Source: Micromonospora ureilytica (GTDB lineage Bacteria; Actinomycetota; Actinomycetes; Mycobacteriales; Micromonosporaceae). Taken from it: 64,000 nucleotides of DNA. Location: positions 3,286,001 to 3,350,000 of the forward strand of contig NZ_JADOTX010000001.1 of the NCBI RefSeq assembly GCF_015751765.1, in the 5' to 3' direction. The notes below the pieces were generated by a model that was not told the origin of the DNA, did no database searches, and saw only the letters and a program-made list of their open reading frames with translations. Position 1 is the first letter of the stretch, and each line of letters starts with the position of its first letter. A program made the translations under genes and the position numbers. Shown one piece after another: positions 1 through 64,000 of this stretch.

Positions 1-1
1 G

Positions 2-394
2 CACGACCTGCTGCGCGCCCTGGTCGCTGGCACGTTGCTCTCCCCCGCCTCGACGACGTACCTGTTGGGCATCCTGCGCTCCCCGGTGGCGTTCACCGAC
101 GGCATCCGGCGCACGATGTCCTCCGACGAGCGGGCCCGGATCGCCACCAAGGCCGGCTGGTACGCCGACGCCCGGCACGAGGCCGGTGTGATCTTCGACC
201 GCTCCGGCGCGGCGGTGCTCACCTACGCGCTCTTCGCCGACGGGCAGGCCAACCCGGAGGACTTCGGCGCGACCCACCCGGCGGTGCAGGCCCGAGCCGC
301 CATGGGGCCCAAGTTCCTGGCCGCGGTGGACCGGATCGCGGGCGTGGGCAAGACGTTCCGGATCACCGCCCGACGCCCCAGCAACGGCGGCTAG
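2..394 (+). CDS. Serine beta-lactamase-like hydrolase, C-terminal part (cut by window edge)
   Basis: The reading frame is open from base 2, so the start lies upstream; about 130 residues are visible. The text TKAGWYADARHEAGVIF looks like the third active-site box (K-T/S/A-G) of class A beta-lactamase-type serine hydrolases (PF13354-like), followed by the usual last strand and helix (AAVLTYALFADG). The SxxK and SDN boxes would be upstream and cannot be checked, so whether this is a true beta-lactamase or a related peptidase or esterase is open. The gene ends with TAG and is followed by about 110 bp before the next same-strand gene. Confidence 0.6.
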   Translation, partial: HDLLRALVAGTLLSPASTTYLLGILRSPVAFTDGIRRTMSSDERARIATKAGWYADARHEAGVIFDRSGAAVLTYALFADGQANPEDFGATHPAVQARAAMGPKFLAAVDRIAGVGKTFRITARRPSNGG

Positions 395-507
395 ATCCCG
401 TCCCGGGTCGGTCGCCGCTGCCGGCGACCGACCCGGCGTGGCGACCGCCGAGGCACGGGTCGGCTCGGGTGACTACCGTGTAGGGCGGACACGTCGGAGG
501 GACGGCA

Positions 508-1656
508 ATGGCGCGAGCGCAGAGCACGGACGTTGAACGGTCGCTCGGGCGGCGGATGCGGGGCGCGGCTGGCCTGGCCGCGCTGGCCGGCCTGGCCTGG
601 GTCGCCCGGGATGTGCCGGCGGCGCTGGGTGGCCGGCTCAGCGGGGCGCGGGCGGAACGGGCGGCACGTTCGCCGCAGTTTCGCGAGGGCACCTTCCACA
701 ACCGGGCCGGCACCCGCACGATGATCGCCGAGCCGGGGCGCAACCTGGTCCGCGAGCTGATCTTCGGCAAGCAGAAGCGGCGTCCCACCGCGGCCGTGCC
801 GCTGCTGCGCCCCAGCGCCGGCGCGGCGGAGGCCGCCGACACCGCCGACGAGCTCAACATCGTCTGGTACGGCCACGCCTCGACGCTTATCGAGATCGAG
901 GGCCGGCGGGTGCTGCTCGACCCGGTGTGGAGCGACAGGTGCTCCCCCTCGGGTCTGGTCGGCCCGCGCCGGCTGCACGAGCCACCGGTCGGCATCGACG
1001 AGCTGCCCCCGCTGGACGCCATCCTGATCTCGCACGACCACTACGACCACCTCGACATGGCCACCGTGCGGGCCTTGCTCGCCGGGCAGTCCGCGCCGTT
1101 CCTGGTGCCGCTCGGCGTGGGCGCGCACCTGGACCGCTGGGGCGTACCCGCCGAGCGGATCATCGAACTGGACTGGTCCGAGTCGCACCAGGTCGCCGGC
1201 TTGGAGATCACCGCCACCGCCGCGCAGCACTTCTCCGGTCGTGGGTTGCGCCGCGACGGCACGCTCTGGAGTTCGTGGGTGGTGGCCGGGGCTCGCCGCA
1301 AGGTCTTCTACACCGGCGACTCCGGTTACTTCGACGGGTACGCCGAGATCGGCGCCGAGCACGGGCCGTTCGACGTGACGCTGATGCAGATCGGGGCGTA
1401 CGACCGGGCCTGGCCGACGATCCACATGTTCCCGGAGGAGGCGGTCAGCGCCCACCTCGACCTGCGCGGCGGGCTGTTCCTGCCGGTGCACTGGGCGACG
1501 TTCAACCTGGCCCTGCACGACTGGTCCGAGCCGGTCGACCGGTTGTGGGCCGAGGCGAAGGCCCGCGACGTGCGGCTCGCCGTGCCCCGGCCGGGCGAGC
1601 GGGTGGTGGTCGACGAGCCGCCCGCCGTCGACGGTTGGTGGCAGGCCATCGCCTGA
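508..1656 (+). CDS. MBL-fold metal-dependent hydrolase (NAPE-PLD/UlaG-like)
   Basis: A 382-residue protein of the metallo-beta-lactamase superfamily, PF12706 subgroup. The metal motif H-D-H-Y-D-H is at residues 176-181 (SHDHYDHLD). Later expected ligands appear as TAAQHFSGRG, YTGDSGYF and LPVHWATF. The N-terminal ~60 residues are Ala/Gly-rich and may include a membrane or signal-like stretch (GLAALAGLAWVARDV). The start is ATG with GGAGG at 496-500 at good spacing. Known relatives hydrolyse N-acyl-phosphatidylethanolamine or act as lactonases; the substrate here cannot be inferred. The gene runs convergently into dgt. Confidence 0.85.
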   Translation: MARAQSTDVERSLGRRMRGAAGLAALAGLAWVARDVPAALGGRLSGARAERAARSPQFREGTFHNRAGTRTMIAEPGRNLVRELIFGKQKRRPTAAVPLLRPSAGAAEAADTADELNIVWYGHASTLIEIEGRRVLLDPVWSDRCSPSGLVGPRRLHEPPVGIDELPPLDAILISHDHYDHLDMATVRALLAGQSAPFLVPLGVGAHLDRWGVPAERIIELDWSESHQVAGLEITATAAQHFSGRGLRRDGTLWSSWVVAGARRKVFYTGDSGYFDGYAEIGAEHGPFDVTLMQIGAYDRAWPTIHMFPEEAVSAHLDLRGGLFLPVHWATFNLALHDWSEPVDRLWAEAKARDVRLAVPRPGERVVVDEPPAVDGWWQAIA

Positions 1657-1687
1657 GCAGGCCATCGCCCGAGCAGGCCGTCGCTGA
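1641..1687. repeat. Three tandem 16-bp repeats over the stop codon of the MBL gene
   Basis: The unit GCAGGCCATCGCCTGA occurs at 1641-1656, again at 1657-1672 with one change, and degenerately at 1673-1687. The first copy encodes the last residues (QAIA) and the TGA stop of the hydrolase. The later copies fill the 37-bp gap before the convergent dgt stop. This looks like recent slippage, so the real gene may vary in its 3' end between strains. Confidence 0.7.
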
Positions 1688-1693
1688 GCCAGA

Positions 1694-3205
1694 TCAGAGC
1701 ACGAACGCGTCGGTCCAGAGCGCGCCGGACCGGCCGGAGAGCGCGTCCAGCATGGCGACCGCCTGACCGTCGGTGAGCTGCGCGACGAAATCCACGATGG
1801 CTCGCCCCCGGGCGCGACCGATCCGGTCCGGGGTACGCGGGTGCAGCTCCGCCTCGGCCAACTCGACCAGGTCGTGCAGCCGGCGGGGCAGCCGGGACTC
1901 CTCCTCCGGGTCGAGCAGCCACTCCCAGAGCGCCTCGACCAGGGTGCCCAGCAGTCGGGCCTGGCCGCGCTGGTGCAGGGCGAGGTCCGGGCGGGCCAGC
2001 ACGAACCGGTGGTGGACGAACTTGAGCACCTGCACCTCGTGCCACTGCGCGCAGCCGAGCAGCACGTGCCCGGAGCGCACCGACGGTTGGTCGGTGACCG
2101 TGATGGCCTCGACGAAGCGGGTGGACCAGCGGGCGGAGAACCGCGCCACGTACTGCTCGGCCTCGATCGAGCCGTCGAACGGCATCGCGAGCAGCCCGTC
2201 CACCAGTTCCTCGCGGACGTGCTCGACGGCGGCGGCGAACGCGTCGTCGTCGGCGATCCAGGCGTCCTTGCGGTGCAGCTGCCGGCGTAGCCGCTCGATC
2301 GCCGCACCGGGTCGCCGGGCCGCCGTGGCCAGCGCCGCGTCGGTGATCGCCCGGAAGTGCCCGCTCTCGCGCTGCCAGGCCATCAACTCCGCGGAGACCG
2401 AACCCTGCTGGAGCACGCCGACGCGGTAGAAGTCCTCCACGTCGTGGATGGCGTACGCGATGTCGTCGGCGGTGTCCATCACGGACGCCTCCACGGTCTG
2501 CTGCCAGTCCGGGATGCGGCCGGCGAACGGCTCCCGGGCCTGCCGCAGGTCGTCCAGCTCGGTCCGGTATGCCCCGAACTTCGACGAGCCGCTCTCCGGG
2601 TCGTCCGGTGGCGGGGTGGCGCCGCGCGGCGGGGGATCCATGGTGCGCGGGTGCGGGTCGGGGTGGTCCAGGCGGGTCCACGGGTACTTCAACATGGCCG
2701 CGCGGACCGCCGCGGTCAGGTCCAACCCGGTGGTGGCCGCGCCGCGGATCTCGGTGCTGGTGACGATCCGGTACGACTGCGCGTTGCCCTCGAAACCGTC
2801 GGAGAGGCCCAGGCGCTGGCGGGCCAGCCGGTCCAGCACCCGCTCCCCCAGGTGCCCGAACGGTGGGTGGCCGAGGTCGTGGGCGAGCGCCGCCGCCTCC
2901 ACCACGTCGGGGTCACAGCCGCCGAGCTTGTCCAGCAGGTCACGCCACCGCTCGTCGGCGTTCAACCGCTCGGCGACCGCCCGGGCCACCTGGGCGACCT
3001 TGAGGCTGTGGGTGAGCCGGTTGTGCACCAGCAGCCCGGAGCCGACCGGGCTGATCACCTGGGTGACGCCGCCGAGGCGGGCGAAGAACGGCGAGCCGAC
3101 GATCCGGTCCCGGTCGGCGCGGAACGGGTTGGCCGTGAGGTCACCGAGGGCCCGGGCGCTGCCGCCGAAGGGCCGCCGGGCGCGCGGCTCCGCAGCAGAT
3201 TCCAT
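1694..3205 (-). CDS. dgt: Deoxyguanosinetriphosphate triphosphohydrolase (dGTPase)
   Basis: A 503-residue HD-domain phosphohydrolase expected to cleave dGTP (or other dNTPs) to the nucleoside and triphosphate in the cytoplasm. Seen: RLTHS with H66, and the core metal motif [11 protein letters not shown] with H109-D110. Downstream, [15 protein letters not shown] carries the remaining HD-type ligands. Length fits the actinobacterial dGTPase group. The ATG at 3205 is chosen because family similarity begins there (RRPFGG...[13 protein letters not shown]) and a TAGCGT -10 element sits 7 nt upstream, which suggests a leaderless mRNA. It is transcribed away from tex. Confidence 0.9.
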
Positions 3206-3212
3206 GATCGCC

Positions 3213-3218
3213 ACGCTA
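3213..3218 (-). promoter_or_regulatory. -10 element of a likely leaderless dgt promoter
   Basis: On the minus strand TAGCGT is followed by 7 nt and then the dgt ATG, with no Shine-Dalgarno sequence between. The spacing would place the transcript start at or next to the A of ATG. No convincing -35 box is visible. The same arrangement recurs at several other genes in the window. Confidence 0.5.
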
Positions 3219-3343
3219 GCGCAGGCCCGACGGGGACGCCGCAGGTCACCCCGGTCGGGCGCGGTGGTTCGGTCCCCCGCCCCGGCCGGGCGCGGCGACA
3301 GCGCGCCGGCCCGCCCGGCAGAATGCAGGCGTACCCGCTCTTT

Positions 3344-3375
3344 GAAGGCGGATCGAGTCGAAGGCGGATCGAGAT
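3344..3375 (+). repeat. Tandem 16-bp duplication just before the tex start
   Basis: GAAGGCGGATCGAGTC (3344-3359) is followed at once by a copy differing only in its last two bases (3360-3375). The second copy ends 1 nt before the GTG start of tex, so the duplication forms most of its leader or translation-initiation region. The copies hold only weak GGCGGA-type ribosome binding. Confidence 0.7.
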
Positions 3376-3376
3376 C

Positions 3377-5797
3377 GTGACCCAGTCTGTTCATCAGCGG
3401 ATCGCCGACGAGCTCGGCGTGGCCGAGCGTCAGGTGCGGGCGGCCGTGGACCTGCTCGACGGCGGTTCCACAGTGCCGTTCATCGCCCGCTACCGCAAGG
3501 AGGCCACCGGCCTGCTCGACGACACCCAGCTGCGCACCCTGGAGGAGCGGCTGCGCTACCTGCGCGAGCTGGACGAACGGCGGGCCGCGGTACTGGAGTC
3601 GATCCGCGGCCAGGGCAAGTTGGACGAGGCCCTGGAAGCGCAGATCATGGCCGCCGACTCGAAGTCCCGGCTGGAGGACATCTACCTCCCGTACAAGCCG
3701 AAGCGGCGGACCCGGGCGCAGATCGCCCGCGAGGCCGGGTTGGCGCCGCTGGCCGAGACGCTGCTGGCCGACCCGGGTCAGGACCCGCGGGCCACCGCCG
3801 CCGGGTTCGTCGACGAGGAGAAGGGCATCGCTGACGCCGCCGCCGCGCTCGAGGGCGCGCGGGCGATCCTCATCGAGACCTTCGCGGAGGACGCCGACCT
3901 GATCGGCACGCTGCGCGAGCAGATGTGGTCGCGCGGCCGGCTGGTTTCCCGGGTACGCGAGGGTCAGGAGGCGGCCGGCGCCAAGTTCGCCGACTACTTC
4001 GACTTCTCCGAGCCGTATCCGAAGTTGCCCTCGCACCGGATCCTGGCGATGTTCCGGGGCGAGAAGGAGGGCGTGCTCGACCTGACCATGGAGTCGGAGG
4101 AGGCGGGCGAGGCGGACGCCGTGCCGACCGGCCCGACCCGGTACGAGGCGGCCATCGCCGGCCGGTTCGGGGTGTCCGACGCGGGCCGCCCGGCCGACCG
4201 CTGGCTGTCCGACACGGTCCGCTGGGCGTGGCGTACCCGGATCCTCATCCACCTGGGCGCGGACCTGCGGATGCGGCTGTGGCAGGCGGCCGAGGAGGAG
4301 GCGGTCCGGGTCTTCGCCACCAACCTGCGGGACCTGCTGCTCGCCGCGCCGGCCGGCACCCGGCCCACGATGGGCCTGGACCCGGGCCTGCGGACCGGGG
4401 TGAAGGTGGCAGTGGTGGACGCCACCGGCAAGGTGATCGCCACCGACACCATCTACCCGCACGAGCCGCGCCGGCAGTGGGACGCGTCGGTGGAGACCCT
4501 GGCCCGGCTGGCCGGGGCGCACGGGGTGGAGCTGATCGCGATCGGCAACGGCACCGCCTCCCGCGAGACCGACAAGCTCGCCGGCGACCTGATCGCCCGG
4601 CACCCGCAGCTCAACCTGACCAAGGTGATGGTCTCCGAGGCCGGCGCATCGGTCTACTCCGCATCCGCGTACGCCTCGCAGGAGCTGCCCGGGATGGACG
4701 TGTCGCTGCGCGGCGCGGTCTCCATCGCCCGCCGCCTCCAGGACCCCCTCGCGGAGCTGGTCAAGATCGATCCGCGGTCGATCGGCGTCGGCCAGTACCA
4801 GCACGACCTGTCCGAGGTGAAGCTGTCCCGGTCGCTGGACGCGGTCGTGGAGGACTGCGTCAACGCGGTCGGGGTGGACGTCAACACCGCCTCCGCGCCG
4901 CTGCTGACCCGGGTCTCCGGGATCGGCGCCGGCCTGGCCGAGAACATCGTGCTGCACCGGGACGCCAACGGGCCGTTCCGCTCGCGTACCGAGCTGAAGA
5001 AGGTGGCTCGACTCGGGCCGAAGGCGTTCGAGCAGTGCGCCGGCTTCCTACGCATCCCGGACGGCGACGACCCGCTGGACTCCTCCAGCGTGCACCCCGA
5101 GGCGTACCCGGTGGTGCGCCGGATCCTCTCCACCACCGGCCAGGACCTGCGCTCGGTGATCGGCAGGAGCGGCATCCTGCGAGGGCTGCGGGCCACCGAC
5201 TTCGTCGACGACCGGTTCGGCCTCCCCACCGTCACCGACATCCTCGCCGAGCTGGAGAAGCCGGGCCGGGATCCCCGCCCGGAGTTCCGCACCGCCACCT
5301 TCGTCGAGGGGGTGGAGAAGATCGGCGACCTGACGCCGGGCATGGTGCTGGAGGGCGTGGTCACCAATGTGGCCGCGTTCGGCGCGTTCGTCGATGTCGG
5401 TGTGCACCAGGACGGTCTGGTGCACGTCTCGGCGATGTCCCGGACCTTCGTGAAGGACCCCCGCGAGGTGGTGAAGTCCGGCGACGTGGTCAAGGTCCGG
5501 GTGCTCGACGTGGACGTACCCCGCAAGCGGATCTCGCTGACCCTGCGCCTGGACGACGAGCCTCCGGCCACCTCTGGTGGCGGCGGTGGTGGTGGTGGTC
5601 GGACCAGCCAGGAGGGGCGTGGCGGCCCGGCGCAGCGCGCGCCGCAGGGCGGTCGCGGCAGCGGGCAGAGCGGTCGCGAAGGCCAGGGCGGTCGCGGCGG
5701 GCAGGGCGGTCGTGGCGGCGGGCAGCAGCGGCAGGGCGCAGCGGCGCCGGCCAATGACGCGATGGCCGAAGCCCTGCGCCGCGCCGGCCTGGCCTGA
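3377..5797 (+). CDS. tex: Tex-family S1 RNA-binding transcription accessory protein
   Basis: An 806-residue cytoplasmic nucleic-acid-binding protein. The Tex N-terminal helical domain comes first (residues ~1-200; [27 protein letters not shown]). The YqgF/RNase H-like domain begins near residue 330 ([17 protein letters not shown]). Helix-hairpin-helix repeats lie near 500-560 ([19 protein letters not shown]) and an S1 domain at ~655-725 ([19 protein letters not shown]). The last ~75 residues are a Gly/Arg/Gln-rich tail absent from many Tex proteins. GTG 3377 is chosen because the conserved N-terminus [14 protein letters not shown] starts there; an upstream in-frame ATG would add unrelated residues. 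Family role: transcription and RNA-related stress functions. Confidence 0.93.
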
Positions 5798-5826
5798 CCC
5801 GTTCAACACGTCAACCCCGCGCCGTC

Positions 5827-5905
5827 TCGTCGATCATGGAGTTGTGGTGGGTGACGAACCGCCCGAATAACGCCAAACCAGGCACCACAACTCCATGATC
5901 GACGA
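5827..5905. repeat. Palindromic element, family 1, copy A
   Basis: A perfect 23-bp inverted repeat (5827-5849 with 5883-5905; arm begins TCGTCGATCATGGAG) encloses a 33-nt loop. The arms are identical to those of the element at 54103-54186, and the loop shares its outer bases (GACGAA near the left, CAGG at the right) but is otherwise different. It lies 29 bp after tex, so it may also act as a 3' hairpin, but there is no U-tract. It does not match a tRNA, riboswitch or terminator that I know. Confidence 0.85.
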
Positions 5906-5923
5906 AGCCGAGCTACCCGTCTC

Positions 5924-5998
5924 CGCCGATCTTGCACTTACTGTCCCGACATAGCCGGCGTTCCGCCTATATCGACGACCGAAAGTGCAAGATCGGCG
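5924..5998. repeat. Palindromic element, family 2, copy A
   Basis: A perfect 16-bp inverted repeat (5924-5939 with 5983-5998; arm CGCCGATCTTGCACTT). The intervening sequence contains a second nested stem (CGACATAG near 5947 against CTATATCG near 5967, with CGG/CCG around a 4-nt loop), so almost the whole 75 nt can fold into one rod. It lies 18 nt after the family-1 palindrome. The arm CGATCTTGCACTTACTGTC recurs at 54194-54262. No gene fits between it and the next start at 6091. Confidence 0.85.
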
Positions 5999-6090
5999 CG
6001 GGCAAGGGGCGCGGCGGGCGGCGGGGGGCGGGGGGCGGGGAAATGTGCTCGCGTGGCTGCGGGATTCGGGGTGATGATCTCGCGGTGAGG

Positions 6091-6975
6091 ATGCACGCCG
6101 ATCAGGTGGACGTGAGCGTGGACGTGGTTTCCGCGCTGGTGGCCGAGCAGTTTCCGCGGTGGCGGGGCCGGCCGATCCGGCCGCTGCCCTCGACCGGCAC
6201 GGTCAACGCCCTGTTCCGGCTCGGCCCGGACATCGTGCTGCGGTTCCCACTGCTCCCCTCGACCGACCCCGAGCTGCGTGCCGAGTTGCGGCGCGAGCAG
6301 GAGCACGCCGTGCTGCTCGGCGGGCACCTGCCGGTCGCGGTGCCCGAACCGCTCGGCCTCGGCGAGCCGGGCGACGGCTACCCCGGGCCGTGGACGGCGT
6401 ACCGGTTCATTCCGGGGGAGACGGCCCAGCCCGACCGGGTCGGCGACCTCGACGTCTTCGCCCGTGACCTGGCCGACGTGGTGACGGCCCTGCGCGGCAT
6501 CGACACCGGCGGGCGGGTCTGGTCCGGGAACGGACGCGGCGGGCGGCTGGCCGCCGAGGACGCCGACGTGCGGGCCGCGCTCGCGGTCAGCGGCGCGCTC
6601 ACCGACATCACAGCGCTCACCGAGGTGTGGGAGCGGTGCCGGGACGCGCGCCGCGACGACCCCGCCGACCGGTGGATCCACGGCGACCTGATGCCTGGCA
6701 ACCTGCTGGTCCGCGACGGCCGGCTGGCCGCTGTCATCGATCTGGGTGCGGTCGGTGTGGGCGACCCCGCGGTGGACCTGATGCCGGCGTGGAACCTGTT
6801 CGACGCGGGTTCCCGGGAGACGTACCGGCGGGCGTTGGCCGTGGACGACGCGACCTGGCAGCGGGGACGCGGCTGGGCCCTGGAGCAGGCGATCAACGCG
6901 CTGCCGTACTACGTGGAGACCAACCCCGTGATGGCCGGCATCGCCCGGCACACGCTGCGGGCCGTGCTCGACTGA
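6091..6975 (+). CDS. Aminoglycoside phosphotransferase (APH/choline kinase) family protein
   Basis: A 294-residue APH-fold small-molecule kinase. The catalytic loop is IHGDLMPGNLLV (Brenner-type H-G-D-x-x-P-x-N) and the metal-binding motif is AAVIDLGAVGVGDPAVDL. The N-lobe shows VNALFRLGPDIVLRFP, where a Lys is normally seen. Such chromosomal homologues usually phosphorylate unknown metabolites, so antibiotic resistance should not be assumed. The start is uncertain: ATG 6091 is used, with in-frame GTG 6085 as the alternative. It follows the palindrome pair and is 24 bp upstream of the next gene. Confidence 0.8.
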   Translation: MHADQVDVSVDVVSALVAEQFPRWRGRPIRPLPSTGTVNALFRLGPDIVLRFPLLPSTDPELRAELRREQEHAVLLGGHLPVAVPEPLGLGEPGDGYPGPWTAYRFIPGETAQPDRVGDLDVFARDLADVVTALRGIDTGGRVWSGNGRGGRLAAEDADVRAALAVSGALTDITALTEVWERCRDARRDDPADRWIHGDLMPGNLLVRDGRLAAVIDLGAVGVGDPAVDLMPAWNLFDAGSRETYRRALAVDDATWQRGRGWALEQAINALPYYVETNPVMAGIARHTLRAVLD

Positions 6976-6986
6976 GTCGGCTCGCG

Positions 6987-6992
6987 TACCGT
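6987..6992 (+). promoter_or_regulatory. -10 element of a likely leaderless promoter
   Basis: TACCGT is followed by 7 nt and the GTG start at 7000. There is no Shine-Dalgarno sequence in the gap, so a transcript beginning at the start codon is likely. Confidence 0.45.
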
Positions 6993-6999
6993 CGGCGTC

Positions 7000-7467
7000 G
7001 TGGGTGAACGGGACGGCCGGGAGTGGCGGGATCAGCAGCGGCACGCGGTGCGGGCGCACGCCGACGCGGACGACCGGCGGCGGGCCGCCGAGCAGGCGCA
7101 GGCGGCGGAGCTGGTGGCCTGGTTCGTGGCCGAGGCGACCCGGCGAGGGCTGCCCACCACCCGCCTGACCGCGCGGGGATATGACGGACGCGGGCGCTAC
7201 CGCACCCGGCTGACCGGCTGGTACGTCGACCGGGCGGAGTCCCGGGCGGTGGACGTGGACGGTCGGTTCCATCTGCTGACCGTGCCGGGCGGCCTGCGGG
7301 CCCTGCTGTTCGGCGTCGACCCACAGCCCAGCCCGGCGCCGCTGGTCGTCGGGGCGGGTGGTCGCGACGGCGAGTCGATCCCGTTGCGCACGTTGCTCAA
7401 CCGGCTGCTGGACGACGGGTCCGGCGAGCCCGGTTCCACCACCGGCCCGGCAGCGCCGGGAGCCTGA
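7000..7467 (+). CDS. Conserved hypothetical protein (155 aa)
   Basis: I do not recognise a named domain. The first ~45 residues are highly charged and Ala-rich, likely helical (RAHADADDRRRAAEQAQAAELVAWFVAEATRRGL). A compact middle follows, with RYRTRLTGWYVDRAESRAVDVDGRFHLLTVPGG, and a Gly/Pro/Ala-rich tail. The pattern resembles small actinobacterial proteins of unknown function. There is no signal peptide or membrane segment. It starts with GTG and has its own probable leaderless promoter, so it need not be cotranscribed with the phosphotransferase upstream. Confidence 0.65.
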   Translation: MGERDGREWRDQQRHAVRAHADADDRRRAAEQAQAAELVAWFVAEATRRGLPTTRLTARGYDGRGRYRTRLTGWYVDRAESRAVDVDGRFHLLTVPGGLRALLFGVDPQPSPAPLVVGAGGRDGESIPLRTLLNRLLDDGSGEPGSTTGPAAPGA

Positions 7468-7645
7468 GCGGCCCGGCCGGACGACAACTTTCCCGGACCC
7501 GGCCCTCCGGAGGCGATCACCCCGGGGTTCGGCACTCGTTCTTCCTGTGTACGCGTCGCGCGTGCAGGACCGGCAGCACCGCAGCCGGGCGGGGGCGGTG
7601 ACCGGTTCGGGCGACGGGGGCCATTCGGGTTGATCCGACACGTAA

Positions 7646-7687
7646 TTGGCCAAACCTCTGCTGCGGCGTTATAAGCCCTGTTATAAC
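7646..7687 (+). promoter_or_regulatory. Promoter with overlapping palindromic operator for the first polysaccharide operon
   Basis: A -35 TTGGCC (7646-7651), a 17-nt spacer and a -10 TTATAA (7669-7674) make a good sigma-70-type promoter. A perfect inverted repeat, GTTATAA (7668-7674) and TTATAAC (7681-7687) with 6 nt between, covers the -10 and the expected start point. This is very AT-rich for the surroundings. A repressor bound here would block the promoter. The mRNA would have a ~45-nt leader carrying CGGAGG before the GTG at 7728. Confidence 0.55.
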
Positions 7688-7727
7688 CATTGTGGTCTTT
7701 TGTCACGTCCGATCGGAGGCGCCGTCC

Positions 7728-8915
7728 GTGGACCTGATCCACCACCGTCCGCCCGTAGCGCGGCGCAGCGGCGGCCCGGCCGTCACCGACCCGGTCTACC
7801 TCTCCCCACCGGACATCGGCGCGCTGGAGGAGTCCTACCTCCTGCGCGCCGTCCGCGCCGGCCGCTTCGACCCCGACGGGCCCGAGTTGGGCGCGTTCGA
7901 GCGGGAGGTCGCCGCCCGGGTCGGCGTCGGGTACGCGCTGGGGCTCTCCTCCGGCACCGCCGCACTGCACATGGCGCTGCTCGCCGTGGGAGCCGGACCG
8001 GACAGCGTGGTGGTGGTGCCCACGCTCACCTTCGCCGCCACGGCCAACGCGGTCACCTACACCGGCGCCGAACCGGTCTTCGTGGACTGCGACGCGGCCA
8101 CCGGCAACCTCGACGTCGGCCTGCTCTCCGCCCTGCTCGGCCAACTGACCGACGCCGGGCGACGGGTCGCCGCCGTGCTGGCCGTCGACATCAACGGCCG
8201 CTGCGTCGACTACGACCGACTGTTGCCGCTCTGCGCGGCCAGCGGCGTCCCGGTGGTGGAGGACGCCGCGCAGGCGCTCGGCTCCACCTACCGTGGCCGG
8301 TGCGCCGGCACCTTCGGCCGGGTCGGGATCTACTCGTTCAGCCACAACAAGATCATGACCACCTCGGCGGGTGGGATGCTGGTCTCCGACGACGCCGCGC
8401 TCGTCGCTCGGGCCCGCCACCTCGCCACCCAGGCCCGCGAGCCGGTGCCGCACTACGAGCACCGCGACGTCGGCTACAACTACCGGCTCAGCACGTTGCT
8501 GGCCGCCCTCGGCCGGGCGCAGCTCAGCAGACTGGACACGATGATCGCCCGACGGCGGTCGCTACGGGACCGGTACGCGCGACTTTTCGCCGCCGTGTCG
8601 GGCACCCGGATCCTCGGCGCCGGCGACCCCGGCTCGAACTGTTGGCTGACCTCCCTCGTGGTCGAGCCGGAGCGGGCCGGCTGGCACGCCGGGGACCTCG
8701 CCGCGCACCTGGCCGGCCTCGGGGTGGAGAGCCGGCCGATGTGGAAACCGATGCACCGCCAACCGGTGTACGCCGACCGGCAGGTCGTCCTCAGCGGCGC
8801 CGCCGATCAGCTCTTCGCCACCAGCCTGTCCCTGCCCAGCGGCTCCGCCCTCAGCGACGAGCAGGTCGAGCGCGTCATCGGCGGGATCGCCGAATTCCTC
8901 GCGGAGCGCCGATGA
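7728..8915 (+). CDS. DegT/DnrJ/EryC1/StrS sugar aminotransferase (PglE-like)
   Basis: A 395-residue PLP-dependent aminotransferase. The internal-aldimine Lys is K208 in SFSHNKIMTTSAGGM. PLP-phosphate contacts are SSGTAALH near residue 75 and VEDAAQALGS near 178. Family members transaminate 4-keto (or 3-keto) nucleotide sugars with glutamate. Because a PglC-like and a PglD-like gene follow directly, the best guess is a UDP-4-keto-6-deoxy-GlcNAc 4-aminotransferase. The GTG start at 7728 has CGGAGG 8 nt upstream. Its stop overlaps the next start (ATGA). A close paralogue lies at 30015-31154. Confidence 0.85.
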   Translation: MDLIHHRPPVARRSGGPAVTDPVYLSPPDIGALEESYLLRAVRAGRFDPDGPELGAFEREVAARVGVGYALGLSSGTAALHMALLAVGAGPDSVVVVPTLTFAATANAVTYTGAEPVFVDCDAATGNLDVGLLSALLGQLTDAGRRVAAVLAVDINGRCVDYDRLLPLCAASGVPVVEDAAQALGSTYRGRCAGTFGRVGIYSFSHNKIMTTSAGGMLVSDDAALVARARHLATQAREPVPHYEHRDVGYNYRLSTLLAALGRAQLSRLDTMIARRRSLRDRYARLFAAVSGTRILGAGDPGSNCWLTSLVVEPERAGWHAGDLAAHLAGLGVESRPMWKPMHRQPVYADRQVVLSGAADQLFATSLSLPSGSALSDEQVERVIGGIAEFLAERR

Positions 8916-9562
8916 GCCGGCCCTATGACGCCGCCAAGCGGGTGTTGGACGTGCTCGCGGCCGCCATCGGTCTGCTGCTGGCCACCCCGGTGATCGCCGC
9001 TGTGGCGTTCGCCGTCCTGATCACGATGGGTCGGCCGGTGCTGTTCCGACAGGCCCGGCCGGGGCGGCACGGGCAGCTGTTCGAGCTGGTCAAGTTCCGG
9101 TCGATGACCGTCGGCGGCGAGGGCGGCGCACCGGCCAACGACGGCGCCCGGCTCACCCGGTTCGGCCGGTGGCTGCGCACGACCAGCCTGGACGAACTTC
9201 CCCAACTGTGGAACGTGCTGCGCGGCGAGATGAGCCTGGTCGGGCCGCGCCCGCTGCTGCCGGCGTACCTGACCCGGTACACCCCGGAGCAGTTCCGCCG
9301 CCACGACGTCCGCCCCGGCATCACCGGCCTCCAGCAGGTGTACGGGCGCAACTCGCTGAGCTGGGAGGAGCGCTTCGCCCTCGACGTGCGGTACGTGCGG
9401 CAGCGCTCGCTGGGGCTCGACCTGCGCATCCTGCTGCGCACGGTACGCACCGTGCTGCTGCGGGAGGGGATCACCGCTTCCGGTGCGGCCACCGCCCACG
9501 AGTACCTGGGCCCGTCCGAGCTGGCCGGTGCCGGCGCCGGGCCGGCGGAGGCCCGGCGGTGA
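8912..9562 (+). CDS. Undecaprenyl-phosphate sugar phosphotransferase (PglC-like)
   Basis: A 216-residue monotopic phosphoglycosyl transferase of the bacterial sugar transferase family (PF02397). It moves a sugar-1-phosphate from UDP-sugar to undecaprenyl phosphate, the first membrane step of repeat-unit synthesis. One hydrophobic re-entrant segment is at residues ~11-38. The FRQARPG and KFRSM motifs follow, then the catalytic Asp-Glu pair D94-E95 in SLDELPQLWNV, and VGPRPLLP. It is the short PglC type without the extra membrane domain of WbaP/WcaJ. It overlaps both neighbours by 4 nt, so the four genes 7728-11423 form one operon. It is the only such initiator seen in the window. Confidence 0.9.
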   Translation: MSRPYDAAKRVLDVLAAAIGLLLATPVIAAVAFAVLITMGRPVLFRQARPGRHGQLFELVKFRSMTVGGEGGAPANDGARLTRFGRWLRTTSLDELPQLWNVLRGEMSLVGPRPLLPAYLTRYTPEQFRRHDVRPGITGLQQVYGRNSLSWEERFALDVRYVRQRSLGLDLRILLRTVRTVLLREGITASGAATAHEYLGPSELAGAGAGPAEARR

Positions 9563-10206
9563 CCCTGGACATCGTCATCGTCGGCTGCGGCGGGCACGGT
9601 CGGGAGGTGCTCGGCATCGTCCGTGCCGTCAACGCCGCCGCCGGCGACGGGCCGCCGTGGCGAGTGCGGGGATTCGTCGACGATCGGCCCAGCGAGGTCA
9701 ACCTGAAGCGGGTGCAGCGGCTGGAGGTGCCCTACCTGGGCGGCACCGGCCGCCTCGCCGAGCAGCCCGCCGGCACGTACCTGGCGTTGGGCATCGGGGA
9801 ACCGGCGGCCCGCCGGGCGGTGGACGCGCGGCTGGCCGGGTACCGGCTGCCGGCCGCCGTGCTGGTGCATCCGGATGCCACCCTCGGCCCGGACGCCGTC
9901 TACGGCGAGGGCCTGATCGTGTTCCCCGGGGCCCGGGTCACCACGAACGTCACGCTGGGCCGGCACGTGCACCTCAACCAGAACAGCGCTGTGGCGCACG
10001 ACTGTGAGCTGGGTGACCACGTCTCGGTCAACCCGCTGGGGGCGGTCTCGGGTGACTGCCGGTTGGGCGACGGCGTGCTGATCGGGGCCGGGGCGGTGGT
10101 GTTGCAGAAGCTGCGGGTGGGCGCCGGCGCCACCGTCGGCGCGGGGGCCTGCGTGGTCCGGGACGTGCCGGCCGGCACGGTGGTCAAGGGAGTCCCGGCC
10201 CGGTGA
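9559..10206 (+). CDS. PglD-like sugar O/N-acyltransferase (left-handed beta-helix)
   Basis: A 215-residue protein with an N-terminal Rossmann-like PglB_N domain (DIVIVGCGGHGREVL) and C-terminal hexapeptide repeats (residues ~105-205). The general-base His of PglD-type enzymes fits H147 in AVAHDCELGDHV. Family role: acetyl-CoA-dependent N-acetylation of a UDP-4-amino-4,6-dideoxysugar. With the aminotransferase and PglC-like gene just upstream, this suggests UDP-2,4-diacetamido-trideoxyglucose (bacillosamine) or a similar sugar. The start is GTG inside the GTGA overlap with the previous stop. Confidence 0.85.
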   Translation: MTLDIVIVGCGGHGREVLGIVRAVNAAAGDGPPWRVRGFVDDRPSEVNLKRVQRLEVPYLGGTGRLAEQPAGTYLALGIGEPAARRAVDARLAGYRLPAAVLVHPDATLGPDAVYGEGLIVFPGARVTTNVTLGRHVHLNQNSAVAHDCELGDHVSVNPLGAVSGDCRLGDGVLIGAGAVVLQKLRVGAGATVGAGACVVRDVPAGTVVKGVPAR

Positions 10207-11423
10207 GCGCCCTCGGCGGCTCCGGTGGCCCCGGCGTGGGTCACCCGTTCGGGGTCCGCCGGCTGCGCATCGCGGTGCTGGTCAAGACGAACGCCGGCGG
10301 CCTGTGGCTGCTGCCGCAGGTCGAGGAGTTGCGCCATCGCGGGCACGAGGTGACAGTGGTGCTGCCCCGGGGGGCCGGTCGGCTCACCGACGAGCTGGAG
10401 CGGCGGGGCTTCGAGGTGCTCAGCTGCCCGTACGACTTCACGATCGGCTGGCACGTGCCGATCGGGCTGCTGCGGCTGCGCGCACTGCTGCGGCGGCTGC
10501 GACCCGACGTGGTGCAGTACCACCTGATCGCCTCGGCGTACGCGGTGCGACTGGCCACCCTGGGGCTGCCGGTGCGCCGGGTGCACATGGTGGCCGGTCC
10601 GGCGTACCTGGAGTCCCGGCTGGTCCGCTCGGTGGAGCGGTGGATGTGGCAGCTGGACGACGTGGTGATCTGCGGCTGCCGGTACGCCTCGGCCCGGTAC
10701 GGTGAGCTGGGTTGCCCGCCGCAGCGACGGCCGGTCGCGGTGTACGGGGTGGACACCGACGCGTTCAGCCCGGAGGCCACCGGCCCGGACCAGCGGGCGA
10801 AGCTCCGCGCCGAGCTGGGCATCGACCAGGCCGCGTTCCTGGCGGTGATGGTGTCCTACGTCCACCCGCCCAAGCGCCTCGTGCACTCCGGTCGCGGTGT
10901 GAAGGGGCACGACGTGCTGCTGGCCGCGTGGCGGACGTTCCGCCGCCGGCACCCGGACGCGCACCTGCTGCTGGTCGGAGGTGGCTGGACGGCCGCCGGG
11001 GAGAGCTACCGGCGGCAGCTCGGCGAACGGTTCGGCGTGGCCGACGATCCCGGGGTGACCTGGGTGGAGTCGGTTCCGGACGTGCGCCCCTGCTACGCCG
11101 CCGCCGACGTGAGCGTCTCGCCGTCGCTGTGCGACAGTCCGGGCACGGCGGTCGAGGCCGGCTCGATGGGTGTGCCGAGCATCGTCAGCGCGGCCGGCGG
11201 ACTACCCGAGGCGGTCACCGAACGCTCCGGGTGGGTGGTGCCCGCGGCGGACCCGACAGCCCTGGTGGACGCGCTCGACGCGGCGTACCGGGGCTGGGTC
11301 ACCGGAACGCTGACCCTACGCGGCCGACTGGCCCGTCAGCACGTGCTGGCGTCCTTCGACGACCTGCGGGCGGCGGCCGAGGTGGCGGACATCGTGGAGG
11401 ACGTGGCGGCCCGCCGACGGTGA
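10203..11423 (+). CDS. Glycosyltransferase family 4 protein
   Basis: A 406-residue GT-B enzyme. The N-domain begins RIAVLVKTNAGGLWLLPQVEELRHRGHEVTVV with the GG loop. The C-domain carries the nucleotide-sugar part SLCDSPGTAVEAGSMGVPSI, where E-A-x-x-x-G-x-P is the GT4 signature. As the fourth gene of the aminotransferase-PglC-PglD operon, joined by a GTGA overlap, it is a good candidate for adding the second sugar to the PglC product. Donor and acceptor cannot be read from the sequence. A strong hairpin follows. Confidence 0.85.
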   Translation: MSALGGSGGPGVGHPFGVRRLRIAVLVKTNAGGLWLLPQVEELRHRGHEVTVVLPRGAGRLTDELERRGFEVLSCPYDFTIGWHVPIGLLRLRALLRRLRPDVVQYHLIASAYAVRLATLGLPVRRVHMVAGPAYLESRLVRSVERWMWQLDDVVICGCRYASARYGELGCPPQRRPVAVYGVDTDAFSPEATGPDQRAKLRAELGIDQAAFLAVMVSYVHPPKRLVHSGRGVKGHDVLLAAWRTFRRRHPDAHLLLVGGGWTAAGESYRRQLGERFGVADDPGVTWVESVPDVRPCYAAADVSVSPSLCDSPGTAVEAGSMGVPSIVSAAGGLPEAVTERSGWVVPAADPTALVDALDAAYRGWVTGTLTLRGRLARQHVLASFDDLRAAAEVADIVEDVAARRR

Positions 11424-11430
11424 GCACGAC

Positions 11431-11476
11431 GGCGGGCGGCCGGTGGCCGGTCTTGCCGGACCACCGACCGCCCGCC
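11431..11476. terminator. GC-rich bidirectional terminator hairpin
   Basis: GGCGGGCGG...GGTGGCCGG (11431-11450) pairs with the complementary run ending CCGCCCGCC (11456-11476) around a TCTTG loop. It fills the 58-bp gap between two convergent genes, the glycosyltransferase and capG. No T-tract follows on either side, as is usual at very high GC. Confidence 0.65.
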
Positions 11477-11481
11477 ACGGG

Positions 11482-12606
11482 TCAGTGCCGGATGCCGGCC
11501 CAGTCGTGGTGGCGCCGCACGGTGGAGAGGATGAAGTCGACGACCCGCCGGGAGGTGTCCGGCACCTGGTAGTCGACCGGGCAGGGCACGCCCTGCGCGG
11601 CCACCTGCGCCACGGTCACCTCGACGGCCTCGACCACACCCTGCGGGTCGAGGCCGGTCATGATGATCCCGCCGGCGTCGAGCGCCTCGGGGCGTTCGAT
11701 CGACTCGCGCAGGGTCACCGCCGGGAAGCCGAGGATGGCGGCCTCCTCGCTGATCGTCCCGCTGTCCGACAGCGTGCAGTACGCCATGGTCTGCAGGTGC
11801 ACGTAGTCGAGCAGGCCGAACGGCTCGTGGAAGGCGATGCCGTCCAGCGCGGTGGCGTCCGGGGCCAGCGCCTCCAGCCGCTTACGGGTGCGCGGGTGCG
11901 TGGAAACCAGCACCGGCAGACCCCAGCGGTGCCGGACCGCGACCAGGCAGTCCAGCAGCCGCTGGAGCCGGTCGGGTCGGTCGACGTTCTCCTCCCGGTG
12001 CGCGCTGACCAGGAAGTAGCCGCCCCGGTCGAGTTCCAACTGGCGCAGGATGCCGGAGCTGGCGATCGGCTCCCGGTAGTGCTCCAGCACCTCGCGCATC
12101 GGCGAGCCGGTGTGCAGGATCCGGCGCGGGTGCAGGCCCTCGGCGAGCAGGTTGCGTCGGGCGTGTTCGGTGTAGACCAGGTTGAAGTCCGCGACGTGGT
12201 CGACCAGCCGCCGGTTCGTCTCCTCCGGCACGTTCAGGTCGAAGCAGCGGTTGCCGGCCTCCATGTGGTAGACCGGCACCCGCATCCGCCGGGCCATCAG
12301 CGCCGCGATGCAACTGTTGGTGTCGCCGAGGACGAGCAGCGCGTCCGGCCGCACCTCGGCGATCGCCGCCTCCATGCCGACGAGGACCCCGCCGAGCACC
12401 CTTCCCAGCGACGAGGTGTCGACGCGGAGGAACCGGTCGGGCTCCCGCAACCGCAGTTCGGTGAAGAACACGTCGGAGAGGGTGGTGTCCCAGTTCTGCC
12501 CGGTGTGCACCAGCACGTGCTCGACGGTGTCGTCGAGCCGGCTGAGCACCCGGGACAGTCGGATGATCTCGGGACGGGTGCCGACGACGGTCATCACCCG
12601 GGTCAT
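11482..12606 (-). CDS. capG: UDP-N-acetylglucosamine 2-epimerase-type enzyme, CapG-like (UDP-L-FucNAc step)
   Basis: A 374-residue non-hydrolysing UDP-HexNAc 2-epimerase fold (GT-B type). Seen: VGTRPEIIRLSRVLSRLD at the N-terminus, HMEAGNRCFDLNVPEETNRR with the two catalytic Glu, SAHREENVD with the conserved His-Arg, and SDSGTISEEAAILGFPAVT. The ETNRR and NRCFD forms, and its place right after capE and capF, favour CapG, which finishes UDP-L-FucNAc by C2 epimerisation, over ordinary WecB. A separate WecB-type gene lies at 44736. It starts 22 nt after the capF stop and is the last gene of its operon. Confidence 0.85.
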   Translation of the reverse strand: MTRVMTVVGTRPEIIRLSRVLSRLDDTVEHVLVHTGQNWDTTLSDVFFTELRLREPDRFLRVDTSSLGRVLGGVLVGMEAAIAEVRPDALLVLGDTNSCIAALMARRMRVPVYHMEAGNRCFDLNVPEETNRRLVDHVADFNLVYTEHARRNLLAEGLHPRRILHTGSPMREVLEHYREPIASSGILRQLELDRGGYFLVSAHREENVDRPDRLQRLLDCLVAVRHRWGLPVLVSTHPRTRKRLEALAPDATALDGIAFHEPFGLLDYVHLQTMAYCTLSDSGTISEEAAILGFPAVTLRESIERPEALDAGGIIMTGLDPQGVVEAVEVTVAQVAAQGVPCPVDYQVPDTSRRVVDFILSTVRRHHDWAGIRH

Positions 12607-12628
12607 GTGGTCTCCCTCTGCAGGTCAC

Positions 12629-13753
12629 TCACCGGACGCCGGCCGGCACCCGGTGTTCGTCCCCGACCGGCTCTGGCCACGTGTCGGGCCGCTCCGGGTC
12701 GAACAGCTCGTTGGTCCAGAAGAGGGTGAGCAGCTCGTCGGGGCCGGTGTTGGTGATGTTGTGCGCCCACATGGTCGGCATGTCGATCACGACCGGTTCG
12801 TCGCCGCTGACCGGGAACCGGACGACGTCGGTGTCGCCGACCCGGCGCAGGCTGATGTCGGCCGAGCCGCGCAGCACCACGAACCGTTCCACCTTGGCCA
12901 GGTGGAAGTGCTCGCCGCGGGTGACGCCGGGCCGGGTGGTGGAGCAGAACGTCTGCCCCGCTCCCCCGTGCGCCTTCACCGTCTCGACGAGCGCGCCCCG
13001 GGCGTCGGCCCGGGTCGGCAGGGCGAGCGGATAGTGCGCCGGGAAGCAGTGCGACCGGTAGGTGTTGAACAGCCGCACGTCGTGCCGGTCGCGCAGTGCC
13101 GGAATCTCGCCGGTGCGGTAGACGTCGGCGTACGAGGCGAGCTGGTCGGCGAGGTCACGGACCCCGGTCCGCAGCGCCGGCATGGCCGGATCCCAGGAGC
13201 CGCCCGCCGCGACGCCGGCCAGCCGGGCCGCGGCGTCGGTGACGTGCACCAGGTCCATCTCACGGTCGGCGTGCACCTCCGGCTGGCCGCCCTCGGCGAG
13301 CACCCGGCAGAAGGTGGCGACCGCCGAGTTGTACCAGGGCCGCCCGTGCTCGCCGTACAGGTTGGGCAGCAACAGGTCGTCCAACGGAACGCCGGTGTCG
13401 GCGAGGATGCCGGCGGCGGTGGCCTTGGCGTCGCCGTACGGGGTGCCGTTGCCGGCCTGCACCGAGTTGGCGAAGACCACCCCGATCGGCGGATCCGGGC
13501 AGGCCCGCAGACCGTTGGCGAGCTGGGCGGCGAGGTGGACGTTGCCGGCGGCCACGTCCGCGGGTTCACCGCGGTTGACCCCGGCCAGGTGCAGCACCCG
13601 GTCCACTCCGGCGATCTTGCGGGCGACCACCGCCGGGTCGGCCAGGTCGGCGCGGGTAAGCACGGTCGGCTCGGGCCAGCCGAGCGCCCGCAGCAGGACC
13701 CGCACGTGCCAGCCGAGGAAACCGCCGGCACCGGTGACGGCGAGGCTCAGCAC
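12629..13753 (-). CDS. capF: CapF-like bifunctional reductase/epimerase (SDR + cupin)
   Basis: A 374-residue two-domain protein. Residues 1-~245 are an extended SDR (TGAGGFLGW at 7-15; NSVQAGNGTPYGDAK holds the catalytic region). The C-terminal ~110 residues are a cupin with E281-H282-F283-H284 and a further His at 331 (MWAHN), fitting the metal site of CapF. In Staphylococcus aureus, CapF's cupin does the C3 epimerisation and its SDR part the NADPH reduction on the way to UDP-L-FucNAc. The start overlaps the capE stop by 7 nt. Confidence 0.88.
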   Translation of the reverse strand: MLSLAVTGAGGFLGWHVRVLLRALGWPEPTVLTRADLADPAVVARKIAGVDRVLHLAGVNRGEPADVAAGNVHLAAQLANGLRACPDPPIGVVFANSVQAGNGTPYGDAKATAAGILADTGVPLDDLLLPNLYGEHGRPWYNSAVATFCRVLAEGGQPEVHADREMDLVHVTDAAARLAGVAAGGSWDPAMPALRTGVRDLADQLASYADVYRTGEIPALRDRHDVRLFNTYRSHCFPAHYPLALPTRADARGALVETVKAHGGAGQTFCSTTRPGVTRGEHFHLAKVERFVVLRGSADISLRRVGDTDVVRFPVSGDEPVVIDMPTMWAHNITNTGPDELLTLFWTNELFDPERPDTWPEPVGDEHRVPAGVR

Positions 13754-14787
13754 GCCAGCACCGGGTCGCGCAGCGCCAGCTCCGCCCGGATCTCGGGCAG
13801 CGTCTTGAGCAGCTCCACCACCTCGGGTACGCCGAGCCGGGTGGCGTTGGCCGAGTTGAAGTCCTCGTGGGGCACCTCGCCCAGCTCACCCTCCGAGACG
13901 TAGAGCGCGTAGTTCAGGTCCCGGGCGTCCAGAGGCACCCGGAAGAAGTCACCGAAGTCGTCGGCCTGGGCCAGCTCCTCCCGGCTCGCGAGGGTCTCGT
14001 GCCACTTCTCGCTGTGCCGTACGCCGATGACCTCCAGCTTGAACGGCACGTCGAAGAGCTGGCAGATCGCCTCGGCGAGGTCGCTGATGGTGCAGGCGGC
14101 TGCCTTGCGGATGAACACGTCGCCGGGGCGGGCGTGGTGGAAGGCGTGCTCGACCAGGTCGACCGAGTCGGCCAGCGACATGAGGAACCGGGTCATGCTC
14201 GGCTCGGTGACGGTCGGCGCGCGGCCGGCCTTGATCTGCTCGATGAAGAGCGGGATCACCGAGCCGCGCGAGTACATGACGTTGCCGTACCGGACGCAGG
14301 AGACGGTGGTGGCGCTGTTCGGGTTGTTCCGGGCGTACGCCTGGGCGACCTTCTCCATCAGCGCCTTGCTCATGCCCATCGCGTTCACCGGGTAGACGGC
14401 CTTGTCGGTGCTGAGCACGACCACCGAGCTGACCCCGTTGTGGGCGGCGGCCTCGACCACGTTGCCGCTGCCGAGGATGTTGGTGCGCACCGCTTCGAGG
14501 GGGAAGAACTCGCAGGACGGCACCTGCTTGAGTGCCGCCGCGTGGAAGACGAAGTCGACGCCCCTGGTGGCCCGCAGCACGGTGTCGACGTCGCGGACGT
14601 CGCCCACGTGGTAGCGCACCCGTTCGTCGCCGAAGGAACGCCGCATGGCTTCCTGCTTGGCCTCATCCCGGCTGAGGATCCGCACCTCGGCGACGTCCCG
14701 GTCGAGCAGACGTCGGGCCATGGTCTGTCCAAAGGATCCGGTCCCGCCGGTGATCAGTACCCGGCGGCCCGCGGTCATCACGCTCAT
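13747..14787 (-). CDS. capE: CapE-like UDP-GlcNAc 4,6-dehydratase/5-epimerase
   Basis: A 346-residue soluble SDR. The NAD(P) motif GGTGSFG is at 14-20, STDKAVYPVNAMGMSK around 127-141 carries the Met-x3-Lys pair (M137/K141) that replaces Tyr-x3-Lys in this dehydratase family, and CVRYGNVMYSRGSVIP follows. It lacks the membrane-domain N-terminus of PglF types. Role: converts UDP-GlcNAc to the 4-keto-6-deoxy intermediate and epimerises C5, the first step to UDP-L-FucNAc. ATG 14787 is preceded by GGGAG at good spacing. First gene of the capEFG operon, read away from the polymerase at 15058. Confidence 0.9.
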   Translation of the reverse strand: MSVMTAGRRVLITGGTGSFGQTMARRLLDRDVAEVRILSRDEAKQEAMRRSFGDERVRYHVGDVRDVDTVLRATRGVDFVFHAAALKQVPSCEFFPLEAVRTNILGSGNVVEAAAHNGVSSVVVLSTDKAVYPVNAMGMSKALMEKVAQAYARNNPNSATTVSCVRYGNVMYSRGSVIPLFIEQIKAGRAPTVTEPSMTRFLMSLADSVDLVEHAFHHARPGDVFIRKAAACTISDLAEAICQLFDVPFKLEVIGVRHSEKWHETLASREELAQADDFGDFFRVPLDARDLNYALYVSEGELGEVPHEDFNSANATRLGVPEVVELLKTLPEIRAELALRDPVLAC

Positions 14788-15057
14788 TGGTTCTCCCGTT
14801 CGTCACCCGACGGGCGGTTGTCACCCGCCAGCCCGGACGCAGCGCTGCACGCTGCCGCGCGGGCGCCGATCTCCGGTGCCCAGGCGAAAGCCCCACCGGA
14901 TGCGGCACCCGGGTCAACGAGAGGTGGGAAGCCCGGATACGTGTTCAACCCAAACACCCCAAACAAGCACCAGCTGGCGCAAAATTGCGTCGAAAAGGTC
15001 CGTGTTTGTCGGGTGAATTCGGCACTTCGTCGGCCTTCACCTGATAGAAACGGTTCC

Positions 15058-16314
15058 GTGCCGCTCCCTCTCTCGACCGGTCGCGCGCGCCCCCAGCCCC
15101 GCCCGTGCGGACCCAGCGGCAGCCTCCCCGCCGTCCTGGTGCTCTGCGTGGTCGCCTTCATGGCCGCCCGCCCACCCTGGTGGTCCTTCAACTACGCCGC
15201 ACTGCTGGCCCTGCTGGCGATCGGCCTCAGCGGCCGACTGCCCCGGCTGCGCGCCGTCGACACGCTCGCATTGCTCCTCGCGTTCTGGGCCGCCGCCAGC
15301 CTGCTCTGGAGCAGCCGCACCGACCTCACCCTGCCCGCCGCCTACCGCTACCTCTCGGTCTGCCTGCTCCTGGTGGCCTGCCGGCACGTCGTCCGTACTC
15401 GACGGGACCTGCTGCTGGTCGGCTGGGCCTACCTCGCCGGCTGTGCCGTCATCGCCGTCGAGGTGGTCACCGGCGCGCGCTCGCAGGGGGACGTGCTGCT
15501 CTTCGCCCACCGCTACGGCGTCGACGGCAGGGAGGTGAACCTCACCGCGTACACCCTGGCCGTGGGGGTGGTGGTGGCCCTGGTGCTCGCCTCGGCGGGC
15601 GCGCACCGGCGGTCGCTGTGGTTGGCGCCGCTGGGGCTGATCGCGCTGCTCGGGTACGCGGTGCTGCTCACCGGCTCGCGTGGCGCGGCCATCGGCGTGC
15701 TGCTCGGACTACTCACCGCACTGGCGGCGCACCTGCTGCCCCGACTCACGGGGGTCGCCGTCGCCGGGATCGCCGGGATCGCGGTGCTGGCGGTGCCGTT
15801 CGGGATGACCCCGCAGAACGAGATGCTCTGGCTCGACGGGCTGTACGGCAGACCCACCGGCGACATCTCCGGGCGGCTCTCCATCTGGCCGTACGCCCTG
15901 TCGACCTGGTGGGAGTCACCGCTGACCGGCTCCGGCGCCGGCGTGTTCATCTCCACCAACCCGTACGAGATCGGGCCGCACAACCTGCTGCTGACCGTCG
16001 GCAACGACCTGGGTCTGGTCGGGGTGCTGCTCTACTTCGGGACGATGGCCGCGGCGCTGGTCACCGCCGCCCGCACCGGTCGGACGGCGTTACTGCTGGC
16101 CTGCGCGTTCACCGCCGCCATGCTGCCGATCTGGTTGACCGGTCAGTGGGAGACCGCGCTGGGCTTCTGGCTGGCCCTGGGCCTGCTCACCGTGCTCCCC
16201 GGGATCTGGGGTCCGGAGCGGGCGCGCGGCGTCGCGCCGCGACATGCCCGCTCCCTCCTGCGCTGGACGACGCCGGCGCCGATGGCCGGCGCCGGCAGGT
16301 TCAGCCGCCGCTGA
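15058..16314 (+). CDS. O-antigen ligase/polymerase-like membrane protein (Wzy-like 1)
   Basis: About 418 residues and roughly ten membrane helices. The large extracytoplasmic loop has the Wzy_C/O-antigen ligase pattern: LLTGSRGAAIGVLLG, then GRLSIWPYALSTWWESPL, GAGVFISTN and PHNLLLTVGNDLGLVGV, with the conserved His-Asn and Glu/Asp-Leu-Gly. Such proteins polymerise repeat units or ligate glycans on the outer face of the membrane. Its closest relative here is the protein at 21654-22955. The GTG start at 15058 is provisional: there is no Shine-Dalgarno sequence, and a TAGAAA 7 nt upstream could allow a leaderless start. The 270 bp upstream is shared with capE as a divergent promoter region. Confidence 0.8.
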   Translation: MPLPLSTGRARPQPRPCGPSGSLPAVLVLCVVAFMAARPPWWSFNYAALLALLAIGLSGRLPRLRAVDTLALLLAFWAAASLLWSSRTDLTLPAAYRYLSVCLLLVACRHVVRTRRDLLLVGWAYLAGCAVIAVEVVTGARSQGDVLLFAHRYGVDGREVNLTAYTLAVGVVVALVLASAGAHRRSLWLAPLGLIALLGYAVLLTGSRGAAIGVLLGLLTALAAHLLPRLTGVAVAGIAGIAVLAVPFGMTPQNEMLWLDGLYGRPTGDISGRLSIWPYALSTWWESPLTGSGAGVFISTNPYEIGPHNLLLTVGNDLGLVGVLLYFGTMAAALVTAARTGRTALLLACAFTAAMLPIWLTGQWETALGFWLALGLLTVLPGIWGPERARGVAPRHARSLLRWTTPAPMAGAGRFSRR

Positions 16315-16331
16315 CCGTCGGGCGAGGCCGG

Positions 16332-17705
16332 TCAGCCGGCGTCCACGCCCCGCAGCGTCGTCCCCGAGCCGGACCGGGGCGCCGGTGGCCGGGCCACCCG
16401 GCGGTGGGCGGCCTCCCGCAGCACCTCGGCGAAGCGGGCGGCCACCCGGTCGGTGCGGTGGTGCCGCACCGCGTACGTCAGACCCTGCCGGCCCAACCGG
16501 TCCCGCAGCTCGGCGTCGGCGCAGAGCGCGCCGATCGCCTCGGTCAGGGCCGCCTCGTCGTCGACGCCGACGACCCGGCCGGCGTCGGCCGCCGACAGGT
16601 GGGCCATCGAGGCCAGTTCGGCGGGACCGAACCCGAGCACCGGCCGGCCCGCCGCCAGGTACTGCGGGATCTTCGTGGACAGCGAGTAGCGGGTGTACCG
16701 GCGAAACTCCTCGGCGAACGCCTCGACGTGCACCAGCACGTCAGCTTGCCGGAGCACCCCGGGAACCTCGCCCGCGCTCAACGACCGGCCCAGCCGAACC
16801 GCGGGCAGCCCGGCGAAGACACCGTCGTACTGGGCCAGGTTGGTCGCCGGGGCGTGCACTGTCAGCCGGGCCGGTGTGCCGCGCTGCGCCAGCCGCTGCA
16901 CCACCTCGCCGATCCGGCGCAGCGAACGCCACCGGTCCAGGTGCAGCCCACCCACGTAGACGAGATCGACAGTGCCGTCCGCCGACAGTGGCGACGCCGG
17001 CTGGTCGGGGTCGGCGAAGTCGGACGGGGACACGCAGTTGCCGAACGCGGCGAACGGCAGCCCGTACCGCTGCTCGAACTCGCGGGCCATTGCCTCGCTG
17101 ATCCCCATCCCGTACGACGAGTGCCGCATTACCTCCCGCATGCCGGCGAGGACCGCGAGCCGGGGGACACCGAGCACCTGCCCGTTGGCGTACAGGGTGC
17201 TGGGCCAGTCGTCCATGAAGTGCGGCACCAGCGGCGCGTCGCACTCCTGCGCGGCGGTCACCGCCAGGCGCATCATCCGGATGCTGCCCAGCGTCGCGTA
17301 GACCACGTCCGGACGTTGCTCCCGCAGCCAGCCCCGAACATCGACGGGCACGCGGACCGGGCTGAGATCGACGAAGGCCCGCAGTTGCGCACGCAGCCGG
17401 GCGCGCACCGGGCCGGGCAGCGGGTCGACGGCCTCGGCCGCCGGAACGCCGGCCGGGTCGGGTCGGCGGGTGCGTTGCCGGAGCCGGAACAGGTGGTACT
17501 CCACCGGGGCGTTGCGCGGCGCGAAGCGGGCGAACGTGCCACGCACCTCCGCACCGGGGCTGGCGTCCTCGGTGTACAGCTGGGCGAGCCGGTCCGGTGG
17601 CCAGCCGGCGAACAGGTTCGACAGGGTGATGCCGGTGCCGGTGGTGCGGTCGAAGACGGCGGCGCTCACCACCAGGACCCGGGGATACTCCTCAACGGAC
17701 GGCAT
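16332..17705 (-). CDS. Glycosyltransferase (GT4-like), paralogue of 34854-36185
   Basis: A 457-residue GT-B-like protein. It begins EEYPRVLVVSAAVFDRTTGTGITLSNLFAGWP and has a clear C-domain: LVYVGGLHLDRWRSLRRIGE, then SLSTKIPQYLAAGRPVLGFG. It shares these blocks and LVPHFMDDWPSTLYANG with the gene at 34854, so the two are duplicates. In both loci the gene lies directly downstream of a Wzx-like flippase. It overlaps the flippase stop by 14 nt and ends the three-gene minus-strand operon epimerase-flippase-transferase. The sugar is unknown. Confidence 0.82.
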   Translation of the reverse strand: MPSVEEYPRVLVVSAAVFDRTTGTGITLSNLFAGWPPDRLAQLYTEDASPGAEVRGTFARFAPRNAPVEYHLFRLRQRTRRPDPAGVPAAEAVDPLPGPVRARLRAQLRAFVDLSPVRVPVDVRGWLREQRPDVVYATLGSIRMMRLAVTAAQECDAPLVPHFMDDWPSTLYANGQVLGVPRLAVLAGMREVMRHSSYGMGISEAMAREFEQRYGLPFAAFGNCVSPSDFADPDQPASPLSADGTVDLVYVGGLHLDRWRSLRRIGEVVQRLAQRGTPARLTVHAPATNLAQYDGVFAGLPAVRLGRSLSAGEVPGVLRQADVLVHVEAFAEEFRRYTRYSLSTKIPQYLAAGRPVLGFGPAELASMAHLSAADAGRVVGVDDEAALTEAIGALCADAELRDRLGRQGLTYAVRHHRTDRVAARFAEVLREAAHRRVARPPAPRSGSGTTLRGVDAG

Positions 17706-19101
17706 GGGCGACGACTCCCTCCTGTTCGGTGGCCGGGCGGCGGTGCCGGCGCAACGTCCGGTGATATCCGTAGAGCGCGGCCGGCACGACGGTCAGCGCG
17801 TAGCCGAGCGCGCCGACCCAGGGCACGGCGGCGACACCGAGCCGGCCGGCCGCGTACCACTTGCCGAGCGCCGACAGCAGCAGGAACGCCCCCCAGCCGA
17901 CGAGCTGCGGGACGATGACACCGTCGGCGTTCTGCACCATGAACCGTGGCGACAACGCGGCCTGGAGCAGCCACCAGACACCCAGCCCGGCGAGCAGCCA
18001 GCGGTCGTCACCCATCGGCACCGGCAGCCAGGCGGCGAAGATCCGGTCGCCGAACGCCACAAGCACCGCGATGGGCAGGCCGGCGGCGAGCACCGACAGC
18101 ACTGTCATCCGTCGGGTCGTTCGCCGTACCCAGTCCAGGTGGCCCTGGGCCAGGGCCTCACCGTTGGCCGGCCAGAGCGGCACGTTGACCAGGACGACGA
18201 GTTGGCCGAGCTGGGACAGCAACTTCGCCGGCACCACGTACCCGGCCACCGCGGACAGGCCGAGCGCGTGCGCGATGATCAGCGTGTCGGCGTTGGTGGC
18301 GCACGAGATGACCACGGTCAGCACGAAGAACAACCCACTGAGCCGGGTCAGTTCCAGGGCCGCGCCGGCCTGGACGGCTCTCGGCGTGGGTCGGATCCGC
18401 GGCTCCTGCCGACCGAAGAACCAGAGCGTGTTGAGCAGGTTGATCAGCAGCGGCGTGGCGACGGACACGGCGATCACGAGGATCGGCGACAGGTCGGCCC
18501 AGACCACCCCGAGAACGGCGGCGAGCGCGCCGAGGCTGCCGGCGGTCTGCCAGACGTTGCTCGGGCCGACCTGCTGGTAGGCGTACTGGACACGGGCGAT
18601 CAGGGACAGCGGCACGTTCAGCGCGAACCCGGTGAGACAGATCAGCGAGATCATCCGGGTCTGCTCCGGGGTGACCTGCCCGGTCACGTTGAACAGCGAC
18701 GACCACGGCACGACCCCGGCGGTGAACCAGAGCAGGCCGGTCAGCGCGAACGCCAGCACCGTCAGGGTCAGGTACGCGCTGGAGATGTAACGGCGGGCCA
18801 GTGTGGTGTCGCCGTGGGCGTAGCAGGAAGCCAGCTTCGTCATCAGACCGCTGCCGAGCCCCAGGTCGGCGAAGGCCGCCATGCCGGCCAGCGACGCGAC
18901 AGCCATCCACAGCCCGTACAGGTCGTTGCCGAAGAAGGGCAGCGTCACCGGGACCAGCACGATCGGCACGATCAACCCGGCGGCCCGGCTGACCAGCGCG
19001 GTGGTGATGCCGGTGACCAGCCGTCGGCTGCGCGCCGAGCGGCCACGCCACCCGCCCGGCATACCGGCCCGCCGGGTCCGATCGACGACCCCGGACGACA
19101 T
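17692..19101 (-). CDS. Wzx-like oligosaccharide flippase 1
   Basis: A 469-residue polytopic protein of the MOP superfamily (polysaccharide biosynthesis protein type), with about 12-14 membrane helices. Seen: the N-terminal block ALVSRAAGLIVPIVLVPVTLPFFGNDLYGLWM and ADLGLGSGLMTKLA. It would move lipid-linked repeat units across the membrane. Two paralogues are at 25556-27016 and 33418-34836; all share the FADLG-x-G-x-GL-x-T-x-LA and FMVQN blocks. It starts 8 nt after the epimerase stop. Confidence 0.88.
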   Translation of the reverse strand: MSSGVVDRTRRAGMPGGWRGRSARSRRLVTGITTALVSRAAGLIVPIVLVPVTLPFFGNDLYGLWMAVASLAGMAAFADLGLGSGLMTKLASCYAHGDTTLARRYISSAYLTLTVLAFALTGLLWFTAGVVPWSSLFNVTGQVTPEQTRMISLICLTGFALNVPLSLIARVQYAYQQVGPSNVWQTAGSLGALAAVLGVVWADLSPILVIAVSVATPLLINLLNTLWFFGRQEPRIRPTPRAVQAGAALELTRLSGLFFVLTVVISCATNADTLIIAHALGLSAVAGYVVPAKLLSQLGQLVVLVNVPLWPANGEALAQGHLDWVRRTTRRMTVLSVLAAGLPIAVLVAFGDRIFAAWLPVPMGDDRWLLAGLGVWWLLQAALSPRFMVQNADGVIVPQLVGWGAFLLLSALGKWYAAGRLGVAAVPWVGALGYALTVVPAALYGYHRTLRRHRRPATEQEGVVAHAVR

Positions 19102-19109
19102 GACGCGGC

Positions 19110-20054
19110 CTACTGGCCGGTGAGCACGCGACCGGACATCCAGGACACGGTCTGCTCCAGGCCGGTGCGCAGCGGCACCTGTCGCACCGAGGGGAACAGC
19201 TCCCGCAACCGGCCGCAGTCGGCCTGCGAGTCCCGTACGTCGCCGGGACGCGGTGGCTCGTGCACCACGGGCAACGGCCGGCCCATGATGTCCTCCAGTT
19301 CGGCGATCATGTCGAGGAGGGAGACCCGTACGCCGAAGGCCAGGTTCACCACGTCGGTGGTGGACACCCGGCGGACGATGGCGTCGACGAGCACCGTGGT
19401 GACGCTGCCGACGAACGTGAAGTCGCGGGTCTGTCGGCCGTCACCGTGCACCCGCAGCGGCTCGCCGGCGAGGGCTGCGGTGACGAACCGGGGCAGCACG
19501 GCGGCGTACGCGTGGTGCGCCGCCTGCCGTGGGCCGAAGACGTTGAAGAAGCGGAACGGCAGCACGCCCATGTCGTAGCAGGAGGCGTAGGCGACCGCGT
19601 ACGCCTCGGCGGCCAGCTTGGACACCGCGTACGGGGAGACCGGGATGGGGCGGAGCCCCTCCTGCCGGGGCAGCACCGGGTTGGCGCCGTACACCGACGA
19701 GGACGAGGAGAGGATGACCTGCTGCACGCCGTGCCGGCGGGCGGCCTCCAGCACCATCAGCGTGCCGGTGGCGTTGGCGTGGTGGCTGGGCAGCGGCCGG
19801 TCGATGGAGCGCGGCACCGAGCCGAGGGCGGCCAGGTGCACCACGCTGGCCGCTCCGGCGAACGCCTCGTCGAGCAGGTCGGGGTCGAGCACGGTCCCCT
19901 GGTGCAGCCGAACGGGTTGGCCGTGCAGGTTGTCCAGCAGGCCGGTGGAGAGGTCGTCGACGACCACGATCTCGGTCACCTGTGGGGTTTCGTCCAGCGC
20001 CCGCACCAGGTTGGCGCCGATGAACCCGGCTCCCCCGGTCACCACTACCTTCAC
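19110..20054 (-). CDS. NAD-dependent nucleotide-sugar epimerase/dehydratase (GalE/WbpP-like)
   Basis: A 314-residue extended SDR. The NAD motif VVVTGGAGFIGANLV is at the N-terminus, and the Ser/Tyr-x3-Lys catalytic set appears as SSSSSVYGANP and SPYAVSKLAAEAY. The fold and length fit UDP-Glc/UDP-GlcNAc 4-epimerases, but dehydratases of the same family cannot be excluded. The GTG at 20054 has AGGGGAG 5 nt upstream and is where the conserved domain begins; an upstream in-frame start would add about 28 unrelated residues. It heads the operon with flippase 1 and the transferase at 16332. Confidence 0.82.
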   Translation of the reverse strand: MKVVVTGGAGFIGANLVRALDETPQVTEIVVVDDLSTGLLDNLHGQPVRLHQGTVLDPDLLDEAFAGAASVVHLAALGSVPRSIDRPLPSHHANATGTLMVLEAARRHGVQQVILSSSSSVYGANPVLPRQEGLRPIPVSPYAVSKLAAEAYAVAYASCYDMGVLPFRFFNVFGPRQAAHHAYAAVLPRFVTAALAGEPLRVHGDGRQTRDFTFVGSVTTVLVDAIVRRVSTTDVVNLAFGVRVSLLDMIAELEDIMGRPLPVVHEPPRPGDVRDSQADCGRLRELFPSVRQVPLRTGLEQTVSWMSGRVLTGQ

Positions 20055-20281
20055 GAGGTCTCCCCTTCGGCCCGTCGGTGGCGGCCCGGCGTCGGCTACC
20101 CAGTGGGACAACGAGCGCTTCCGGTGCAGGTCACGCACCGGAACGCGTGTCCCGTTTCACTTCCGCCCGTTCTCAGCCCTAGTGGGCGAGTTGGGGGCAG
20201 TGGCCCGTTTGATGTGGTGAGCTGACCCTGCGGACAGCAAGCCGGTGCGAGGCCCGGCCGACCCGGACGGGAGTGCCGGAG

Positions 20282-21517
20282 ATGCGAATCGGACTGATCA
20301 GCCAGTGGTACCCGCCGGAGAGCACCTTCGTGCCGGGTCAGCTGGCCACCGAACTGGCCCGGCGCGGGCACGAGGTGCGCGTGTTGACCACCTTCCCGAG
20401 CCTGCCGCTCGGGCGGATCTACCCGGGCTGGCGACAGCGGTGGAACCACCTGAACACCGACGGCGGGGTGACGGTGCGCCGGGTGCCGGCGTATCCGAGC
20501 CACGACCGTTCCGGCCTGCGCCGGGCGGTCAGCTACCTGTCGTTCGCGGCCACCAGCACCCTCGCCGCCCCGCGACACCTGCGCGGCGTCGACGCGCTCT
20601 ACGTCTACCACCCACCGCCCACCTCGTACGCTGCCGCCGGGCTGCTGCGCCTGCTGCGTGGCGTACCGGCGGTGCTGCACGTCCAGGACCTGTGGCCGGA
20701 GTCGGTGACCGCCTCGGGGATGGCCCCGCCGGGGCTGGCCGGCAGAGCGCTGGACCGCGTCCTCACCGCGTCGATGCGTCGCATCTACCACTCCTGCGCG
20801 GGCATCGCGGTGATCGCGCCCGCGATGGCGGAGCAGGTGGTCGAGCGCGGCGTCGACCCGGGGGCGGTGCGCACCGTCTTCAACTGGACCGACGAGGCGC
20901 TGTTCCGGCCGGTGCCGTGCACCGACGCCGCCCGGGCGGCGATCGGCCATCGGGGACGGACCACCGTGATGTTCGCCGGCAACCTGGGGTTGTTGCAGGG
21001 CGTGGACGTGGCGATCCGGGCGGCGGCGGCCGCGCCGGACGCGGTGGATCTGGTCTTCGTCGGCACCGGGCTGGGCGCGGAGCAGGCCCGCAAGCTCGCC
21101 GACGAGTTGGGCGCGGTCAACGTCCGGTTCCTCGGCCGGCGTCCGGCGGCGGAGATGGCCGAGCTGTACGCCGCCGCCGACTACCAGTTGGTGATGCTGC
21201 GGGACCTTCCGTGGCTGCGCGGGACGGTGCCGTCGAAGTTGCAGGCCGCGCTCGCCTGCGGCGTGCCGGTGTTGATGTCGGCTGATGGCGACGCCGCCCG
21301 GCTGGTCAGCGCCGGCGGGGCGGGCCTGGTCTGCCCGCCGGACGACTGGCGGGCGTTGGCCGACCAGTTCGTGGCCGCGGCCCGGGTGTCCACCGAGCAA
21401 CGGCTCGCGATGGGTTGTCGGGGTCGCCAGCTCTACCTGGACCGGATGTCGCTGCGGGTCGGCGTCGACCAGATCGAGGATCTGTTGAGCAAGGCCGCGG
21501 CGCGTGGTCGAGGCTGA
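20282..21517 (+). CDS. Glycosyltransferase family 4 (WbuB-like)
   Basis: A 411-residue GT-B enzyme similar in plan to WbuB-type transferases that use N-acetylated deoxyhexoses. It opens MRIGLISQWYPPESTFVPGQLA, continues with VLTTFPSLPLGRIYPGW and HVQDLWPES, and has the C-domain VMFAGNLGLLQGVD and VPSKLQAALACGVPVLMS. WbuB of E. coli transfers L-FucNAc, and capEFG are close by, so FucNAc is a reasonable but unproven donor. ATG 20282 has GGGAG 8 nt upstream. It may be cotranscribed with the polymerase 136 bp downstream. Confidence 0.82.
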   Translation: MRIGLISQWYPPESTFVPGQLATELARRGHEVRVLTTFPSLPLGRIYPGWRQRWNHLNTDGGVTVRRVPAYPSHDRSGLRRAVSYLSFAATSTLAAPRHLRGVDALYVYHPPPTSYAAAGLLRLLRGVPAVLHVQDLWPESVTASGMAPPGLAGRALDRVLTASMRRIYHSCAGIAVIAPAMAEQVVERGVDPGAVRTVFNWTDEALFRPVPCTDAARAAIGHRGRTTVMFAGNLGLLQGVDVAIRAAAAAPDAVDLVFVGTGLGAEQARKLADELGAVNVRFLGRRPAAEMAELYAAADYQLVMLRDLPWLRGTVPSKLQAALACGVPVLMSADGDAARLVSAGGAGLVCPPDDWRALADQFVAAARVSTEQRLAMGCRGRQLYLDRMSLRVGVDQIEDLLSKAAARGRG

Positions 21518-21653
21518 CGCCCCTTCGTTGAAATGCCCGATATAAACCAGTTGTTGGGCAAAGTAGAGGTACCTCCCTCAATCTCCACCTAGGCTCGTTG
21601 CGGCACGGTACGGCACCCGCCGGCCGGATCACCGCTCGGCAGGAGGAGAGCCT

Positions 21654-22955
21654 GTGGCTCAGGGGTACGGCGCAGCACGGTCCATCATGGAGCCACCGCC
21701 CGGACGCTCGGCAGGCATCACGCCGACCCCGTCGCCGATCGGTCAGCCCCGGCCGGCCCGCCCCGCCACGACGCCCGTCAGCAGCCGGTGGAACCTGGCG
21801 TGGTTGAGCGTGCTGCCCATCTGCCTCGCCGCCGTCCTGGGTCCGGTCAACCCGAACCTGGTCTACCAGGGTGGGCTCTGGCTCGCCGCCGCCGCGCTGC
21901 TGACCAGCGGCCGGATCCCCCGCATCGGCCCGGCGGACTACCTGGCGATCCTGATCTGCTGCTGGGCCACCACCACGCTGATGTGGACCCGGGACATCGA
22001 CGGCAGTCAGATCGCGGTACGCGCCTGGTGGACCATGGCCCTGCTGCTGATCGCCGCGCGTCACGTGCTGTCCAGTCGGCGCCGCGTACTACTGGTCGCC
22101 GGCGCCTTCCTCGGCGGCGCGGGCTGGACCGCCATCCAACTGATCCGGGCCAGCCGCCTGGACGAGACCGCGCTACGCGTCTCACTGGAGGGCGTGGGCG
22201 TCAACTACACCGCGTACTGCCTGGCCACCGCCGCCCTGGTCACCGTCCTGCTGGTGCTGGCCCGGGCCGGGAACCGCCTGGTCCGCGCCGGGCTCTGGCT
22301 GCTGCTGCCACTGTTCGGCTACGCGACGATGCTCACCGGCACGCGCGCCAGCCAGGTCGCGCTGGCCGCCGTCGTGGCGTACCTGATCGTGGACCGGCTC
22401 GCCGGGCGGACCTGGGCCTTCGCCGTCGGCGCCTCGGCCGTCCTGCTGGCCCTCGTGCCGTTCGGGCACCTTACGCGCTACCAGCCACAGTGGTTGGCGA
22501 CCGTGTTCGACCGTCCCCTGGACGACCTCTCCGGGCGGCTGGCCGTCTGGCCGGTCGCCGAGGCGTCGTTCTGGGACTCGCCGCTTGTCGGAATCGGTGT
22601 GGGCGCCTTTCCGAGCACCAATCCGTACTACGGGGTGGGTGCCCATTCGTTGCTGCTCACCCTCGGCAACGACCTCGGCCTGATCGGGATCGCGTTGTTC
22701 GCGGCGCTTGTCGGCTTCCTCATCCGGGACGCGGCACCCGGACTGGGCCGCCGGCACGGGACGCTCGTCGGCGTGCTGATCGTCGGATGGACGCCGATCT
22801 GGCTCAGCGGGCACTGGGAGATCTCACCTGTGGCGTGGCTGATGCTGGCCCTGTGGTCCCGGCTGCCGGTGGCACTGCTGGAGCCGGCCGCCGAGAAGCC
22901 ACCGGCCACGCCGAACAGCGGCCCGAACCGACCACTTGTGGGCCTGGTGCGCTGA
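21654..22955 (+). CDS. O-antigen ligase/polymerase-like membrane protein (Wzy-like 2)
   Basis: A 433-residue protein with about ten membrane helices and a ~50-residue cytoplasmic N-terminal tail. It shares the plan of the 15058 protein block by block: LLTSGRIPRIGPADYLAIL, ARHVLSSRRR, MLTGTRASQVALAA, SGRLAVWPVAEASFWDSPL, then GAFPSTNPYYGVGAHSLLL and GNDLGLIG. The two are clear paralogues. The GTG start has AGGAGGAG upstream. It runs convergently into the minus-strand transferase at 23000. Confidence 0.8.
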   Translation: MAQGYGAARSIMEPPPGRSAGITPTPSPIGQPRPARPATTPVSSRWNLAWLSVLPICLAAVLGPVNPNLVYQGGLWLAAAALLTSGRIPRIGPADYLAILICCWATTTLMWTRDIDGSQIAVRAWWTMALLLIAARHVLSSRRRVLLVAGAFLGGAGWTAIQLIRASRLDETALRVSLEGVGVNYTAYCLATAALVTVLLVLARAGNRLVRAGLWLLLPLFGYATMLTGTRASQVALAAVVAYLIVDRLAGRTWAFAVGASAVLLALVPFGHLTRYQPQWLATVFDRPLDDLSGRLAVWPVAEASFWDSPLVGIGVGAFPSTNPYYGVGAHSLLLTLGNDLGLIGIALFAALVGFLIRDAAPGLGRRHGTLVGVLIVGWTPIWLSGHWEISPVAWLMLALWSRLPVALLEPAAEKPPATPNSGPNRPLVGLVR

Positions 22956-22999
22956 GCGGACTCGGCGGCGGCCGGGGTCAGGTGCTGCGGGGCTGCGGG

Positions 23000-24277
23000 T
23001 CAGCCGACCCGGTCCGGGGCGAACGCCCCCGCGTCGGCCGGGGCGGGCCGCGGGCCGGTGAGCCCGGTCAGGTCGGCGAGGAAGTCGTGCATCCGCCGCC
23101 CCTGGGCCGCCGGGCTGCGGGTCTCCCGCACGAACCGGGCGCCACCGGCACCCAGCTCACGGGCCGCGTGGGGCGGCAGGCGCAGCACCCCGGCGATGGC
23201 GGCGCGCAGCCCCTCGGCGGTGTCCGGCTCGGCGAAGGACAGCCAGGGGTCGTACACCGCCGGGATGCCCGGCAGGCGGGTGCTCACCACCGGCACACCG
23301 GCCGCCAGGTACTCGATGATCTTCGACGGGAACGACCAACGGACGAAGTCCTGATCCACCGGGCGGGGATTCACCAGCACGCTCGCCCGGGACAGCCGGG
23401 GCAGCAACTCGGCCCGGGGCAGCAACTGCGGGGGCGCGATGCGCCGGTCCGTGGCGGCCCGCTCCCGCAACCAGCCCTCCAGCTCGCCCCGCCCGTACAC
23501 GCACAGCCGCAGGTCGTCCCCGGGCAACTCGCCGAACGCCTCGACGAGCCGGTCGACGCCGTAGGCGCGGCTCAGACCGCCGGCGTAGACGATGTCCCGG
23601 GTCACCCCGATGGCACCCGGCCGGGCATCGTCGACGGTGGCCGGCCCGGCGGCACAGATACCCTCTAGCACCAGCCGCGGCCGGCCGGGGGCGAAGTCGT
23701 CGGCCAGCGCGGGCGTCAACGCGATCACCCCGGAGCAGCGGGCGAGCGCGGCCCGGACCAGCGCCACGTCGAGCCCTCGCAGCAGCCGGACCACCCGGCC
23801 GTCGGTGGGCAGCGCGACACCCGGCGGGTCGGTGAGCACCGGCACCACCCGTACGCCACGCCGCCGTGCACGCAGCACACCGAACCACAGGAAGGGCGAG
23901 TGCACGCCGTGCACCAGCAGCACATCCGTCCGCTGCCCGCGCAGCTCCCGGCTCCCGGTGCGCCACGCCGCCACGAACCGGGTGAGGTGCTTGAGGCCGA
24001 GCAGGTTGACGAACGCCAGCAGGTGGCCGTCCACGTCGTCCTGCCGGAATCGGCCGGGACGGAAGCGGATCTGACGGTTGCTCGGCCAGGTGGACACCGG
24101 GGCGGCGGAGAGCAGGTGCACCGGACAGTCGGCGGCGCGCAGGCTGCGGACCAGACTCCAGGCGAAGGTGTGCGTCTGGGTGGGCATGATGGTGTCCCGG
24201 GCGATGATCTCGGCCAGCAGGTCGTCCGGCACGGTGAAGCCCAACAGGGTGACCCGAGGGCTGCGGTGGTCGGCCAT
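23000..24277 (-). CDS. Glycosyltransferase family 4-like protein
   Basis: A 425-residue GT-B-like protein starting DHRSPRVTLLGFTVPDDLLAE, with VLLVHGVHSPFLWFGVLRA in the N-domain and DIVYAGGLSRAYGVDRLVE plus FPSKIIEYLAAGVPVVST in the C-domain. The K-x-x-E-Y-L-A-A-G-x-P block is shared with several transferases of this locus. ATG 24277 is preferred because GGGGAG lies 5 nt upstream; GTG 24283 would overlap the previous stop. Last gene of the minus-strand set flippase 2, transferase, transferase. Confidence 0.8.
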   Translation of the reverse strand: MADHRSPRVTLLGFTVPDDLLAEIIARDTIMPTQTHTFAWSLVRSLRAADCPVHLLSAAPVSTWPSNRQIRFRPGRFRQDDVDGHLLAFVNLLGLKHLTRFVAAWRTGSRELRGQRTDVLLVHGVHSPFLWFGVLRARRRGVRVVPVLTDPPGVALPTDGRVVRLLRGLDVALVRAALARCSGVIALTPALADDFAPGRPRLVLEGICAAGPATVDDARPGAIGVTRDIVYAGGLSRAYGVDRLVEAFGELPGDDLRLCVYGRGELEGWLRERAATDRRIAPPQLLPRAELLPRLSRASVLVNPRPVDQDFVRWSFPSKIIEYLAAGVPVVSTRLPGIPAVYDPWLSFAEPDTAEGLRAAIAGVLRLPPHAARELGAGGARFVRETRSPAAQGRRMHDFLADLTGLTGPRPAPADAGAFAPDRVG

Positions 24278-24279
24278 CC

Positions 24280-25380
24280 TCACTCCCCGATGATGCGTTG
24301 GTAGACGCTGTCGAGCGAACCGAGCATGGCGTCCAGGCTGTAGCCCTCGGCCACCACCTTGCGACCCAGCTCTCCCAGGTGGCGCCGCTCGGCCGAGTCG
24401 TCCAGCAGCGGCGACAGCGCCCCGGCCAGCGCTTCGGGATCACCCGCCGGCACCAGCCGCCCTCCGCCGGAGCGCAGCACCTCCACGTTGCCGCCGACCG
24501 CCGACGCGATGACCGGCAGTCCGTGCGCCATGGCCTCCAGCAGCGCGTTGGAGAGGTTCTCGTGCAGGGTCGGGAAGACGAAGAGGTCCGCCGCGGCGAG
24601 CAGGTCCGGCACGTCGAGTCGGTTGCCGAGCAGACGTACCTCGACCTCTCCGCTGTCGGCCAGGGCCGCGGCGACCCCCGCCCGGTCGGGGCCGTCACCG
24701 GCGACCAGCAGAACCCGGCGGACGCCGGACTGTCCCGGCCGGCGCACGGTGGACGGCGGCAGCCGGCGCATCGCGTCGGCGAGGACGCCGTAGCCCTTCT
24801 CCCAGGTCAGCCGGGACACCGCGATCATGGCGACGTCGTCGGGGCGCAGGCCCAACTCGGCGCGGACCCGGTCCCGCGACGCGCGGGGGTGGGCCGGCAG
24901 CGGCACCCCGTTGGGGATCACCCCGATGAACTTCCCGCCCAGCTCGCGCAGGAAGTCCCGGCGGGCCGCGTACTCGCAGACGGTGCCGACGTGGCTGGCC
25001 ATCCGCAGTGTCGCGGGTTCGGCGCCGTGCACGAGCAGCCGGCGGCGCCAGGGCCGGCCGGGCTGCCGCAGGTCGCGTACGGTGCCGTGCACGGTGACCA
25101 GGATCCGGCGGCAGCCGGCGAGGCGGGCGGCGAGCACCCCGTGCAGACCCTCGTTCTGCAGACCCCGCACGTGCACGAGATCGGGGCGGACCCGCCGCAG
25201 CAGGCGCACCCATTCGCGCAGCAGCGGCACGTTCAGGCTGCCGTTGCCCGCGCTCTGGTGCATCCGGACGAACTCGTACCGGTCGGCCAGCGGCGAGGCG
25301 AGCACGCGCTGCACGGCGGTCAGCGGGCCGTTGGCTCCCGGAACACCGGCCGAGTGCTGCACCACCACCGGCCGCGTCAC
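24280..25380 (-). CDS. Glycosyltransferase family 4 protein
   Basis: A 366-residue canonical GT4 enzyme. The N-domain has QHSAGVPGANGPLTAVQRVL and HVRGLQNEGLHGVLAARLAG. The C-domain has MIAVSRLTWEKGYGVLADAM and VFPTLHENLSNALLEAMAHG, in which ENLSNALLE is the E-x7-E signature. GTG 25380 is used because GGAG lies 7 nt upstream. The stop lies 3 bp from the ATG of the next gene. The 175-bp gap to the upstream flippase holds no convincing gene. Confidence 0.85.
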   Translation of the reverse strand: MTRPVVVQHSAGVPGANGPLTAVQRVLASPLADRYEFVRMHQSAGNGSLNVPLLREWVRLLRRVRPDLVHVRGLQNEGLHGVLAARLAGCRRILVTVHGTVRDLRQPGRPWRRRLLVHGAEPATLRMASHVGTVCEYAARRDFLRELGGKFIGVIPNGVPLPAHPRASRDRVRAELGLRPDDVAMIAVSRLTWEKGYGVLADAMRRLPPSTVRRPGQSGVRRVLLVAGDGPDRAGVAAALADSGEVEVRLLGNRLDVPDLLAAADLFVFPTLHENLSNALLEAMAHGLPVIASAVGGNVEVLRSGGGRLVPAGDPEALAGALSPLLDDSAERRHLGELGRKVVAEGYSLDAMLGSLDSVYQRIIGE

Positions 25381-25555
25381 GACGCGACTCCGACCGACGC
25401 CGGGCGGCGTCGGGTGTCGCGCACGGCGAGACGCTGCATGACCCCCCATTCCGACGGTGGCGCGATGACGAGCCGGTCCGGATGTGCGGACCGCACCACG
25501 GGTGGTAACTGCGGCACGAGCGGCGAGGTGACGCCGACCCGCCGCGCCCGAACCC

Positions 25556-27016
25556 TCACGGCCCCCCGACCGTCGCGGTCGCGACGCCCCTCTCCGCCCA
25601 TTTCGACCCGCCGGCCAGCACCCGGCGGTAGCCGACCACGGCGGCCGGCAGCACCGTGAGCCCGTAGGTCGCGGCCGAGGCGAGCGCCACCCCGGGCAGG
25701 CCCACCCGGTCGGCCAGGACGATCTTCAGGGGTACGGCCAGCAGCAGGCAGCCCGCCCAGCCGACGAACTGGGGTCGGAGCAGGCCGACGCTGTTCTGCA
25801 CCATGAACAGCGGGGCCGCCACGGCCAGCAGCACCGACCAGGCGGCGAGCCCCGCGAAGAGCATGGGAGACACCGGCGGGAGGTCGGCCGCGCGTACCCA
25901 GAGACGCAGCACGTCGTTGCCGACCAGCACGAGAGCGAGGCCGGGCAGGGCGACGACGCCGGCCGACAGGCCCACCATCCGGAGAGTGACCCGCCGCACC
26001 CAGGCCAGGTCCCCCCGGGCCAGCGCCTCGCCGTTGGCCGGCCAGAACGGCAGGTTCACCAGCGTGACGAACAGGGTCAGCAGGGCGAACATCCGCAGCA
26101 CGACCGCGTAGGTCGCGGCGGCGGGCAGCCCCAGCACCCGGCTGATCAGGAAGCCGTCGAGGTTGAGCACCACCGAGCAGAGCACCGAGAGCAGGAAGAA
26201 CCGGGCGCCCAGCCGGAGCAGACTCCGGGCCACCGCCGCGCGCACGTGCCGGGCACGGGGCCGTAACTCCCGGTCCTGCCACGCGAAGTAGCACACCGAG
26301 TTGGCCAGGTTGACCACCGGCACCGCGAGCACCGCGGCGGCGACGACAAGGACGTGACCAGCCCCGGTGGTGACCGCGGCGTAGACCAGGGCGACCGAGA
26401 CGAGGCTGCCGCCGGCCTGCCACAGGTTGCTCTGGGCCACCTGCTGGTGGGCGTACTGGACCCGCTGGATCAGGGCGAGGGGGATGTTGACCAGGAAGGC
26501 GCCGAAGCAGAGCAGCACCACCGGCCGGGCGTCGCGGGCCACCGTCGGGTCCACGGCGTTCAGCAGCGCCGGCCAGGGCACCCACCGCAGGGTCGCGACC
26601 AGCACCACCATCAGCAGTACGGACAGCGCGCCCAGCAGCGCGTACGCGCTGGAGATCTCCCTGGCCGCGGCGGGCCGTTCGCCGGTGCCGCGCAACCTCG
26701 CCAGCCGGGTCAGCAGCCCGTTGCCGAGCCCGAAGTCGGCGAAGAGCGCCATGCCGGTGAGCGACGTGACCGCCATCCAGAGCCCGTACCGCTCCGCGCC
26801 GAGGCTACGAAAGGCCAACGGGGTGATCAGCAGTGGCGCGGCCAGCCCGACCATCTTGCCGGCCAGCGCGGACACGATGCCGCCGGCGAGCGCACGGCTG
26901 CGGGACCTTCCCGTGCTCGGCGGCTCCGGCGGGGCGGCACCGCCGAGGGGCGGCGGCCGGTTCGCCACGACCAGACCGGGCCCGACCGGCGCCTCGCTGG
27001 TGGTCGGTCGTCGCAT
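25556..27016 (-). CDS. Wzx-like oligosaccharide flippase 2
   Basis: A 486-residue MOP-superfamily membrane protein with about 12-14 helices after a ~40-residue Pro-rich cytoplasmic tail. Key blocks are LAAPLLITPLAFRSLGAERYGLWM, LFADFGLGNGLLTRLARL, LIQRVQYAHQQVAQSN and LFMVQNSVGLLRPQF, shared with flippases 1 and 3. The ATG has GGAGG 9 nt upstream. It leads the minus-strand operon with two GT4 transferases and is read away from the transferase at 27223. Confidence 0.88.
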   Translation of the reverse strand: MRRPTTSEAPVGPGLVVANRPPPLGGAAPPEPPSTGRSRSRALAGGIVSALAGKMVGLAAPLLITPLAFRSLGAERYGLWMAVTSLTGMALFADFGLGNGLLTRLARLRGTGERPAAAREISSAYALLGALSVLLMVVLVATLRWVPWPALLNAVDPTVARDARPVVLLCFGAFLVNIPLALIQRVQYAHQQVAQSNLWQAGGSLVSVALVYAAVTTGAGHVLVVAAAVLAVPVVNLANSVCYFAWQDRELRPRARHVRAAVARSLLRLGARFFLLSVLCSVVLNLDGFLISRVLGLPAAATYAVVLRMFALLTLFVTLVNLPFWPANGEALARGDLAWVRRVTLRMVGLSAGVVALPGLALVLVGNDVLRLWVRAADLPPVSPMLFAGLAAWSVLLAVAAPLFMVQNSVGLLRPQFVGWAGCLLLAVPLKIVLADRVGLPGVALASAATYGLTVLPAAVVGYRRVLAGGSKWAERGVATATVGGP

Positions 27017-27085
27017 GCCGTGTCGCCTCCAGGCCCCGTCGACAGGTCAACGGGTTCAACGAGGACGGTCGAGCATGGTTGCTAT

Positions 27086-27114
27086 CAGTAGTCGTAGGAT
27101 TACTGAAAGTACTG
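27086..27114. promoter_or_regulatory. Possible operator: CAGTA/TACTG inverted and direct repeats
   Basis: In the 206-bp divergent region between flippase 2 and the transferase at 27223, CAGTA (27086-27090) is followed after 10 nt by its inverse TACTG (27101-27105) and, 4 nt on, by a second TACTG (27110-27114). The stretch is AT-rich for the region. Further right CGGCCAT occurs twice near 27163-27185, close to the expected promoter of the plus-strand gene. No named regulator is implied. Confidence 0.25.
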
Positions 27115-27222
27115 TGATTGCCACCCCGACACGAGCGCGCGAGCGGCGCCGCGCCGGCCACGGCCATTTAGACTTAACGGCCATAACGGGGCTGACTACC
27201 TGATTCTTCGGAGGGGCAGAGC

Positions 27223-28530
27223 GTGGGCGTGCCGACCACCATCGCGGGCCTGATCCCGGCCCCGCGGTCCACCGCGACGCCACAGGTGCTGGCGGTGGCC
27301 GCGTACCGGTTCCCGCACGGGGACGCGATGTCCAACCGGCTGCTGCAACTGGCCCGCTCGGCCACCCCGCCCGGTGGCGTGACCCTGGTGGTCAACGACT
27401 GGCCGGACGACGGGTCGCGACCGCCCGCCACGTGCGACCTACCCCCGGGCGTCAGACTGATCACGCTGCCCCGCCGACGCATCGGCGGCGGACTGCCGGG
27501 CCGCTGGCTGCACCGGTGCACCCGCCCCCTGCGGGTCCTGGCCGCCCTGCGCCGCGCCGGCATCCGCCCGGGTGACCTGGCCGGCGTCCACCTGCCGCTC
27601 AGCCTGTGGGGCCTGCTCACCTGGATGGTGCTGCGCACGGCGGTGCGCTGCCCGGTGACAGTGGACGTGCTGGAGCGGCACGACCGGGCCCAGTTCCCAC
27701 GGGGTTGGCTGACGCCGTACTTCGTCCGGCACCGCTGGGCGTTCTTCCTGGCCGGGCGACTCGCCGACCGGGTCATCGCCATCTCCGAGACGCTGGAGCG
27801 GCACTTCGTCGGCCAGGGCCGGGCGACGCTGATGGTGCCGCCCCAGGTGGACTGCGCCGACTACGACAGCCCCGCGCCGCCCTCGCTCGACGACGGGCTC
27901 CGGCTGCTGTACGCGGGCTCGGCCGGCGCCAAGGACCAACTTGCCGTGGTGCTGGGAGGCATCCGCGGCCTCGCGCCCGAGCATCGGTCCCGGGTGCGCC
28001 TGGTGATCGCCGGGCTCACCCGCGAGCAGGCCGGCAGCCTCTCCGACCTGGACGATGCCGACCCCGACGACCTCGACGGGCAGGTGGTCTTCCTCGGCCG
28101 GCTGCCCCGTGACCGGGTGCTCGCCGAGCTGCGGCGGGCACACTTCTCGGTGCTGGTCCGCCCGCCGGTCGGGTACGCGCAGGCGGGCTTTCCGTCCAAG
28201 GTGCCGGAGAGTCTGGCCGCCGGCTGCCCCGTGCTGCTCAACCACACAAGTGATCTGCGCAGGTACATCCTGGACGGCCAGGAGGGCATCGTTCTCGACG
28301 GCGCCGGGGCGGACGACGTCCGGCGCGGGCTGGAACGGGCGCTGTCGCTCGACGATCCGGCCTGGCGGGCGATGAGCCGGGCCGCCCGCGAGCGGGCACA
28401 CTGCTTCGACTATCGCGCCTGGAGGCCGCTGGTCAGCGACTTCGTCACCGGCGTCGGGCGCGGTTCGGGCACCGGCAGCTCGGCCAGACCGGCCAGTTCG
28501 GCGGAGGTCAGCCGCCGCTCCGACGGGTAG
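27223..28530 (+). CDS. Glycosyltransferase family 4-like protein, paralogue of 36207-37400
   Basis: A 435-residue GT-B-like protein. The N-domain begins [20 protein letters not shown]; the C-domain has [47 protein letters not shown] and [14 protein letters not shown]. The same closing blocks (TSDMGRY, SFDYRAYAEP) occur in the protein at 36207. The GTG start has a GGAGGGG ribosome binding site. The C-terminal ~30 residues are low-complexity Ser/Gly/Arg and are encoded where the gene overlaps, tail to tail, the acyltransferase at 28410. Confidence 0.82.
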
Positions 28531-29108
28531 AGCTGCCGCTCGTGGTCCTGGATGGTCTCCAAGGACCACCGCAGTCGGATCACCCGGGCCGGATTGCCGG
28601 CGGCCACCGCATACGGTGGCACCGACCGGGTGACGACGGCTCCGGCGCCGATCACCGCGCCCCGGCCGATGGTCACGCCGTGCAGGATCACCGCACGGGT
28701 GCCCACCCAGACGTCGTCACCGATGGTCACGCCCCGGTCGTGGCTGTCGTCGCCGGGCTTCTTGCCGACCGCGATCATCGGTACGCCGACCTGGTCGATG
28801 CGGTGGTTGCCGCCTCGGATGGTCACCTCGGGGCCGAACATGACGTTGTCGCCGATTCGGATCCGCGCCCGGGCCGCCATCAGAATCGGCCGGTACCCGA
28901 GGTCCACGTTGTGTCCGACCTCGATCGTCTCGCAGGTGTAGACGCCGTCGGGGTCGAAGGTGAAGTTGTCGCCCCGGGCGGCGAACCGGCCGGCGAGGGC
29001 GAGACCCCGGATGGCCCGACGGGCCCGGGCACCGGCGCCCTCAAGACGGTGCAGCGCCATGAACAACGCGCCGAGCAGGGCGCCGGGTCGGCCGGCCGTC
29101 ACCCGCAT
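28410..29108 (-). CDS. Left-handed beta-helix acyltransferase (CatB/NodL-type)
   Basis: A 232-residue hexapeptide-repeat acyltransferase. After a ~45-residue basic N-terminal segment come the repeats ([33 protein letters not shown]) and the catalytic His region [14 protein letters not shown]. Family role: O-acetylation of a sugar with acetyl-CoA, here probably of a repeat unit. Its ATG overlaps the stop of the upstream acyltransferase by 1 nt. Its last 121 bp overlap the 3' end of the plus-strand glycosyltransferase, an unusually long convergent overlap. Confidence 0.82.
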
Positions 29109-29671
29109 CAGAATCCCGCCCGGCCGGCGGCGAGCTGCTCGGGCACCCCGTAGATCCGGCGGATCACGGCGGCCTTCTCGGCGGCCGGCAGGTGCCCGCA
29201 GCCCAGGGACCGGGCGCGCATCCGGTCGAGATAGTCGTCGACGCTGCGGATCACCCGGGCCGGGACGCCGGCGGCGACGCTGTTGGCCGGGATGTCGCGG
29301 GTCACCACCGAACCGGCGCCGATGACGCATCGGTCGCCGATCGTGACCCCGGGCAGGATGGTCGTCCGCACGCCGAGGTAGACGTCGTCCCCGACGGTGA
29401 TCGGCGCGGTCCACTCCAGATCGGGCACCTCCTTGCGGAGGATCAGCGTGCCGCCGTCGTGGGTGATGAACTGGACCCCGGCGGTGACGTAGACGTTGTC
29501 GCCGAGGGAGACGAGCCACGGCTCGGAGCCGAACATCGCCCGGTCGACGCCGTAGAACCGGACCCGGCCCCGCAGGTCGACGCCGAGGGACCTGGCGAAT
29601 CCCTCCGGGTCCCGGGCGGCAGCCCGCCGGTCCCGCAGGGCGTTCGCCACGCCGCGCACCATGCTCAGCAA
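29108..29671 (-). CDS. Left-handed beta-helix acyltransferase (sugar O-acetyltransferase type)
   Basis: A 187-residue hexapeptide-repeat protein. Seen: [33 protein letters not shown] with the likely catalytic His, then [19 protein letters not shown] and [12 protein letters not shown]. It matches the small capsule or LPS O-acetyltransferases that start near this point. The start is uncertain: TTG 29671 is used because ACGGAG lies 6 nt upstream; ATG 29662 and GTG 29740 are in frame. It forms a two-gene operon with 28410-29108. Confidence 0.78.
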
Positions 29672-30014
29672 CGCTGTCTCCGTTCCCTCCGTCGGTGGGT
29701 GATCACGCGGTCCGAAGTGTAAATTCACCAACTTGCGCACATTGCCACAATCACGAAATTATGGACAAAGACCCCAGTAGTACGAATATTGCTTACGTTT
29801 TCCGCCAGCCACGCGCTCACCCTGAGCGCTCCACCCGGCGTGAACGGGTCACGATCTGGCCGTATCCGGCCGGCGATTCCGAGGTTGACCGGTACGACGC
29901 GGCGTTCCGACTGGAACTAAACGACGTTTGCGCAGTCCGTCACTGATACAACGGTTACATGCTTTTTGTCCACAAATCCCCGAACGTCCATACGCATCGG
30001 CGCCGGAAGATCTC
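29672..30014. other. Divergent intergenic region (343 bp), AT-rich promoter area
   Basis: No gene is evident. It separates the acyltransferase operon (minus) from the aminotransferase operon (plus) and is clearly richer in A/T than its flanks. TGGACAAA (29762-29769) recurs inverted as TTTGTCCA (29965-29972), a possible spaced operator pair. AATATTGCTTACG and TTACATGCTTTT look promoter-like, but no -10/-35 pair can be fixed with confidence. Confidence 0.4.
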
Positions 30015-31154
30015 GTGACCGACACCGTGCACCTCTCACCGCCCGACATCGGGCCGCTCGAGGAGTCGTACCTGATCGCCGCCCTGCGCTCGGGCTGGGC
30101 CGCGCCGGCCGGGCCGGACCTGGAGGCATTCGAGCAGGCGATCGCCCGACGGGTCGGCACCGACGGCGCCGTCGCCGTCAACTCGGGAACGGCAGCCCTG
30201 CACCTGGCCCTGCTGGGTGTCGGCGTCGGGCCGGACGACGTGGTCATCGTGCCCACGCTCACCTTCGTCGCGACGGCCAACGCGGTCCGGTACATCGGCG
30301 CCCGCCCGGTCTTCGTCGACTGCGACCCGCGGACCGGCAACGTGGACGTCGACCTCGTCGACGAACTGATCCGGCGGCTGCGCTCGCGCGGTGAGCGCGT
30401 CGGCGCGATCGTCCCGGTGGACATGTTCGGCAGCTGCGCCGACTATCGCGCGCTGACCCCGGTCTGCGTCGAGGCCGGGGTGCCCCTCGTGGAGGACGCC
30501 GCGGAGGCACTCGGCGCCAGCCACGACGGCCGGCCCGCCGGCTCCTTCGGGCGCGTCGGTGTGCTGTCCTTCAACGGCAACAAGATCATGACGACCTCCG
30601 GCGGTGGAATGCTGGTGTCCGACGACACCACACTCCTCGCACGGGCCCGCCACCTCGCCACCCAGGCCCGCGAACCGGCACGGCACTACGAGCACCACGA
30701 GACGGGTTACAACTACCGACTCAGCAACCTGCTCGCGGCGCTCGGCCGCGCCCAGCTGCTTCGGCTGGACGGGATGATCGCCCGACGTCGCCACCTGCGC
30801 GACAGCTACGCCAAACTCTTCGCCCCGGTGCCGGGCGTGCGACTGCTCAACGCCGAGGACACCGAGTCCAACTGTTGGCTCACCGTCATCACCGTCGAGC
30901 CGGACCGCTGCGGTTGGCGGGCGGACGACCTGGCGGTCCACCTGGCCGAGCGGGACATCGAGACCCGCCCGGTGTGGAAGCCGATGCATCTACAGCCCGT
31001 ACACCGCGGAGCGGAGGGCCTGCTCACCGGCGCTGCGGAGCGACTCTTCACCGACGGCGTCGCCCTGCCCAGTGGGAGCGCCCTGACCGAGCCGCAGACG
31101 GCCCGGGTGTTTACGGCAATCGATGAATTCCTCGGCCTCCGGGTGCGGGGATAG
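30015..31154 (+). CDS. DegT/DnrJ/EryC1/StrS sugar aminotransferase 2 (PglE-like)
   Basis: A 379-residue PLP aminotransferase closely related to the one at 7728, with shared blocks such as NKIMTTS-GGGMLVSDD, LATQAREP, GYNYRLS and LLAALGRAQL. The Schiff-base Lys is K190 in SFNGNKIMTTSGG. GTG 30015 has GGAAG 5 nt upstream and aligns with the conserved VHLSPPDIGPLEES start. The next gene on the same strand is the membrane dehydratase that would make its 4-keto substrate, so a UDP-4-keto-6-deoxy-HexNAc aminotransferase role is likely. No acetyltransferase of PglD type is adjacent. Confidence 0.86.
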   Translation: MTDTVHLSPPDIGPLEESYLIAALRSGWAAPAGPDLEAFEQAIARRVGTDGAVAVNSGTAALHLALLGVGVGPDDVVIVPTLTFVATANAVRYIGARPVFVDCDPRTGNVDVDLVDELIRRLRSRGERVGAIVPVDMFGSCADYRALTPVCVEAGVPLVEDAAEALGASHDGRPAGSFGRVGVLSFNGNKIMTTSGGGMLVSDDTTLLARARHLATQAREPARHYEHHETGYNYRLSNLLAALGRAQLLRLDGMIARRRHLRDSYAKLFAPVPGVRLLNAEDTESNCWLTVITVEPDRCGWRADDLAVHLAERDIETRPVWKPMHLQPVHRGAEGLLTGAAERLFTDGVALPSGSALTEPQTARVFTAIDEFLGLRVRG

Positions 31155-31387
31155 TCGCCCCCTGGACGCCGGAGGCACGGCCGAACTGGCACGGATGTGG
31201 GCCGATCAGGTGGCGATGAGGGACGTACCGGCTCGCTGGGCTCCGCCGACACAGGCAGGAAATCGCGTCGATAGCCGAAAAACGACCATCGTCTCCCAGT
31301 TTGCCTGTAACAAGGACAAAAGGCGTGCTACAGCCCTTCTGTCATGAACGGCGGAAGCGGTCGGGACACGGGCAGGGGAGCCAGGAC

Positions 31388-33259
31388 ATGCCGCAGGACA
31401 CCGAGCACACGGACCACGCGCAGCGGGGGCGGCGGGCCAGGGCCCGCCGCCGCGCCGCCGCGTTCCTCGCCACCGACACCACCGCCTGGATCGGCGGTTT
31501 CGTGGCGGCCGCGTGGACCCGATTCGAGTTGGACCTCCCCCCGGGCCAGCTGGGCCGGGCCGCGGCGGTCGGCGTGCTCGCCGCAGTCGTGTACGTGGCA
31601 GTGGCGGCGGTACGTCGGCTGCACTCCGGACGCCACCCCCTGGGCAGCCTCCAGGAGGTCCAGGGTGTCGCCGGCACCGCCATCACGACGGCCGCCATCG
31701 TGCTGCTCGGGCTACTGCCCAGCGACCAACGGCCGGTGCCGGCGAGCACCCCGCTGGTCGGCGGCGCCCTCGCCCTGCTCCTGATGCTCGGGGCCCGGTT
31801 CGCGTACCGGCACCGCCGGGACCTGTCCCTGCGACCGGACGTCCGATCCTCGACACCGGTGTTGCTGTTCGGGATCGGCGACGCCGGACAGGAGTTGCTG
31901 CGCGCGCTGCTCGGCGATCCGCGTGGCAGATACCTCCCCGTGGGGGCCCTCGACGACGACCCGGACAAGCGCGACCTGCGCATCCGCGGAGTGCGGGTGC
32001 TCGGCGGGCGGCACGACGTCGGCCGAGCCGTCCGCCGCACCGGCGCGAGGGCTGTCATCTTCTCGGTGGCCAACGCCGACGCCGCGCTGATCCGTCAGAT
32101 CCGCGAGGCCACGCTGGCGGCGGACGCGGTGTTCAAGGTGCTGCCCCCGGTGCGCGACCTGCTCGACCACCGGATCACCGTCACCGACGTCCGGGACGTG
32201 CAGATCGGCGATCTGCTCGGGCGCCGCCAGGTGGTCGGTGACCTGCCGTTGAGCACGAACAGCCTGGCCGGACGGCGGATCCTGGTCACCGGTGCCGGCG
32301 GATCCATCGGCTCAGAACTCTGCCGCCAGGTGATGAAGGCCGGGCCGGGTGAGCTGATGATGCTGGACCGCGACGAGTCGGCCCTGCACGGCCTTCAGAT
32401 GTCACTCGCCGGACGGGCCCTGCTGGACGGTCCCGAGCTGATCCTCGCGGACCTGCGGGACGACGAGGGCATCCGTCGGATCATCCGGGAACGCCGACCG
32501 GAGATCATCCTGCACGCGGCGGCGCTCAAGCACCTGACGCTGTTGCAGCGGCACCCCGGCGAGGCCGTCATGACGAACGTGTGGGGCACCCTCTCGGTGC
32601 TGGACGCCTGCCAGGACGTGGCCCGGTTCGTCAACATCTCCACCGACAAGGCGGCCAACCCGATCAGCGTGCTCGGGTACTCCAAGCGGATCACCGAGCG
32701 ACTGACCGCGCACGCCGCCTCCCGCTTCCCCGGGACCTTCCTCAGCGTCCGGTTCGGCAACGTGTTGAGCAGCCGCGGCTCGGTGGTGACGGCCTTCCAG
32801 CGGCAGATCGAGGACGGGAAACCGCTGACCGTCACCCACCCCGAGGTCACCCGCTACCTGATGACCGTCCAGGAGGCCGTGCACCTGGTGCTCCAGGCCG
32901 CCGAGATCGGGCGGGACGGGGAGGCGTTGGTGCTGGACATGGGCGAGCCGGTCCGCATCGCCGACCTCGCCCGGCAGATGGCCGAGCAGGCGTCGAGCAC
33001 GGCCCCGATCGTCTACACCGGCCTGCGCCCGGGAGAGAAGCTGCACGAGGACCTGCTCGGCTCCGGCGAGACCGACACGCGGCCGTTGCATCCGTTGGTG
33101 TCCCACGTGACAGTGCCGCCGCTGGACCCGATGGAGGTGAGCGGGCTCGACCCGTACGACGACACGGCGAAGCTCATTCAGCACCTCGCGCTGCTCAGCA
33201 CCCAGCCGAGCGATCCGACGGTGGGTGATCCGATGGGCGTCCCGCTGAGATCGCGCTGA
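31388..33259 (+). CDS. PglF/CapD-type membrane nucleotide-sugar 4,6-dehydratase
   Basis: A 623-residue protein. About four membrane helices lie in residues ~25-140, a first Rossmann (CoA-binding-like) domain at ~155-285 (LLFGIGDAGQELLRALL), and a C-terminal SDR with TGAGGSIG at 301-308 and STDKAANP at 418-425. The catalytic Lys is K433 in SVLGYSKR; the Met or Tyr expected four residues before it is Leu429, with Tyr431 nearby. Family role: UDP-GlcNAc to UDP-4-keto-6-deoxy-GlcNAc, feeding the aminotransferases here. ATG 31388 has GGGGAG 7 nt upstream. It lies 233 bp after aminotransferase 2. Confidence 0.87.
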   Translation: MPQDTEHTDHAQRGRRARARRRAAAFLATDTTAWIGGFVAAAWTRFELDLPPGQLGRAAAVGVLAAVVYVAVAAVRRLHSGRHPLGSLQEVQGVAGTAITTAAIVLLGLLPSDQRPVPASTPLVGGALALLLMLGARFAYRHRRDLSLRPDVRSSTPVLLFGIGDAGQELLRALLGDPRGRYLPVGALDDDPDKRDLRIRGVRVLGGRHDVGRAVRRTGARAVIFSVANADAALIRQIREATLAADAVFKVLPPVRDLLDHRITVTDVRDVQIGDLLGRRQVVGDLPLSTNSLAGRRILVTGAGGSIGSELCRQVMKAGPGELMMLDRDESALHGLQMSLAGRALLDGPELILADLRDDEGIRRIIRERRPEIILHAAALKHLTLLQRHPGEAVMTNVWGTLSVLDACQDVARFVNISTDKAANPISVLGYSKRITERLTAHAASRFPGTFLSVRFGNVLSSRGSVVTAFQRQIEDGKPLTVTHPEVTRYLMTVQEAVHLVLQAAEIGRDGEALVLDMGEPVRIADLARQMAEQASSTAPIVYTGLRPGEKLHEDLLGSGETDTRPLHPLVSHVTVPPLDPMEVSGLDPYDDTAKLIQHLALLSTQPSDPTVGDPMGVPLRSR

Positions 33260-33417
33260 TCGGGCCCGGCACGGCACGGCACGGCCGGTGGACGGCGCAT
33301 CCAAATCCCCGCACCGACAGTTATGTCATGAGGATCCCCACGCGAGGCCGCGTCGCGGCATTCGCACCGCCAGGCACGTCTTTCCGGCGCTCGCCCCGAG
33401 ATCGATAGGACCGACAA

Positions 33418-34836
33418 TTGCGGGCCCCCGACGGCAGGTTCGAGCGGCCGGAACAGCCGGACCTCGCGGCTGTGGGGACCGGCCGGGCCGTCCAGACGGT
33501 CGAGCCGCCCGCGCCGGATGCCCCCGCTCCCCCGAGCTCGCGTCGGGGTCGGCGGCTGCTGTCCTGGATCGCCACCGCGGCGCTGAGCCGAGCGGTCAGC
33601 GCCCTCGTACCGCTCGTTCTCCTGCCGGTGACCCTCTCCTACCTCGGCGCCGATCTGTACGGTCTCTGGGCCGCTGTCCTCGCGGTCACCGGGATGGTCG
33701 CCTTCGCGGACCTGGGCGTCGGCCTCGGGCTCATGACCAGGCTCGCGCCGTGTCGGGTGAGCGGCGACTCGGACACCGCCCGGCGTTACGTCTCCAGCGC
33801 CTACGCGGCGGTCTGCGGCATCGCGCTGCCGACGTGTGGTCTGCTCTGGCTGCTCGGTGGGTTCGTCCCGTGGCCGCTGCTGTTCAACGCCACCGGAACT
33901 GCCGCGCGCGACGCCCGCCTCGTCGCCCTGGTCTGCCTGACCGCCTTCCTGCTCAACATCCCACTGTCGTTGGTCGCCCGGGTGCAGTACGCGTACCAGC
34001 AGGTGGCCGTCAGCAACGTCTGGCAGGCGGCGGCGAGCGCGCTCTCGCTCCCCCTCGCGCTCGGCGCGGTGTTCGCGGACCTTCCTCCGATCGCGGTCAT
34101 CGCCAGCATCGCGATCGCCCCGTTGCTGGTCAACATCGCCAACACGGTGTGGACGTTCGGATGGCGCCTGCCGCAGCTCGCACCCCGTCCGAGATTCGTC
34201 GACGGCCGCGGAATACGCGACCTGTTCGCCCTCGGTGGCCTGTTCTTCATGGTGACGCTGCTGATGGTGCTGGCGGACAACGCCGACCCGTTGATCATCG
34301 CGCACCTCCTGGGCCTGGCCAGTGTGACCGCGTACGCGGTGCCGGCCAAACTGTTCACCCAGCTCGGCGCGCTCGTGACGTTGGTGAACCAGCCGCTGTG
34401 GCCGATGCACGGCGAGGCCCTGGCACGCGGGGACCTCGCCTGGGTCCGCCGGACCGTTCGCCGGATGACTGTCGTCTCCACCCTCATCGCGCTACTGCCG
34501 TCGACCTTCCTGGTGCTGTTCGGCGAGCAGTTCTTCGCCGCATGGCTGCCGATTCCGATCGGGAACCGCTCACTGCTGGTGGGCCTCGCCTGCTGGTGGC
34601 TCGTGCTGGCGGCGATCTCTCCGCGGTTCATGGTGCAGAACGCGGCAGGCGTCGTACGCCCCCAGCTGTGGGGTTATCTGCTCTACCTACCGCTGTCCGT
34701 TGTCGGCAAGGTGCTCGGCGTGCACTGGCTGGGACTGTCCGCCGCGCCGTTCATCGCGGTCGGCGTCTACAGCCTGACGGTCGTCCCGGCTGCCATCTAC
34801 GGCTATCGGCGGGCGCTCACCGTGCGGCCCACCTGA
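33418..34836 (+). CDS. Wzx-like oligosaccharide flippase 3
   Basis: A 472-residue MOP-family protein with about 12-14 helices and a ~45-residue Pro-rich tail at the front. Blocks ALVPLVLLPVTLSYLGADLYGLWA, ADLGVGLGLMTRLA, RVQYAYQQVAVSNVWQ and RFMVQNAAGVVRPQL match flippase 1 most closely. The start is TTG, with AGGA 7 nt upstream. As with flippase 1, the transferase following it (34854) belongs to the same paralogue pair, so flippase plus transferase were probably duplicated together. Confidence 0.87.
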   Translation: MRAPDGRFERPEQPDLAAVGTGRAVQTVEPPAPDAPAPPSSRRGRRLLSWIATAALSRAVSALVPLVLLPVTLSYLGADLYGLWAAVLAVTGMVAFADLGVGLGLMTRLAPCRVSGDSDTARRYVSSAYAAVCGIALPTCGLLWLLGGFVPWPLLFNATGTAARDARLVALVCLTAFLLNIPLSLVARVQYAYQQVAVSNVWQAAASALSLPLALGAVFADLPPIAVIASIAIAPLLVNIANTVWTFGWRLPQLAPRPRFVDGRGIRDLFALGGLFFMVTLLMVLADNADPLIIAHLLGLASVTAYAVPAKLFTQLGALVTLVNQPLWPMHGEALARGDLAWVRRTVRRMTVVSTLIALLPSTFLVLFGEQFFAAWLPIPIGNRSLLVGLACWWLVLAAISPRFMVQNAAGVVRPQLWGYLLYLPLSVVGKVLGVHWLGLSAAPFIAVGVYSLTVVPAAIYGYRRALTVRPT

Positions 34837-34853
34837 GAGAGGCGAATGCACTG

Positions 34854-36185
34854 ATGTTGTCGCAGGAGGAATTTCCCCGGGTGCTGGTGGTGAGCCACAC
34901 GCCCTTCAGTCGGATCAGCGGCACCGCCATGACGCTGTCGAACCTCTTCTCCGGCTGGCCGAAAGACCGCCTCGGGCAGGTGCACACCGGCAACATCACG
35001 CCGTCGACCGAGGTGTGTGAGAACTACTTCCACTTCCCGCCGCGGGACCATTACCTGCCCGTCCAGTACTACGCCATGCGGATGCTGGGTTGGAACGGGC
35101 GGACGCCGCTGCAACAGAGCCGGCCGATCGCCGCCGTGCACGCCGCCGCGGAGAGCCGTCCCGCGATGGCCAAGGCGTACGCGCAGCTACGCGCGACCGC
35201 CGATCTCAGCCCCATCCGTGTGCCCGCGACGCTCACCAGGTGGATGCGAGACTTCCGTCCCGACGTCGTCTACTCGATGCTCGGCAGTGTGCGGCTGACG
35301 AGGATCACCGCTCTCGCGGCGCGCACGTGCGGCGTCCCGGTCGTGCCGCACTTCACCGACGACTGGCCGGCGACGTTGTACGGCAACGGCGAACTCCTCG
35401 GGCGGGCCAACCGAGCAGTTCAGGAGGCCATCGCCCGGCTCATCCGCCTGGCTCCGCTCGGCATGGTCATCAGTGAGCCGATGGCCCAGGAGTACGCCCG
35501 ACGGTACGGCATTCCGTTCAGCCCCTTCGTGAACTGCGTCGACGAGACCTACTTCGCCGCCGTTCGGGACGAGACGGATCAGCGACCGACGACGGAACTG
35601 GCCTATGTCGGCGCCCTGCACCTGAACCGTTGGAAATCGCTACGTGACATCGGCGCGAGCCTGGACAGGTTGGCCGAGGACGGCCTGTCGGTCCGGCTGA
35701 CCATCCACGCCCCCGAGCGGGACCTCGCCCAGTACGGCAAACACTTCGCCCATCTGGGGCGGGTGCGGCTCGGGCCGTCACTCGCCAGCGACGAGGTGCC
35801 CGCGGCGCTGCGGGCCGCGGATGTCCTGGTGCACATCGAGTCCTTCGACGAGGAGATCCGGCGCTACACCCGCTACTCGGTGTCGACCAAGATTCCCCAG
35901 TACCTCGCCTCGGGCCGTCCCATTCTCGGCTACGGTCCCGCCGAGGTGGCGTCGATGGCGCACATCCGCACGGCGAACGCCGGGGTGATCGTCGGTACGA
36001 ACGACACGGCGGCGCTGGCCGGCGACCTCACGAGGCTCTGCCGTGACCGGGCGCTTCGCAGCAGGCTCGCCCGTAACGGGACCGACTTCGCGCGCCAGGA
36101 GCACGCGAAGGACAGCGTGGCGGCACGGTTCGCCGCCACGCTCCGCTCGGCGGCGGACGGCGAATCCGTCCGGCAACTGACCTAG
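34854..36185 (+). CDS. Glycosyltransferase (GT4-like), paralogue of 16332-17705
   Basis: A 443-residue GT-B-like protein opening QEEFPRVLVVSHTPFSRISGTAMTLSNLFSGWP, with VVPHFTDDWPATLYGNGELL, then LAYVGALHLNRWKSLRDIG and SVSTKIPQYLASGRPILGYG. These match the paralogue motif by motif. The first gene downstream of flippase 3 on the same strand (17-bp gap), it probably adds the same kind of sugar in a second repeat unit, or is a diverged copy with a new donor. Confidence 0.82.
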   Translation: MLSQEEFPRVLVVSHTPFSRISGTAMTLSNLFSGWPKDRLGQVHTGNITPSTEVCENYFHFPPRDHYLPVQYYAMRMLGWNGRTPLQQSRPIAAVHAAAESRPAMAKAYAQLRATADLSPIRVPATLTRWMRDFRPDVVYSMLGSVRLTRITALAARTCGVPVVPHFTDDWPATLYGNGELLGRANRAVQEAIARLIRLAPLGMVISEPMAQEYARRYGIPFSPFVNCVDETYFAAVRDETDQRPTTELAYVGALHLNRWKSLRDIGASLDRLAEDGLSVRLTIHAPERDLAQYGKHFAHLGRVRLGPSLASDEVPAALRAADVLVHIESFDEEIRRYTRYSVSTKIPQYLASGRPILGYGPAEVASMAHIRTANAGVIVGTNDTAALAGDLTRLCRDRALRSRLARNGTDFARQEHAKDSVAARFAATLRSAADGESVRQLT

Positions 36186-36206
36186 AGGCGAGTCGAGGTG
36201 CTGCGA

Positions 36207-37400
36207 ATGAGACGGTCGGGTTGGGTCGCCTGCGTGGGCCCGTTCCTCTTCCCGTGGGGCGAGGCGGGGTCACGACGGGTCTACGGCCTGGTGGCGTCGT
36301 TGGCCGCCGCCGGCTACGACGTGGTGGTCGCCGGCGGCGCTGCCGAGCCAGACACCGTCACCCCGCTGCCGGGCGTCGACGGACCGGGTTCGATCTCGTA
36401 CGTCGGCCTCGCGGAGAAGCCGCCGCCGGAGGCCGGGCCGCTCGCCAGTTCGATACAGACCCTGGTGCGCTGGGGGCAACGGACGGTCCGGTGGCTCGAC
36501 GCCCAGCCGACCAGGCCCTCGCACGTTCTGGTGCACGGTGGTCAGGCCCAGTACATGTTCCACCTTCAGCGGTGGTGCCGTCGCCACGACGTGCCGTTGA
36601 TCGTCGACGTCGTCGACTGGTTCAACGGGCACCACGTGCGCGGCGGTTACCTCGGCCCGCTGCACGCCAGCATGAAGCTCGCTCTGCGCCACTACTACCC
36701 GCGGTGCGACGGCGTCATCGCGATCAGTTCCTACCTGGAAACCCACTACCGTCGAAGCGGCAAGCCACTCCTGCGCGTGCCGCCCACCCTCGACGTCAAG
36801 AGCCTGACCGTGGACGCCCGGCAGACGGCGGCGGGCTCGTCCGGGCTCACGCTCGCGTACGCCGGCAATCCCCACGGGAACAAGAAGGACCTCCTGGGCA
36901 CCGTCATCGAGGCGGTGAGCCGCGTCCAGCGCGAAGGCGCGAGCGTCGAGTTGCGCATCTACGGGCCGACCCCGGACGAGGCACGCCGGCTCTTCGCCGA
37001 CCGGCCGTTGCCCGACGGTGTGCGGTGCCTGGGTCGCCTACCGCAGGCCGAGGTGGCGAACGCCCTACAGGGGGCGGATTTCACAGTCCTCATTCGGCGC
37101 CCGGAGCGGGCGGCCGACGCGGGCTTCTCGACGAAGTTCTGCGAGAGCCTGGCCAGTGGTACGCCGGTGATCGCCAACCTGACCAGCGACATGGGAAGGT
37201 ATCTGCGCCCCAACCTTGAGGGGTTGGTCTGCCGGGACCACACGGTGGCCGAGGTCACCGAGGCGGTTCGCGCCGCCGCCCGGTTGAGCGACGCGCAGCG
37301 CACAGTGATGCGCCAGGCCGCGCGCAGCCAGGCGCTCGAGTCGTTCGACTATCGGGCCTACGCCGAGCCGATTGGCAGGTTCTTCCGGAACTGGGGCTGA
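36207..37400 (+). CDS. Glycosyltransferase family 4-like protein, paralogue of 27223-28530
   Basis: A 397-residue protein starting RRSGWVACVGPFLFPWGEAGSRRVYGLVASLA, with VDVVDWFNGHHVRGGYLGP in the N-domain and LTLAYAGNPHGNKKDLLG, GFSTKFCESLASGTPVIAN, TSDMGRYLRPNLEGLV and SFDYRAYAEP in the C-domain. ATG 36207 is preferred because GAGG sits 8 nt upstream; GTG 36198 is in frame. It is the last plus-strand gene of the aminotransferase 2 operon and overlaps the 3' end of the minus-strand polymerase by 43 bp. Confidence 0.82.
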   Translation: MRRSGWVACVGPFLFPWGEAGSRRVYGLVASLAAAGYDVVVAGGAAEPDTVTPLPGVDGPGSISYVGLAEKPPPEAGPLASSIQTLVRWGQRTVRWLDAQPTRPSHVLVHGGQAQYMFHLQRWCRRHDVPLIVDVVDWFNGHHVRGGYLGPLHASMKLALRHYYPRCDGVIAISSYLETHYRRSGKPLLRVPPTLDVKSLTVDARQTAAGSSGLTLAYAGNPHGNKKDLLGTVIEAVSRVQREGASVELRIYGPTPDEARRLFADRPLPDGVRCLGRLPQAEVANALQGADFTVLIRRPERAADAGFSTKFCESLASGTPVIANLTSDMGRYLRPNLEGLVCRDHTVAEVTEAVRAAARLSDAQRTVMRQAARSQALESFDYRAYAEPIGRFFRNWG

Positions 37401-38842
37401 CGGTCCTGGGCCTCCGCGGGCTGCCGGTGCCCGCCGGTGAGCGACAGCATCGCGGACAACGCGAGCAGGGTGGCCATCCCGACGATGGATTCCGGCGCCA
37501 TGCCGAGCTGGTTGTTCGCCGGCACGTAGACGATGAGGATGCAGAGCTGCGCGAAGATCAACGTCGGGATGACCCGCCGGGAGGACACCGCCGCGCGCCA
37601 GGAGCCGGCAAGGAGCCAACCCACCAGCCCCATGAACAACGCCGCACCGGGGAATGTGAGGTCGGAGGCGAGCCAGGGATAGATGGTGGCCCAGTACATG
37701 CGCGCCGGCCACCCCTTCTCGTGCTCGGTGCGGTCGGGGAAGGCCGGGTGTTCGGTCAGGTCCGCCCCGAACGTCTGCTCGGCGAAGATCGCCGCGGACG
37801 GTGCGCTGCCGAGACCACGGGACCATTCGAAGGGCACCTGCAGGTTGTAGGAGAGCCCGAGGTAGCCGTGCGTCGGGTAGCCGATCACGTCGGCGATACC
37901 CTCGGCCATCGGCTTGCCGACGACGCGTTCCACCGACGGGTTCACCTGCACCAGGGCGCCCGTGGTGCCGAACTCGGTCGCCCGCGCCGCGTGGCTGTAG
38001 GTCATGTAGATGGCCAGCAGCGCGAACGCCGCGCCGACCAGCACGAGCACCCCGCGACGCCGCGAGCGCGTCCGGGACCGACGCCGGACCGACGCGCGGG
38101 CGATCAGCATCCCCGCCGCCAACATGATGACGACGTCGCCGAGCCCTTTCGTGGTGCCGATGAAGAGGTAGAACGCCATGTGCAGCGCCGTGCCGACGAT
38201 GCCGGCGAGCCGCAGCCAGGTGGGCAGACTGCGCCACTGGACCACCAGCAGCGGCACGAGTGCCACGCTGAGCACGCCGAGCGGAAACAGGACGTTCATC
38301 CACGGGCTCGTGGTCCCGACACCCTGCTGGTAGATCTCGAACTTGTTCTGATAGCCGGCGGCCGGCGTCCGAATGCTCGTCCACACGCTCTGCGGACCGG
38401 TGGCGCCGAATTCGGCCAGCCGGGTCAGACTCACCACGATGTAGTAGACGGAACTGGCCAGGACCAGTTGCCGCACCTGTCGGATGCGATCGACCGAGTG
38501 GGTCGCGACAGCGACGGCGGGTGGGCGGCGTGCCATCTGCGCCACGTATCCACCGGCGAAGAGAGCTGTCGCCGCGAACACGAAGACGCAGAGCTGGAAC
38601 GGGTTGTCGACCCGCCGGGACAGCCCGGTCAGCCAGAACGCGCCGAACGTGCCGAGCAGCCAGGCCAGGGCCAGCCACAACGGGAGCCAGGTCACCGTCG
38701 GAGAGGCCGGTGTTCCGGTGTGGACCGCCACCCGGCCCGCGCGACCGTCACGCGGCTGCGCCGGCGCGAGCCTCCCGTCGTCGCCGTCGCCCAGTGTTGA
38801 CCGGCGCCGAGCACGGCTTGTTCCGTCAACGGCGGTCAGCAC
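37358..38842 (-). CDS. Oligosaccharide repeat-unit polymerase-like membrane protein (Wzy-like 3)
   Basis: A 494-residue protein with about ten to twelve membrane helices, a ~45-residue charged tail at the front and a long outer loop (TEFGTTGALVQVNPSVERVVGK...PFEWSRGLGSAPSAAIFAEQ). The helix pattern and the loop ending IYPWLASDLTFPGAALFMGLVGW fit O-antigen/EPS polymerases, but it is not similar to the two polymerase-like proteins at 15058 and 21654. GTG 38842 has GGGAG 6 nt upstream; an upstream in-frame start at 38890 is less likely. It is read toward, and slightly overlaps, the transferase at 36207. Confidence 0.72.
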   Translation of the reverse strand: MLTAVDGTSRARRRSTLGDGDDGRLAPAQPRDGRAGRVAVHTGTPASPTVTWLPLWLALAWLLGTFGAFWLTGLSRRVDNPFQLCVFVFAATALFAGGYVAQMARRPPAVAVATHSVDRIRQVRQLVLASSVYYIVVSLTRLAEFGATGPQSVWTSIRTPAAGYQNKFEIYQQGVGTTSPWMNVLFPLGVLSVALVPLLVVQWRSLPTWLRLAGIVGTALHMAFYLFIGTTKGLGDVVIMLAAGMLIARASVRRRSRTRSRRRGVLVLVGAAFALLAIYMTYSHAARATEFGTTGALVQVNPSVERVVGKPMAEGIADVIGYPTHGYLGLSYNLQVPFEWSRGLGSAPSAAIFAEQTFGADLTEHPAFPDRTEHEKGWPARMYWATIYPWLASDLTFPGAALFMGLVGWLLAGSWRAAVSSRRVIPTLIFAQLCILIVYVPANNQLGMAPESIVGMATLLALSAMLSLTGGHRQPAEAQDRQPQFRKNLPIGSA

Positions 38843-39179
38843 GGCCCACTCCCGGCGGGCCGCTCCGGCGATCGGGCAGCACCGAGCCACCGCGAGTCAC
38901 CCCGAGGAGCACTCTGCGATTCCCCACGCCACACCTCCGAAGACACACCACGCGCAACGACCTCACGACCGACCAGGCAACGCGCGACACGGCCGGTGTG
39001 ACCTCGAATCGGGAATTCCTGAACACGTGGTCAGAGTCCGTTCTAATTGCGCGAATCCCCCTTTACAAGCTGATATCGTCGGCCGCATTGCTTCGAGCTG
39101 CCCTGAGTTCGGCATCCGCGAACAACTCGCATCCACCCAGACCGCGATCGCCTCCGTCGCCGCGCCCAAGGGGAAGCTG
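38843..39179. other. Divergent intergenic region (337 bp) between polymerase 3 and heparinase-family gene
   Basis: No gene is evident. The right half is relatively AT-rich. TTGCGC (39047-39052), 18 nt and TGATAT (39071-39076) make a possible plus-strand promoter for the lyase gene. The left half is GC-rich and only holds the GGGAG ribosome binding site of the minus-strand polymerase. Confidence 0.35.
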
Positions 39180-41180
39180 ATGGTGAAGAACGCTCTTCGT
39201 GGGATCGCCGCGGACCTGCGCGCCCTGGGCGGCTCGGCGCCGCTGCGCGCGGCGTACGAGGCGTCCAAGCGCACCGGTTTCCACGCCGTCCTGTTCCGCG
39301 CCGAGACCCGCCGCCACCACCCGGCCGCACCGGTGGCGCTGACGAACCTGCTGCCGCTCGGCGACGAGGCGCGGCAGCGCTGCCTCGACGACGCCGGACG
39401 CGTGCTACACGACGGGCTACGGGTCTTCGGCGGCCGGGTGACCACGGGCGTGTCGACGCCGTGGTGCACCGACCCGCTGACCGGGCGGCAGTGGCCGGCC
39501 GGCGAGCCGTGGTGGCGCATCGACATCCGGTCCGAGGCACGGCTGTCGGACGTGAAGCACATCTGGGAGGCGGCACGCCACCGCGACCTGGTCGTCCTGT
39601 CCCGCGCCGCGCGACTCGACACCGACGGGCCCTGGCAGGACGGTCTCAACGACCTGCTGCGGTCCTGGTGCGACGAGTGCCCGCCGGAGCAGGGCGTGAA
39701 CTGGTACTCAAGCCTCGAACTCGCCCTGCGCGCCATCGCCTGGAACCAGATCCTGACGCTGGTCGGCGAACGGCTTCCGCACGACGTGGCGAGCGCCATG
39801 GACCGGCTGCTGCTGGCCAGCGCCCGGCACCTGATGGTCGAGCTGCCCTACACGGTGAGCAGCATGCGCAACAACCACATGCTCGGCGACGCGCTGGGGC
39901 TGATCCTGCTCTCCCGGATGTACCCGACCGCTCCACGCGCCCGCTGGTGGGCGCGCACCGGCGAGAGGATGTTCGCGACCCAGCAACGCCGGCACTTCGG
40001 TCCCGACGGCCGCATGATCGAGGACTCGGTGTCGTACCACCGCTTCGTCCTCGAAATGCTCACCGTGCGGATGCTGCTCGGCGGCGCACCGTCGAGCGTC
40101 CGGCGTGACCTTCGCGCGGCCAGCCTGCACCTGGCCCGGCTCGGCGTGTTCGACGGGGACGTCCCGCAGTACGGCGACTGGGACGAGGGTCGGGTGCTCG
40201 CGTCCTCGGGTGACCCGCTCGACGTGTCCGGCTCGACCGCGCTCGGGCTCGCGCTGTGCGGTGAGCGACTCCCGGCCCGGTGGTACGCCGAATTCGACGA
40301 ACTGGCGTGGTACGCGCCCGCGCCGGACACCACAGTGGACGAGGTCACCTGGAGCCTGCCGGCTCGGTCCTCGGCGACGACCTCCGGAGGCATCGCGGTG
40401 GTCGACCGGGGGCCGTGGCGGGTGTGGTTCAAGGTGGACGGCGGCGCCTCGCACGGCCACGCCGACCTGACCTCGGTCTGGATCACGCACAACGGCCGGT
40501 GGCTGATCGCCGACCCGGGCACGGGCACCTACAACGGGCCCCTGGAGGTCCGCAACGGGCTGCGCACCTCCGCCGCGCATCCGGTGCGCCGGCCGGACGG
40601 GCAGGACCAGCTCGTCCCCCATCGCGCGTTCCGCTGGCTGCACGCCGGACGTGGGCACCTCGGCCCGCCGCTCGACCTGCCGGATCGGACAATCCTCTTC
40701 GGTTGGCACGACGCGTACGAGCGCGGCGAGCGCCCCGTCCGGGTCGGCCGCGCCGTCGTGGTCGCCGACGAGTACGTGGCGATCGTCGAGTTCGCCGACC
40801 CGCAGGCCGCCGTCGGGTCCTGGTCGCTCACCGTTCCGTTGCACCCCGACGTGGCGGTGCGCAACGACACGCTCGTGGCGGGTGAGAGCAAACTCCACCT
40901 CTTCGGGCTGGACGGTCACGAGGCGGTGCGGGGGCGGTCGGCGCCGTTCGCGGGCTGGCACAGCCGCACGTACGGTCGCTGGGAGCCGGCGACGTGGATC
41001 ACGGCCGAGAGCCGGGACGACACAGTCGTGTGGGGGCTCGGCACGGTAGCCGGACCGCGGCCCGAACCGGACGCCCTCGACGGCCTGGGATTCGAGGTGA
41101 CCTGGAGCGACAGCGGGGCGTCCCTCGCCGTCACGCATCTCGCATCCGGGACGGTCCACCACGTGCGAGCGCCGCGATGA
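39180..41180 (+). CDS. Heparinase II/III family polysaccharide lyase
   Basis: A 666-residue two-domain protein. Residues ~1-330 are an alpha/alpha toroid, with NWYSSLELALRAIAWN and SMRNNHMLGDALGLILLSRM typical of the family (the Asn-His pair sits in the active site). Residues ~380-660 are the beta-sandwich heparinase II/III domain, with FKVDGGASHGHADLTS (H425, H427) and WLIADPGTGTYNG. No signal peptide is seen, so export is unclear. Members cleave uronic-acid polysaccharides by beta-elimination. In EPS clusters they trim or release the polymer. ATG has AGGGGAAG upstream; the stop overlaps the next ATG. Confidence 0.85.
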   Translation: MVKNALRGIAADLRALGGSAPLRAAYEASKRTGFHAVLFRAETRRHHPAAPVALTNLLPLGDEARQRCLDDAGRVLHDGLRVFGGRVTTGVSTPWCTDPLTGRQWPAGEPWWRIDIRSEARLSDVKHIWEAARHRDLVVLSRAARLDTDGPWQDGLNDLLRSWCDECPPEQGVNWYSSLELALRAIAWNQILTLVGERLPHDVASAMDRLLLASARHLMVELPYTVSSMRNNHMLGDALGLILLSRMYPTAPRARWWARTGERMFATQQRRHFGPDGRMIEDSVSYHRFVLEMLTVRMLLGGAPSSVRRDLRAASLHLARLGVFDGDVPQYGDWDEGRVLASSGDPLDVSGSTALGLALCGERLPARWYAEFDELAWYAPAPDTTVDEVTWSLPARSSATTSGGIAVVDRGPWRVWFKVDGGASHGHADLTSVWITHNGRWLIADPGTGTYNGPLEVRNGLRTSAAHPVRRPDGQDQLVPHRAFRWLHAGRGHLGPPLDLPDRTILFGWHDAYERGERPVRVGRAVVVADEYVAIVEFADPQAAVGSWSLTVPLHPDVAVRNDTLVAGESKLHLFGLDGHEAVRGRSAPFAGWHSRTYGRWEPATWITAESRDDTVVWGLGTVAGPRPEPDALDGLGFEVTWSDSGASLAVTHLASGTVHHVRAPR

Positions 41181-42364
41181 CACACCGCAGGGTCCTGGTG
41201 CTCAACCACTTCGCCGTCCCCCCGGGCTATCCGGGCGGCACCCGGCACGTCGAGCTGTTCAGCCGGCTGCCCGGCTGGACGTACGTGATCCTCGCCGGTC
41301 GCCGCAACATGATCACCGGGGCGCTGCAACGTCCGGAGCCGGGGTTTCATCTGGTCGCCGTGACGCCCTACCGGGGCAACGGCCTGGGTCGGGTGCTGAA
41401 CTGGGTGAGCTACGCGGTGACGGCCACGGTGGCCGGTCTACGCCAGCCTCGCCCCGACGTGGTCTACGCGTCCTCGCCGCATCTGCTGGCCGGCCTTTCC
41501 GGCTGCGTCGTGGCGGCACTGCGGCGCACGCCGTTCGTCCTGGAGGTTCGGGACCTGTGGCCACGCGTGCTCGTCGAGATGGGCACGTTGTCGGAGACGT
41601 CGGTGGCGAACCGTGCGCTGGAGCGCCTGGAACGGTTCCTGTACCGGCGCGCCGACCGGATCGTGATCATGGCGCCGGGCGTACGGGCGGCCATCGAGGC
41701 CACGGGCGTGGCACCGGACCGGATCGCCTTCATTCCCAACGCGGCCGACCCCGACGACTTCACACCGAGCGTGGGGCGCGACGAGCTGCGCCGCCGGTAC
41801 GGCTTCATCCGCCGCACCGCCGTCTACGCGGGGGCGCACGGCCCGGCCAACGGGCTCGACCTGCTTCTGGCCGCCGCCGAAGCGGTGCCCGAGATCGACG
41901 TCGTGTTGGTGGGCTCGGGTGTCGAGAAGTCGCGCCTGCGGGCGAAGGCGCTCGGCATCGGCAACGTGCGGTTCCTCGACCCGGTTCCCAAGACCGAGAT
42001 CCCCGACCTGCTGCACGCCGCGGACGTCGGCCTGCATGTGCTCGCCGACGTCGAACTGTTCCGGGCCGGCGTCAGCCCGAACAAGGTGTTCGACTACATG
42101 GCGGCCGGGTTGCCGATCCTGACCAACAGCCCGGGGATCGTCGGTGACCTCGTCATGGGCGCGGCCGCCGGGTACGTGACCCCGCCGGGCAACCTCGGCC
42201 ACGGTCTCACCCAGATGGTGCAGGCGAGCCCGGACGGGTTGACGAAGATGGGTGCGGCCGGCCGGTGTTGGATCCGTGAGCACCAGTCCCGCACGGCGAT
42301 GGCCCACGCGCTCACACACCTTCTCGCCCCGCTGGTCGACGGCGCGGGTGACGTACCGCGCTGA
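41177..42364 (+). CDS. Glycosyltransferase family 4 (WbuB-like)
   Basis: A 395-residue GT-B enzyme with VLVLNHFAVPPGYPGGTRHVELFSRL, VLEVRDLWPRVLVEMG and IAFIPNAADPDDF, then TAVYAGAHGPANGLDLLL and SPNKVFDYMAAGLPILTN. The plan matches WbuB-type transferases, as in the gene at 20282. It overlaps the heparinase-family gene by ATGA, so lyase and transferase are translationally linked. This pairing, with the fused oxidoreductase and WecB beyond, is typical of one EPS sub-cluster. Confidence 0.83.
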   Translation: MTHRRVLVLNHFAVPPGYPGGTRHVELFSRLPGWTYVILAGRRNMITGALQRPEPGFHLVAVTPYRGNGLGRVLNWVSYAVTATVAGLRQPRPDVVYASSPHLLAGLSGCVVAALRRTPFVLEVRDLWPRVLVEMGTLSETSVANRALERLERFLYRRADRIVIMAPGVRAAIEATGVAPDRIAFIPNAADPDDFTPSVGRDELRRRYGFIRRTAVYAGAHGPANGLDLLLAAAEAVPEIDVVLVGSGVEKSRLRAKALGIGNVRFLDPVPKTEIPDLLHAADVGLHVLADVELFRAGVSPNKVFDYMAAGLPILTNSPGIVGDLVMGAAAGYVTPPGNLGHGLTQMVQASPDGLTKMGAAGRCWIREHQSRTAMAHALTHLLAPLVDGAGDVPR

Positions 42365-42388
42365 TCCGGCACCGCCGGTTCCACCCGG

Positions 42389-44557
42389 TCAGAGGGCGAA
42401 GCCGGCGCGCACAGCGCTGTCCGCGTCGAGTTGCGTGGGCAGGCGCGACGAGTGTTCCTCGATACCCGTCAGGGCAGCGACAGCGGACAGCGCCGCCCTC
42501 GTCGTACCGAACGAGGCTTCCAGGTGGCCCTCGTCGGACGCCTCGCCGACGACGACCCGGCGCGTGTGGGCGAGCAGGTCCCGGTGTCCCTTGCCGCCGG
42601 GGACCCGCTTCACCTCGCGGCCGTCGATCTCCAGGCGCTGGAAGTCGTCGATCAGTATCGTCCGCCCTCGACCGAGGACCTCCAGGCGTTCCTTGGGTGT
42701 GCGCCGGTGCCCACGGGTGGAGTAGGTGATCGTCGCGGTGGACCCGTTCGGGTATCCGAGCAGGACGCTCACGTCCTCCTCCAGGCCCGGTTCGCCACGG
42801 CCGCTGCCGTGCGCGGACACGACCCGGGGCTGCTCGCCCACCAGCCACGACGCGAGGTCCAGGAAGTGGCACACCTCGCCACGGACGCGCCCGCCCTGGC
42901 GCCGGTCGTGGTACCAGTGCGAGTCGGGCAACTGCCCGGCGTTGACCCGGTAGGCGACGGTTATCGGCCCGGACCCGGCCGCCAGGGCCTCGCTGGCCTG
43001 GACCACCATGGGCGCGTACCGGCGGTTGAAACCGACGAACAGGTGACCGGCGTTGCGCTCGTAGGCGGCCGTGACCTGGTCGAGCTCGTCCTGCGTCAGC
43101 GCGAGGGGCTTCTCCACGAAGACGTGCTTGCCGGCGTCGAGCGCCTGCACCACCAGGCGGGCGTGCGAGTCGTGACGGCTCAGGACGAACACCACGTCGA
43201 CGTCGTCGCGGACCAGCAGGTCCTCGACCGTCGGCGCCACCACGGCGATGCCGTTGCGCTCCGCGGCGTGGCGCGCCGACAACCCTCTGGCGGACGTGAT
43301 GGCGGCGAGGTCGTCCGCCCAGCCCGCCTCCTTGAGCGCGGGCAGGAACGTGGCCTTGGCGTAGTTTCCCGCCCCGATCAGGCCGGCCCGTGGCGACGCC
43401 GAGGTGCGGCGCGGCCGAACCGTGATCGTCTGCCGGGACACCTGCGCGGGCGCCGAGTAGCTCAGCTGCACGGCGAGCGAGCGCGGATCGGACGCCAGCA
43501 CCTCGTACGCCGAGGTGGCCTGCTGCACGTCGAAGACGTGCGTGACCAGGTCGTCGACCGCGACCCGCCCGCTGGCCACCAGGTCGAGGTACGCCTCGAT
43601 GTTGCGTCGCGCCGTCCAGCGCACATGGCCGATCGGATAGTCGACGCCCCACTCCTCGTAGGCGCGGTCGTAGCGGCCTGGGCCGTAGCTGCGAGCGAAC
43701 CGTAGGTCCAGCTCACGTTCGTAGAACCGCCTCCGGTCCAGGTCCAGGCCGACGTCGCCGACCACTACCAGCCGGGCACGGTCGCGGGCGATCTCGGCGC
43801 TTCGCGCGACCGGCTCGGACGAGGTCGTCGCCGCCGTGATCAGGACCGCGTCGACACCTCGACCACGGGTCAGTTCCCTGATCTGCTCCGTGGTCGCCGC
43901 ACCCGCCTCGACGAGACCGACCGCACCGCCACCCCCGGCCAGCTCGGCGGTCCACTGGCGCAGGTCGATGCCGATCACGTTGAGCCCCGAGGCGAGCGCC
44001 AGGCGCACCGTCAGTTGCCCGACCAGGCCGAGGCCGACGACGGCCACCGAGCCGCCCAGGCCCACCTCGGCTTGGCGCAGGCCCTGCAGGGCGATGGCCG
44101 CCACCGCGCCGAAGGCCGCCGCCTGGTCCGACACCGACTCCGGAACGGGTACCGCGAGCAGGCCCGGCACCGCCTGGTACTCGGCGTGCCCGGCGGACGC
44201 GGTGGCCACGCGCATTCCGGGTCGGATCCCGTCGGCAGCGGCGCCGGCGGTGACGACGACACCGGCCGCGCTGTACCCGAGCGGCATGTCCTCGTCGAGC
44301 CGACTGCGCACAGCGGCGAGTGTGGAGCGCACCCCGCCGGTGCGGGCCCGGTTGACGACCTGGCGGACCAGGTCCGGGCGGGCCCGGGCCTTGCGCAGCA
44401 GGCTCGCGGACGCCAGCTCGCGTACGGCGCGCTCGGTCCCCGCCGACAGCAGGGACCGACGTGTGGCGACGAGCACCTCGGTGGCGCCGGGCTCCGGCTG
44501 CGGAACGTCGACGACCTTCAACTCGCCGGCGGACACGGATTGGACGATCTGCTTCAT
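42389..44557 (-). CDS. Bi-domain oxidoreductase: zinc-type alcohol dehydrogenase fused to Gfo/Idh/MocA
   Basis: A 722-residue fusion. Residues 1-~370 are an MDR/alcohol-dehydrogenase-like domain with GLGLVG at 175-180, lacking the usual structural Zn cysteines. Residues ~390-722 are a Gfo/Idh/MocA oxidoreductase with GLIGAGNYAKATFLPAL (nucleotide motif at 395-400) and the EKP motif at 482-484. Such fusions are found beside heparinase II/III and WecB-type genes in EPS clusters and are thought to oxidise or isomerise a nucleotide sugar, perhaps to a uronate or keto form; this is inference. The ATG at 44557 is upstream-flanked by GGCAGG. It is divergent from wecB. Confidence 0.82.
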   Translation of the reverse strand: MKQIVQSVSAGELKVVDVPQPEPGATEVLVATRRSLLSAGTERAVRELASASLLRKARARPDLVRQVVNRARTGGVRSTLAAVRSRLDEDMPLGYSAAGVVVTAGAAADGIRPGMRVATASAGHAEYQAVPGLLAVPVPESVSDQAAAFGAVAAIALQGLRQAEVGLGGSVAVVGLGLVGQLTVRLALASGLNVIGIDLRQWTAELAGGGGAVGLVEAGAATTEQIRELTRGRGVDAVLITAATTSSEPVARSAEIARDRARLVVVGDVGLDLDRRRFYERELDLRFARSYGPGRYDRAYEEWGVDYPIGHVRWTARRNIEAYLDLVASGRVAVDDLVTHVFDVQQATSAYEVLASDPRSLAVQLSYSAPAQVSRQTITVRPRRTSASPRAGLIGAGNYAKATFLPALKEAGWADDLAAITSARGLSARHAAERNGIAVVAPTVEDLLVRDDVDVVFVLSRHDSHARLVVQALDAGKHVFVEKPLALTQDELDQVTAAYERNAGHLFVGFNRRYAPMVVQASEALAAGSGPITVAYRVNAGQLPDSHWYHDRRQGGRVRGEVCHFLDLASWLVGEQPRVVSAHGSGRGEPGLEEDVSVLLGYPNGSTATITYSTRGHRRTPKERLEVLGRGRTILIDDFQRLEIDGREVKRVPGGKGHRDLLAHTRRVVVGEASDEGHLEASFGTTRAALSAVAALTGIEEHSSRLPTQLDADSAVRAGFAL

Positions 44558-44735
44558 GCAGGCCCGCCTGCCTTCAGGGAGTAGGAACATCGCTCGCGGC
44601 AGGGCGCCCCTCGGGCAGCGCAAACCGCGACGCATCCGTCATTCGACATTGTATAGAGAGCACAGGCATCAAACTGGATAACTTGTACTATTGCCGCGTC
44701 GCCCCTGATTTGCGTCGGCTTCCACGAGGAGACAC
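44558..44735. promoter_or_regulatory. AT-rich divergent promoter region, fused oxidoreductase / wecB
   Basis: The middle (about 44640-44695) is markedly AT-rich, with TTGTATAG, GGATAACTTG and TACTAT. Promoters for both strands probably lie here, but I cannot pair a -35 with a -10 convincingly. GAGGAG precedes the wecB ATG. Confidence 0.4.
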
Positions 44736-45818
44736 ATGCCAGCCGGGATCGTTCTGCACGTCACTGGCGCACGCCCCAACTTCCCCAAGGCCGCGCCCGT
44801 GATCCGCGCGCTCGACCGGCACGGCGTCCGGCAGCGCCTGGTCCACACCGGACAGCACTACGACGAGCGGATGTCCGAGGTCTTCTTCCGCCAACTGCGT
44901 CTGCCCGAGCCGGACATCAACCTCGGCGTGGGGTCGGGCAGCCACGCCAGCCAGACCGCTCGCGTGATGACCGGCCTGGAAGAGTTGATGGTCGCCGAAC
45001 GCCCGGCGCTCACAGTCGTGTACGGCGACGTCAACTCCGCGCTCGCCGCCGCCCTCGTCGCGTCCAAGCTGGACATTCCGGTCGCCCACGTGGAGGCGGG
45101 CCTGCGCAGCTTCGACCGGTCCATGCCCGAGGAGATCAACCGGGTAGTCGTCGACCACGTGTCCGACCTGCTGTTCGCCACCAGCCCCGACGCCGTGTCG
45201 CACCTGCACCACGAGGGCATCGCGGCCGAGAGGATCCACCTGGTCGGCAATCCGATGATCGACACGCTGCTGGCCAACCTCGACCGCTTCGACGTCGCGG
45301 GTGTCCGCACCGCCCTGTCGCTCCCCGAGCGTTACGTGGTCGCGACGCTGCACCGGCCCGGCAACGTCGACGACGCGGCAGACGTCGTCGATCTGGTGAA
45401 GGCCATGCACGCCGTGGCCGACCAACTGCCAGTCATCCTGCCGTTGCACCCACGCGGCCGGCAGCAGCTCGAGAACGCGGGCCTGCTCTCCCACCGCGCG
45501 CTCCGGGTCGTCGAGCCGCTGGGCTACCTCGAGTTCGTCAGCCTGGTCCGCGGCGCGGTGGTCGTCGTCACCGACTCCGGCGGCGTGCAGGAGGAGACGA
45601 CGATGCTCGGCGTGCCCTGCCTGACCCTGCGGCCCAACACCGAGCGCCCGATCACCATCACGCACGGCACCAACCGCCTCGTCACCCGGTCGACGCTCGC
45701 CGACGCCGTGGCGAGCATCGTGGCCGCGGGAAGACCCGCCAGGCGTCAGACACCGCCGTTGTGGGACGGCGCGGCCGGCGAACGGATCGCGGAGATCATC
45801 GCGAAGCTGCTCGGCTAG
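44736..45818 (+). CDS. wecB: UDP-N-acetylglucosamine 2-epimerase (non-hydrolysing)
   Basis: A 360-residue GT-B-like epimerase that interconverts UDP-GlcNAc and UDP-ManNAc. Seen: VTGARPNFPKAAPVIRAL, VYGDVNSALAAALVASKL, HVEAGLRSFDRSMPEEINR (two catalytic Glu), TLHRPGNVDD (His-Arg) and TDSGGVQEETTMLGVPCLTLR. It is a standard WecB by motif, unlike the CapG-like protein at 11482. UDP-ManNAc could be used directly or oxidised to ManNAcA, which would give the heparinase-family enzyme a uronate to act on. No WecC-type UDP-ManNAc dehydrogenase is in the window. It is the last polysaccharide gene. Confidence 0.9.
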   Translation: MPAGIVLHVTGARPNFPKAAPVIRALDRHGVRQRLVHTGQHYDERMSEVFFRQLRLPEPDINLGVGSGSHASQTARVMTGLEELMVAERPALTVVYGDVNSALAAALVASKLDIPVAHVEAGLRSFDRSMPEEINRVVVDHVSDLLFATSPDAVSHLHHEGIAAERIHLVGNPMIDTLLANLDRFDVAGVRTALSLPERYVVATLHRPGNVDDAADVVDLVKAMHAVADQLPVILPLHPRGRQQLENAGLLSHRALRVVEPLGYLEFVSLVRGAVVVVTDSGGVQEETTMLGVPCLTLRPNTERPITITHGTNRLVTRSTLADAVASIVAAGRPARRQTPPLWDGAAGERIAEIIAKLLG

Positions 45819-45867
45819 CCGCCCCGAACGCCGGGTGCGGTCGCCCCCGATGTGATGAGCTGTACGG

Positions 45868-46788
45868 GTGTCGGGGCTGGGACTTGTGCTGCACCCCACC
45901 CGGGATGTCACCGAGGTGGTCAGCATCATCGAACGGTGGGCGAAGCGTCACCACAAGACGCTGTTCGTGCGCGAGGAGGACCAGCACCGCGTCTCGTCCT
46001 GCATCGAACCGATCCCGGCGGACGAGGTGGCGGCCCGCGCCGACGCCCTGATCAGCGTCGGCGGCGACGGCACCATGTTGGGTGCGCTGCGCTCCGCCGT
46101 CCTCGACCCGAAGCCGGTGCTCGGCGTACACCTGGGTCATCTGGGGTTTCTCGTCGAGATCGAGCCGCCGGAGCTGCCCGACGCGCTGAGCCGGTTGCTG
46201 TCGAAGGAGTTCACCATCGAGTCGCACGCCTGCCTCGCCTGCGACGTGTGTGGCGACGACGTGGTGGCGTTCAACGACATCGCGCTGCTGCGCCAGCCCG
46301 GCTCCGGCTTCGTCAGCGTCACCCTCGCCATCGACGGCCAGCAGTACGGCTACTACCGCAGTGACGCCGTGGTGGTCAGCACCCCGATCGGATCGACTGC
46401 CTACAGCTACGCCGCCGGTGGTCCACTGATCTCCCCCGCCGCCGACTCGGTGGTGATCACGCCGTCGGCGCCGATGGCCGGCATCTCCCGGTCCGTGGTG
46501 CTCTCACCGGACGAGAAGATCCGGTTGGAGCTCCGACCCGACTCGTCGCCGGTCGTGGTGGAGATGGACGGGCTGGTGTTCCGCGACGCGGCGACGGAGG
46601 GGGCGGTGGACATCACGTACCGCCGCAACGCCGGCCTGGTGGTCCGTTTCGACCCGCTGCGCTACCAGGAGCGCAACCAGTTGAAGATGACCCTGCTCGA
46701 CCTGCCGTTCCTTCCCGAACAGCTCCGCGAGTTGCTCCCCGAGGAACTACGCCGACGCACCCAACAGGAAATCCCCCCACCCTGCTGA
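45868..46788 (+). CDS. NAD kinase (NAD+ 5'-phosphotransferase family)
   Basis: A 306-residue protein with the NAD kinase signatures: GGDG at 65-68 (ALISVGGDGTMLGALR), AFNDIALLR near 135-142 and STPIGSTAYSYAAGGPLISP at 171-190. It would make NADP from NAD in the cytoplasm. Actinomycetes commonly have two such proteins, and this one is not beside recN as the main copy often is, so it may be the second enzyme. The GTG start lies 49 bp after wecB. It ends convergently 35 bp from pgm. Confidence 0.88.
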   Translation: MSGLGLVLHPTRDVTEVVSIIERWAKRHHKTLFVREEDQHRVSSCIEPIPADEVAARADALISVGGDGTMLGALRSAVLDPKPVLGVHLGHLGFLVEIEPPELPDALSRLLSKEFTIESHACLACDVCGDDVVAFNDIALLRQPGSGFVSVTLAIDGQQYGYYRSDAVVVSTPIGSTAYSYAAGGPLISPAADSVVITPSAPMAGISRSVVLSPDEKIRLELRPDSSPVVVEMDGLVFRDAATEGAVDITYRRNAGLVVRFDPLRYQERNQLKMTLLDLPFLPEQLRELLPEELRRRTQQEIPPPC

Positions 46789-46823
46789 CCCATCCCACCC
46801 TTCACCCAGTTAATCAAGAGGGC

Positions 46824-48467
<1,644 letters not shown>

Positions 48468-48498
48468 TGCGGGAACCTCCTCGGGGAGTACGTGTCGG

Positions 48499-49731
48499 TC
48501 ACGGCTCGACCTTCTGGCCCTTGCCGATCACCACGATGCCGTTGTCGGAGACGGTGTAGCGCTGCCGGTCCTTCTCCAGGTCGACGCCGATCTCGGCGCC
48601 CTCCGGGACGAAGACGTTCTTGTCCAGGATGGCCCGCCGGACCACCGCGTGTCGGCCGATCTCCACACCCTCCATCAACACCGAGCCCTCGACGTGCGCC
48701 CAGGAGTGCACACGCACCTTCGGCGAGACGATCGAGTTCTCCACCAGCGAGCCGGAGATCACCACACCCGGGGAGACCATCGAGCCGACCGCCCGGCCGA
48801 CCCGCTCACCCCACTGGTGGACGAACTTCGCCGGCGGCCACGGCGGCTGCTCCGTGTAGATCGGCCAGTCGAAGTTGTACATGTTGAAGACGGGGTGCAC
48901 GTTGATGAGATCCATGTGCGCGTCGTAGAACGAGTCGAGCGTTCCCACGTCCCGCCAGTAGCCGCGATCGCGGTCGGTGCTGCCGGGCACCTCGTTGTCG
49001 CGGAAGTCGTAGACGTTGGCCTCGCCACGCTCGACGAGCATCGGGATGATGCTGCCGCCCATGTCGTGCTTGCTGGTCTTGTCTTCCGCGTCGCGCTCGA
49101 CCGCCTCGCAGAGCGCCCGGGTGGTGAAGACGTAGTTGCCCATCGAGGCGTAGATCTCGTCCGGTGCGTCGGGCAGGCCGACCGCGTCGGTGGGCTTCTC
49201 ACGGAACGCCCGGATCCGCTTGCCGTCCTCGCCGACCTCGATGACGCCGAACTGGTCGGCCATCGACAGCGGCTGGCGGATGCCGGCGACGGTCACCGCC
49301 GCGCCGGAGGCGATGTGGTCCTCCACCATCTGCCGCGGGTCCATCCGGTAGATGTGGTCGGCGCCGAAGACGATCACGTAGTCGGGCTGCTCGTCGTTGA
49401 TGAGGTTGAAGCTCTGGTAGATGGCGTCGGCCGAGCCGGCGAACCACCACGGGCCACGACGCTGCTGCGCGGGCACCGGGGTGACGTAGTTGCCGAGCAG
49501 CGTGGACATCCGCCAGGTCTTGGTGATGTGCCGGTCGAGGGAGTGGGACTTGTACTGGGTCAGCACGACGATCTTGAGATAGCCGGCGTTGGCCAGGTTG
49601 GAGAGGACGAAGTCGACCATGCGGTACATCCCGCCGAACGGGACGGCCGGCTTGGCCCGATCCGTGGTGAGTGGCATCAGGCGCTTGCCCTCCCCACCCG
49701 CCAGGACGATCGCGAGCACCTTGGCAGCCAT
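48499..49731 (-). CDS. glgC: Glucose-1-phosphate adenylyltransferase (ADP-glucose pyrophosphorylase)
   Basis: A 410-residue enzyme making ADP-glucose from Glc-1-P and ATP. The N-terminal nucleotidyltransferase has [13 protein letters not shown] near residue 10 and [10 protein letters not shown], plus [13 protein letters not shown] and the sugar-binding [10 protein letters not shown]-terminal left-handed beta-helix follows ([20 protein letters not shown]). ATG 49731 follows TAGCGT by 6 nt, pointing to a leaderless mRNA. It is divergent from glgM over a 70-bp gap, so ADP-glucose synthesis and use share a promoter region. Confidence 0.95.
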
Positions 49732-49737
49732 GCCCCG

Positions 49738-49795
49738 ACGCTATCCACCCGCGTCGCACTTCACCACTCGTACGGGGAGTCTTCTGCACTAGGGT
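49738..49795. promoter_or_regulatory. Back-to-back leaderless promoters of glgC and glgM
   Basis: On the minus strand TAGCGT (49738-49743) ends 6 nt before the glgC ATG. On the plus strand TAGGGT (49790-49795) ends 6 nt before the glgM ATG. Neither gene has a Shine-Dalgarno sequence. The two -10 boxes are only 46 bp apart, so the promoters must overlap in their upstream parts and are likely co-regulated. No -35 boxes are convincing. Confidence 0.55.
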
Positions 49796-49801
49796 GCGCA
49801 C

Positions 49802-51019
49802 ATGACCGACTCCTCCCCGGCCACCGGATCCCTGCGCGTCGATCTGCTCACCCGCGAGTACCCACCGGAGGTCTACGGCGGCGCGGGCGTGCACGTCGAG
49901 TACCTGGCTCGGGAGTTGCGCCACCTCACCGACGTACGCGTGCACTGCTTCGGTCTGCCGCGCACCGAGCCGGGCGTCACCGCGTACGCCGAACCGCCCG
50001 GCCTGACCGGCGCGAACGCCGCGCTGCGCACGATGGGCGTGGACCTGGAGATGGCCGCCGGCGCGGCCGGCACCGACGTGGTGCACAGCCACACCTGGTA
50101 CGCGAACCTGGCCGGCCACACCGCGAAGCTGCTGCACGGGGTGCCGCACGTGGTGACCGCGCACAGCCTGGAGCCGTTGCGGCCGTGGAAGGCCGAGCAG
50201 CTCGGCGGGGGTTACGCGCTCTCCTCCTGGATCGAGCGCACCGCGATGGAGGCCGCCGACGCGGTGATCGCGGTCAGTGGCGGGATGCGCAACGACGTGC
50301 TCACCGCGTACCCGCAGATCGACCCCGCCCGGGTCCGGGTGGTCTACAACGGCATCGACACCATCCAGTACACCCCGGATCAGGGCACCGACGTGCTCGA
50401 CCGGCTCGGTGTCGACCCGTCCCGCCCCAGCGTGGTCTACGTGGGCAGGATCACCCGGCAGAAGGGGCTGCCGTACCTGCTGCGGGCCGCCCGGGAGTTG
50501 CCGGCGGACACCCAGCTCGTCCTGCTCGCCGGCGCGCCGGACACCGCCGAGATCGCCGCCGAGGTGGAGGGGCTGGTCGCCGAGCTGCGGGCCAACCGCT
50601 CCGGCGTGGTCTGGGTGGCCGAGATGCTGCCCAAGCCCGAGGTGATCCAGGTGCTCACGCACGCCACCGTCTTCGCCTGCCCGTCGATCTACGAGCCGAT
50701 GGGCATCGTCAACCTGGAGGCGATGGCCTGCGAGACGGCAGTGGTGGCGACGGCGACCGGTGGCATTCCCGAGGTCGTGGCCGACGACGAGACCGGCCTG
50801 CTGGTGCCGATCGAGCAGGTCACCGACGGGTCGGGGACACCGTTGGAGCCGGAGAAGTTCGTCGCCGACCTGGCGGCGGCGATCAACACGCTGCTCGCCG
50901 ACCCGGCGCGTACCGCGCGGTTCGGCCAGGCCGGCCGACGGCGTGCGGTCGAGCACTTCTCCTGGGACGCCATCGCCCGGCAGACACTGGAGGTCTACCG
51001 CTCCGTCGGCGCGGCCTGA
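49802..51019 (+). CDS. glgM: ADP-glucose-dependent alpha-maltose-1-phosphate synthase (actinobacterial GlgA/GlgM)
   Basis: A 405-residue GT4 enzyme, much shorter than GT5 glycogen synthases. Seen: LTREYPPEVYGGAGVHVEYL, VVHSHTWYANLAGHTAKLL and VAEMLPKPEVIQVLTHATVF, then CPSIYEPMGIVNLEAMACE with the E-x7-E signature. In mycobacteria the orthologue (Rv1212c) joins ADP-glucose and glucose-1-phosphate to maltose-1-phosphate. The presence of glgE and glgB 4 kb away supports that role here. Older annotations would call it glycogen synthase. Confidence 0.9.
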   Translation: MTDSSPATGSLRVDLLTREYPPEVYGGAGVHVEYLARELRHLTDVRVHCFGLPRTEPGVTAYAEPPGLTGANAALRTMGVDLEMAAGAAGTDVVHSHTWYANLAGHTAKLLHGVPHVVTAHSLEPLRPWKAEQLGGGYALSSWIERTAMEAADAVIAVSGGMRNDVLTAYPQIDPARVRVVYNGIDTIQYTPDQGTDVLDRLGVDPSRPSVVYVGRITRQKGLPYLLRAARELPADTQLVLLAGAPDTAEIAAEVEGLVAELRANRSGVVWVAEMLPKPEVIQVLTHATVFACPSIYEPMGIVNLEAMACETAVVATATGGIPEVVADDETGLLVPIEQVTDGSGTPLEPEKFVADLAAAINTLLADPARTARFGQAGRRRAVEHFSWDAIARQTLEVYRSVGAA

Positions 51020-51032
51020 GAGAGCGCCAGGC

Positions 51033-51977
51033 TCAGATCGCCGTTCCCGGCGGCGACTTGAGCAACGGCGTCGCCTCGGCGGCATGACCACCACGCCCGT
51101 TCCGTAGCGCGCTGGCCGCGATGCGGATCAGGTCGATGTTGACCCCGGCGGCACCACTGGGATCGTGCACCTTCAGCTTCACGTCGAGGCTCACCGCCGT
51201 CTCGCCCCAACCCTGCGCCTCCAGGTTGAGGTGAGCCACCTTCTGCGACGCGAGATGCGGCAGGTAGCCGAGCGGGGCCACCTCCACCCTGTCGGCCGCC
51301 GAGAGGGCGTTGAGCTTCGACTGCTTCTTGGTGTTGGGGTTCTCGACCAGGTTGCGGAAGTCCTCGGTGCCGCCCAGATTGACCTGGTAGGAGCTGACCA
51401 GTGTGAGACCCCGCTCCGCCAGCAGCCGCAGCAACGCGTTGTGCAGCACCGAGGTGCCGAACTGGCTGGCCAGGTCGTCGCCGAGCAGCGGCAGACCGGC
51501 CGCCTCGAAGCTGGCCAGCAGCTGCGGATCGCGGGCGACCGGGTCGGCGGTCGTGTTGATGAAGGCGACACCCGCCGCCTGCGCTGCCGCGGCGTACGCC
51601 CGGGCGGTCTCTGGCCGGCCACTCGGCGCGGAGTAGAGCAGCACCTCCGCCCCGACCAGCGCCGCTGCCACCCGCTGCACCTCGCTCGCGTCGACCAGGC
51701 CCTTGGTGACCGGCACGCCCGCTTTCGGCAGGTCGCAGTTCAGCCGAGGGAAGTTGTTGGGCGCCAGGAAGATCGCCTCGGTCAGGTCCCGACCGATCTT
51801 CTCCGCGGAGGTGGCGAAGGCCGCCACGACGTCGATGTCCCCCACCCCGAGACCGTCGATCATCGGCCGGCGGATTCCGACCAGGCTGCCGCTCTGGCGG
51901 TAGAGAGCGAGCCCCTGCACCAGTGCCGACGTGTTGTTACCGACGCCGACAACCGCGACTTTCACCCGTTCGATCAT
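51033..51977 (-). CDS. Inositol-3-phosphate synthase family protein
   Basis: A 314-residue NAD-dependent isomerase-type protein that would convert glucose-6-phosphate to inositol phosphate. Seen: VAVVGVGNNTSALVQGL, FLAPNNFPRLNCDLPKAGVPVTKG, LLGDDLASQFGTSVLHNALL, SYQVNLGGTEDFRNLVE with NTKKQSKLNAL, and PLGYLPHLASQKVAHLNLE. It is a little shorter than the usual ~360-residue actinobacterial enzyme, so it may be a second, diverged copy. ATG 51977 follows TAGCCT by 6 nt (leaderless). It ends convergently 13 bp after glgM. Confidence 0.85.
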   Translation of the reverse strand: MIERVKVAVVGVGNNTSALVQGLALYRQSGSLVGIRRPMIDGLGVGDIDVVAAFATSAEKIGRDLTEAIFLAPNNFPRLNCDLPKAGVPVTKGLVDASEVQRVAAALVGAEVLLYSAPSGRPETARAYAAAAQAAGVAFINTTADPVARDPQLLASFEAAGLPLLGDDLASQFGTSVLHNALLRLLAERGLTLVSSYQVNLGGTEDFRNLVENPNTKKQSKLNALSAADRVEVAPLGYLPHLASQKVAHLNLEAQGWGETAVSLDVKLKVHDPSGAAGVNIDLIRIAASALRNGRGGHAAEATPLLKSPPGTAI

Positions 51978-51983
51978 GGCCGG

Positions 51984-51989
51984 AGGCTA
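51984..51989 (-). promoter_or_regulatory. -10 element of a likely leaderless promoter (inositol-phosphate synthase)
   Basis: TAGCCT on the minus strand ends 6 nt before the ATG at 51977, with no ribosome binding site between. No -35 box is clear. Confidence 0.45.
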
Positions 51990-52097
51990 CGGCACCTCCG
52001 GGTCGGTGAGCTGCCCCAGCGGGACCATCCGGCGACGACGGTCAATCCCCCGCAGGTCCAGCGCGCTGACTGACTCCCGGGGACCAACTGACGGCCG

Positions 52098-53276
52098 TCA
52101 GGCGACGCCGAGGGTGGTGGCGAGCTGGACGATGCCGGCGGGGGCGTCGGCGGACCGCCACACGACGGCGACCAGCTTTCGTACCGCCGGACGGTCATGC
52201 ACCTCGCTGTGGGCGGTGCGTTCCGCGTCGAGCAGCGTCCGGCCAGCCCGAAGCATGTCGCCGGTCAGGGCGTATGCGCGGGCCACATCGAGGAGGTACG
52301 CGGCACGATGCTCGGGCGGCAGCCACCGCCATTCCTCGCCGGCCACCAGCCGCTCGTGCCGAACCGTGGCCGTGCTGACGTCGCCAAGGGCCGCCTCGGC
52401 CACCACCCGGGCAGCCTCGACCAGCGCCCGGCCGAAACCCCCGCCAGCCCTGTTGCTGTCGCCACCGAACTCCTGAGCGATCTCCGTGGCCTGATCGAGC
52501 GCTCGGCGGGCGCGGGGTTGGTCCTTGCCGCCCGCTGCGGCGAGCGCAGCCTGGATCAGTAGCGTGCCCCGAAGCGATGAACCGACCGGAGAGTCATCGC
52601 CGGCCCGCAACGCACCGATGCGGTCCGCGGCGACGAGCGCGGCCTCCAGGGCGGACCGCCGTCGACCACGGGACCGCAGGGCCTGACACAGTGCCACCGT
52701 GGCGACGCCGGCCAACTGCGGGTCGTCGGTCGCCAGGGCGACGGTCATTCCACGGTCGGCGGCCAGCCAGGCCAACTCCCCCTGGTCGACCTTGACCAGC
52801 GCCAACGCGGTGAGCGCATACACCCGCACCAGCAGCGCGTCCGTCGCGCCGGGGAGAGCTATCTGCGCTCCGCGGACCGCGTCGAGCAGGCCGGGCAACA
52901 GTGCCAGCAACGCCGGGTACCGGGCATGCCGATAACTCTGCTCGGCATGCTCCAGCCGGGCAGCCAACTCCTCCACCAGCGGCGGCCGGTCCGCGCCCGG
53001 TAGGTGGTATCGGGCCAGCGCCGTCCGGACCCCGTCGACCCCGGCAGCGACCGGAGCCGGCCGCACGGGCCGGGCCGCCAGCAGGACCTCCACGTCGATG
53101 CGCAGCGTCTCGGCGACCTCCCGGAGGTTGGACACCCGCTCCAACCGACGTACCCCCCGCTCGACCTTGTCCACCCAGCTCTTGGACTTGCCGAGCCGGT
53201 CGGCAAACTGCTGCTGCGTCATGTTCCGCCGTACCCGCCACTGCGCGACCCGGCGACCCACCGGCAGCTCGTTCAC
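52098..53276 (-). CDS. XRE-family transcriptional regulator with C-terminal helical repeat domain
   Basis: A 392-residue regulator. The N-terminal helix-turn-helix is at residues ~8-65 (RRVAQWRVRRNMTQQQFADRLGKSKSWVDKVERGVR). The rest is a TPR-like all-helical region (YALTALALVKVDQGELAWLAADR, AARVVAEAALGDVS). This plan is very common in Streptomyces and Micromonospora, often beside a small wall or membrane protein or a DUF397 gene. GTG 53276 is chosen because the family starts NELP-x-GRRVA there. It begins 16 bp after the small membrane protein gene, so the two are probably cotranscribed. Confidence 0.85.
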   Translation of the reverse strand: MNELPVGRRVAQWRVRRNMTQQQFADRLGKSKSWVDKVERGVRRLERVSNLREVAETLRIDVEVLLAARPVRPAPVAAGVDGVRTALARYHLPGADRPPLVEELAARLEHAEQSYRHARYPALLALLPGLLDAVRGAQIALPGATDALLVRVYALTALALVKVDQGELAWLAADRGMTVALATDDPQLAGVATVALCQALRSRGRRRSALEAALVAADRIGALRAGDDSPVGSSLRGTLLIQAALAAAGGKDQPRARRALDQATEIAQEFGGDSNRAGGGFGRALVEAARVVAEAALGDVSTATVRHERLVAGEEWRWLPPEHRAAYLLDVARAYALTGDMLRAGRTLLDAERTAHSEVHDRPAVRKLVAVVWRSADAPAGIVQLATTLGVA

Positions 53277-53292
53277 CGCCGGCCCGTCGCGC

Positions 53293-53490
53293 TCACCGCA
53301 GCACCCCAACCACAAACAGCACGAGTACGACCACAGCGATCGCGATGCCGTAGGAGTACTGCCCCCGGGTCAGCGGCGCCCGCGCCGACCGGGGCGGACC
53401 GGGCACCCGATCCCCGTCCGGCTGCGGAGGCCGCGCCCCCGCAATCGGGTATGCGGGCGGCAACGACCCATCCGGCAAACGCTCGTCCAA
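53293..53490 (-). CDS. Small protein with C-terminal membrane anchor
   Basis: About 65 residues from TTG 53490, which has AGGAGGAGG 5 nt upstream; an in-frame GTG at 53577 would give 94 residues but has no ribosome binding site. The protein is Pro/Arg-rich and cytoplasmic at first, then ends in one clear membrane helix (YGIAIAVVVLVLFVVGVLR), so it looks tail-anchored. No function is known to me. Its gene directly precedes the XRE regulator and faces the GntR regulator gene. Confidence 0.55.
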   Translation of the reverse strand: MDERLPDGSLPPAYPIAGARPPQPDGDRVPGPPRSARAPLTRGQYSYGIAIAVVVLVLFVVGVLR

Positions 53491-53633
53491 CTGAGCCTCC
53501 TCCTCGGTGAGAGATCGCGGGCGATGAGAGATGCAGGTCGGGGGCGGCTCACGCGGGGAGCCGTTGCGCCTCGCCACCCGGCCGATCGGGACACTCCGCT
53601 GCTGACGAGAGGATCCCTGCCACCTCCAACTTA

Positions 53634-53648
53634 GAAGGCAGTGCCTTC
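53634..53648. promoter_or_regulatory. Palindromic operator candidate between small-protein/XRE operon and gntR-type gene
   Basis: A perfect inverted repeat, GAAGGCA and TGCCTTC around one central G, lies in the divergent region. It sits just outside the minus-strand TAAGTT (possible -10 region) and 74 bp upstream of the small GntR gene. It is a good candidate site for the GntR or the XRE protein, given that both genes flank it. Confidence 0.45.
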
Positions 53649-53721
53649 ACAGTCAACAGAGCATGCACGGCATGTCACCCCTGGTGCGAAGATCGGGGCG
53701 CTGACGAGAGGTGGCGCCACC

Positions 53722-53949
53722 ATGCCGCAAGCACCGCTGTACGAGCAGATCATTGCTGACGTCGTGGCCTCGGTCCGCGCCGGCACGTTGCAGCCGAACG
53801 ACAAGTTGCCGTCGATCGCGGAGATGGGCGAGCAGTACCAATCAAGCGCCTGGCCGGTGCGGTACGCCCTGCGGATCCTGGAAGAGCGGGGCTGGATCGT
53901 CACCCGGCAGGGCAAGGGGTCGTTCGTGGCATCGAACCCGCCCGCCTGA
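53722..53949 (+). CDS. Small GntR-family winged-helix regulator
   Basis: A 75-residue protein consisting only of the GntR DNA-binding domain: PLYEQIIADVVASVRAGTLQPNDKLPSIAEMGEQYQSSAWPVRYALRILEERGW and the wing GWIVTRQGKGSFV. No effector domain follows, so it either works as a bare DNA-binding dimer or needs a partner. ATG 53722 is preceded by GAGAGG with slightly long spacing. It is divergent from the small-protein/XRE operon and is followed by the palindrome island. Confidence 0.82.
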   Translation: MPQAPLYEQIIADVVASVRAGTLQPNDKLPSIAEMGEQYQSSAWPVRYALRILEERGWIVTRQGKGSFVASNPPA

Positions 53950-53975
53950 CTCCGTTCGAGCCCCTCATCCGGCCT

Positions 53976-54052
53976 AGATCCACTCGGGTTTCAGGAAACC
54001 GTCGCATCCGGGTCGCGCCGACTCCGCGCTTTCATTGAACGCGTGTGGATCT
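53976..54052. repeat. Palindromic element, family 3
   Basis: AGATCCAC (53976-53983) and GTGGATCT (54045-54052) are perfect inverse copies. The stem continues inward with matched pairs and single mismatches (CG/CG, then GTT/AAC), giving a ~16-bp interrupted stem around a ~45-nt loop. No copy is seen in the first island near 5.8 kb. Confidence 0.6.
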
Positions 54053-54102
54053 TGCCGGCAGCACCGTTGCATGACGCTGGCTGTTCGTCAACGCCCGCAC
54101 CA

Positions 54103-54186
54103 CCTCGTCGATCATGGAGTTGTGGTGGGCGACGAAGTGCAAGTTATAGCGTCAAAACAGGCACCACAACTCCATGATCGACGAGG
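54103..54186. repeat. Palindromic element, family 1, copy B
   Basis: A perfect 25-bp inverted repeat (54103-54127 with 54162-54186) around a 34-nt loop. The inner 23 bp of each arm are identical to copy A at 5827-5905. The loop differs from copy A in its centre but keeps GACGAA near the left and CAGG at the right, and can form an extra GACG/CGTC stem. Conserved arms with a changed loop suggest a spreading or constrained element. Confidence 0.85.
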
Positions 54187-54193
54187 CTCACCT

Positions 54194-54262
54194 CGATCTT
54201 GCAGTTTCTGTCGTCCAAATGCACGGGATGCGCTTTATGTCGCGACAGTAAGTGCAAGATCG
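54194..54262. repeat. Palindromic element, family 2, copy B
   Basis: A 20-bp inverted repeat with 18 matches (54194-54213 with 54243-54262; right arm inverse CGATCTTGCACTTACTGTCG) around a 29-nt loop. The left arm of copy A at 5928-5947 matches this consensus at almost every base. It lies 7 nt after the family-1 element, in the same order and orientation as in the first island. Its right end is 31 bp from the vapC stop. Confidence 0.85.
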
Positions 54263-54293
54263 CGGAAAGGGCGCAGCGACGGCCTCGTTGCGG

Positions 54294-54749
54294 TCAGTCT
54301 TCTGGCGTGGTCAGCGCCAGGGTCGGGAAGTACGTGCGGTATCGCGTCCCGTCACGGGTCAGCAGGTTGTACCGGCACACGGCCGCATGCGCGCCGATGT
54401 AGAAGTCGGCCAGCGGCGACCGCTTCGCGCCGCCCAGCCTCCGATATCGCGCGTACGCCTTGCCGGCGAGGAAGCCCGCCAGGTAAGGCAGCTCCTCGCG
54501 AAGGAAATCCCCCGCCGGCAACGCCTCGTCCAACTCTTCGATGCGATCGAAACGGACCGACACCTCGGCGTACACGATGGGATTGATCACCAGGTTGCCC
54601 GCGTCGCGGGCCTCGGCGAGGGCGGTCCCGGACCACTCCGCCCACTTGGGGTCATCGGTGAGGATGTCCAGCAGCACGTTGGTGTCGACCAGGGTCGTCA
54701 CCGCGTCGGGCGGACGCGGCGGCACTGCGCGGAGCCGGTCACTCGCCAC
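54294..54749 (-). CDS. vapC: VapC-type PIN-domain toxin (ribonuclease)
   Basis: A 151-residue PIN-domain protein. Acidic metal-binding residues fit D22 (TLVDTNVLLDIL), E62 (VYAEVSVRF) and D115 (SPLADFYIGAHA). VapC toxins cleave specific RNAs, often tRNA or rRNA, and are held in check by the cognate antitoxin. GTG 54749 has GGAG 7 nt upstream inside the antitoxin gene and overlaps it by 11 nt; a later in-frame GTG (54701) would remove 16 residues without domain content. Confidence 0.88.
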   Translation of the reverse strand: MASDRLRAVPPRPPDAVTTLVDTNVLLDILTDDPKWAEWSGTALAEARDAGNLVINPIVYAEVSVRFDRIEELDEALPAGDFLREELPYLAGFLAGKAYARYRRLGGAKRSPLADFYIGAHAAVCRYNLLTRDGTRYRTYFPTLALTTPED

Positions 54750-54978
54750 GCAGCATCTCCATCAGCTCTTCGGTGGACATGTGCTCGGTCTCCTTGGCGC
54801 TGCCCCGACCGCGCATGTGACCGACGAGGCGTTGACCCCGGGTTTCGGCACCGTGGACCCGGACGATGCGGAGGGCCCCGCCCTCCTCCACCACGTCGAC
54901 CTCGTCGCCCTCGTGCAGGTTGTATCGAGCCCGCAGCGCCGCCGGGATCGTCACCTGGCCCTTGCTGTTCAACCGCAT
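54739..54978 (-). CDS. vapB: AbrB/MazE-family antitoxin (VapB type)
   Basis: A 79-residue antitoxin. The N-terminal SpoVT/AbrB DNA-binding fold reads MRLNSKGQVTIPAALRARYNLHEGDEVDVVEEGG; the C-terminal acidic helix (STEELMEMLRGE) is the likely toxin-binding part. ATG 54978 has GGAGG upstream. A palindrome in the promoter just upstream is the likely autoregulatory site. The gene overlaps vapC, the usual order for such modules. Confidence 0.88.
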   Translation of the reverse strand: MRLNSKGQVTIPAALRARYNLHEGDEVDVVEEGGALRIVRVHGAETRGQRLVGHMRGRGSAKETEHMSTEELMEMLRGE

Positions 54979-54993
54979 GCTCTGAACCTCCGT

Positions 54994-55015
54994 CACGTAA
55001 TACCAACGATACGTG
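54994..55015 (-). promoter_or_regulatory. Palindromic vapBC operator candidate
   Basis: CACGTA (54994-54999) and TACGTG (55010-55015) form an inverted repeat with a 10-nt centre, 16-37 nt upstream of the vapB ATG. TATCGT and TATTAC within it are possible -10 boxes, so binding of VapB or VapBC would cover the promoter. Confidence 0.5.
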
Positions 55016-55113
55016 TTACACCTCGACACGCGGTCTGAGCGAATGTCACCACGCGGGACCAGCGGGTGGGATGGACCAGCGTGCTTGGCCGCGCGCGAAC
55101 GGATCTCGCGCAG

Positions 55114-55119
55114 TAGGTT
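55114..55119 (+). promoter_or_regulatory. -10 element of a likely leaderless glgE promoter
   Basis: TAGGTT is followed by 6 nt and the glgE GTG at 55126. There is no separate ribosome binding site. Spacing and motif match glgC and glgM. Confidence 0.5.
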
Positions 55120-55125
55120 GGCGGG

Positions 55126-57336
55126 GTGACTGGACGGTTCCCGATCGAAGACGTCTCCCCCGTCGTCTCGTGCGGGCGATACCCGGCCAAGGCGGTGGTC
55201 GACGAGCCGGTTCCGGTGTCGGCGCGCGCCTACCGGGAGGGGCACGACGCGCTGGGCTGCAACGTGGTGTGGGCCGGTCCGGACGGCGCGAGCCGGCCGT
55301 TCACCCGAATGCGCCCGGGCGAGCCCGGCCAGGACCGCTGGCACGCCACCATCGCACCGGACGCCGTCGGCTCGTGGACCTTCTCCGTGGAGGCGTTCCA
55401 GGACCCGTACCTGACCTGGCAGAACGCGGTGACGAAGAAGATCGCCGCCGGGCAGGGGTCGGAGGACCTGGCAAACGACCTGGCCGAGGGCGCGCGGGTG
55501 CTCGCCGCCGCCCGGGGCCTCGTCCCGGCCGCCGATCGCCCCCGGGTCGCCGACGCGCTCACCGCGCTTGTCGACACCGACCTGCCGCTGGCACAGCGGG
55601 TCGACAGGGCGCTGGCCCTGGCCGACCTGCTCTGGGAGCACCCGGTACGAGAACTGGTCACCGTCGGCGACACGTACTCGATCTGGGTTGACCGCAAGCG
55701 GGCGCTCTACTCGGCCTGGTACGAGTTCTTCCCCCGCTCCGAAGGGGCGGCGGGCGGCCGGTCCGGCACCCTCGCGACCGCCACCGAGCGGCTGCCGGGT
55801 GTGGCCGCGATGGGCTTCGACGTGCTCTACCTGCCGCCGATCCACCCGATCGGCCGAGTCAACCGCAAGGGCCGCAACAACGCGCTCACCGCCGGGCCGA
55901 CCGACGTGGGCTCGCCGTGGGCGATCGGCGCCGCCGAGGGCGGCCACGACACCATCCACCCCGATCTGGGTACGCCGGCGGACTTCCGGGCCTTCGTCCA
56001 GGCGGCTGCGGCACAGGGCCTGGAGGTGGCGATGGACCTGGCGTTGCAGTGCGCGCCGGACCACCCGTGGGTCACCGAGCACCCGGAGTGGTTCACCACC
56101 CGGGCCGACGGCAGCATCGCGTACGCCGAGAACCCGCCGAAGAAGTACCAGGACATCTACCCGGTCAACTTCGACAACGACCCGGAGGGCATCCGGGCCG
56201 AGGTGCTGCGGGTGGTGCTGCACTGGGTCGGCGAGGGCATCCGGATCTTCCGGGTGGACAACCCGCACACCAAGCCGTTCGACTTCTGGCACCGGCTGAT
56301 CGCCGAGGTGAAGGCGGTCGACCCGGATGTGCTGTTCCTGGCCGAGGCGTTCACCAGGCCGGCCATCATGCACGGCCTCGGCAAGATCGGCTTCACGCAG
56401 TCGTACACCTATTTCACCTGGCGCACGACGGCCGCCGAGATGCGGGCGTACTGCGAGGAGCTGATCGAGGCGGCCGACTACATGCGGCCGAACTTCTGGC
56501 CGAACACCCCGGACATCCTGCACGAGTCGTTGCAGCACGGCGGCCCACCGATGTTCAAGATCCGGGCGGTGCTGGCCGCGTTGCTCTCCCCCTCCTGGGG
56601 CCTGTACGCCGGTTACGAGCTGTTCGAGCACGTGGCCCGGCCGGGCGCCGAGGAGTACCTGGACAACGAGAAGTACGAGCTGCGCCCCCGGGACTGGGCC
56701 GGCGCCGAGGCGCAGGGTCGCTCGCTGGCGCCGTTCCTGACCATCCTCAACCGGGTACGTCGCGACAACCCGGCCCTGCACCAGCTCCGCAACCTGCGCT
56801 TCCACGAGATCGACAACCCGGCGCTGCTCTGCTGGTCCAAGCACGACCCGGAGACCGGCAACACGGTCATCGTGATCTGCTCGTTCGACCCGCGCATCGT
56901 GCAGTGGGGCAACACCACCCTCGACATGCCGGCGCTCGGCTTCGACTGGCACGAGCGGTTCACCGTGCACGACGAGCTGACCGGCACCAGCTACGACTGG
57001 GGTCAGCGCAACGCGGTCCGGCTGGATCCGTACCTGCAACCCGCGCACGTGTTGACAGTGCGTCGTCCGACCCCACCGAGCGTGCCGCAGCCGGCGGGCG
57101 CCGAGCCGGCGGACCTCACCGTCGCCGACGTGCCGGACGACCTCTCCGGTGGCACCGCGCCGACAGCGCCCGCACCGGCGGCACCCGCACCGGCAGCACC
57201 CGCACGGACAGCTCCCGTACCGACTCCGCCCCGCCGGTCGGGCCCGGTTCCGACCCCGCCGCGCCGAGCGGCCACCCGCCCGTCCGCCCCCGCACCGACC
57301 GACGCCGCCCCGAAGGACGCCCGATGGACCAGCTGA
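55126..57336 (+). CDS. glgE: Alpha-1,4-glucan:maltose-1-phosphate maltosyltransferase
   Basis: A 736-residue GH13 enzyme that extends alpha-glucan with maltosyl units from maltose-1-phosphate. The nucleophile is D378 ([14 protein letters not shown]) and the acid/base E407 ([10 protein letters not shown]), spaced 29 apart as in Streptomyces GlgE. The N-domain (residues ~1-110) has [20 protein letters not shown]. The last ~65 residues are a Pro/Ala-rich tail ([13 protein letters not shown]) beyond the usual ~670-residue length. The 3' end overlaps glgB by 13 nt. Acts with GlgM and GlgB. Confidence 0.95.
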
Positions 57337-59426
57337 TCTCCGGTGCGACGCACGACCCGCACGCGCTGCTCGGCGCGCACCCCGCCGACTCCTCGACGAC
57401 GATCCGCACGATGCGCCGGGGCGCCGGCGACGTCGTGCTGCTCGTCGGCGACGAGCGGCACCCGATGAAGCGGGTGCACGACGTGGGCGTCTTCGAGGCG
57501 CAGGTCGACGGCACCGTGCTCGACTACCGGGTGGAGGTCGACGGCACCGCCCACGACGACCCGTACCGCTACCCGCCCACAGTCGGTGAGCTGGACCTGC
57601 ACCTGATCCGCGAGGGCCGGCACGAGCGACTGTGGGAGGCGCTCGGCGCCCGGGTCTTCGACGAGGGCGTCGCGTTCAGCGTCTGGGCACCGAACGCCCG
57701 CGGGGTCCGGGTGGTCGGCGACTTCACCGGCTGGTCACCCGACGACGGCTGGCCGATGCGGTCGCTCGGCTCCAGCGGCGTGTGGGAACTGTTCGTCCCC
57801 AACGCCCGGGTCGGGGCCCGCTACAAGTACCGGGTGCTGGGCGCCGACGGGCAGTGGCGGGACAAGGCCGACCCCCTTGCCGCGTACGCCGAGGTGCCGC
57901 CGGCCACCGCCTCGGTGGTGCACCACTCGACGTACCTGTGGGACGACGCGGACTGGCTGGCCCGGCGGGCCGAACGGCAGCCGCACCAGGAGCCGATGAG
58001 CGTCTACGAGGTGCACCTCGGTTCGTGGCGGCCCGGCCTGGACTACCGCGAGCTGGCCGAGCAGCTCACCGCGTACGTCACCGAGCTGGGCTTCACGCAC
58101 GTGGAGTTCCTGCCCGTGATGGAGCACCCCTTCGGCGGTTCCTGGGGCTACCAGGTGACCGGCTACTACGCGCCGACCTCCCGGTTCGGCGACCCGGACG
58201 ATTTCCGCCACCTCGTCGACCGGCTGCACGCCGCCGGCATCGGCGTACTCCTGGACTGGGTGCCCGCGCACTTCCCGAAGGACGAGTGGGCCCTGGCCCG
58301 CTTCGACGGCACCCCGCTCTACGAGCACCCCGACCCGCGACGCGGCGAGCACCCCGACTGGGGCACGTACGTCTTCGACTTCGGCCGCAACGAGGTCCGC
58401 AACTTCCTGGTCGCCAACGCGCTCTACTGGTGCGACCAGTTCCACGTCGACGGGCTGCGGGTCGACGCGGTCGCGTCGATGCTCTACCTGGACTACTCCC
58501 GCAACCACGGCGAGTGGGCCCCGAACAAGTACGGCGGTCGGGAGAACCTGGAGGCCATCGCGTTCATGCAGGAGGTGAACGCGACCGTCTACAAGCACCA
58601 CGCCGGCGTCGTCATGATCGCCGAGGAGTCCACCGCCTGGCCGGGTGTCACCCGCCCCACCGCCGACGGGGGGCTGGGCTTCGGCTTCAAGTGGAACATG
58701 GGCTGGATGCACGACACCCTGCTCTACACCTCGAAGGACCCGATCTACCGCCAGCACCACCACCACCAGCTCACCTTCTCCCTGGCGTACGCCTGGAGCG
58801 AGAACTACGTGCTGCCGATCAGCCACGACGAGGTCGTGCACGGCAAGGGCTCACTGGCCGGCAAGATGCCCGGCGACACCTGGCAGCGGCTGGCCAACGT
58901 GCGGGCGCTGCTGGCGTACATGTGGGCGCATCCCGGCAAGCAACTGCTCTTCATGGGCTCCGAACTGGCCGACGACCGGGAGTGGAGCGAGGAGCGCGGC
59001 CTCGACTGGTACCTGCTGCACGACCCGGCCCGCGCCGGCGTGCAACGGCTCGTCGGCGACCTCAACCGGGTCTACCGGGACACCCCGGCGCTCTGGGCCC
59101 AGGACACCGAACCGGCCGGGTTCCGCTGGATCGCGGGCGACGACGTCGCCAACAACACAGTGTCGTTCGTCCGGATCGCCCCGGACGGCTCGACGCTGGT
59201 GTGCGTGGCGAACTTCTCCGCCCAGCCGCTGCATGACTACCGGATCGGCCTGCCGGCCGGTGGGACGTGGCAGGAGGTGCTCAACACCGACGCGCAGCAC
59301 TACGGCGGGTCGGGGGTGGGCAACCTCGGCGAGGTACGGGCCGAGGACGTGCCGTGGCACGGGATGGTCGCCTCGGCGGCCCTTCAGGTGCCGCCGCTCG
59401 GTGCCGTCTGGCTGCGTCAGGGCTGA
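57324..59426 (+). CDS. glgB: 1,4-alpha-glucan branching enzyme
   Basis: A 700-residue GH13 branching enzyme that makes alpha-1,6 branches. The order is N-terminal CBM48-type modules ([28 protein letters not shown]), catalytic barrel and C-terminal beta domain. The nucleophile is D381 ([15 protein letters not shown]) and the acid/base E434 ([12 protein letters not shown]). The ATG 57324 has GAAGGA upstream and lies within the glgE end, so the pair is translationally coupled. A GC-rich hairpin follows. Confidence 0.95.
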
Positions 59427-59429
59427 CGC

Positions 59430-59471
59430 GACCGGGGCATGCCGGCCGGCGCCTGTGGCGCTTCGCCGGTC
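59430..59471. terminator. Possible hairpin terminator between glgB and the hydrolase gene
   Basis: GACCGG (59430-59435) and CCGGTC (59466-59471) are inverse, with a second inner stem GCGCC/GGCGC around TGT. It fills the gap between two convergent genes and reaches the stop of the minus-strand gene. No T-tract is present. Confidence 0.35.
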
Positions 59472-60465
59472 AGTTGAGGAACGCGGAGATGTCCGCGGCT
59501 ATCTCGTTCGGGTACTCGCCGTTGATGGCATGCGACGCGTCCGGGTAGGTCTTCACGGTGCCCTGGGTCAGGGACCGCTCGGCCAGCTTCGCGGCCTCGC
59601 CCGCGTCGTGCAGCCGGGACTTCCCCGCCATCAGGACGAGCACCGGGACGCCGACCGCCGCGAGTTGGTCCTCGGACGGCCGTGTCGGGGCGGACAGTTT
59701 CACCACGTACGCCTGCATGCCGGCCTCGATCATCCGGGCGACCGGTACGTCCTCCACCGGGGCGCCGTTCGCCGTCCAGCTGGCGAAGCTGTCCCGCCAG
59801 GATCGGGGCGCCCAGCGGACGCTCACCGGGATGGACCGCAGCACCACCTCCGTTGACAGGTCAGCGAAGACCAGGACCGGATCGAGCAGGACGACACTCC
59901 CGACCTTCTGCGGCCGGTGCACCGCGAGATTCATCGCCGTCCAGCCGCCGAACGACACGCCGACCAGGTGGATCGTCGGCTCGGGTAGCGCCAGCAGGAC
60001 CTCGTGCAACCACTGCGCGTGCGCGGTCGTGTCCTTGATGGGGCGCTGCTGGATGCTCATGCCCGGCTCACCGAGCAGGTCGACTGTGTAGACGTTGCGC
60101 GACCGCAGCAGCGACGGCAGGTTGTCCGCCCAGACCGGTGACGCCGACGCCCGGCCGGGCAGAAGCAGCAGGGGCGCGGCCGCCGGGTCGGTGCCGCCGC
60201 TGAAGTGGTAGAGCCGTACGACGCCGTATCCGGTCCGGACGTCGAGGGTGCGGTCGGGCTCCGGCAGGTCCGCCATCGCCTCCCCGTAGGCACTGACGAA
60301 ACGATCCTGGGACTCCGTCGACGTGAAGTAGCCGACGGGCGCCGGGTCGCGCAGCGCGTACGCGATCGCCACAGTGATCACCGCGAGCACCGCGGCGGCC
60401 CGGAGAAGGCCGCTCCGATGCGCGCGCAGGAACCCGCCCACCCTCCGCACGACATTCATAACCAT
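59470..60465 (-). CDS. Membrane-anchored alpha/beta hydrolase
   Basis: A 331-residue alpha/beta-hydrolase. One membrane helix is at residues ~20-38 (LLRAAAVLAVITVAIAYAL) after a basic start, so the catalytic domain is probably outside the membrane. The nucleophile elbow is GVSFGGW (G-x-S-x-G); the acid is probably in PVLVLMAGKSRLHD and the His in PDASHAINGEYP. The substrate is unknown. ATG 60465 follows TAATCT by 6 nt (leaderless). It is divergent from the TetR gene, a typical regulator-target layout. Confidence 0.82.
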   Translation of the reverse strand: MVMNVVRRVGGFLRAHRSGLLRAAAVLAVITVAIAYALRDPAPVGYFTSTESQDRFVSAYGEAMADLPEPDRTLDVRTGYGVVRLYHFSGGTDPAAAPLLLLPGRASASPVWADNLPSLLRSRNVYTVDLLGEPGMSIQQRPIKDTTAHAQWLHEVLLALPEPTIHLVGVSFGGWTAMNLAVHRPQKVGSVVLLDPVLVFADLSTEVVLRSIPVSVRWAPRSWRDSFASWTANGAPVEDVPVARMIEAGMQAYVVKLSAPTRPSEDQLAAVGVPVLVLMAGKSRLHDAGEAAKLAERSLTQGTVKTYPDASHAINGEYPNEIAADISAFLN

Positions 60466-60471
60466 GAGGTC

Positions 60472-60542
60472 AGATTACTAACCGCATGGTAGAAAATACA
60501 ACCGTCAGGTCAGAGAGCGGGTGGCGAAGGGGCCGGTACGGT
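60472..60542. promoter_or_regulatory. Divergent leaderless promoters of the hydrolase and TetR genes
   Basis: Minus strand: TAATCT (60472-60477) ends 6 nt before the hydrolase ATG. Plus strand: TACGGT (60537-60542) ends 6 nt before the TetR GTG at 60549. GGTCAGA occurs twice between them (near 60468 and 60508) and could form part of a TetR operator, but no good palindrome is seen. Confidence 0.45.
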
Positions 60543-60548
60543 AAGCGG

Positions 60549-61196
60549 GTGCACCCGAACGACGCCACGTCAGCGCAGGTCCGCGCCGCCAAGCCACTCA
60601 CGATCACCGAGCAGGCGCGACGGGCGCAACTCATCGGCGTGACCATCGACCTGGTGGCCCGACACGGCTATCCGGGCACCTCACTCGCCCGGATCGCGGA
60701 GGCGGCCGGCATCTCCAAGGCCGCCGTTCTCTACCACTTCCCGTCCAAGGACGCGGTCGTGCGATCCGCCTACGCCTCGGTCCTGGAGTCCCTCACCACG
60801 TACGTCGGCACCGAAGTCGGGTTGCGATCCGGCGCGTCCGCCGTGGAGGCCTACGTCCGGTCCCTGGTGGCGTACCTGCGGGACCACCCGGACCACACGC
60901 GGATGATCGTCGAGGCGTTGAGCGAGGAGACCGGCATCGGTGACACACCGAACGCCCGCAGCCGGCGGGAAGCGGTCGCCGGTCTGATCGACGCGGCGCG
61001 GACGGCTGGCGACTACCGCACCAGCGTCGACCCGCAGGCCACCGCCGTCATCGTCAACGGGGCCATTGACGCGATCGTGTCGGAGTGCCTCGCCGACCCC
61101 TATTTCGACAGCGGCCACGCCGCCGAAGAACTGGTCAGCATGCTCCGTCGGTCCCTCGGCACCGCAGCCCGGGGCGCCGAGGACCCGTCAACGTGA
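60549..61196 (+). CDS. TetR-family transcriptional regulator
   Basis: A 215-residue repressor-type protein. The N-terminal HTH is at ~26-70 (RRAQLIGVTIDLVARHGYPGTSLARIAEAAGISKAAVLYHFPSKDAVV) and an all-helical ligand domain follows (DHPDHTRMIVEAL...). GTG 60549 is chosen because TACGGT lies 6 nt before it, fitting a leaderless start; an upstream in-frame ATG (60486) has no ribosome binding site and would overlap the promoter region. The likely target is the divergent alpha/beta hydrolase and its own gene. Confidence 0.85.
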   Translation: MHPNDATSAQVRAAKPLTITEQARRAQLIGVTIDLVARHGYPGTSLARIAEAAGISKAAVLYHFPSKDAVVRSAYASVLESLTTYVGTEVGLRSGASAVEAYVRSLVAYLRDHPDHTRMIVEALSEETGIGDTPNARSRREAVAGLIDAARTAGDYRTSVDPQATAVIVNGAIDAIVSECLADPYFDSGHAAEELVSMLRRSLGTAARGAEDPST

Positions 61197-61203
61197 CCGG
61201 CGG

Positions 61204-62244
61204 TCAGACCAGGCCGGCGTCGCGCAGCAGTTGCCACAGGCCGGCGCCGTCCGGGGCGGACAACCACTTCTGCCCCACCGGCCCCGACGACGGGCGGCCG
61301 GCCGGGGCGGGCAGGGTGCCGGCCAGCACCGATTGGGTCGGGGAGAGCCGGCGGATCGCCACTCCGGCGACGTTCTCCGGGTGGGCGGCGGCGAACTCCC
61401 GGTAGATCTCCTGGTCGTGCTGGCCGTCGTCGCCGACGAGCAGCCAGCGCACGTCGGGGAACTCCCGGGCCAGCCGGGCGAGGGTGACCCGCTTGTGTTC
61501 CATCCCGCTGCGGAACCAGCGGTCGGCGGTCGGGCCCCAGTCGGTGAGCAGCAGCGGCCCGGCCGGGTAGAGGTGCCGGGACAGGAAGCGGGTAAGCGTG
61601 GGCGCCACGTTCCACGCCCCGGTGGAGAGGTAGAAGACCGGCGCGCCGGGGTGCGCGGTGACCAGCCGCTCGTAGAGCACCGCCATGCCGGGCACGGCCG
61701 CGCGGGCGTGCTCGTCGAGCACGAACGTGTTCCACGCGGCGAGCAGCGGTCGGGGCAGCGCGGTGACCATCACCGTGTCGTCGATGTCGGAGATGATGCC
61801 GAACTTGACCTCCGGGTCGAGGATGCGCACCGGGGCGTCGACCGGCTCGGCGTCCGGCACGCTGAGCCGGACCGTGCCCCAACCGGGCGGCAGGTCCGCC
61901 TCGACCAGGGTGTCCACGAACCCGCTCCGGTCGGCCTGCGTCTCGTGCCGCACCCCGCCGGCCTCGATGGTCACTGTGACGTGCTTGTTGGGCAGCGTGG
62001 TGAAGCTGCGCCAGCCGCGGACCTTGTCCAGCCGACCCCGCTGGCGGGTGTCCGGACGGCCCAGCAACACCCGACACATCACCCGCACCCACCCCGGCGC
62101 GCCGTAGCCGGTGTACGCGACGATGTTGACCCGCCAGCCGGTGCGCCGCAGCCGACGCTGGACGAGCTGGTGCACGGCGTCCTCGATCCGCGCAGCCCGG
62201 TGCAGGTTCGTGACGGCCAGTTGGCCGGCGGGAGTGGGTGGCAC
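61204..62244 (-). CDS. App1/DUF2183-family phosphatase-like protein
   Basis: A 346-residue protein. The HAD-like motif ISDIDDTVM (D-x-D-D-T) near the middle, FYLSTGAWN with the S/T residue, and LVGDDGQHDQEIY with conserved Asps match the App1 phosphatidate phosphatase catalytic domain of DUF2183 proteins. The N-terminal ~150 residues are a beta-rich accessory domain (GWRVNIVAYTGYGAPGWVRV). GTG 62244 is preferred: CAGGGT lies 7 nt upstream, similar to the leaderless set but without the first T. An upstream start is possible. It ends convergently 8 bp from the TetR gene. Confidence 0.78.
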   Translation of the reverse strand: MPPTPAGQLAVTNLHRAARIEDAVHQLVQRRLRRTGWRVNIVAYTGYGAPGWVRVMCRVLLGRPDTRQRGRLDKVRGWRSFTTLPNKHVTVTIEAGGVRHETQADRSGFVDTLVEADLPPGWGTVRLSVPDAEPVDAPVRILDPEVKFGIISDIDDTVMVTALPRPLLAAWNTFVLDEHARAAVPGMAVLYERLVTAHPGAPVFYLSTGAWNVAPTLTRFLSRHLYPAGPLLLTDWGPTADRWFRSGMEHKRVTLARLAREFPDVRWLLVGDDGQHDQEIYREFAAAHPENVAGVAIRRLSPTQSVLAGTLPAPAGRPSSGPVGQKWLSAPDGAGLWQLLRDAGLV

Positions 62245-62369
62245 GGCGCCAACCCTGCCACACGTCGACAGCCACGGCCACGCGAGCCAACTCGGGCTCC
62301 GCCGATCCACCTCGGCGGCCCCGCCGAACGTGAAACACTCCGGTCGGGACGACGACGGGGGCGTTGGTC

Positions 62370-63989
62370 GTGTCGCATCCAGAGCAGCACCGCGGGCGAC
62401 GGCGTCCGCGACTCGACCGGCCGGCGCTCGTCGCGCTGCTGTTCGGGCTCGCCGGTGTCGTCTACCGGCTGGTCCTGACGCTCTTCACGGTGCCGGTGTC
62501 GAACAGCGACGAGGCGACCTTCGGCCTCGCCGCGCTGCACATCGCGCGGGGGCGGGAACACCCGGTCTTCCTCTACGGCCAGCACTACATGGGGATGTTG
62601 GAGTCGTACCTGGCCGCTCCCCTGGTGGCGGTGGCCGGGCCGAGCTGGCCGGTGCTACGGCTGCCGATGCTCGCCCTGTACGCGGTCTTCCTCTACCTGA
62701 TCCACCGGTTGACCCGTCGGCTCTGCACCCCGTGGTTCGCCGCCTTCGTGGTGGGTCTGCTCGCGCTCGGGCCGGAGCGGGTGGTGCGCGACCAGCTCAC
62801 CGTCGTCGGTGGGCGGCCGGAGGTGAAGCCGGCCGTGTTGCTGATGCTGCTGATCACCGTGGGGTTGGCCGCCGGCACGGTCCACCGCCGACGGCTCGCG
62901 GTCGGCCTGTTCGGGCTGCTCGTCGGGCTGGCCGTCTGGTCGGACTGGCTGATCCTGCCGTACCTCGCGGTGGCCGGGCTGGCCCTGGTGTGGGCGGTGC
63001 GGCGGGAGCTGCTCGGCTGGTCCGGTCTGCTGCTGGTGGCGGGGGTGGTCGTCGGCGTGGCCCCGATGATCGTCGACAACCTGCGGGCCGGGCCCGGCGA
63101 CGACTCGCTGACGGTGTTCCGGGAGGTCAGCACCAAGGCCGGGCCGCAGCCGCCGTGGTCCGACCGGATCCGGGGCGGCCTGCTGGAGGGGGTGCCCCTG
63201 GCGCACGGGCTCTGCCCGGTGGACGGCTGCGGACGCTGGCAACAGTGGTTCGGCGTGCTGTACCCGGTGCTGCTGGTGGCCGGCGCGGCACTCGCGGTGC
63301 TCGCGTACCGCCGGGCGGCCGGGGCGCCGCGCGGGGAGCGGGTCGGGCCGGTCGTGCAGCTCGCGCTGATCGCCGGCGCGGCGTTGACACTGCTGTCGTA
63401 CGTGCGCAGCCCGCTCGCCGCGACCAGCCCGCTGGACAACGCCCGCTACCTGTCGGTGCTGCAACTGTCGCTGCCGGCGGTGCTCTGGCCACTCTGGGTG
63501 GCGGCGCTGACCGCCTGGCGGGGCACCAGCAGCGTGCTGGGGCGATTCACCGGCGCGCTGTCCGCCGCCGTACTGGCCGCGCTGACAGTGACCACGCTCG
63601 TGGTCACAGTGCTCTTCGCGGCCACCGGCACCGCCGCGTCGCGGACCGAGGAGCGCCAGGCCCGGGAGTTGGCCGCCGCGCTGCGCGCCGACGGACCCCA
63701 CGAGGTGTACGGGGACTACTGGACCTGCAACCGGTTGATCTTCAACACGGACGAGTCGGTGATCTGCGGGGTGCTCGACGGGGACCTGTCGCCGGGGCAG
63801 AACCGCTACCGGCCGTACTGGCGGCAGGTGGGGCGGGCCGAGCGGCCCGGCTACGTGGTGGCTGTCGACTCGCCGATGGACCGGCGGTTGCGCCGGTTGC
63901 TCGCCGACCGGGCCGACGCCTCGCCGGTGCGGGAGGTCGGCGGCTATCGCGTGTACCACCCCGACACCCCGGTACGGCCCTGGCGGTAG
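62370..63989 (+). CDS. GT-C-like membrane glycosyltransferase (GT39/PMT_2-like) or related membrane protein
   Basis: A 539-residue polytopic protein with about ten to eleven helices. The first outer loop has VSNSDEATFGLAALHIARG, whose Asp-Glu matches the catalytic acidic pair in GT-C enzymes that use polyprenyl-phosphate sugars. A soluble C-terminal part has DGPHEVYGDYWTCNRLIFN. The acceptor could be a protein, lipid or wall glycan. The start is uncertain (GTG 62370, with TTG 62364 in frame). Only about 10 bp of window remain after the stop. It is not evidently linked to the large polysaccharide locus. Confidence 0.68.
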   Translation: MSHPEQHRGRRRPRLDRPALVALLFGLAGVVYRLVLTLFTVPVSNSDEATFGLAALHIARGREHPVFLYGQHYMGMLESYLAAPLVAVAGPSWPVLRLPMLALYAVFLYLIHRLTRRLCTPWFAAFVVGLLALGPERVVRDQLTVVGGRPEVKPAVLLMLLITVGLAAGTVHRRRLAVGLFGLLVGLAVWSDWLILPYLAVAGLALVWAVRRELLGWSGLLLVAGVVVGVAPMIVDNLRAGPGDDSLTVFREVSTKAGPQPPWSDRIRGGLLEGVPLAHGLCPVDGCGRWQQWFGVLYPVLLVAGAALAVLAYRRAAGAPRGERVGPVVQLALIAGAALTLLSYVRSPLAATSPLDNARYLSVLQLSLPAVLWPLWVAALTAWRGTSSVLGRFTGALSAAVLAALTVTTLVVTVLFAATGTAASRTEERQARELAAALRADGPHEVYGDYWTCNRLIFNTDESVICGVLDGDLSPGQNRYRPYWRQVGRAERPGYVVAVDSPMDRRLRRLLADRADASPVREVGGYRVYHPDTPVRPWR

Positions 63990-64000
63990 GGGCTGGTCGT

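What the first reader, a model, noticed from the sequence alone, without database searches (positions are those of the whole stretch)
5827..54262. The same ordered pair of long palindromes lies at two loci 48 kb apart
Family 1 (23-25 bp perfect arms at 5827-5905 and 54103-54186) is followed in both places, 18 or 7 nt later, by family 2 (16-20 bp arms at 5924-5998 and 54194-54262). Arms are nearly identical between loci while loops differ in sequence and length. Order and orientation are kept. No gene is inside. This pattern fits a dispersed non-autonomous element, a REP/BIME-like unit or a structured RNA. I know no description of this pair, but I cannot search.
Basis: seen in the sequence. Interest (0 to 1): 0.7.

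Follow-up and report, generated by a model that had tools for sequence, protein, structure and literature searches.

The report
Swappable palindromes behind Micromonospora gene ends
The two palindrome pairs belong to a large Micromonospora set of short hairpin repeats that sit just behind the stop codons of genes, probably as two-way transcript-end hairpins, and at matching places in related species a hairpin is usually kept while its family is often swapped and was once seen flipped.

Summary
The pair is real, with one correction: at the second locus the family-2 hairpin is inverted relative to family 1 (13 of 14 composites share one relative orientation; this is the exception). It is no segmental duplication: the genome holds 56 family-1 and 151 family-2 arm hits (reversed-pattern control 0). 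F1 and F2 belong to a Micromonospora set of about 45-75 bp palindromes with GATCnTG ends and nearly fixed lengths. Of 85 slots that I held, 43 lie between convergent, 34 between tandem and 5 between divergent genes, 3 at edges, none inside a gene; median 35 nt from a stop codon. In 18 same-family orthologous pairs the arms changed at 17 of 576 sites, the middles at 102 of 518. Of 26 comparisons of own elements with syntenic slots, 16 show the same family, 10 another, none empty; seen from G074, at least two F1 copies have empty counterparts. One element was inverted in place. No linked transposase or target duplication was found. Best reading: mobile-origin 3'-end hairpins, probably bidirectional terminators or RNA-end barriers, kept by selection and exchanged between families. 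Termination itself is untested.

The parts
5827..5905 (+). F1 palindrome, locus 1 (core CGATC...GATCG 5831-5901, 71 nt)
   Evidence: folds at -51.4 and -48.5 kcal/mol on the two strands
5906..5923 (.). 18-nt spacer of the F1-F2 composite, partly alignable among the 14 composites
5924..5998 (+). F2 palindrome, locus 1, canonical orientation (core 5927-5995, 69 nt)
54103..54186 (+). F1 palindrome, locus 2 (core 54109-54180, 72 nt)
54187..54193 (.). 7-nt spacer of the composite at locus 2
54194..54262 (-). F2 palindrome, locus 2, inverted relative to F1
3320..5797 (+). tex reading frame (start not determined) whose stop lies 29 nt before locus 1
   Evidence: ORF 2357-5797; Pfam Tex_N, Tex_central_region, Tex_YqgF, S1
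6091..6975 (+). APH-type phosphotransferase frame after locus 1 (tandem slot; start chosen by eye)
   Evidence: Pfam APH 3.8e-32
53641..53949 (+). GntR-type regulator gene before locus 2
   Evidence: Pfam GntR 6.1e-16
54294..54749 (-). PIN-domain gene facing locus 2 (convergent slot)
   Evidence: Pfam PIN 1.4e-8

Best explanation
F1 and F2 are two subfamilies of a Micromonospora superfamily of short palindromic repeats of mobile origin that have become transcript-end hairpins. They lie shortly behind stop codons, mostly between convergent genes, and can form a 16-25 bp stem in either RNA strand. SHOWN: position, hairpin-forming capacity on both strands of the window's copies, constraint on arms and length in place, frequent retention of a hairpin at orthologous slots, presence of different families at the same slot in different species, and one in-place inversion. 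INFERRED: that the hairpin stops transcription or blocks 3' exonucleases for one or both genes (like U-less terminators), that selection for this keeps the slot filled, that the families spread as mobile repeats, and that spreading and swapping use an unidentified recombinase or transposase acting in trans, or hairpin-mediated recombination.
For: Context: of 82 slots with a clear context 43 are convergent and 5 divergent, against 41 and 59 of 264 intergenic regions in a 400 kb sample; median 35 nt from stops (n=120), 151 nt from starts (n=44). Constraint: 18 same-family orthologous pairs, arms 17/576 changed, middles 102/518, site-wise p 4e-20 (pairs share own copies and are not independent). 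Length: 21 of 26 F1 are 71 nt and 64 of 67 F2 are 69-70 nt although 40-110 was allowed; 62 of 62 F7 are 55 nt, with 48-56 allowed. Slot retention: own against G074, convergent regions 13 both, 12 neither, 3 discordant, p 7e-5; tandem 18, 98 and 9. Swaps: of 26 own-to-G074 or own-to-G071 comparisons (14 distinct own slots) 16 same family, 10 another (7 slots). Repeat-family and locus-specific palindromes seldom share a convergent region: repeat only / specific only / both are 11/7/0 (own), 13/8/1 (G074), 12/9/1 (G071), where independence would give 1.9, 2.9 and 2.8 with both (my arithmetic). Both strands fold, z -4.1 to -11.5. F7 shows more two-sided pair changes (12) than shuffles (mean 4.6; 1 of 2000 reaches it).
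Against: No RNA data: termination is not shown. Seen from G074, slots are not always filled: F1 at 285685 has no palindrome in the own genome or G071, F1 at 328215 none in G071, and a further F1 at a tandem slot none in either. G023 has neither F1 nor F2 at window locus 2. Few T-runs: 5 of 87 repeat-family palindromes have 4 or more T after (or A before) within 8 nt. No covariation within F1 (25) or F2 (67): arms are kept as sequence, which an RNA stem alone would not need. No bias for G-U over A-C on the sense strand of tandem slots (9 against 6, p 0.61). About half of convergent regions have no strong palindrome (23 of 41, 22 of 44, 25 of 47), so such hairpins are not obligatory. Genes come from a simple home-made predictor.
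Confidence: 0.55

Rival explanations
1. Selfish MITE- or REP-like repeats without host function: an unidentified transposase targets gene-end hairpins or the C-rich/G-rich sequence behind stops, and purging from genes and promoters leaves copies at 3' ends.
For: Large copy-number differences between congeners (0 to 119 F1-arm hits); composites copied as units; conserved inverted ends with divergent middles; one palindrome nested in another at the orthologous slot of G065; G074 F1 copies at places that are empty in both relatives look like gains.
Against: Arms stay intact in place in orthologs while middles diverge, not expected of inert copies. No F1 arms around a gene-sized stretch in 140 loci; no clean filled/empty pair with a target duplication for these families in the regions viewed. 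Occupation of orthologous regions is strongly correlated.
Confidence: 0.27
2. Double-stranded binding sites of a chromosomal protein: arms are paired operators at fixed spacing, used for chromosome folding, segregation or supercoiling.
For: Arms kept as sequence without covariation in F1 and F2; nearly fixed lengths; a GACA box on one side shared by F1, F2 and F7 (by eye).
Against: Families with different arms and lengths occupy the same slots; strong tie to stop codons; F1 arms absent in 9 of 34 same-genus genomes.
Confidence: 0.1
3. DNA uptake signals arranged as inverted pairs in terminators, as in Neisseria and Pasteurellaceae.
For: Same arrangement of inverted copies at gene ends (PMC1852404, passages).
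Against: Arms are seldom single: 119 paired F1 elements against 20 lone arms in 140 loci, some lone ones at the ends of the stretch. Copy number is near 100, not the 1,000 or more given for uptake signals.
Confidence: 0.02
4. Genes for small structured RNAs, one per locus.
For: Stable folds.
Against: No Rfam match in the window; no conserved inner pairing; position tied to the ends of neighbouring genes.
Confidence: 0.03

Closest known systems
REP/BIME with RAYT (GTAG REPs) and CGTC REPs (PMC3733652, passages seen)
   Same: Extragenic palindromic repeats in high copy, often as dimers or composites; CGTC REPs likewise lack a dedicated transposase.
   Different: 20-40 bp units against 45-75 bp here; GATCnTG ends, no fixed GTAG tag; no RAYT linked. 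The words Actinobacteria, Micromonospora, Salinispora, Streptomyces and Frankia occur 0 times in its main text.
Yersinia ERIC and similar palindromic mRNA stability elements (cited in passages of PMC2267715; YPAL recalled, a source paper was not held)
   Same: Miniature palindromic repeats whose RNA hairpins act on neighbouring gene expression.
   Different: Other sequence and host; family exchange and inversion at orthologous slots are not mentioned in the passages seen.
SPRITE, BOX and RUP of Streptococcus pneumoniae (review PMC10969869, passages)
   Same: Short mobile repeats, one of them terminator-like, which cluster and insert into one another.
   Different: SPRITEs are called rho-independent terminator-like; the repeats here mostly lack a T-run.
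Uptake-signal terminators of Neisseria and Pasteurellaceae (PMC1852404, passages)
   Same: Repeated words arranged as inverted pairs at gene ends.
   Different: There the word is 9-11 nt and occurs generally 1,000 times or more.
U-lacking, highly structured transcript ends in Streptomyces clavuligerus (PMC8269248, passages)
   Same: High-GC actinobacterial 3' ends with a stem-loop but few U; bidirectional ends occur.
   Different: No repeat families in the passages seen; loops of about 4-8 nt against about 30 nt here for F1 and F2.

Membership tests
REP/RAYT | A Y1 (RAYT-type) transposase gene flanked by the repeats | tested here: not met
   One PF01797 hit in the own genome; no GATCnTGnA ends and no F1, F2 or F4 arms (up to 4 mismatches) within 1.5 kb
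REP/RAYT | GTAG (or CGTC) tag beside a 20-40 bp palindrome | tested here: not met
   Ends are GATCnTG and units are 45-75 bp; CGTC stands beside many F1 copies but is not a fixed tag of F2 (by eye)
MITE | Terminal inverted repeats, short, non-coding, multicopy | tested here: met
MITE | Target-site duplication at a clean filled/empty pair | tested here: inconclusive
   Empty counterparts exist, but none viewed has a clean junction with a duplication; part of the output was cut
MITE | Autonomous parent with the same ends | tested here: inconclusive
   No F1, F2, F4, F7 or F8 arms 0.5-4.5 kb apart in 140 loci drawn by F1; one F5 pair at 3 mismatches (L299) looks like chance. Not a whole-genome test
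Intrinsic terminator | Stable hairpin shortly behind a stop codon | tested here: met
Intrinsic terminator | U-tract after the stem | tested here: not met
   5 of 87 repeat-family palindromes; U-lacking ends are described in Streptomyces
Intrinsic terminator | Transcript ends at the hairpin in vivo | not testable with these tools
   no RNA data
DNA uptake sequence | Very many copies, also outside inverted pairs | tested here: not met

The most novel reading that the evidence does not exclude
Micromonospora gene ends carry retained hairpin sockets into which interchangeable, invertible palindromic cassettes are exchanged: selection keeps a two-way terminator in the socket while an unknown hairpin-directed recombination system swaps one family for another and flips cassettes in place.
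Probability: 0.2. Interest if true: 0.8.

Novelty: new variant of a known kind. Interest (0 to 1): 0.55.

Why it matters
Palindromic repeats are usually studied as selfish or as scattered regulators. Here one can watch, slot by slot across a genus with many sequenced species, repeats that stay at gene ends while their sequence family turns over. That makes it testable whether transcription terminators are renewed by mobile repeats, how high-GC actinobacteria with few U-tracts separate convergent genes, and whether a hairpin-directed recombination system exists.

Tried and rejected
Segmental duplication of the two loci: rejected, similarity is confined to the elements and copies lie genome-wide. 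RAYT or IS200 link: one Y1 transposase, unlinked. Autonomous parent with F1 ends: none in 140 loci; the same scan gave one F5 pair 2.3 kb apart in L299, which on reading matches the F5 arm poorly and was judged chance. Covariation in the symmetric register and over all column pairs for F1 and F2: nothing beyond column composition; RNAalifold gives only outer stems. One orthologous pair looked compensated in a shifted register (own 171859 and G071), but the family-wide test did not bear this out. Locus-specific complementarity of outer flanks: pairing is close to the null in the fixed register, slightly above it for F2 at positions -12 to -20. Strand effects in tandem slots: not significant. 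Plasmids and phages (F1-F2 composite of locus 1) and viral contigs (exact F1 arm): no match; other families were not tried there. Missing elements at the window's slots: G023 and G117 lack F2 at locus 1, G028 and G074 lack F1 there, G023 lacks both at locus 2; none shows a clean junction. Literature: eight paper searches showed no description of this set in their listings; only open-licence PMC papers are held, and from four of the papers cited I saw passages only (five papers, passages).

Limits of my counts: the 85 slots and 99 elements are those in the stretches I held, not the whole genome. The slot and constraint tests start from elements intact in the own genome, so decay there is not sampled; one own-to-G071 slot holds a decayed F2 below my palindrome threshold, counted as same family. 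At own 47960 the palindrome found in G071 resembles a second palindrome that the own region also holds, so this case may be a loss rather than a swap. The 400 kb region was chosen because it was dense in elements. The first arm count used 15 pairs; three left out were added. F7 was collected with a pattern that fixes 12 of its first 16 arm positions, so only four arm pairs there could vary. Many of the discordant regions hold a weaker version of the same hairpin (whose output was cut in the middle).
Full report
THE OBSERVATION. Both loci hold the palindromes as described. Locus 1 has F1 at 5827-5905 (23 perfect pairs) and F2 at 5924-5998; locus 2 has F1 at 54103-54186 (25 perfect pairs) and F2 at 54194-54262. 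Five shuffled windows gave at most 15.5 on the scale where the four score 23, 25, 17 and 15.5. One claim fails: the F2 hairpin at locus 2 is inverted. F1 and F2 have asymmetric middles, which gives a copy a direction (ambiguous for 6 of 67 F2 and 1 of 25 F1). In 13 of 14 composites F1 and F2 point the same way, and locus 2 is the exception.

GENOME-WIDE. The window is 3286001-3350000 of a 7,096,270-bp single-contig genome. F1 arms (up to 3 mismatches) occur 56 times, F2 arms 151 times, reversed controls 0. A stricter pattern for whole elements matches 76 places, control 0. From the stretches I held (82 contigs, 395,732 bases) I extracted 99 palindromes with related ends: 26 F1, 67 F2 and 6 others. 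Fourteen of the 26 F1 stand beside an F2; these composites align from about CCTCGTCGATC to GATCGGCGCGG, with a spacer of variable length, and lose similarity outside. So the window's pair is a composite repeat, not a local duplication.

ANATOMY. F1 and F2 share a frame: ends CGATCwTG, then sAsTT, then a box GACA on one side (by eye). Their arms differ from each other at matching positions in both arms. F7 (GATCATGAAGTTATTG) has the same GACA box at the same distance (by eye). Lengths are nearly fixed: 21 of 26 F1 are 71 nt and 64 of 67 F2 are 69 or 70 nt; 62 of 62 F7 are 55 nt, where 48-56 could have matched. Middles diverge strongly. On both strands the four window elements fold better than all 200 shuffles (z -4.1 to -11.5). 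Within F1 and F2 no covariation exceeds column composition. F7, with four arm pairs free to vary, shows 12 two-sided changes against 4.6 in shuffles.

POSITION. I grouped the elements into 85 slots and called genes with a simple codon-usage predictor: 43 convergent, 34 tandem, 5 divergent, 3 at edges, none inside a gene. The median distance is 35 nt from a stop codon (n=120) and 151 nt from a start codon (n=44). In a 400 kb sample of the same genome, intergenic regions number 41 convergent, 164 tandem and 59 divergent, and strong palindromes of any kind occur in 18, 29 and 6 of them. Locus 1 lies behind a tex gene and before an APH-type gene; locus 2 lies between a GntR-type gene and a convergent PIN-domain gene.

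SLOTS ACROSS SPECIES. I compared the 400 kb region with the syntenic stretches of two congeners, G074 and G071. G071 has a contig of the same length as one of M. saelicesensis DSM 44871, from which I infer its name. Of the 15 own elements listed, 14 have a syntenic region in G074 and 12 in G071. In these 26 comparisons 16 show the same family (one decayed below my threshold) and 10, at 7 own slots, another: F7 replaced by F8, F4 or F1; F2 by F8 or other families. None was empty. Seen from the other side it is less complete: of G074's 11 elements, 10 have a syntenic region in the own genome, where F1 at 285685 has no counterpart palindrome, and 10 in G071, where 285685 and 328215 have none; another G074 F1 at a tandem slot is empty in both. 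All 8 of G071's elements have a palindrome in both others, counting weak F5 copies. Counting all strong palindromes, own against G074 gives, in convergent regions, 13 both, 12 neither and 3 discordant (p 7e-5); of the 13, 5 have different arms. Tandem: 18, 98 and 9, of which 2 of 18 differ. The other two genome pairs agree in direction. The window's own slots behave alike. For locus 1, 19 of 20 fetched congeners could be read: F1 and F2 (G051), F2 alone (G028, G074), F1 alone (G023, G117), F4 (eight genomes) and other palindromes (six). Locus 2 holds the composite in G028, an F6 palindrome in G051, and neither F1 nor F2 in G023, where a short GC-rich repeat lies.

CONSTRAINT AND INVERSION. In 18 same-family orthologous pairs the 32 outer arm positions changed at 17 of 576 sites and the middles at 102 of 518 (p 4e-20 by sites; pairs share own copies), with two gaps in the 15 pairs and none in the three added. 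Arms are thus kept in place, not merely recently copied. One slot (own 125490, G074 124716) has similar flanks, but the middle matches at 0.77 only after reverse complement and at 0.50 as written. Against the 66 other own F2 copies, the G074 copy reaches at most 0.61 in either direction, so this is the same element, flipped. F2 at locus 2, reversed against its F1 in the own genome, is a second sign.

RANGE AND MOBILITY. F1 arms (up to 1 mismatch) occur in 25 of 34 same-genus genomes, with 0 to 119 hits, in 0 of 8 genomes of other genera in the family, and as single one-mismatch hits in 3 of 207 genomes of other families. F2 arms occur in 4 of 6 same-genus genomes and 0 of 95 of other genera in the family. 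F7, by a fixed pattern, occurs in 3 of 6 same-genus genomes. Nothing was found in plasmids, phages or viral contigs with the queries used. The one Y1 transposase is unlinked, and no F1 arms flank a gene-sized stretch in 140 loci. Spread is inferred from copy number and from the G074 gains; its engine is unknown.

READING. Position, two-strand hairpins, constraint in place and correlated slot occupation together favour a host role at transcript ends, most simply bidirectional termination or a barrier to 3' exonucleases, served by repeats of mobile origin. The lack of a U-tract does not exclude this in high-GC actinobacteria: U-lacking structured ends and bidirectional ends are described in Streptomyces clavuligerus (PMC8269248, passages). 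Repeat-family and locus-specific palindromes seldom share a convergent region, as expected if either kind can do the job, though the numbers are small. What is not shown is any transcript ending there, any clean fresh insertion, and any enzyme. Arms are kept as sequence rather than as pairing in F1 and F2, so a protein that reads the arms remains possible.

NOVELTY. Palindromic repeats at gene ends are a known kind. I saw no description of this set in the listings of eight paper searches, of which searched four arm strings themselves. New in degree are the superfamily with common ends but several arm sets and fixed lengths, and above all the exchange and inversion at slots that mostly stay filled.

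CHECK. Added: the empty slots seen from G074, the F5 pair in L299, and a null for the inversion without orthologs.

Noticed in passing
own 4388001-4788000 region, G074, G071: Further palindrome families at gene ends: F4 AGATCTTGGACAGTTTCCGT, F5 GATCATGGGGTTGGCGG, F6 CGATCnTGGnTGTAGTGG, F7 GATCATGAAGTTATTG, F8 GATCAAGAGGTTTGCGTC, and unrelated ones beginning CTTTGCTCTGCACC and GTGAGTCATC.
   Followed up: partly
G074 stretch, shown: An insertion of about 169 nt, CTAGGGCGTGTTTCGG...CCGAAACACGCCCTAG, with an empty site in the own genome and CTAG at both ends: it looks like an ordinary MITE, unlike F1 and F2.
   Followed up: no
locus L169 (G065), less clearly L162 and L170: F4 lies inside a longer palindrome TGTCGAGCTGCCCCA...TGGGGCAGCTCGACA: nested palindromes in the slot orthologous to window locus 1.
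   Followed up: no
window 403-436: A GC-rich hairpin with short loop (score 15, loop 4), not of these families.
   Followed up: no
L171 (own 2801297-2801656): The genome's only Y1 transposase, beside a 407-aa open frame on the other strand; it may be an IS605-type element (the frame was not tested).
   Followed up: partly
G074, about 284406-284929 of the reversed 400 kb stretch: By eye, a small helix-turn-helix-like gene is inserted beside the F2 slot, absent from the same place in the own genome and G071.
   Followed up: no
draft genomes G033 and G082: Matches to the region around locus 1 stop near contig ends inside or close to the palindrome slot; the repeats may break short-read assemblies.
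   Followed up: no
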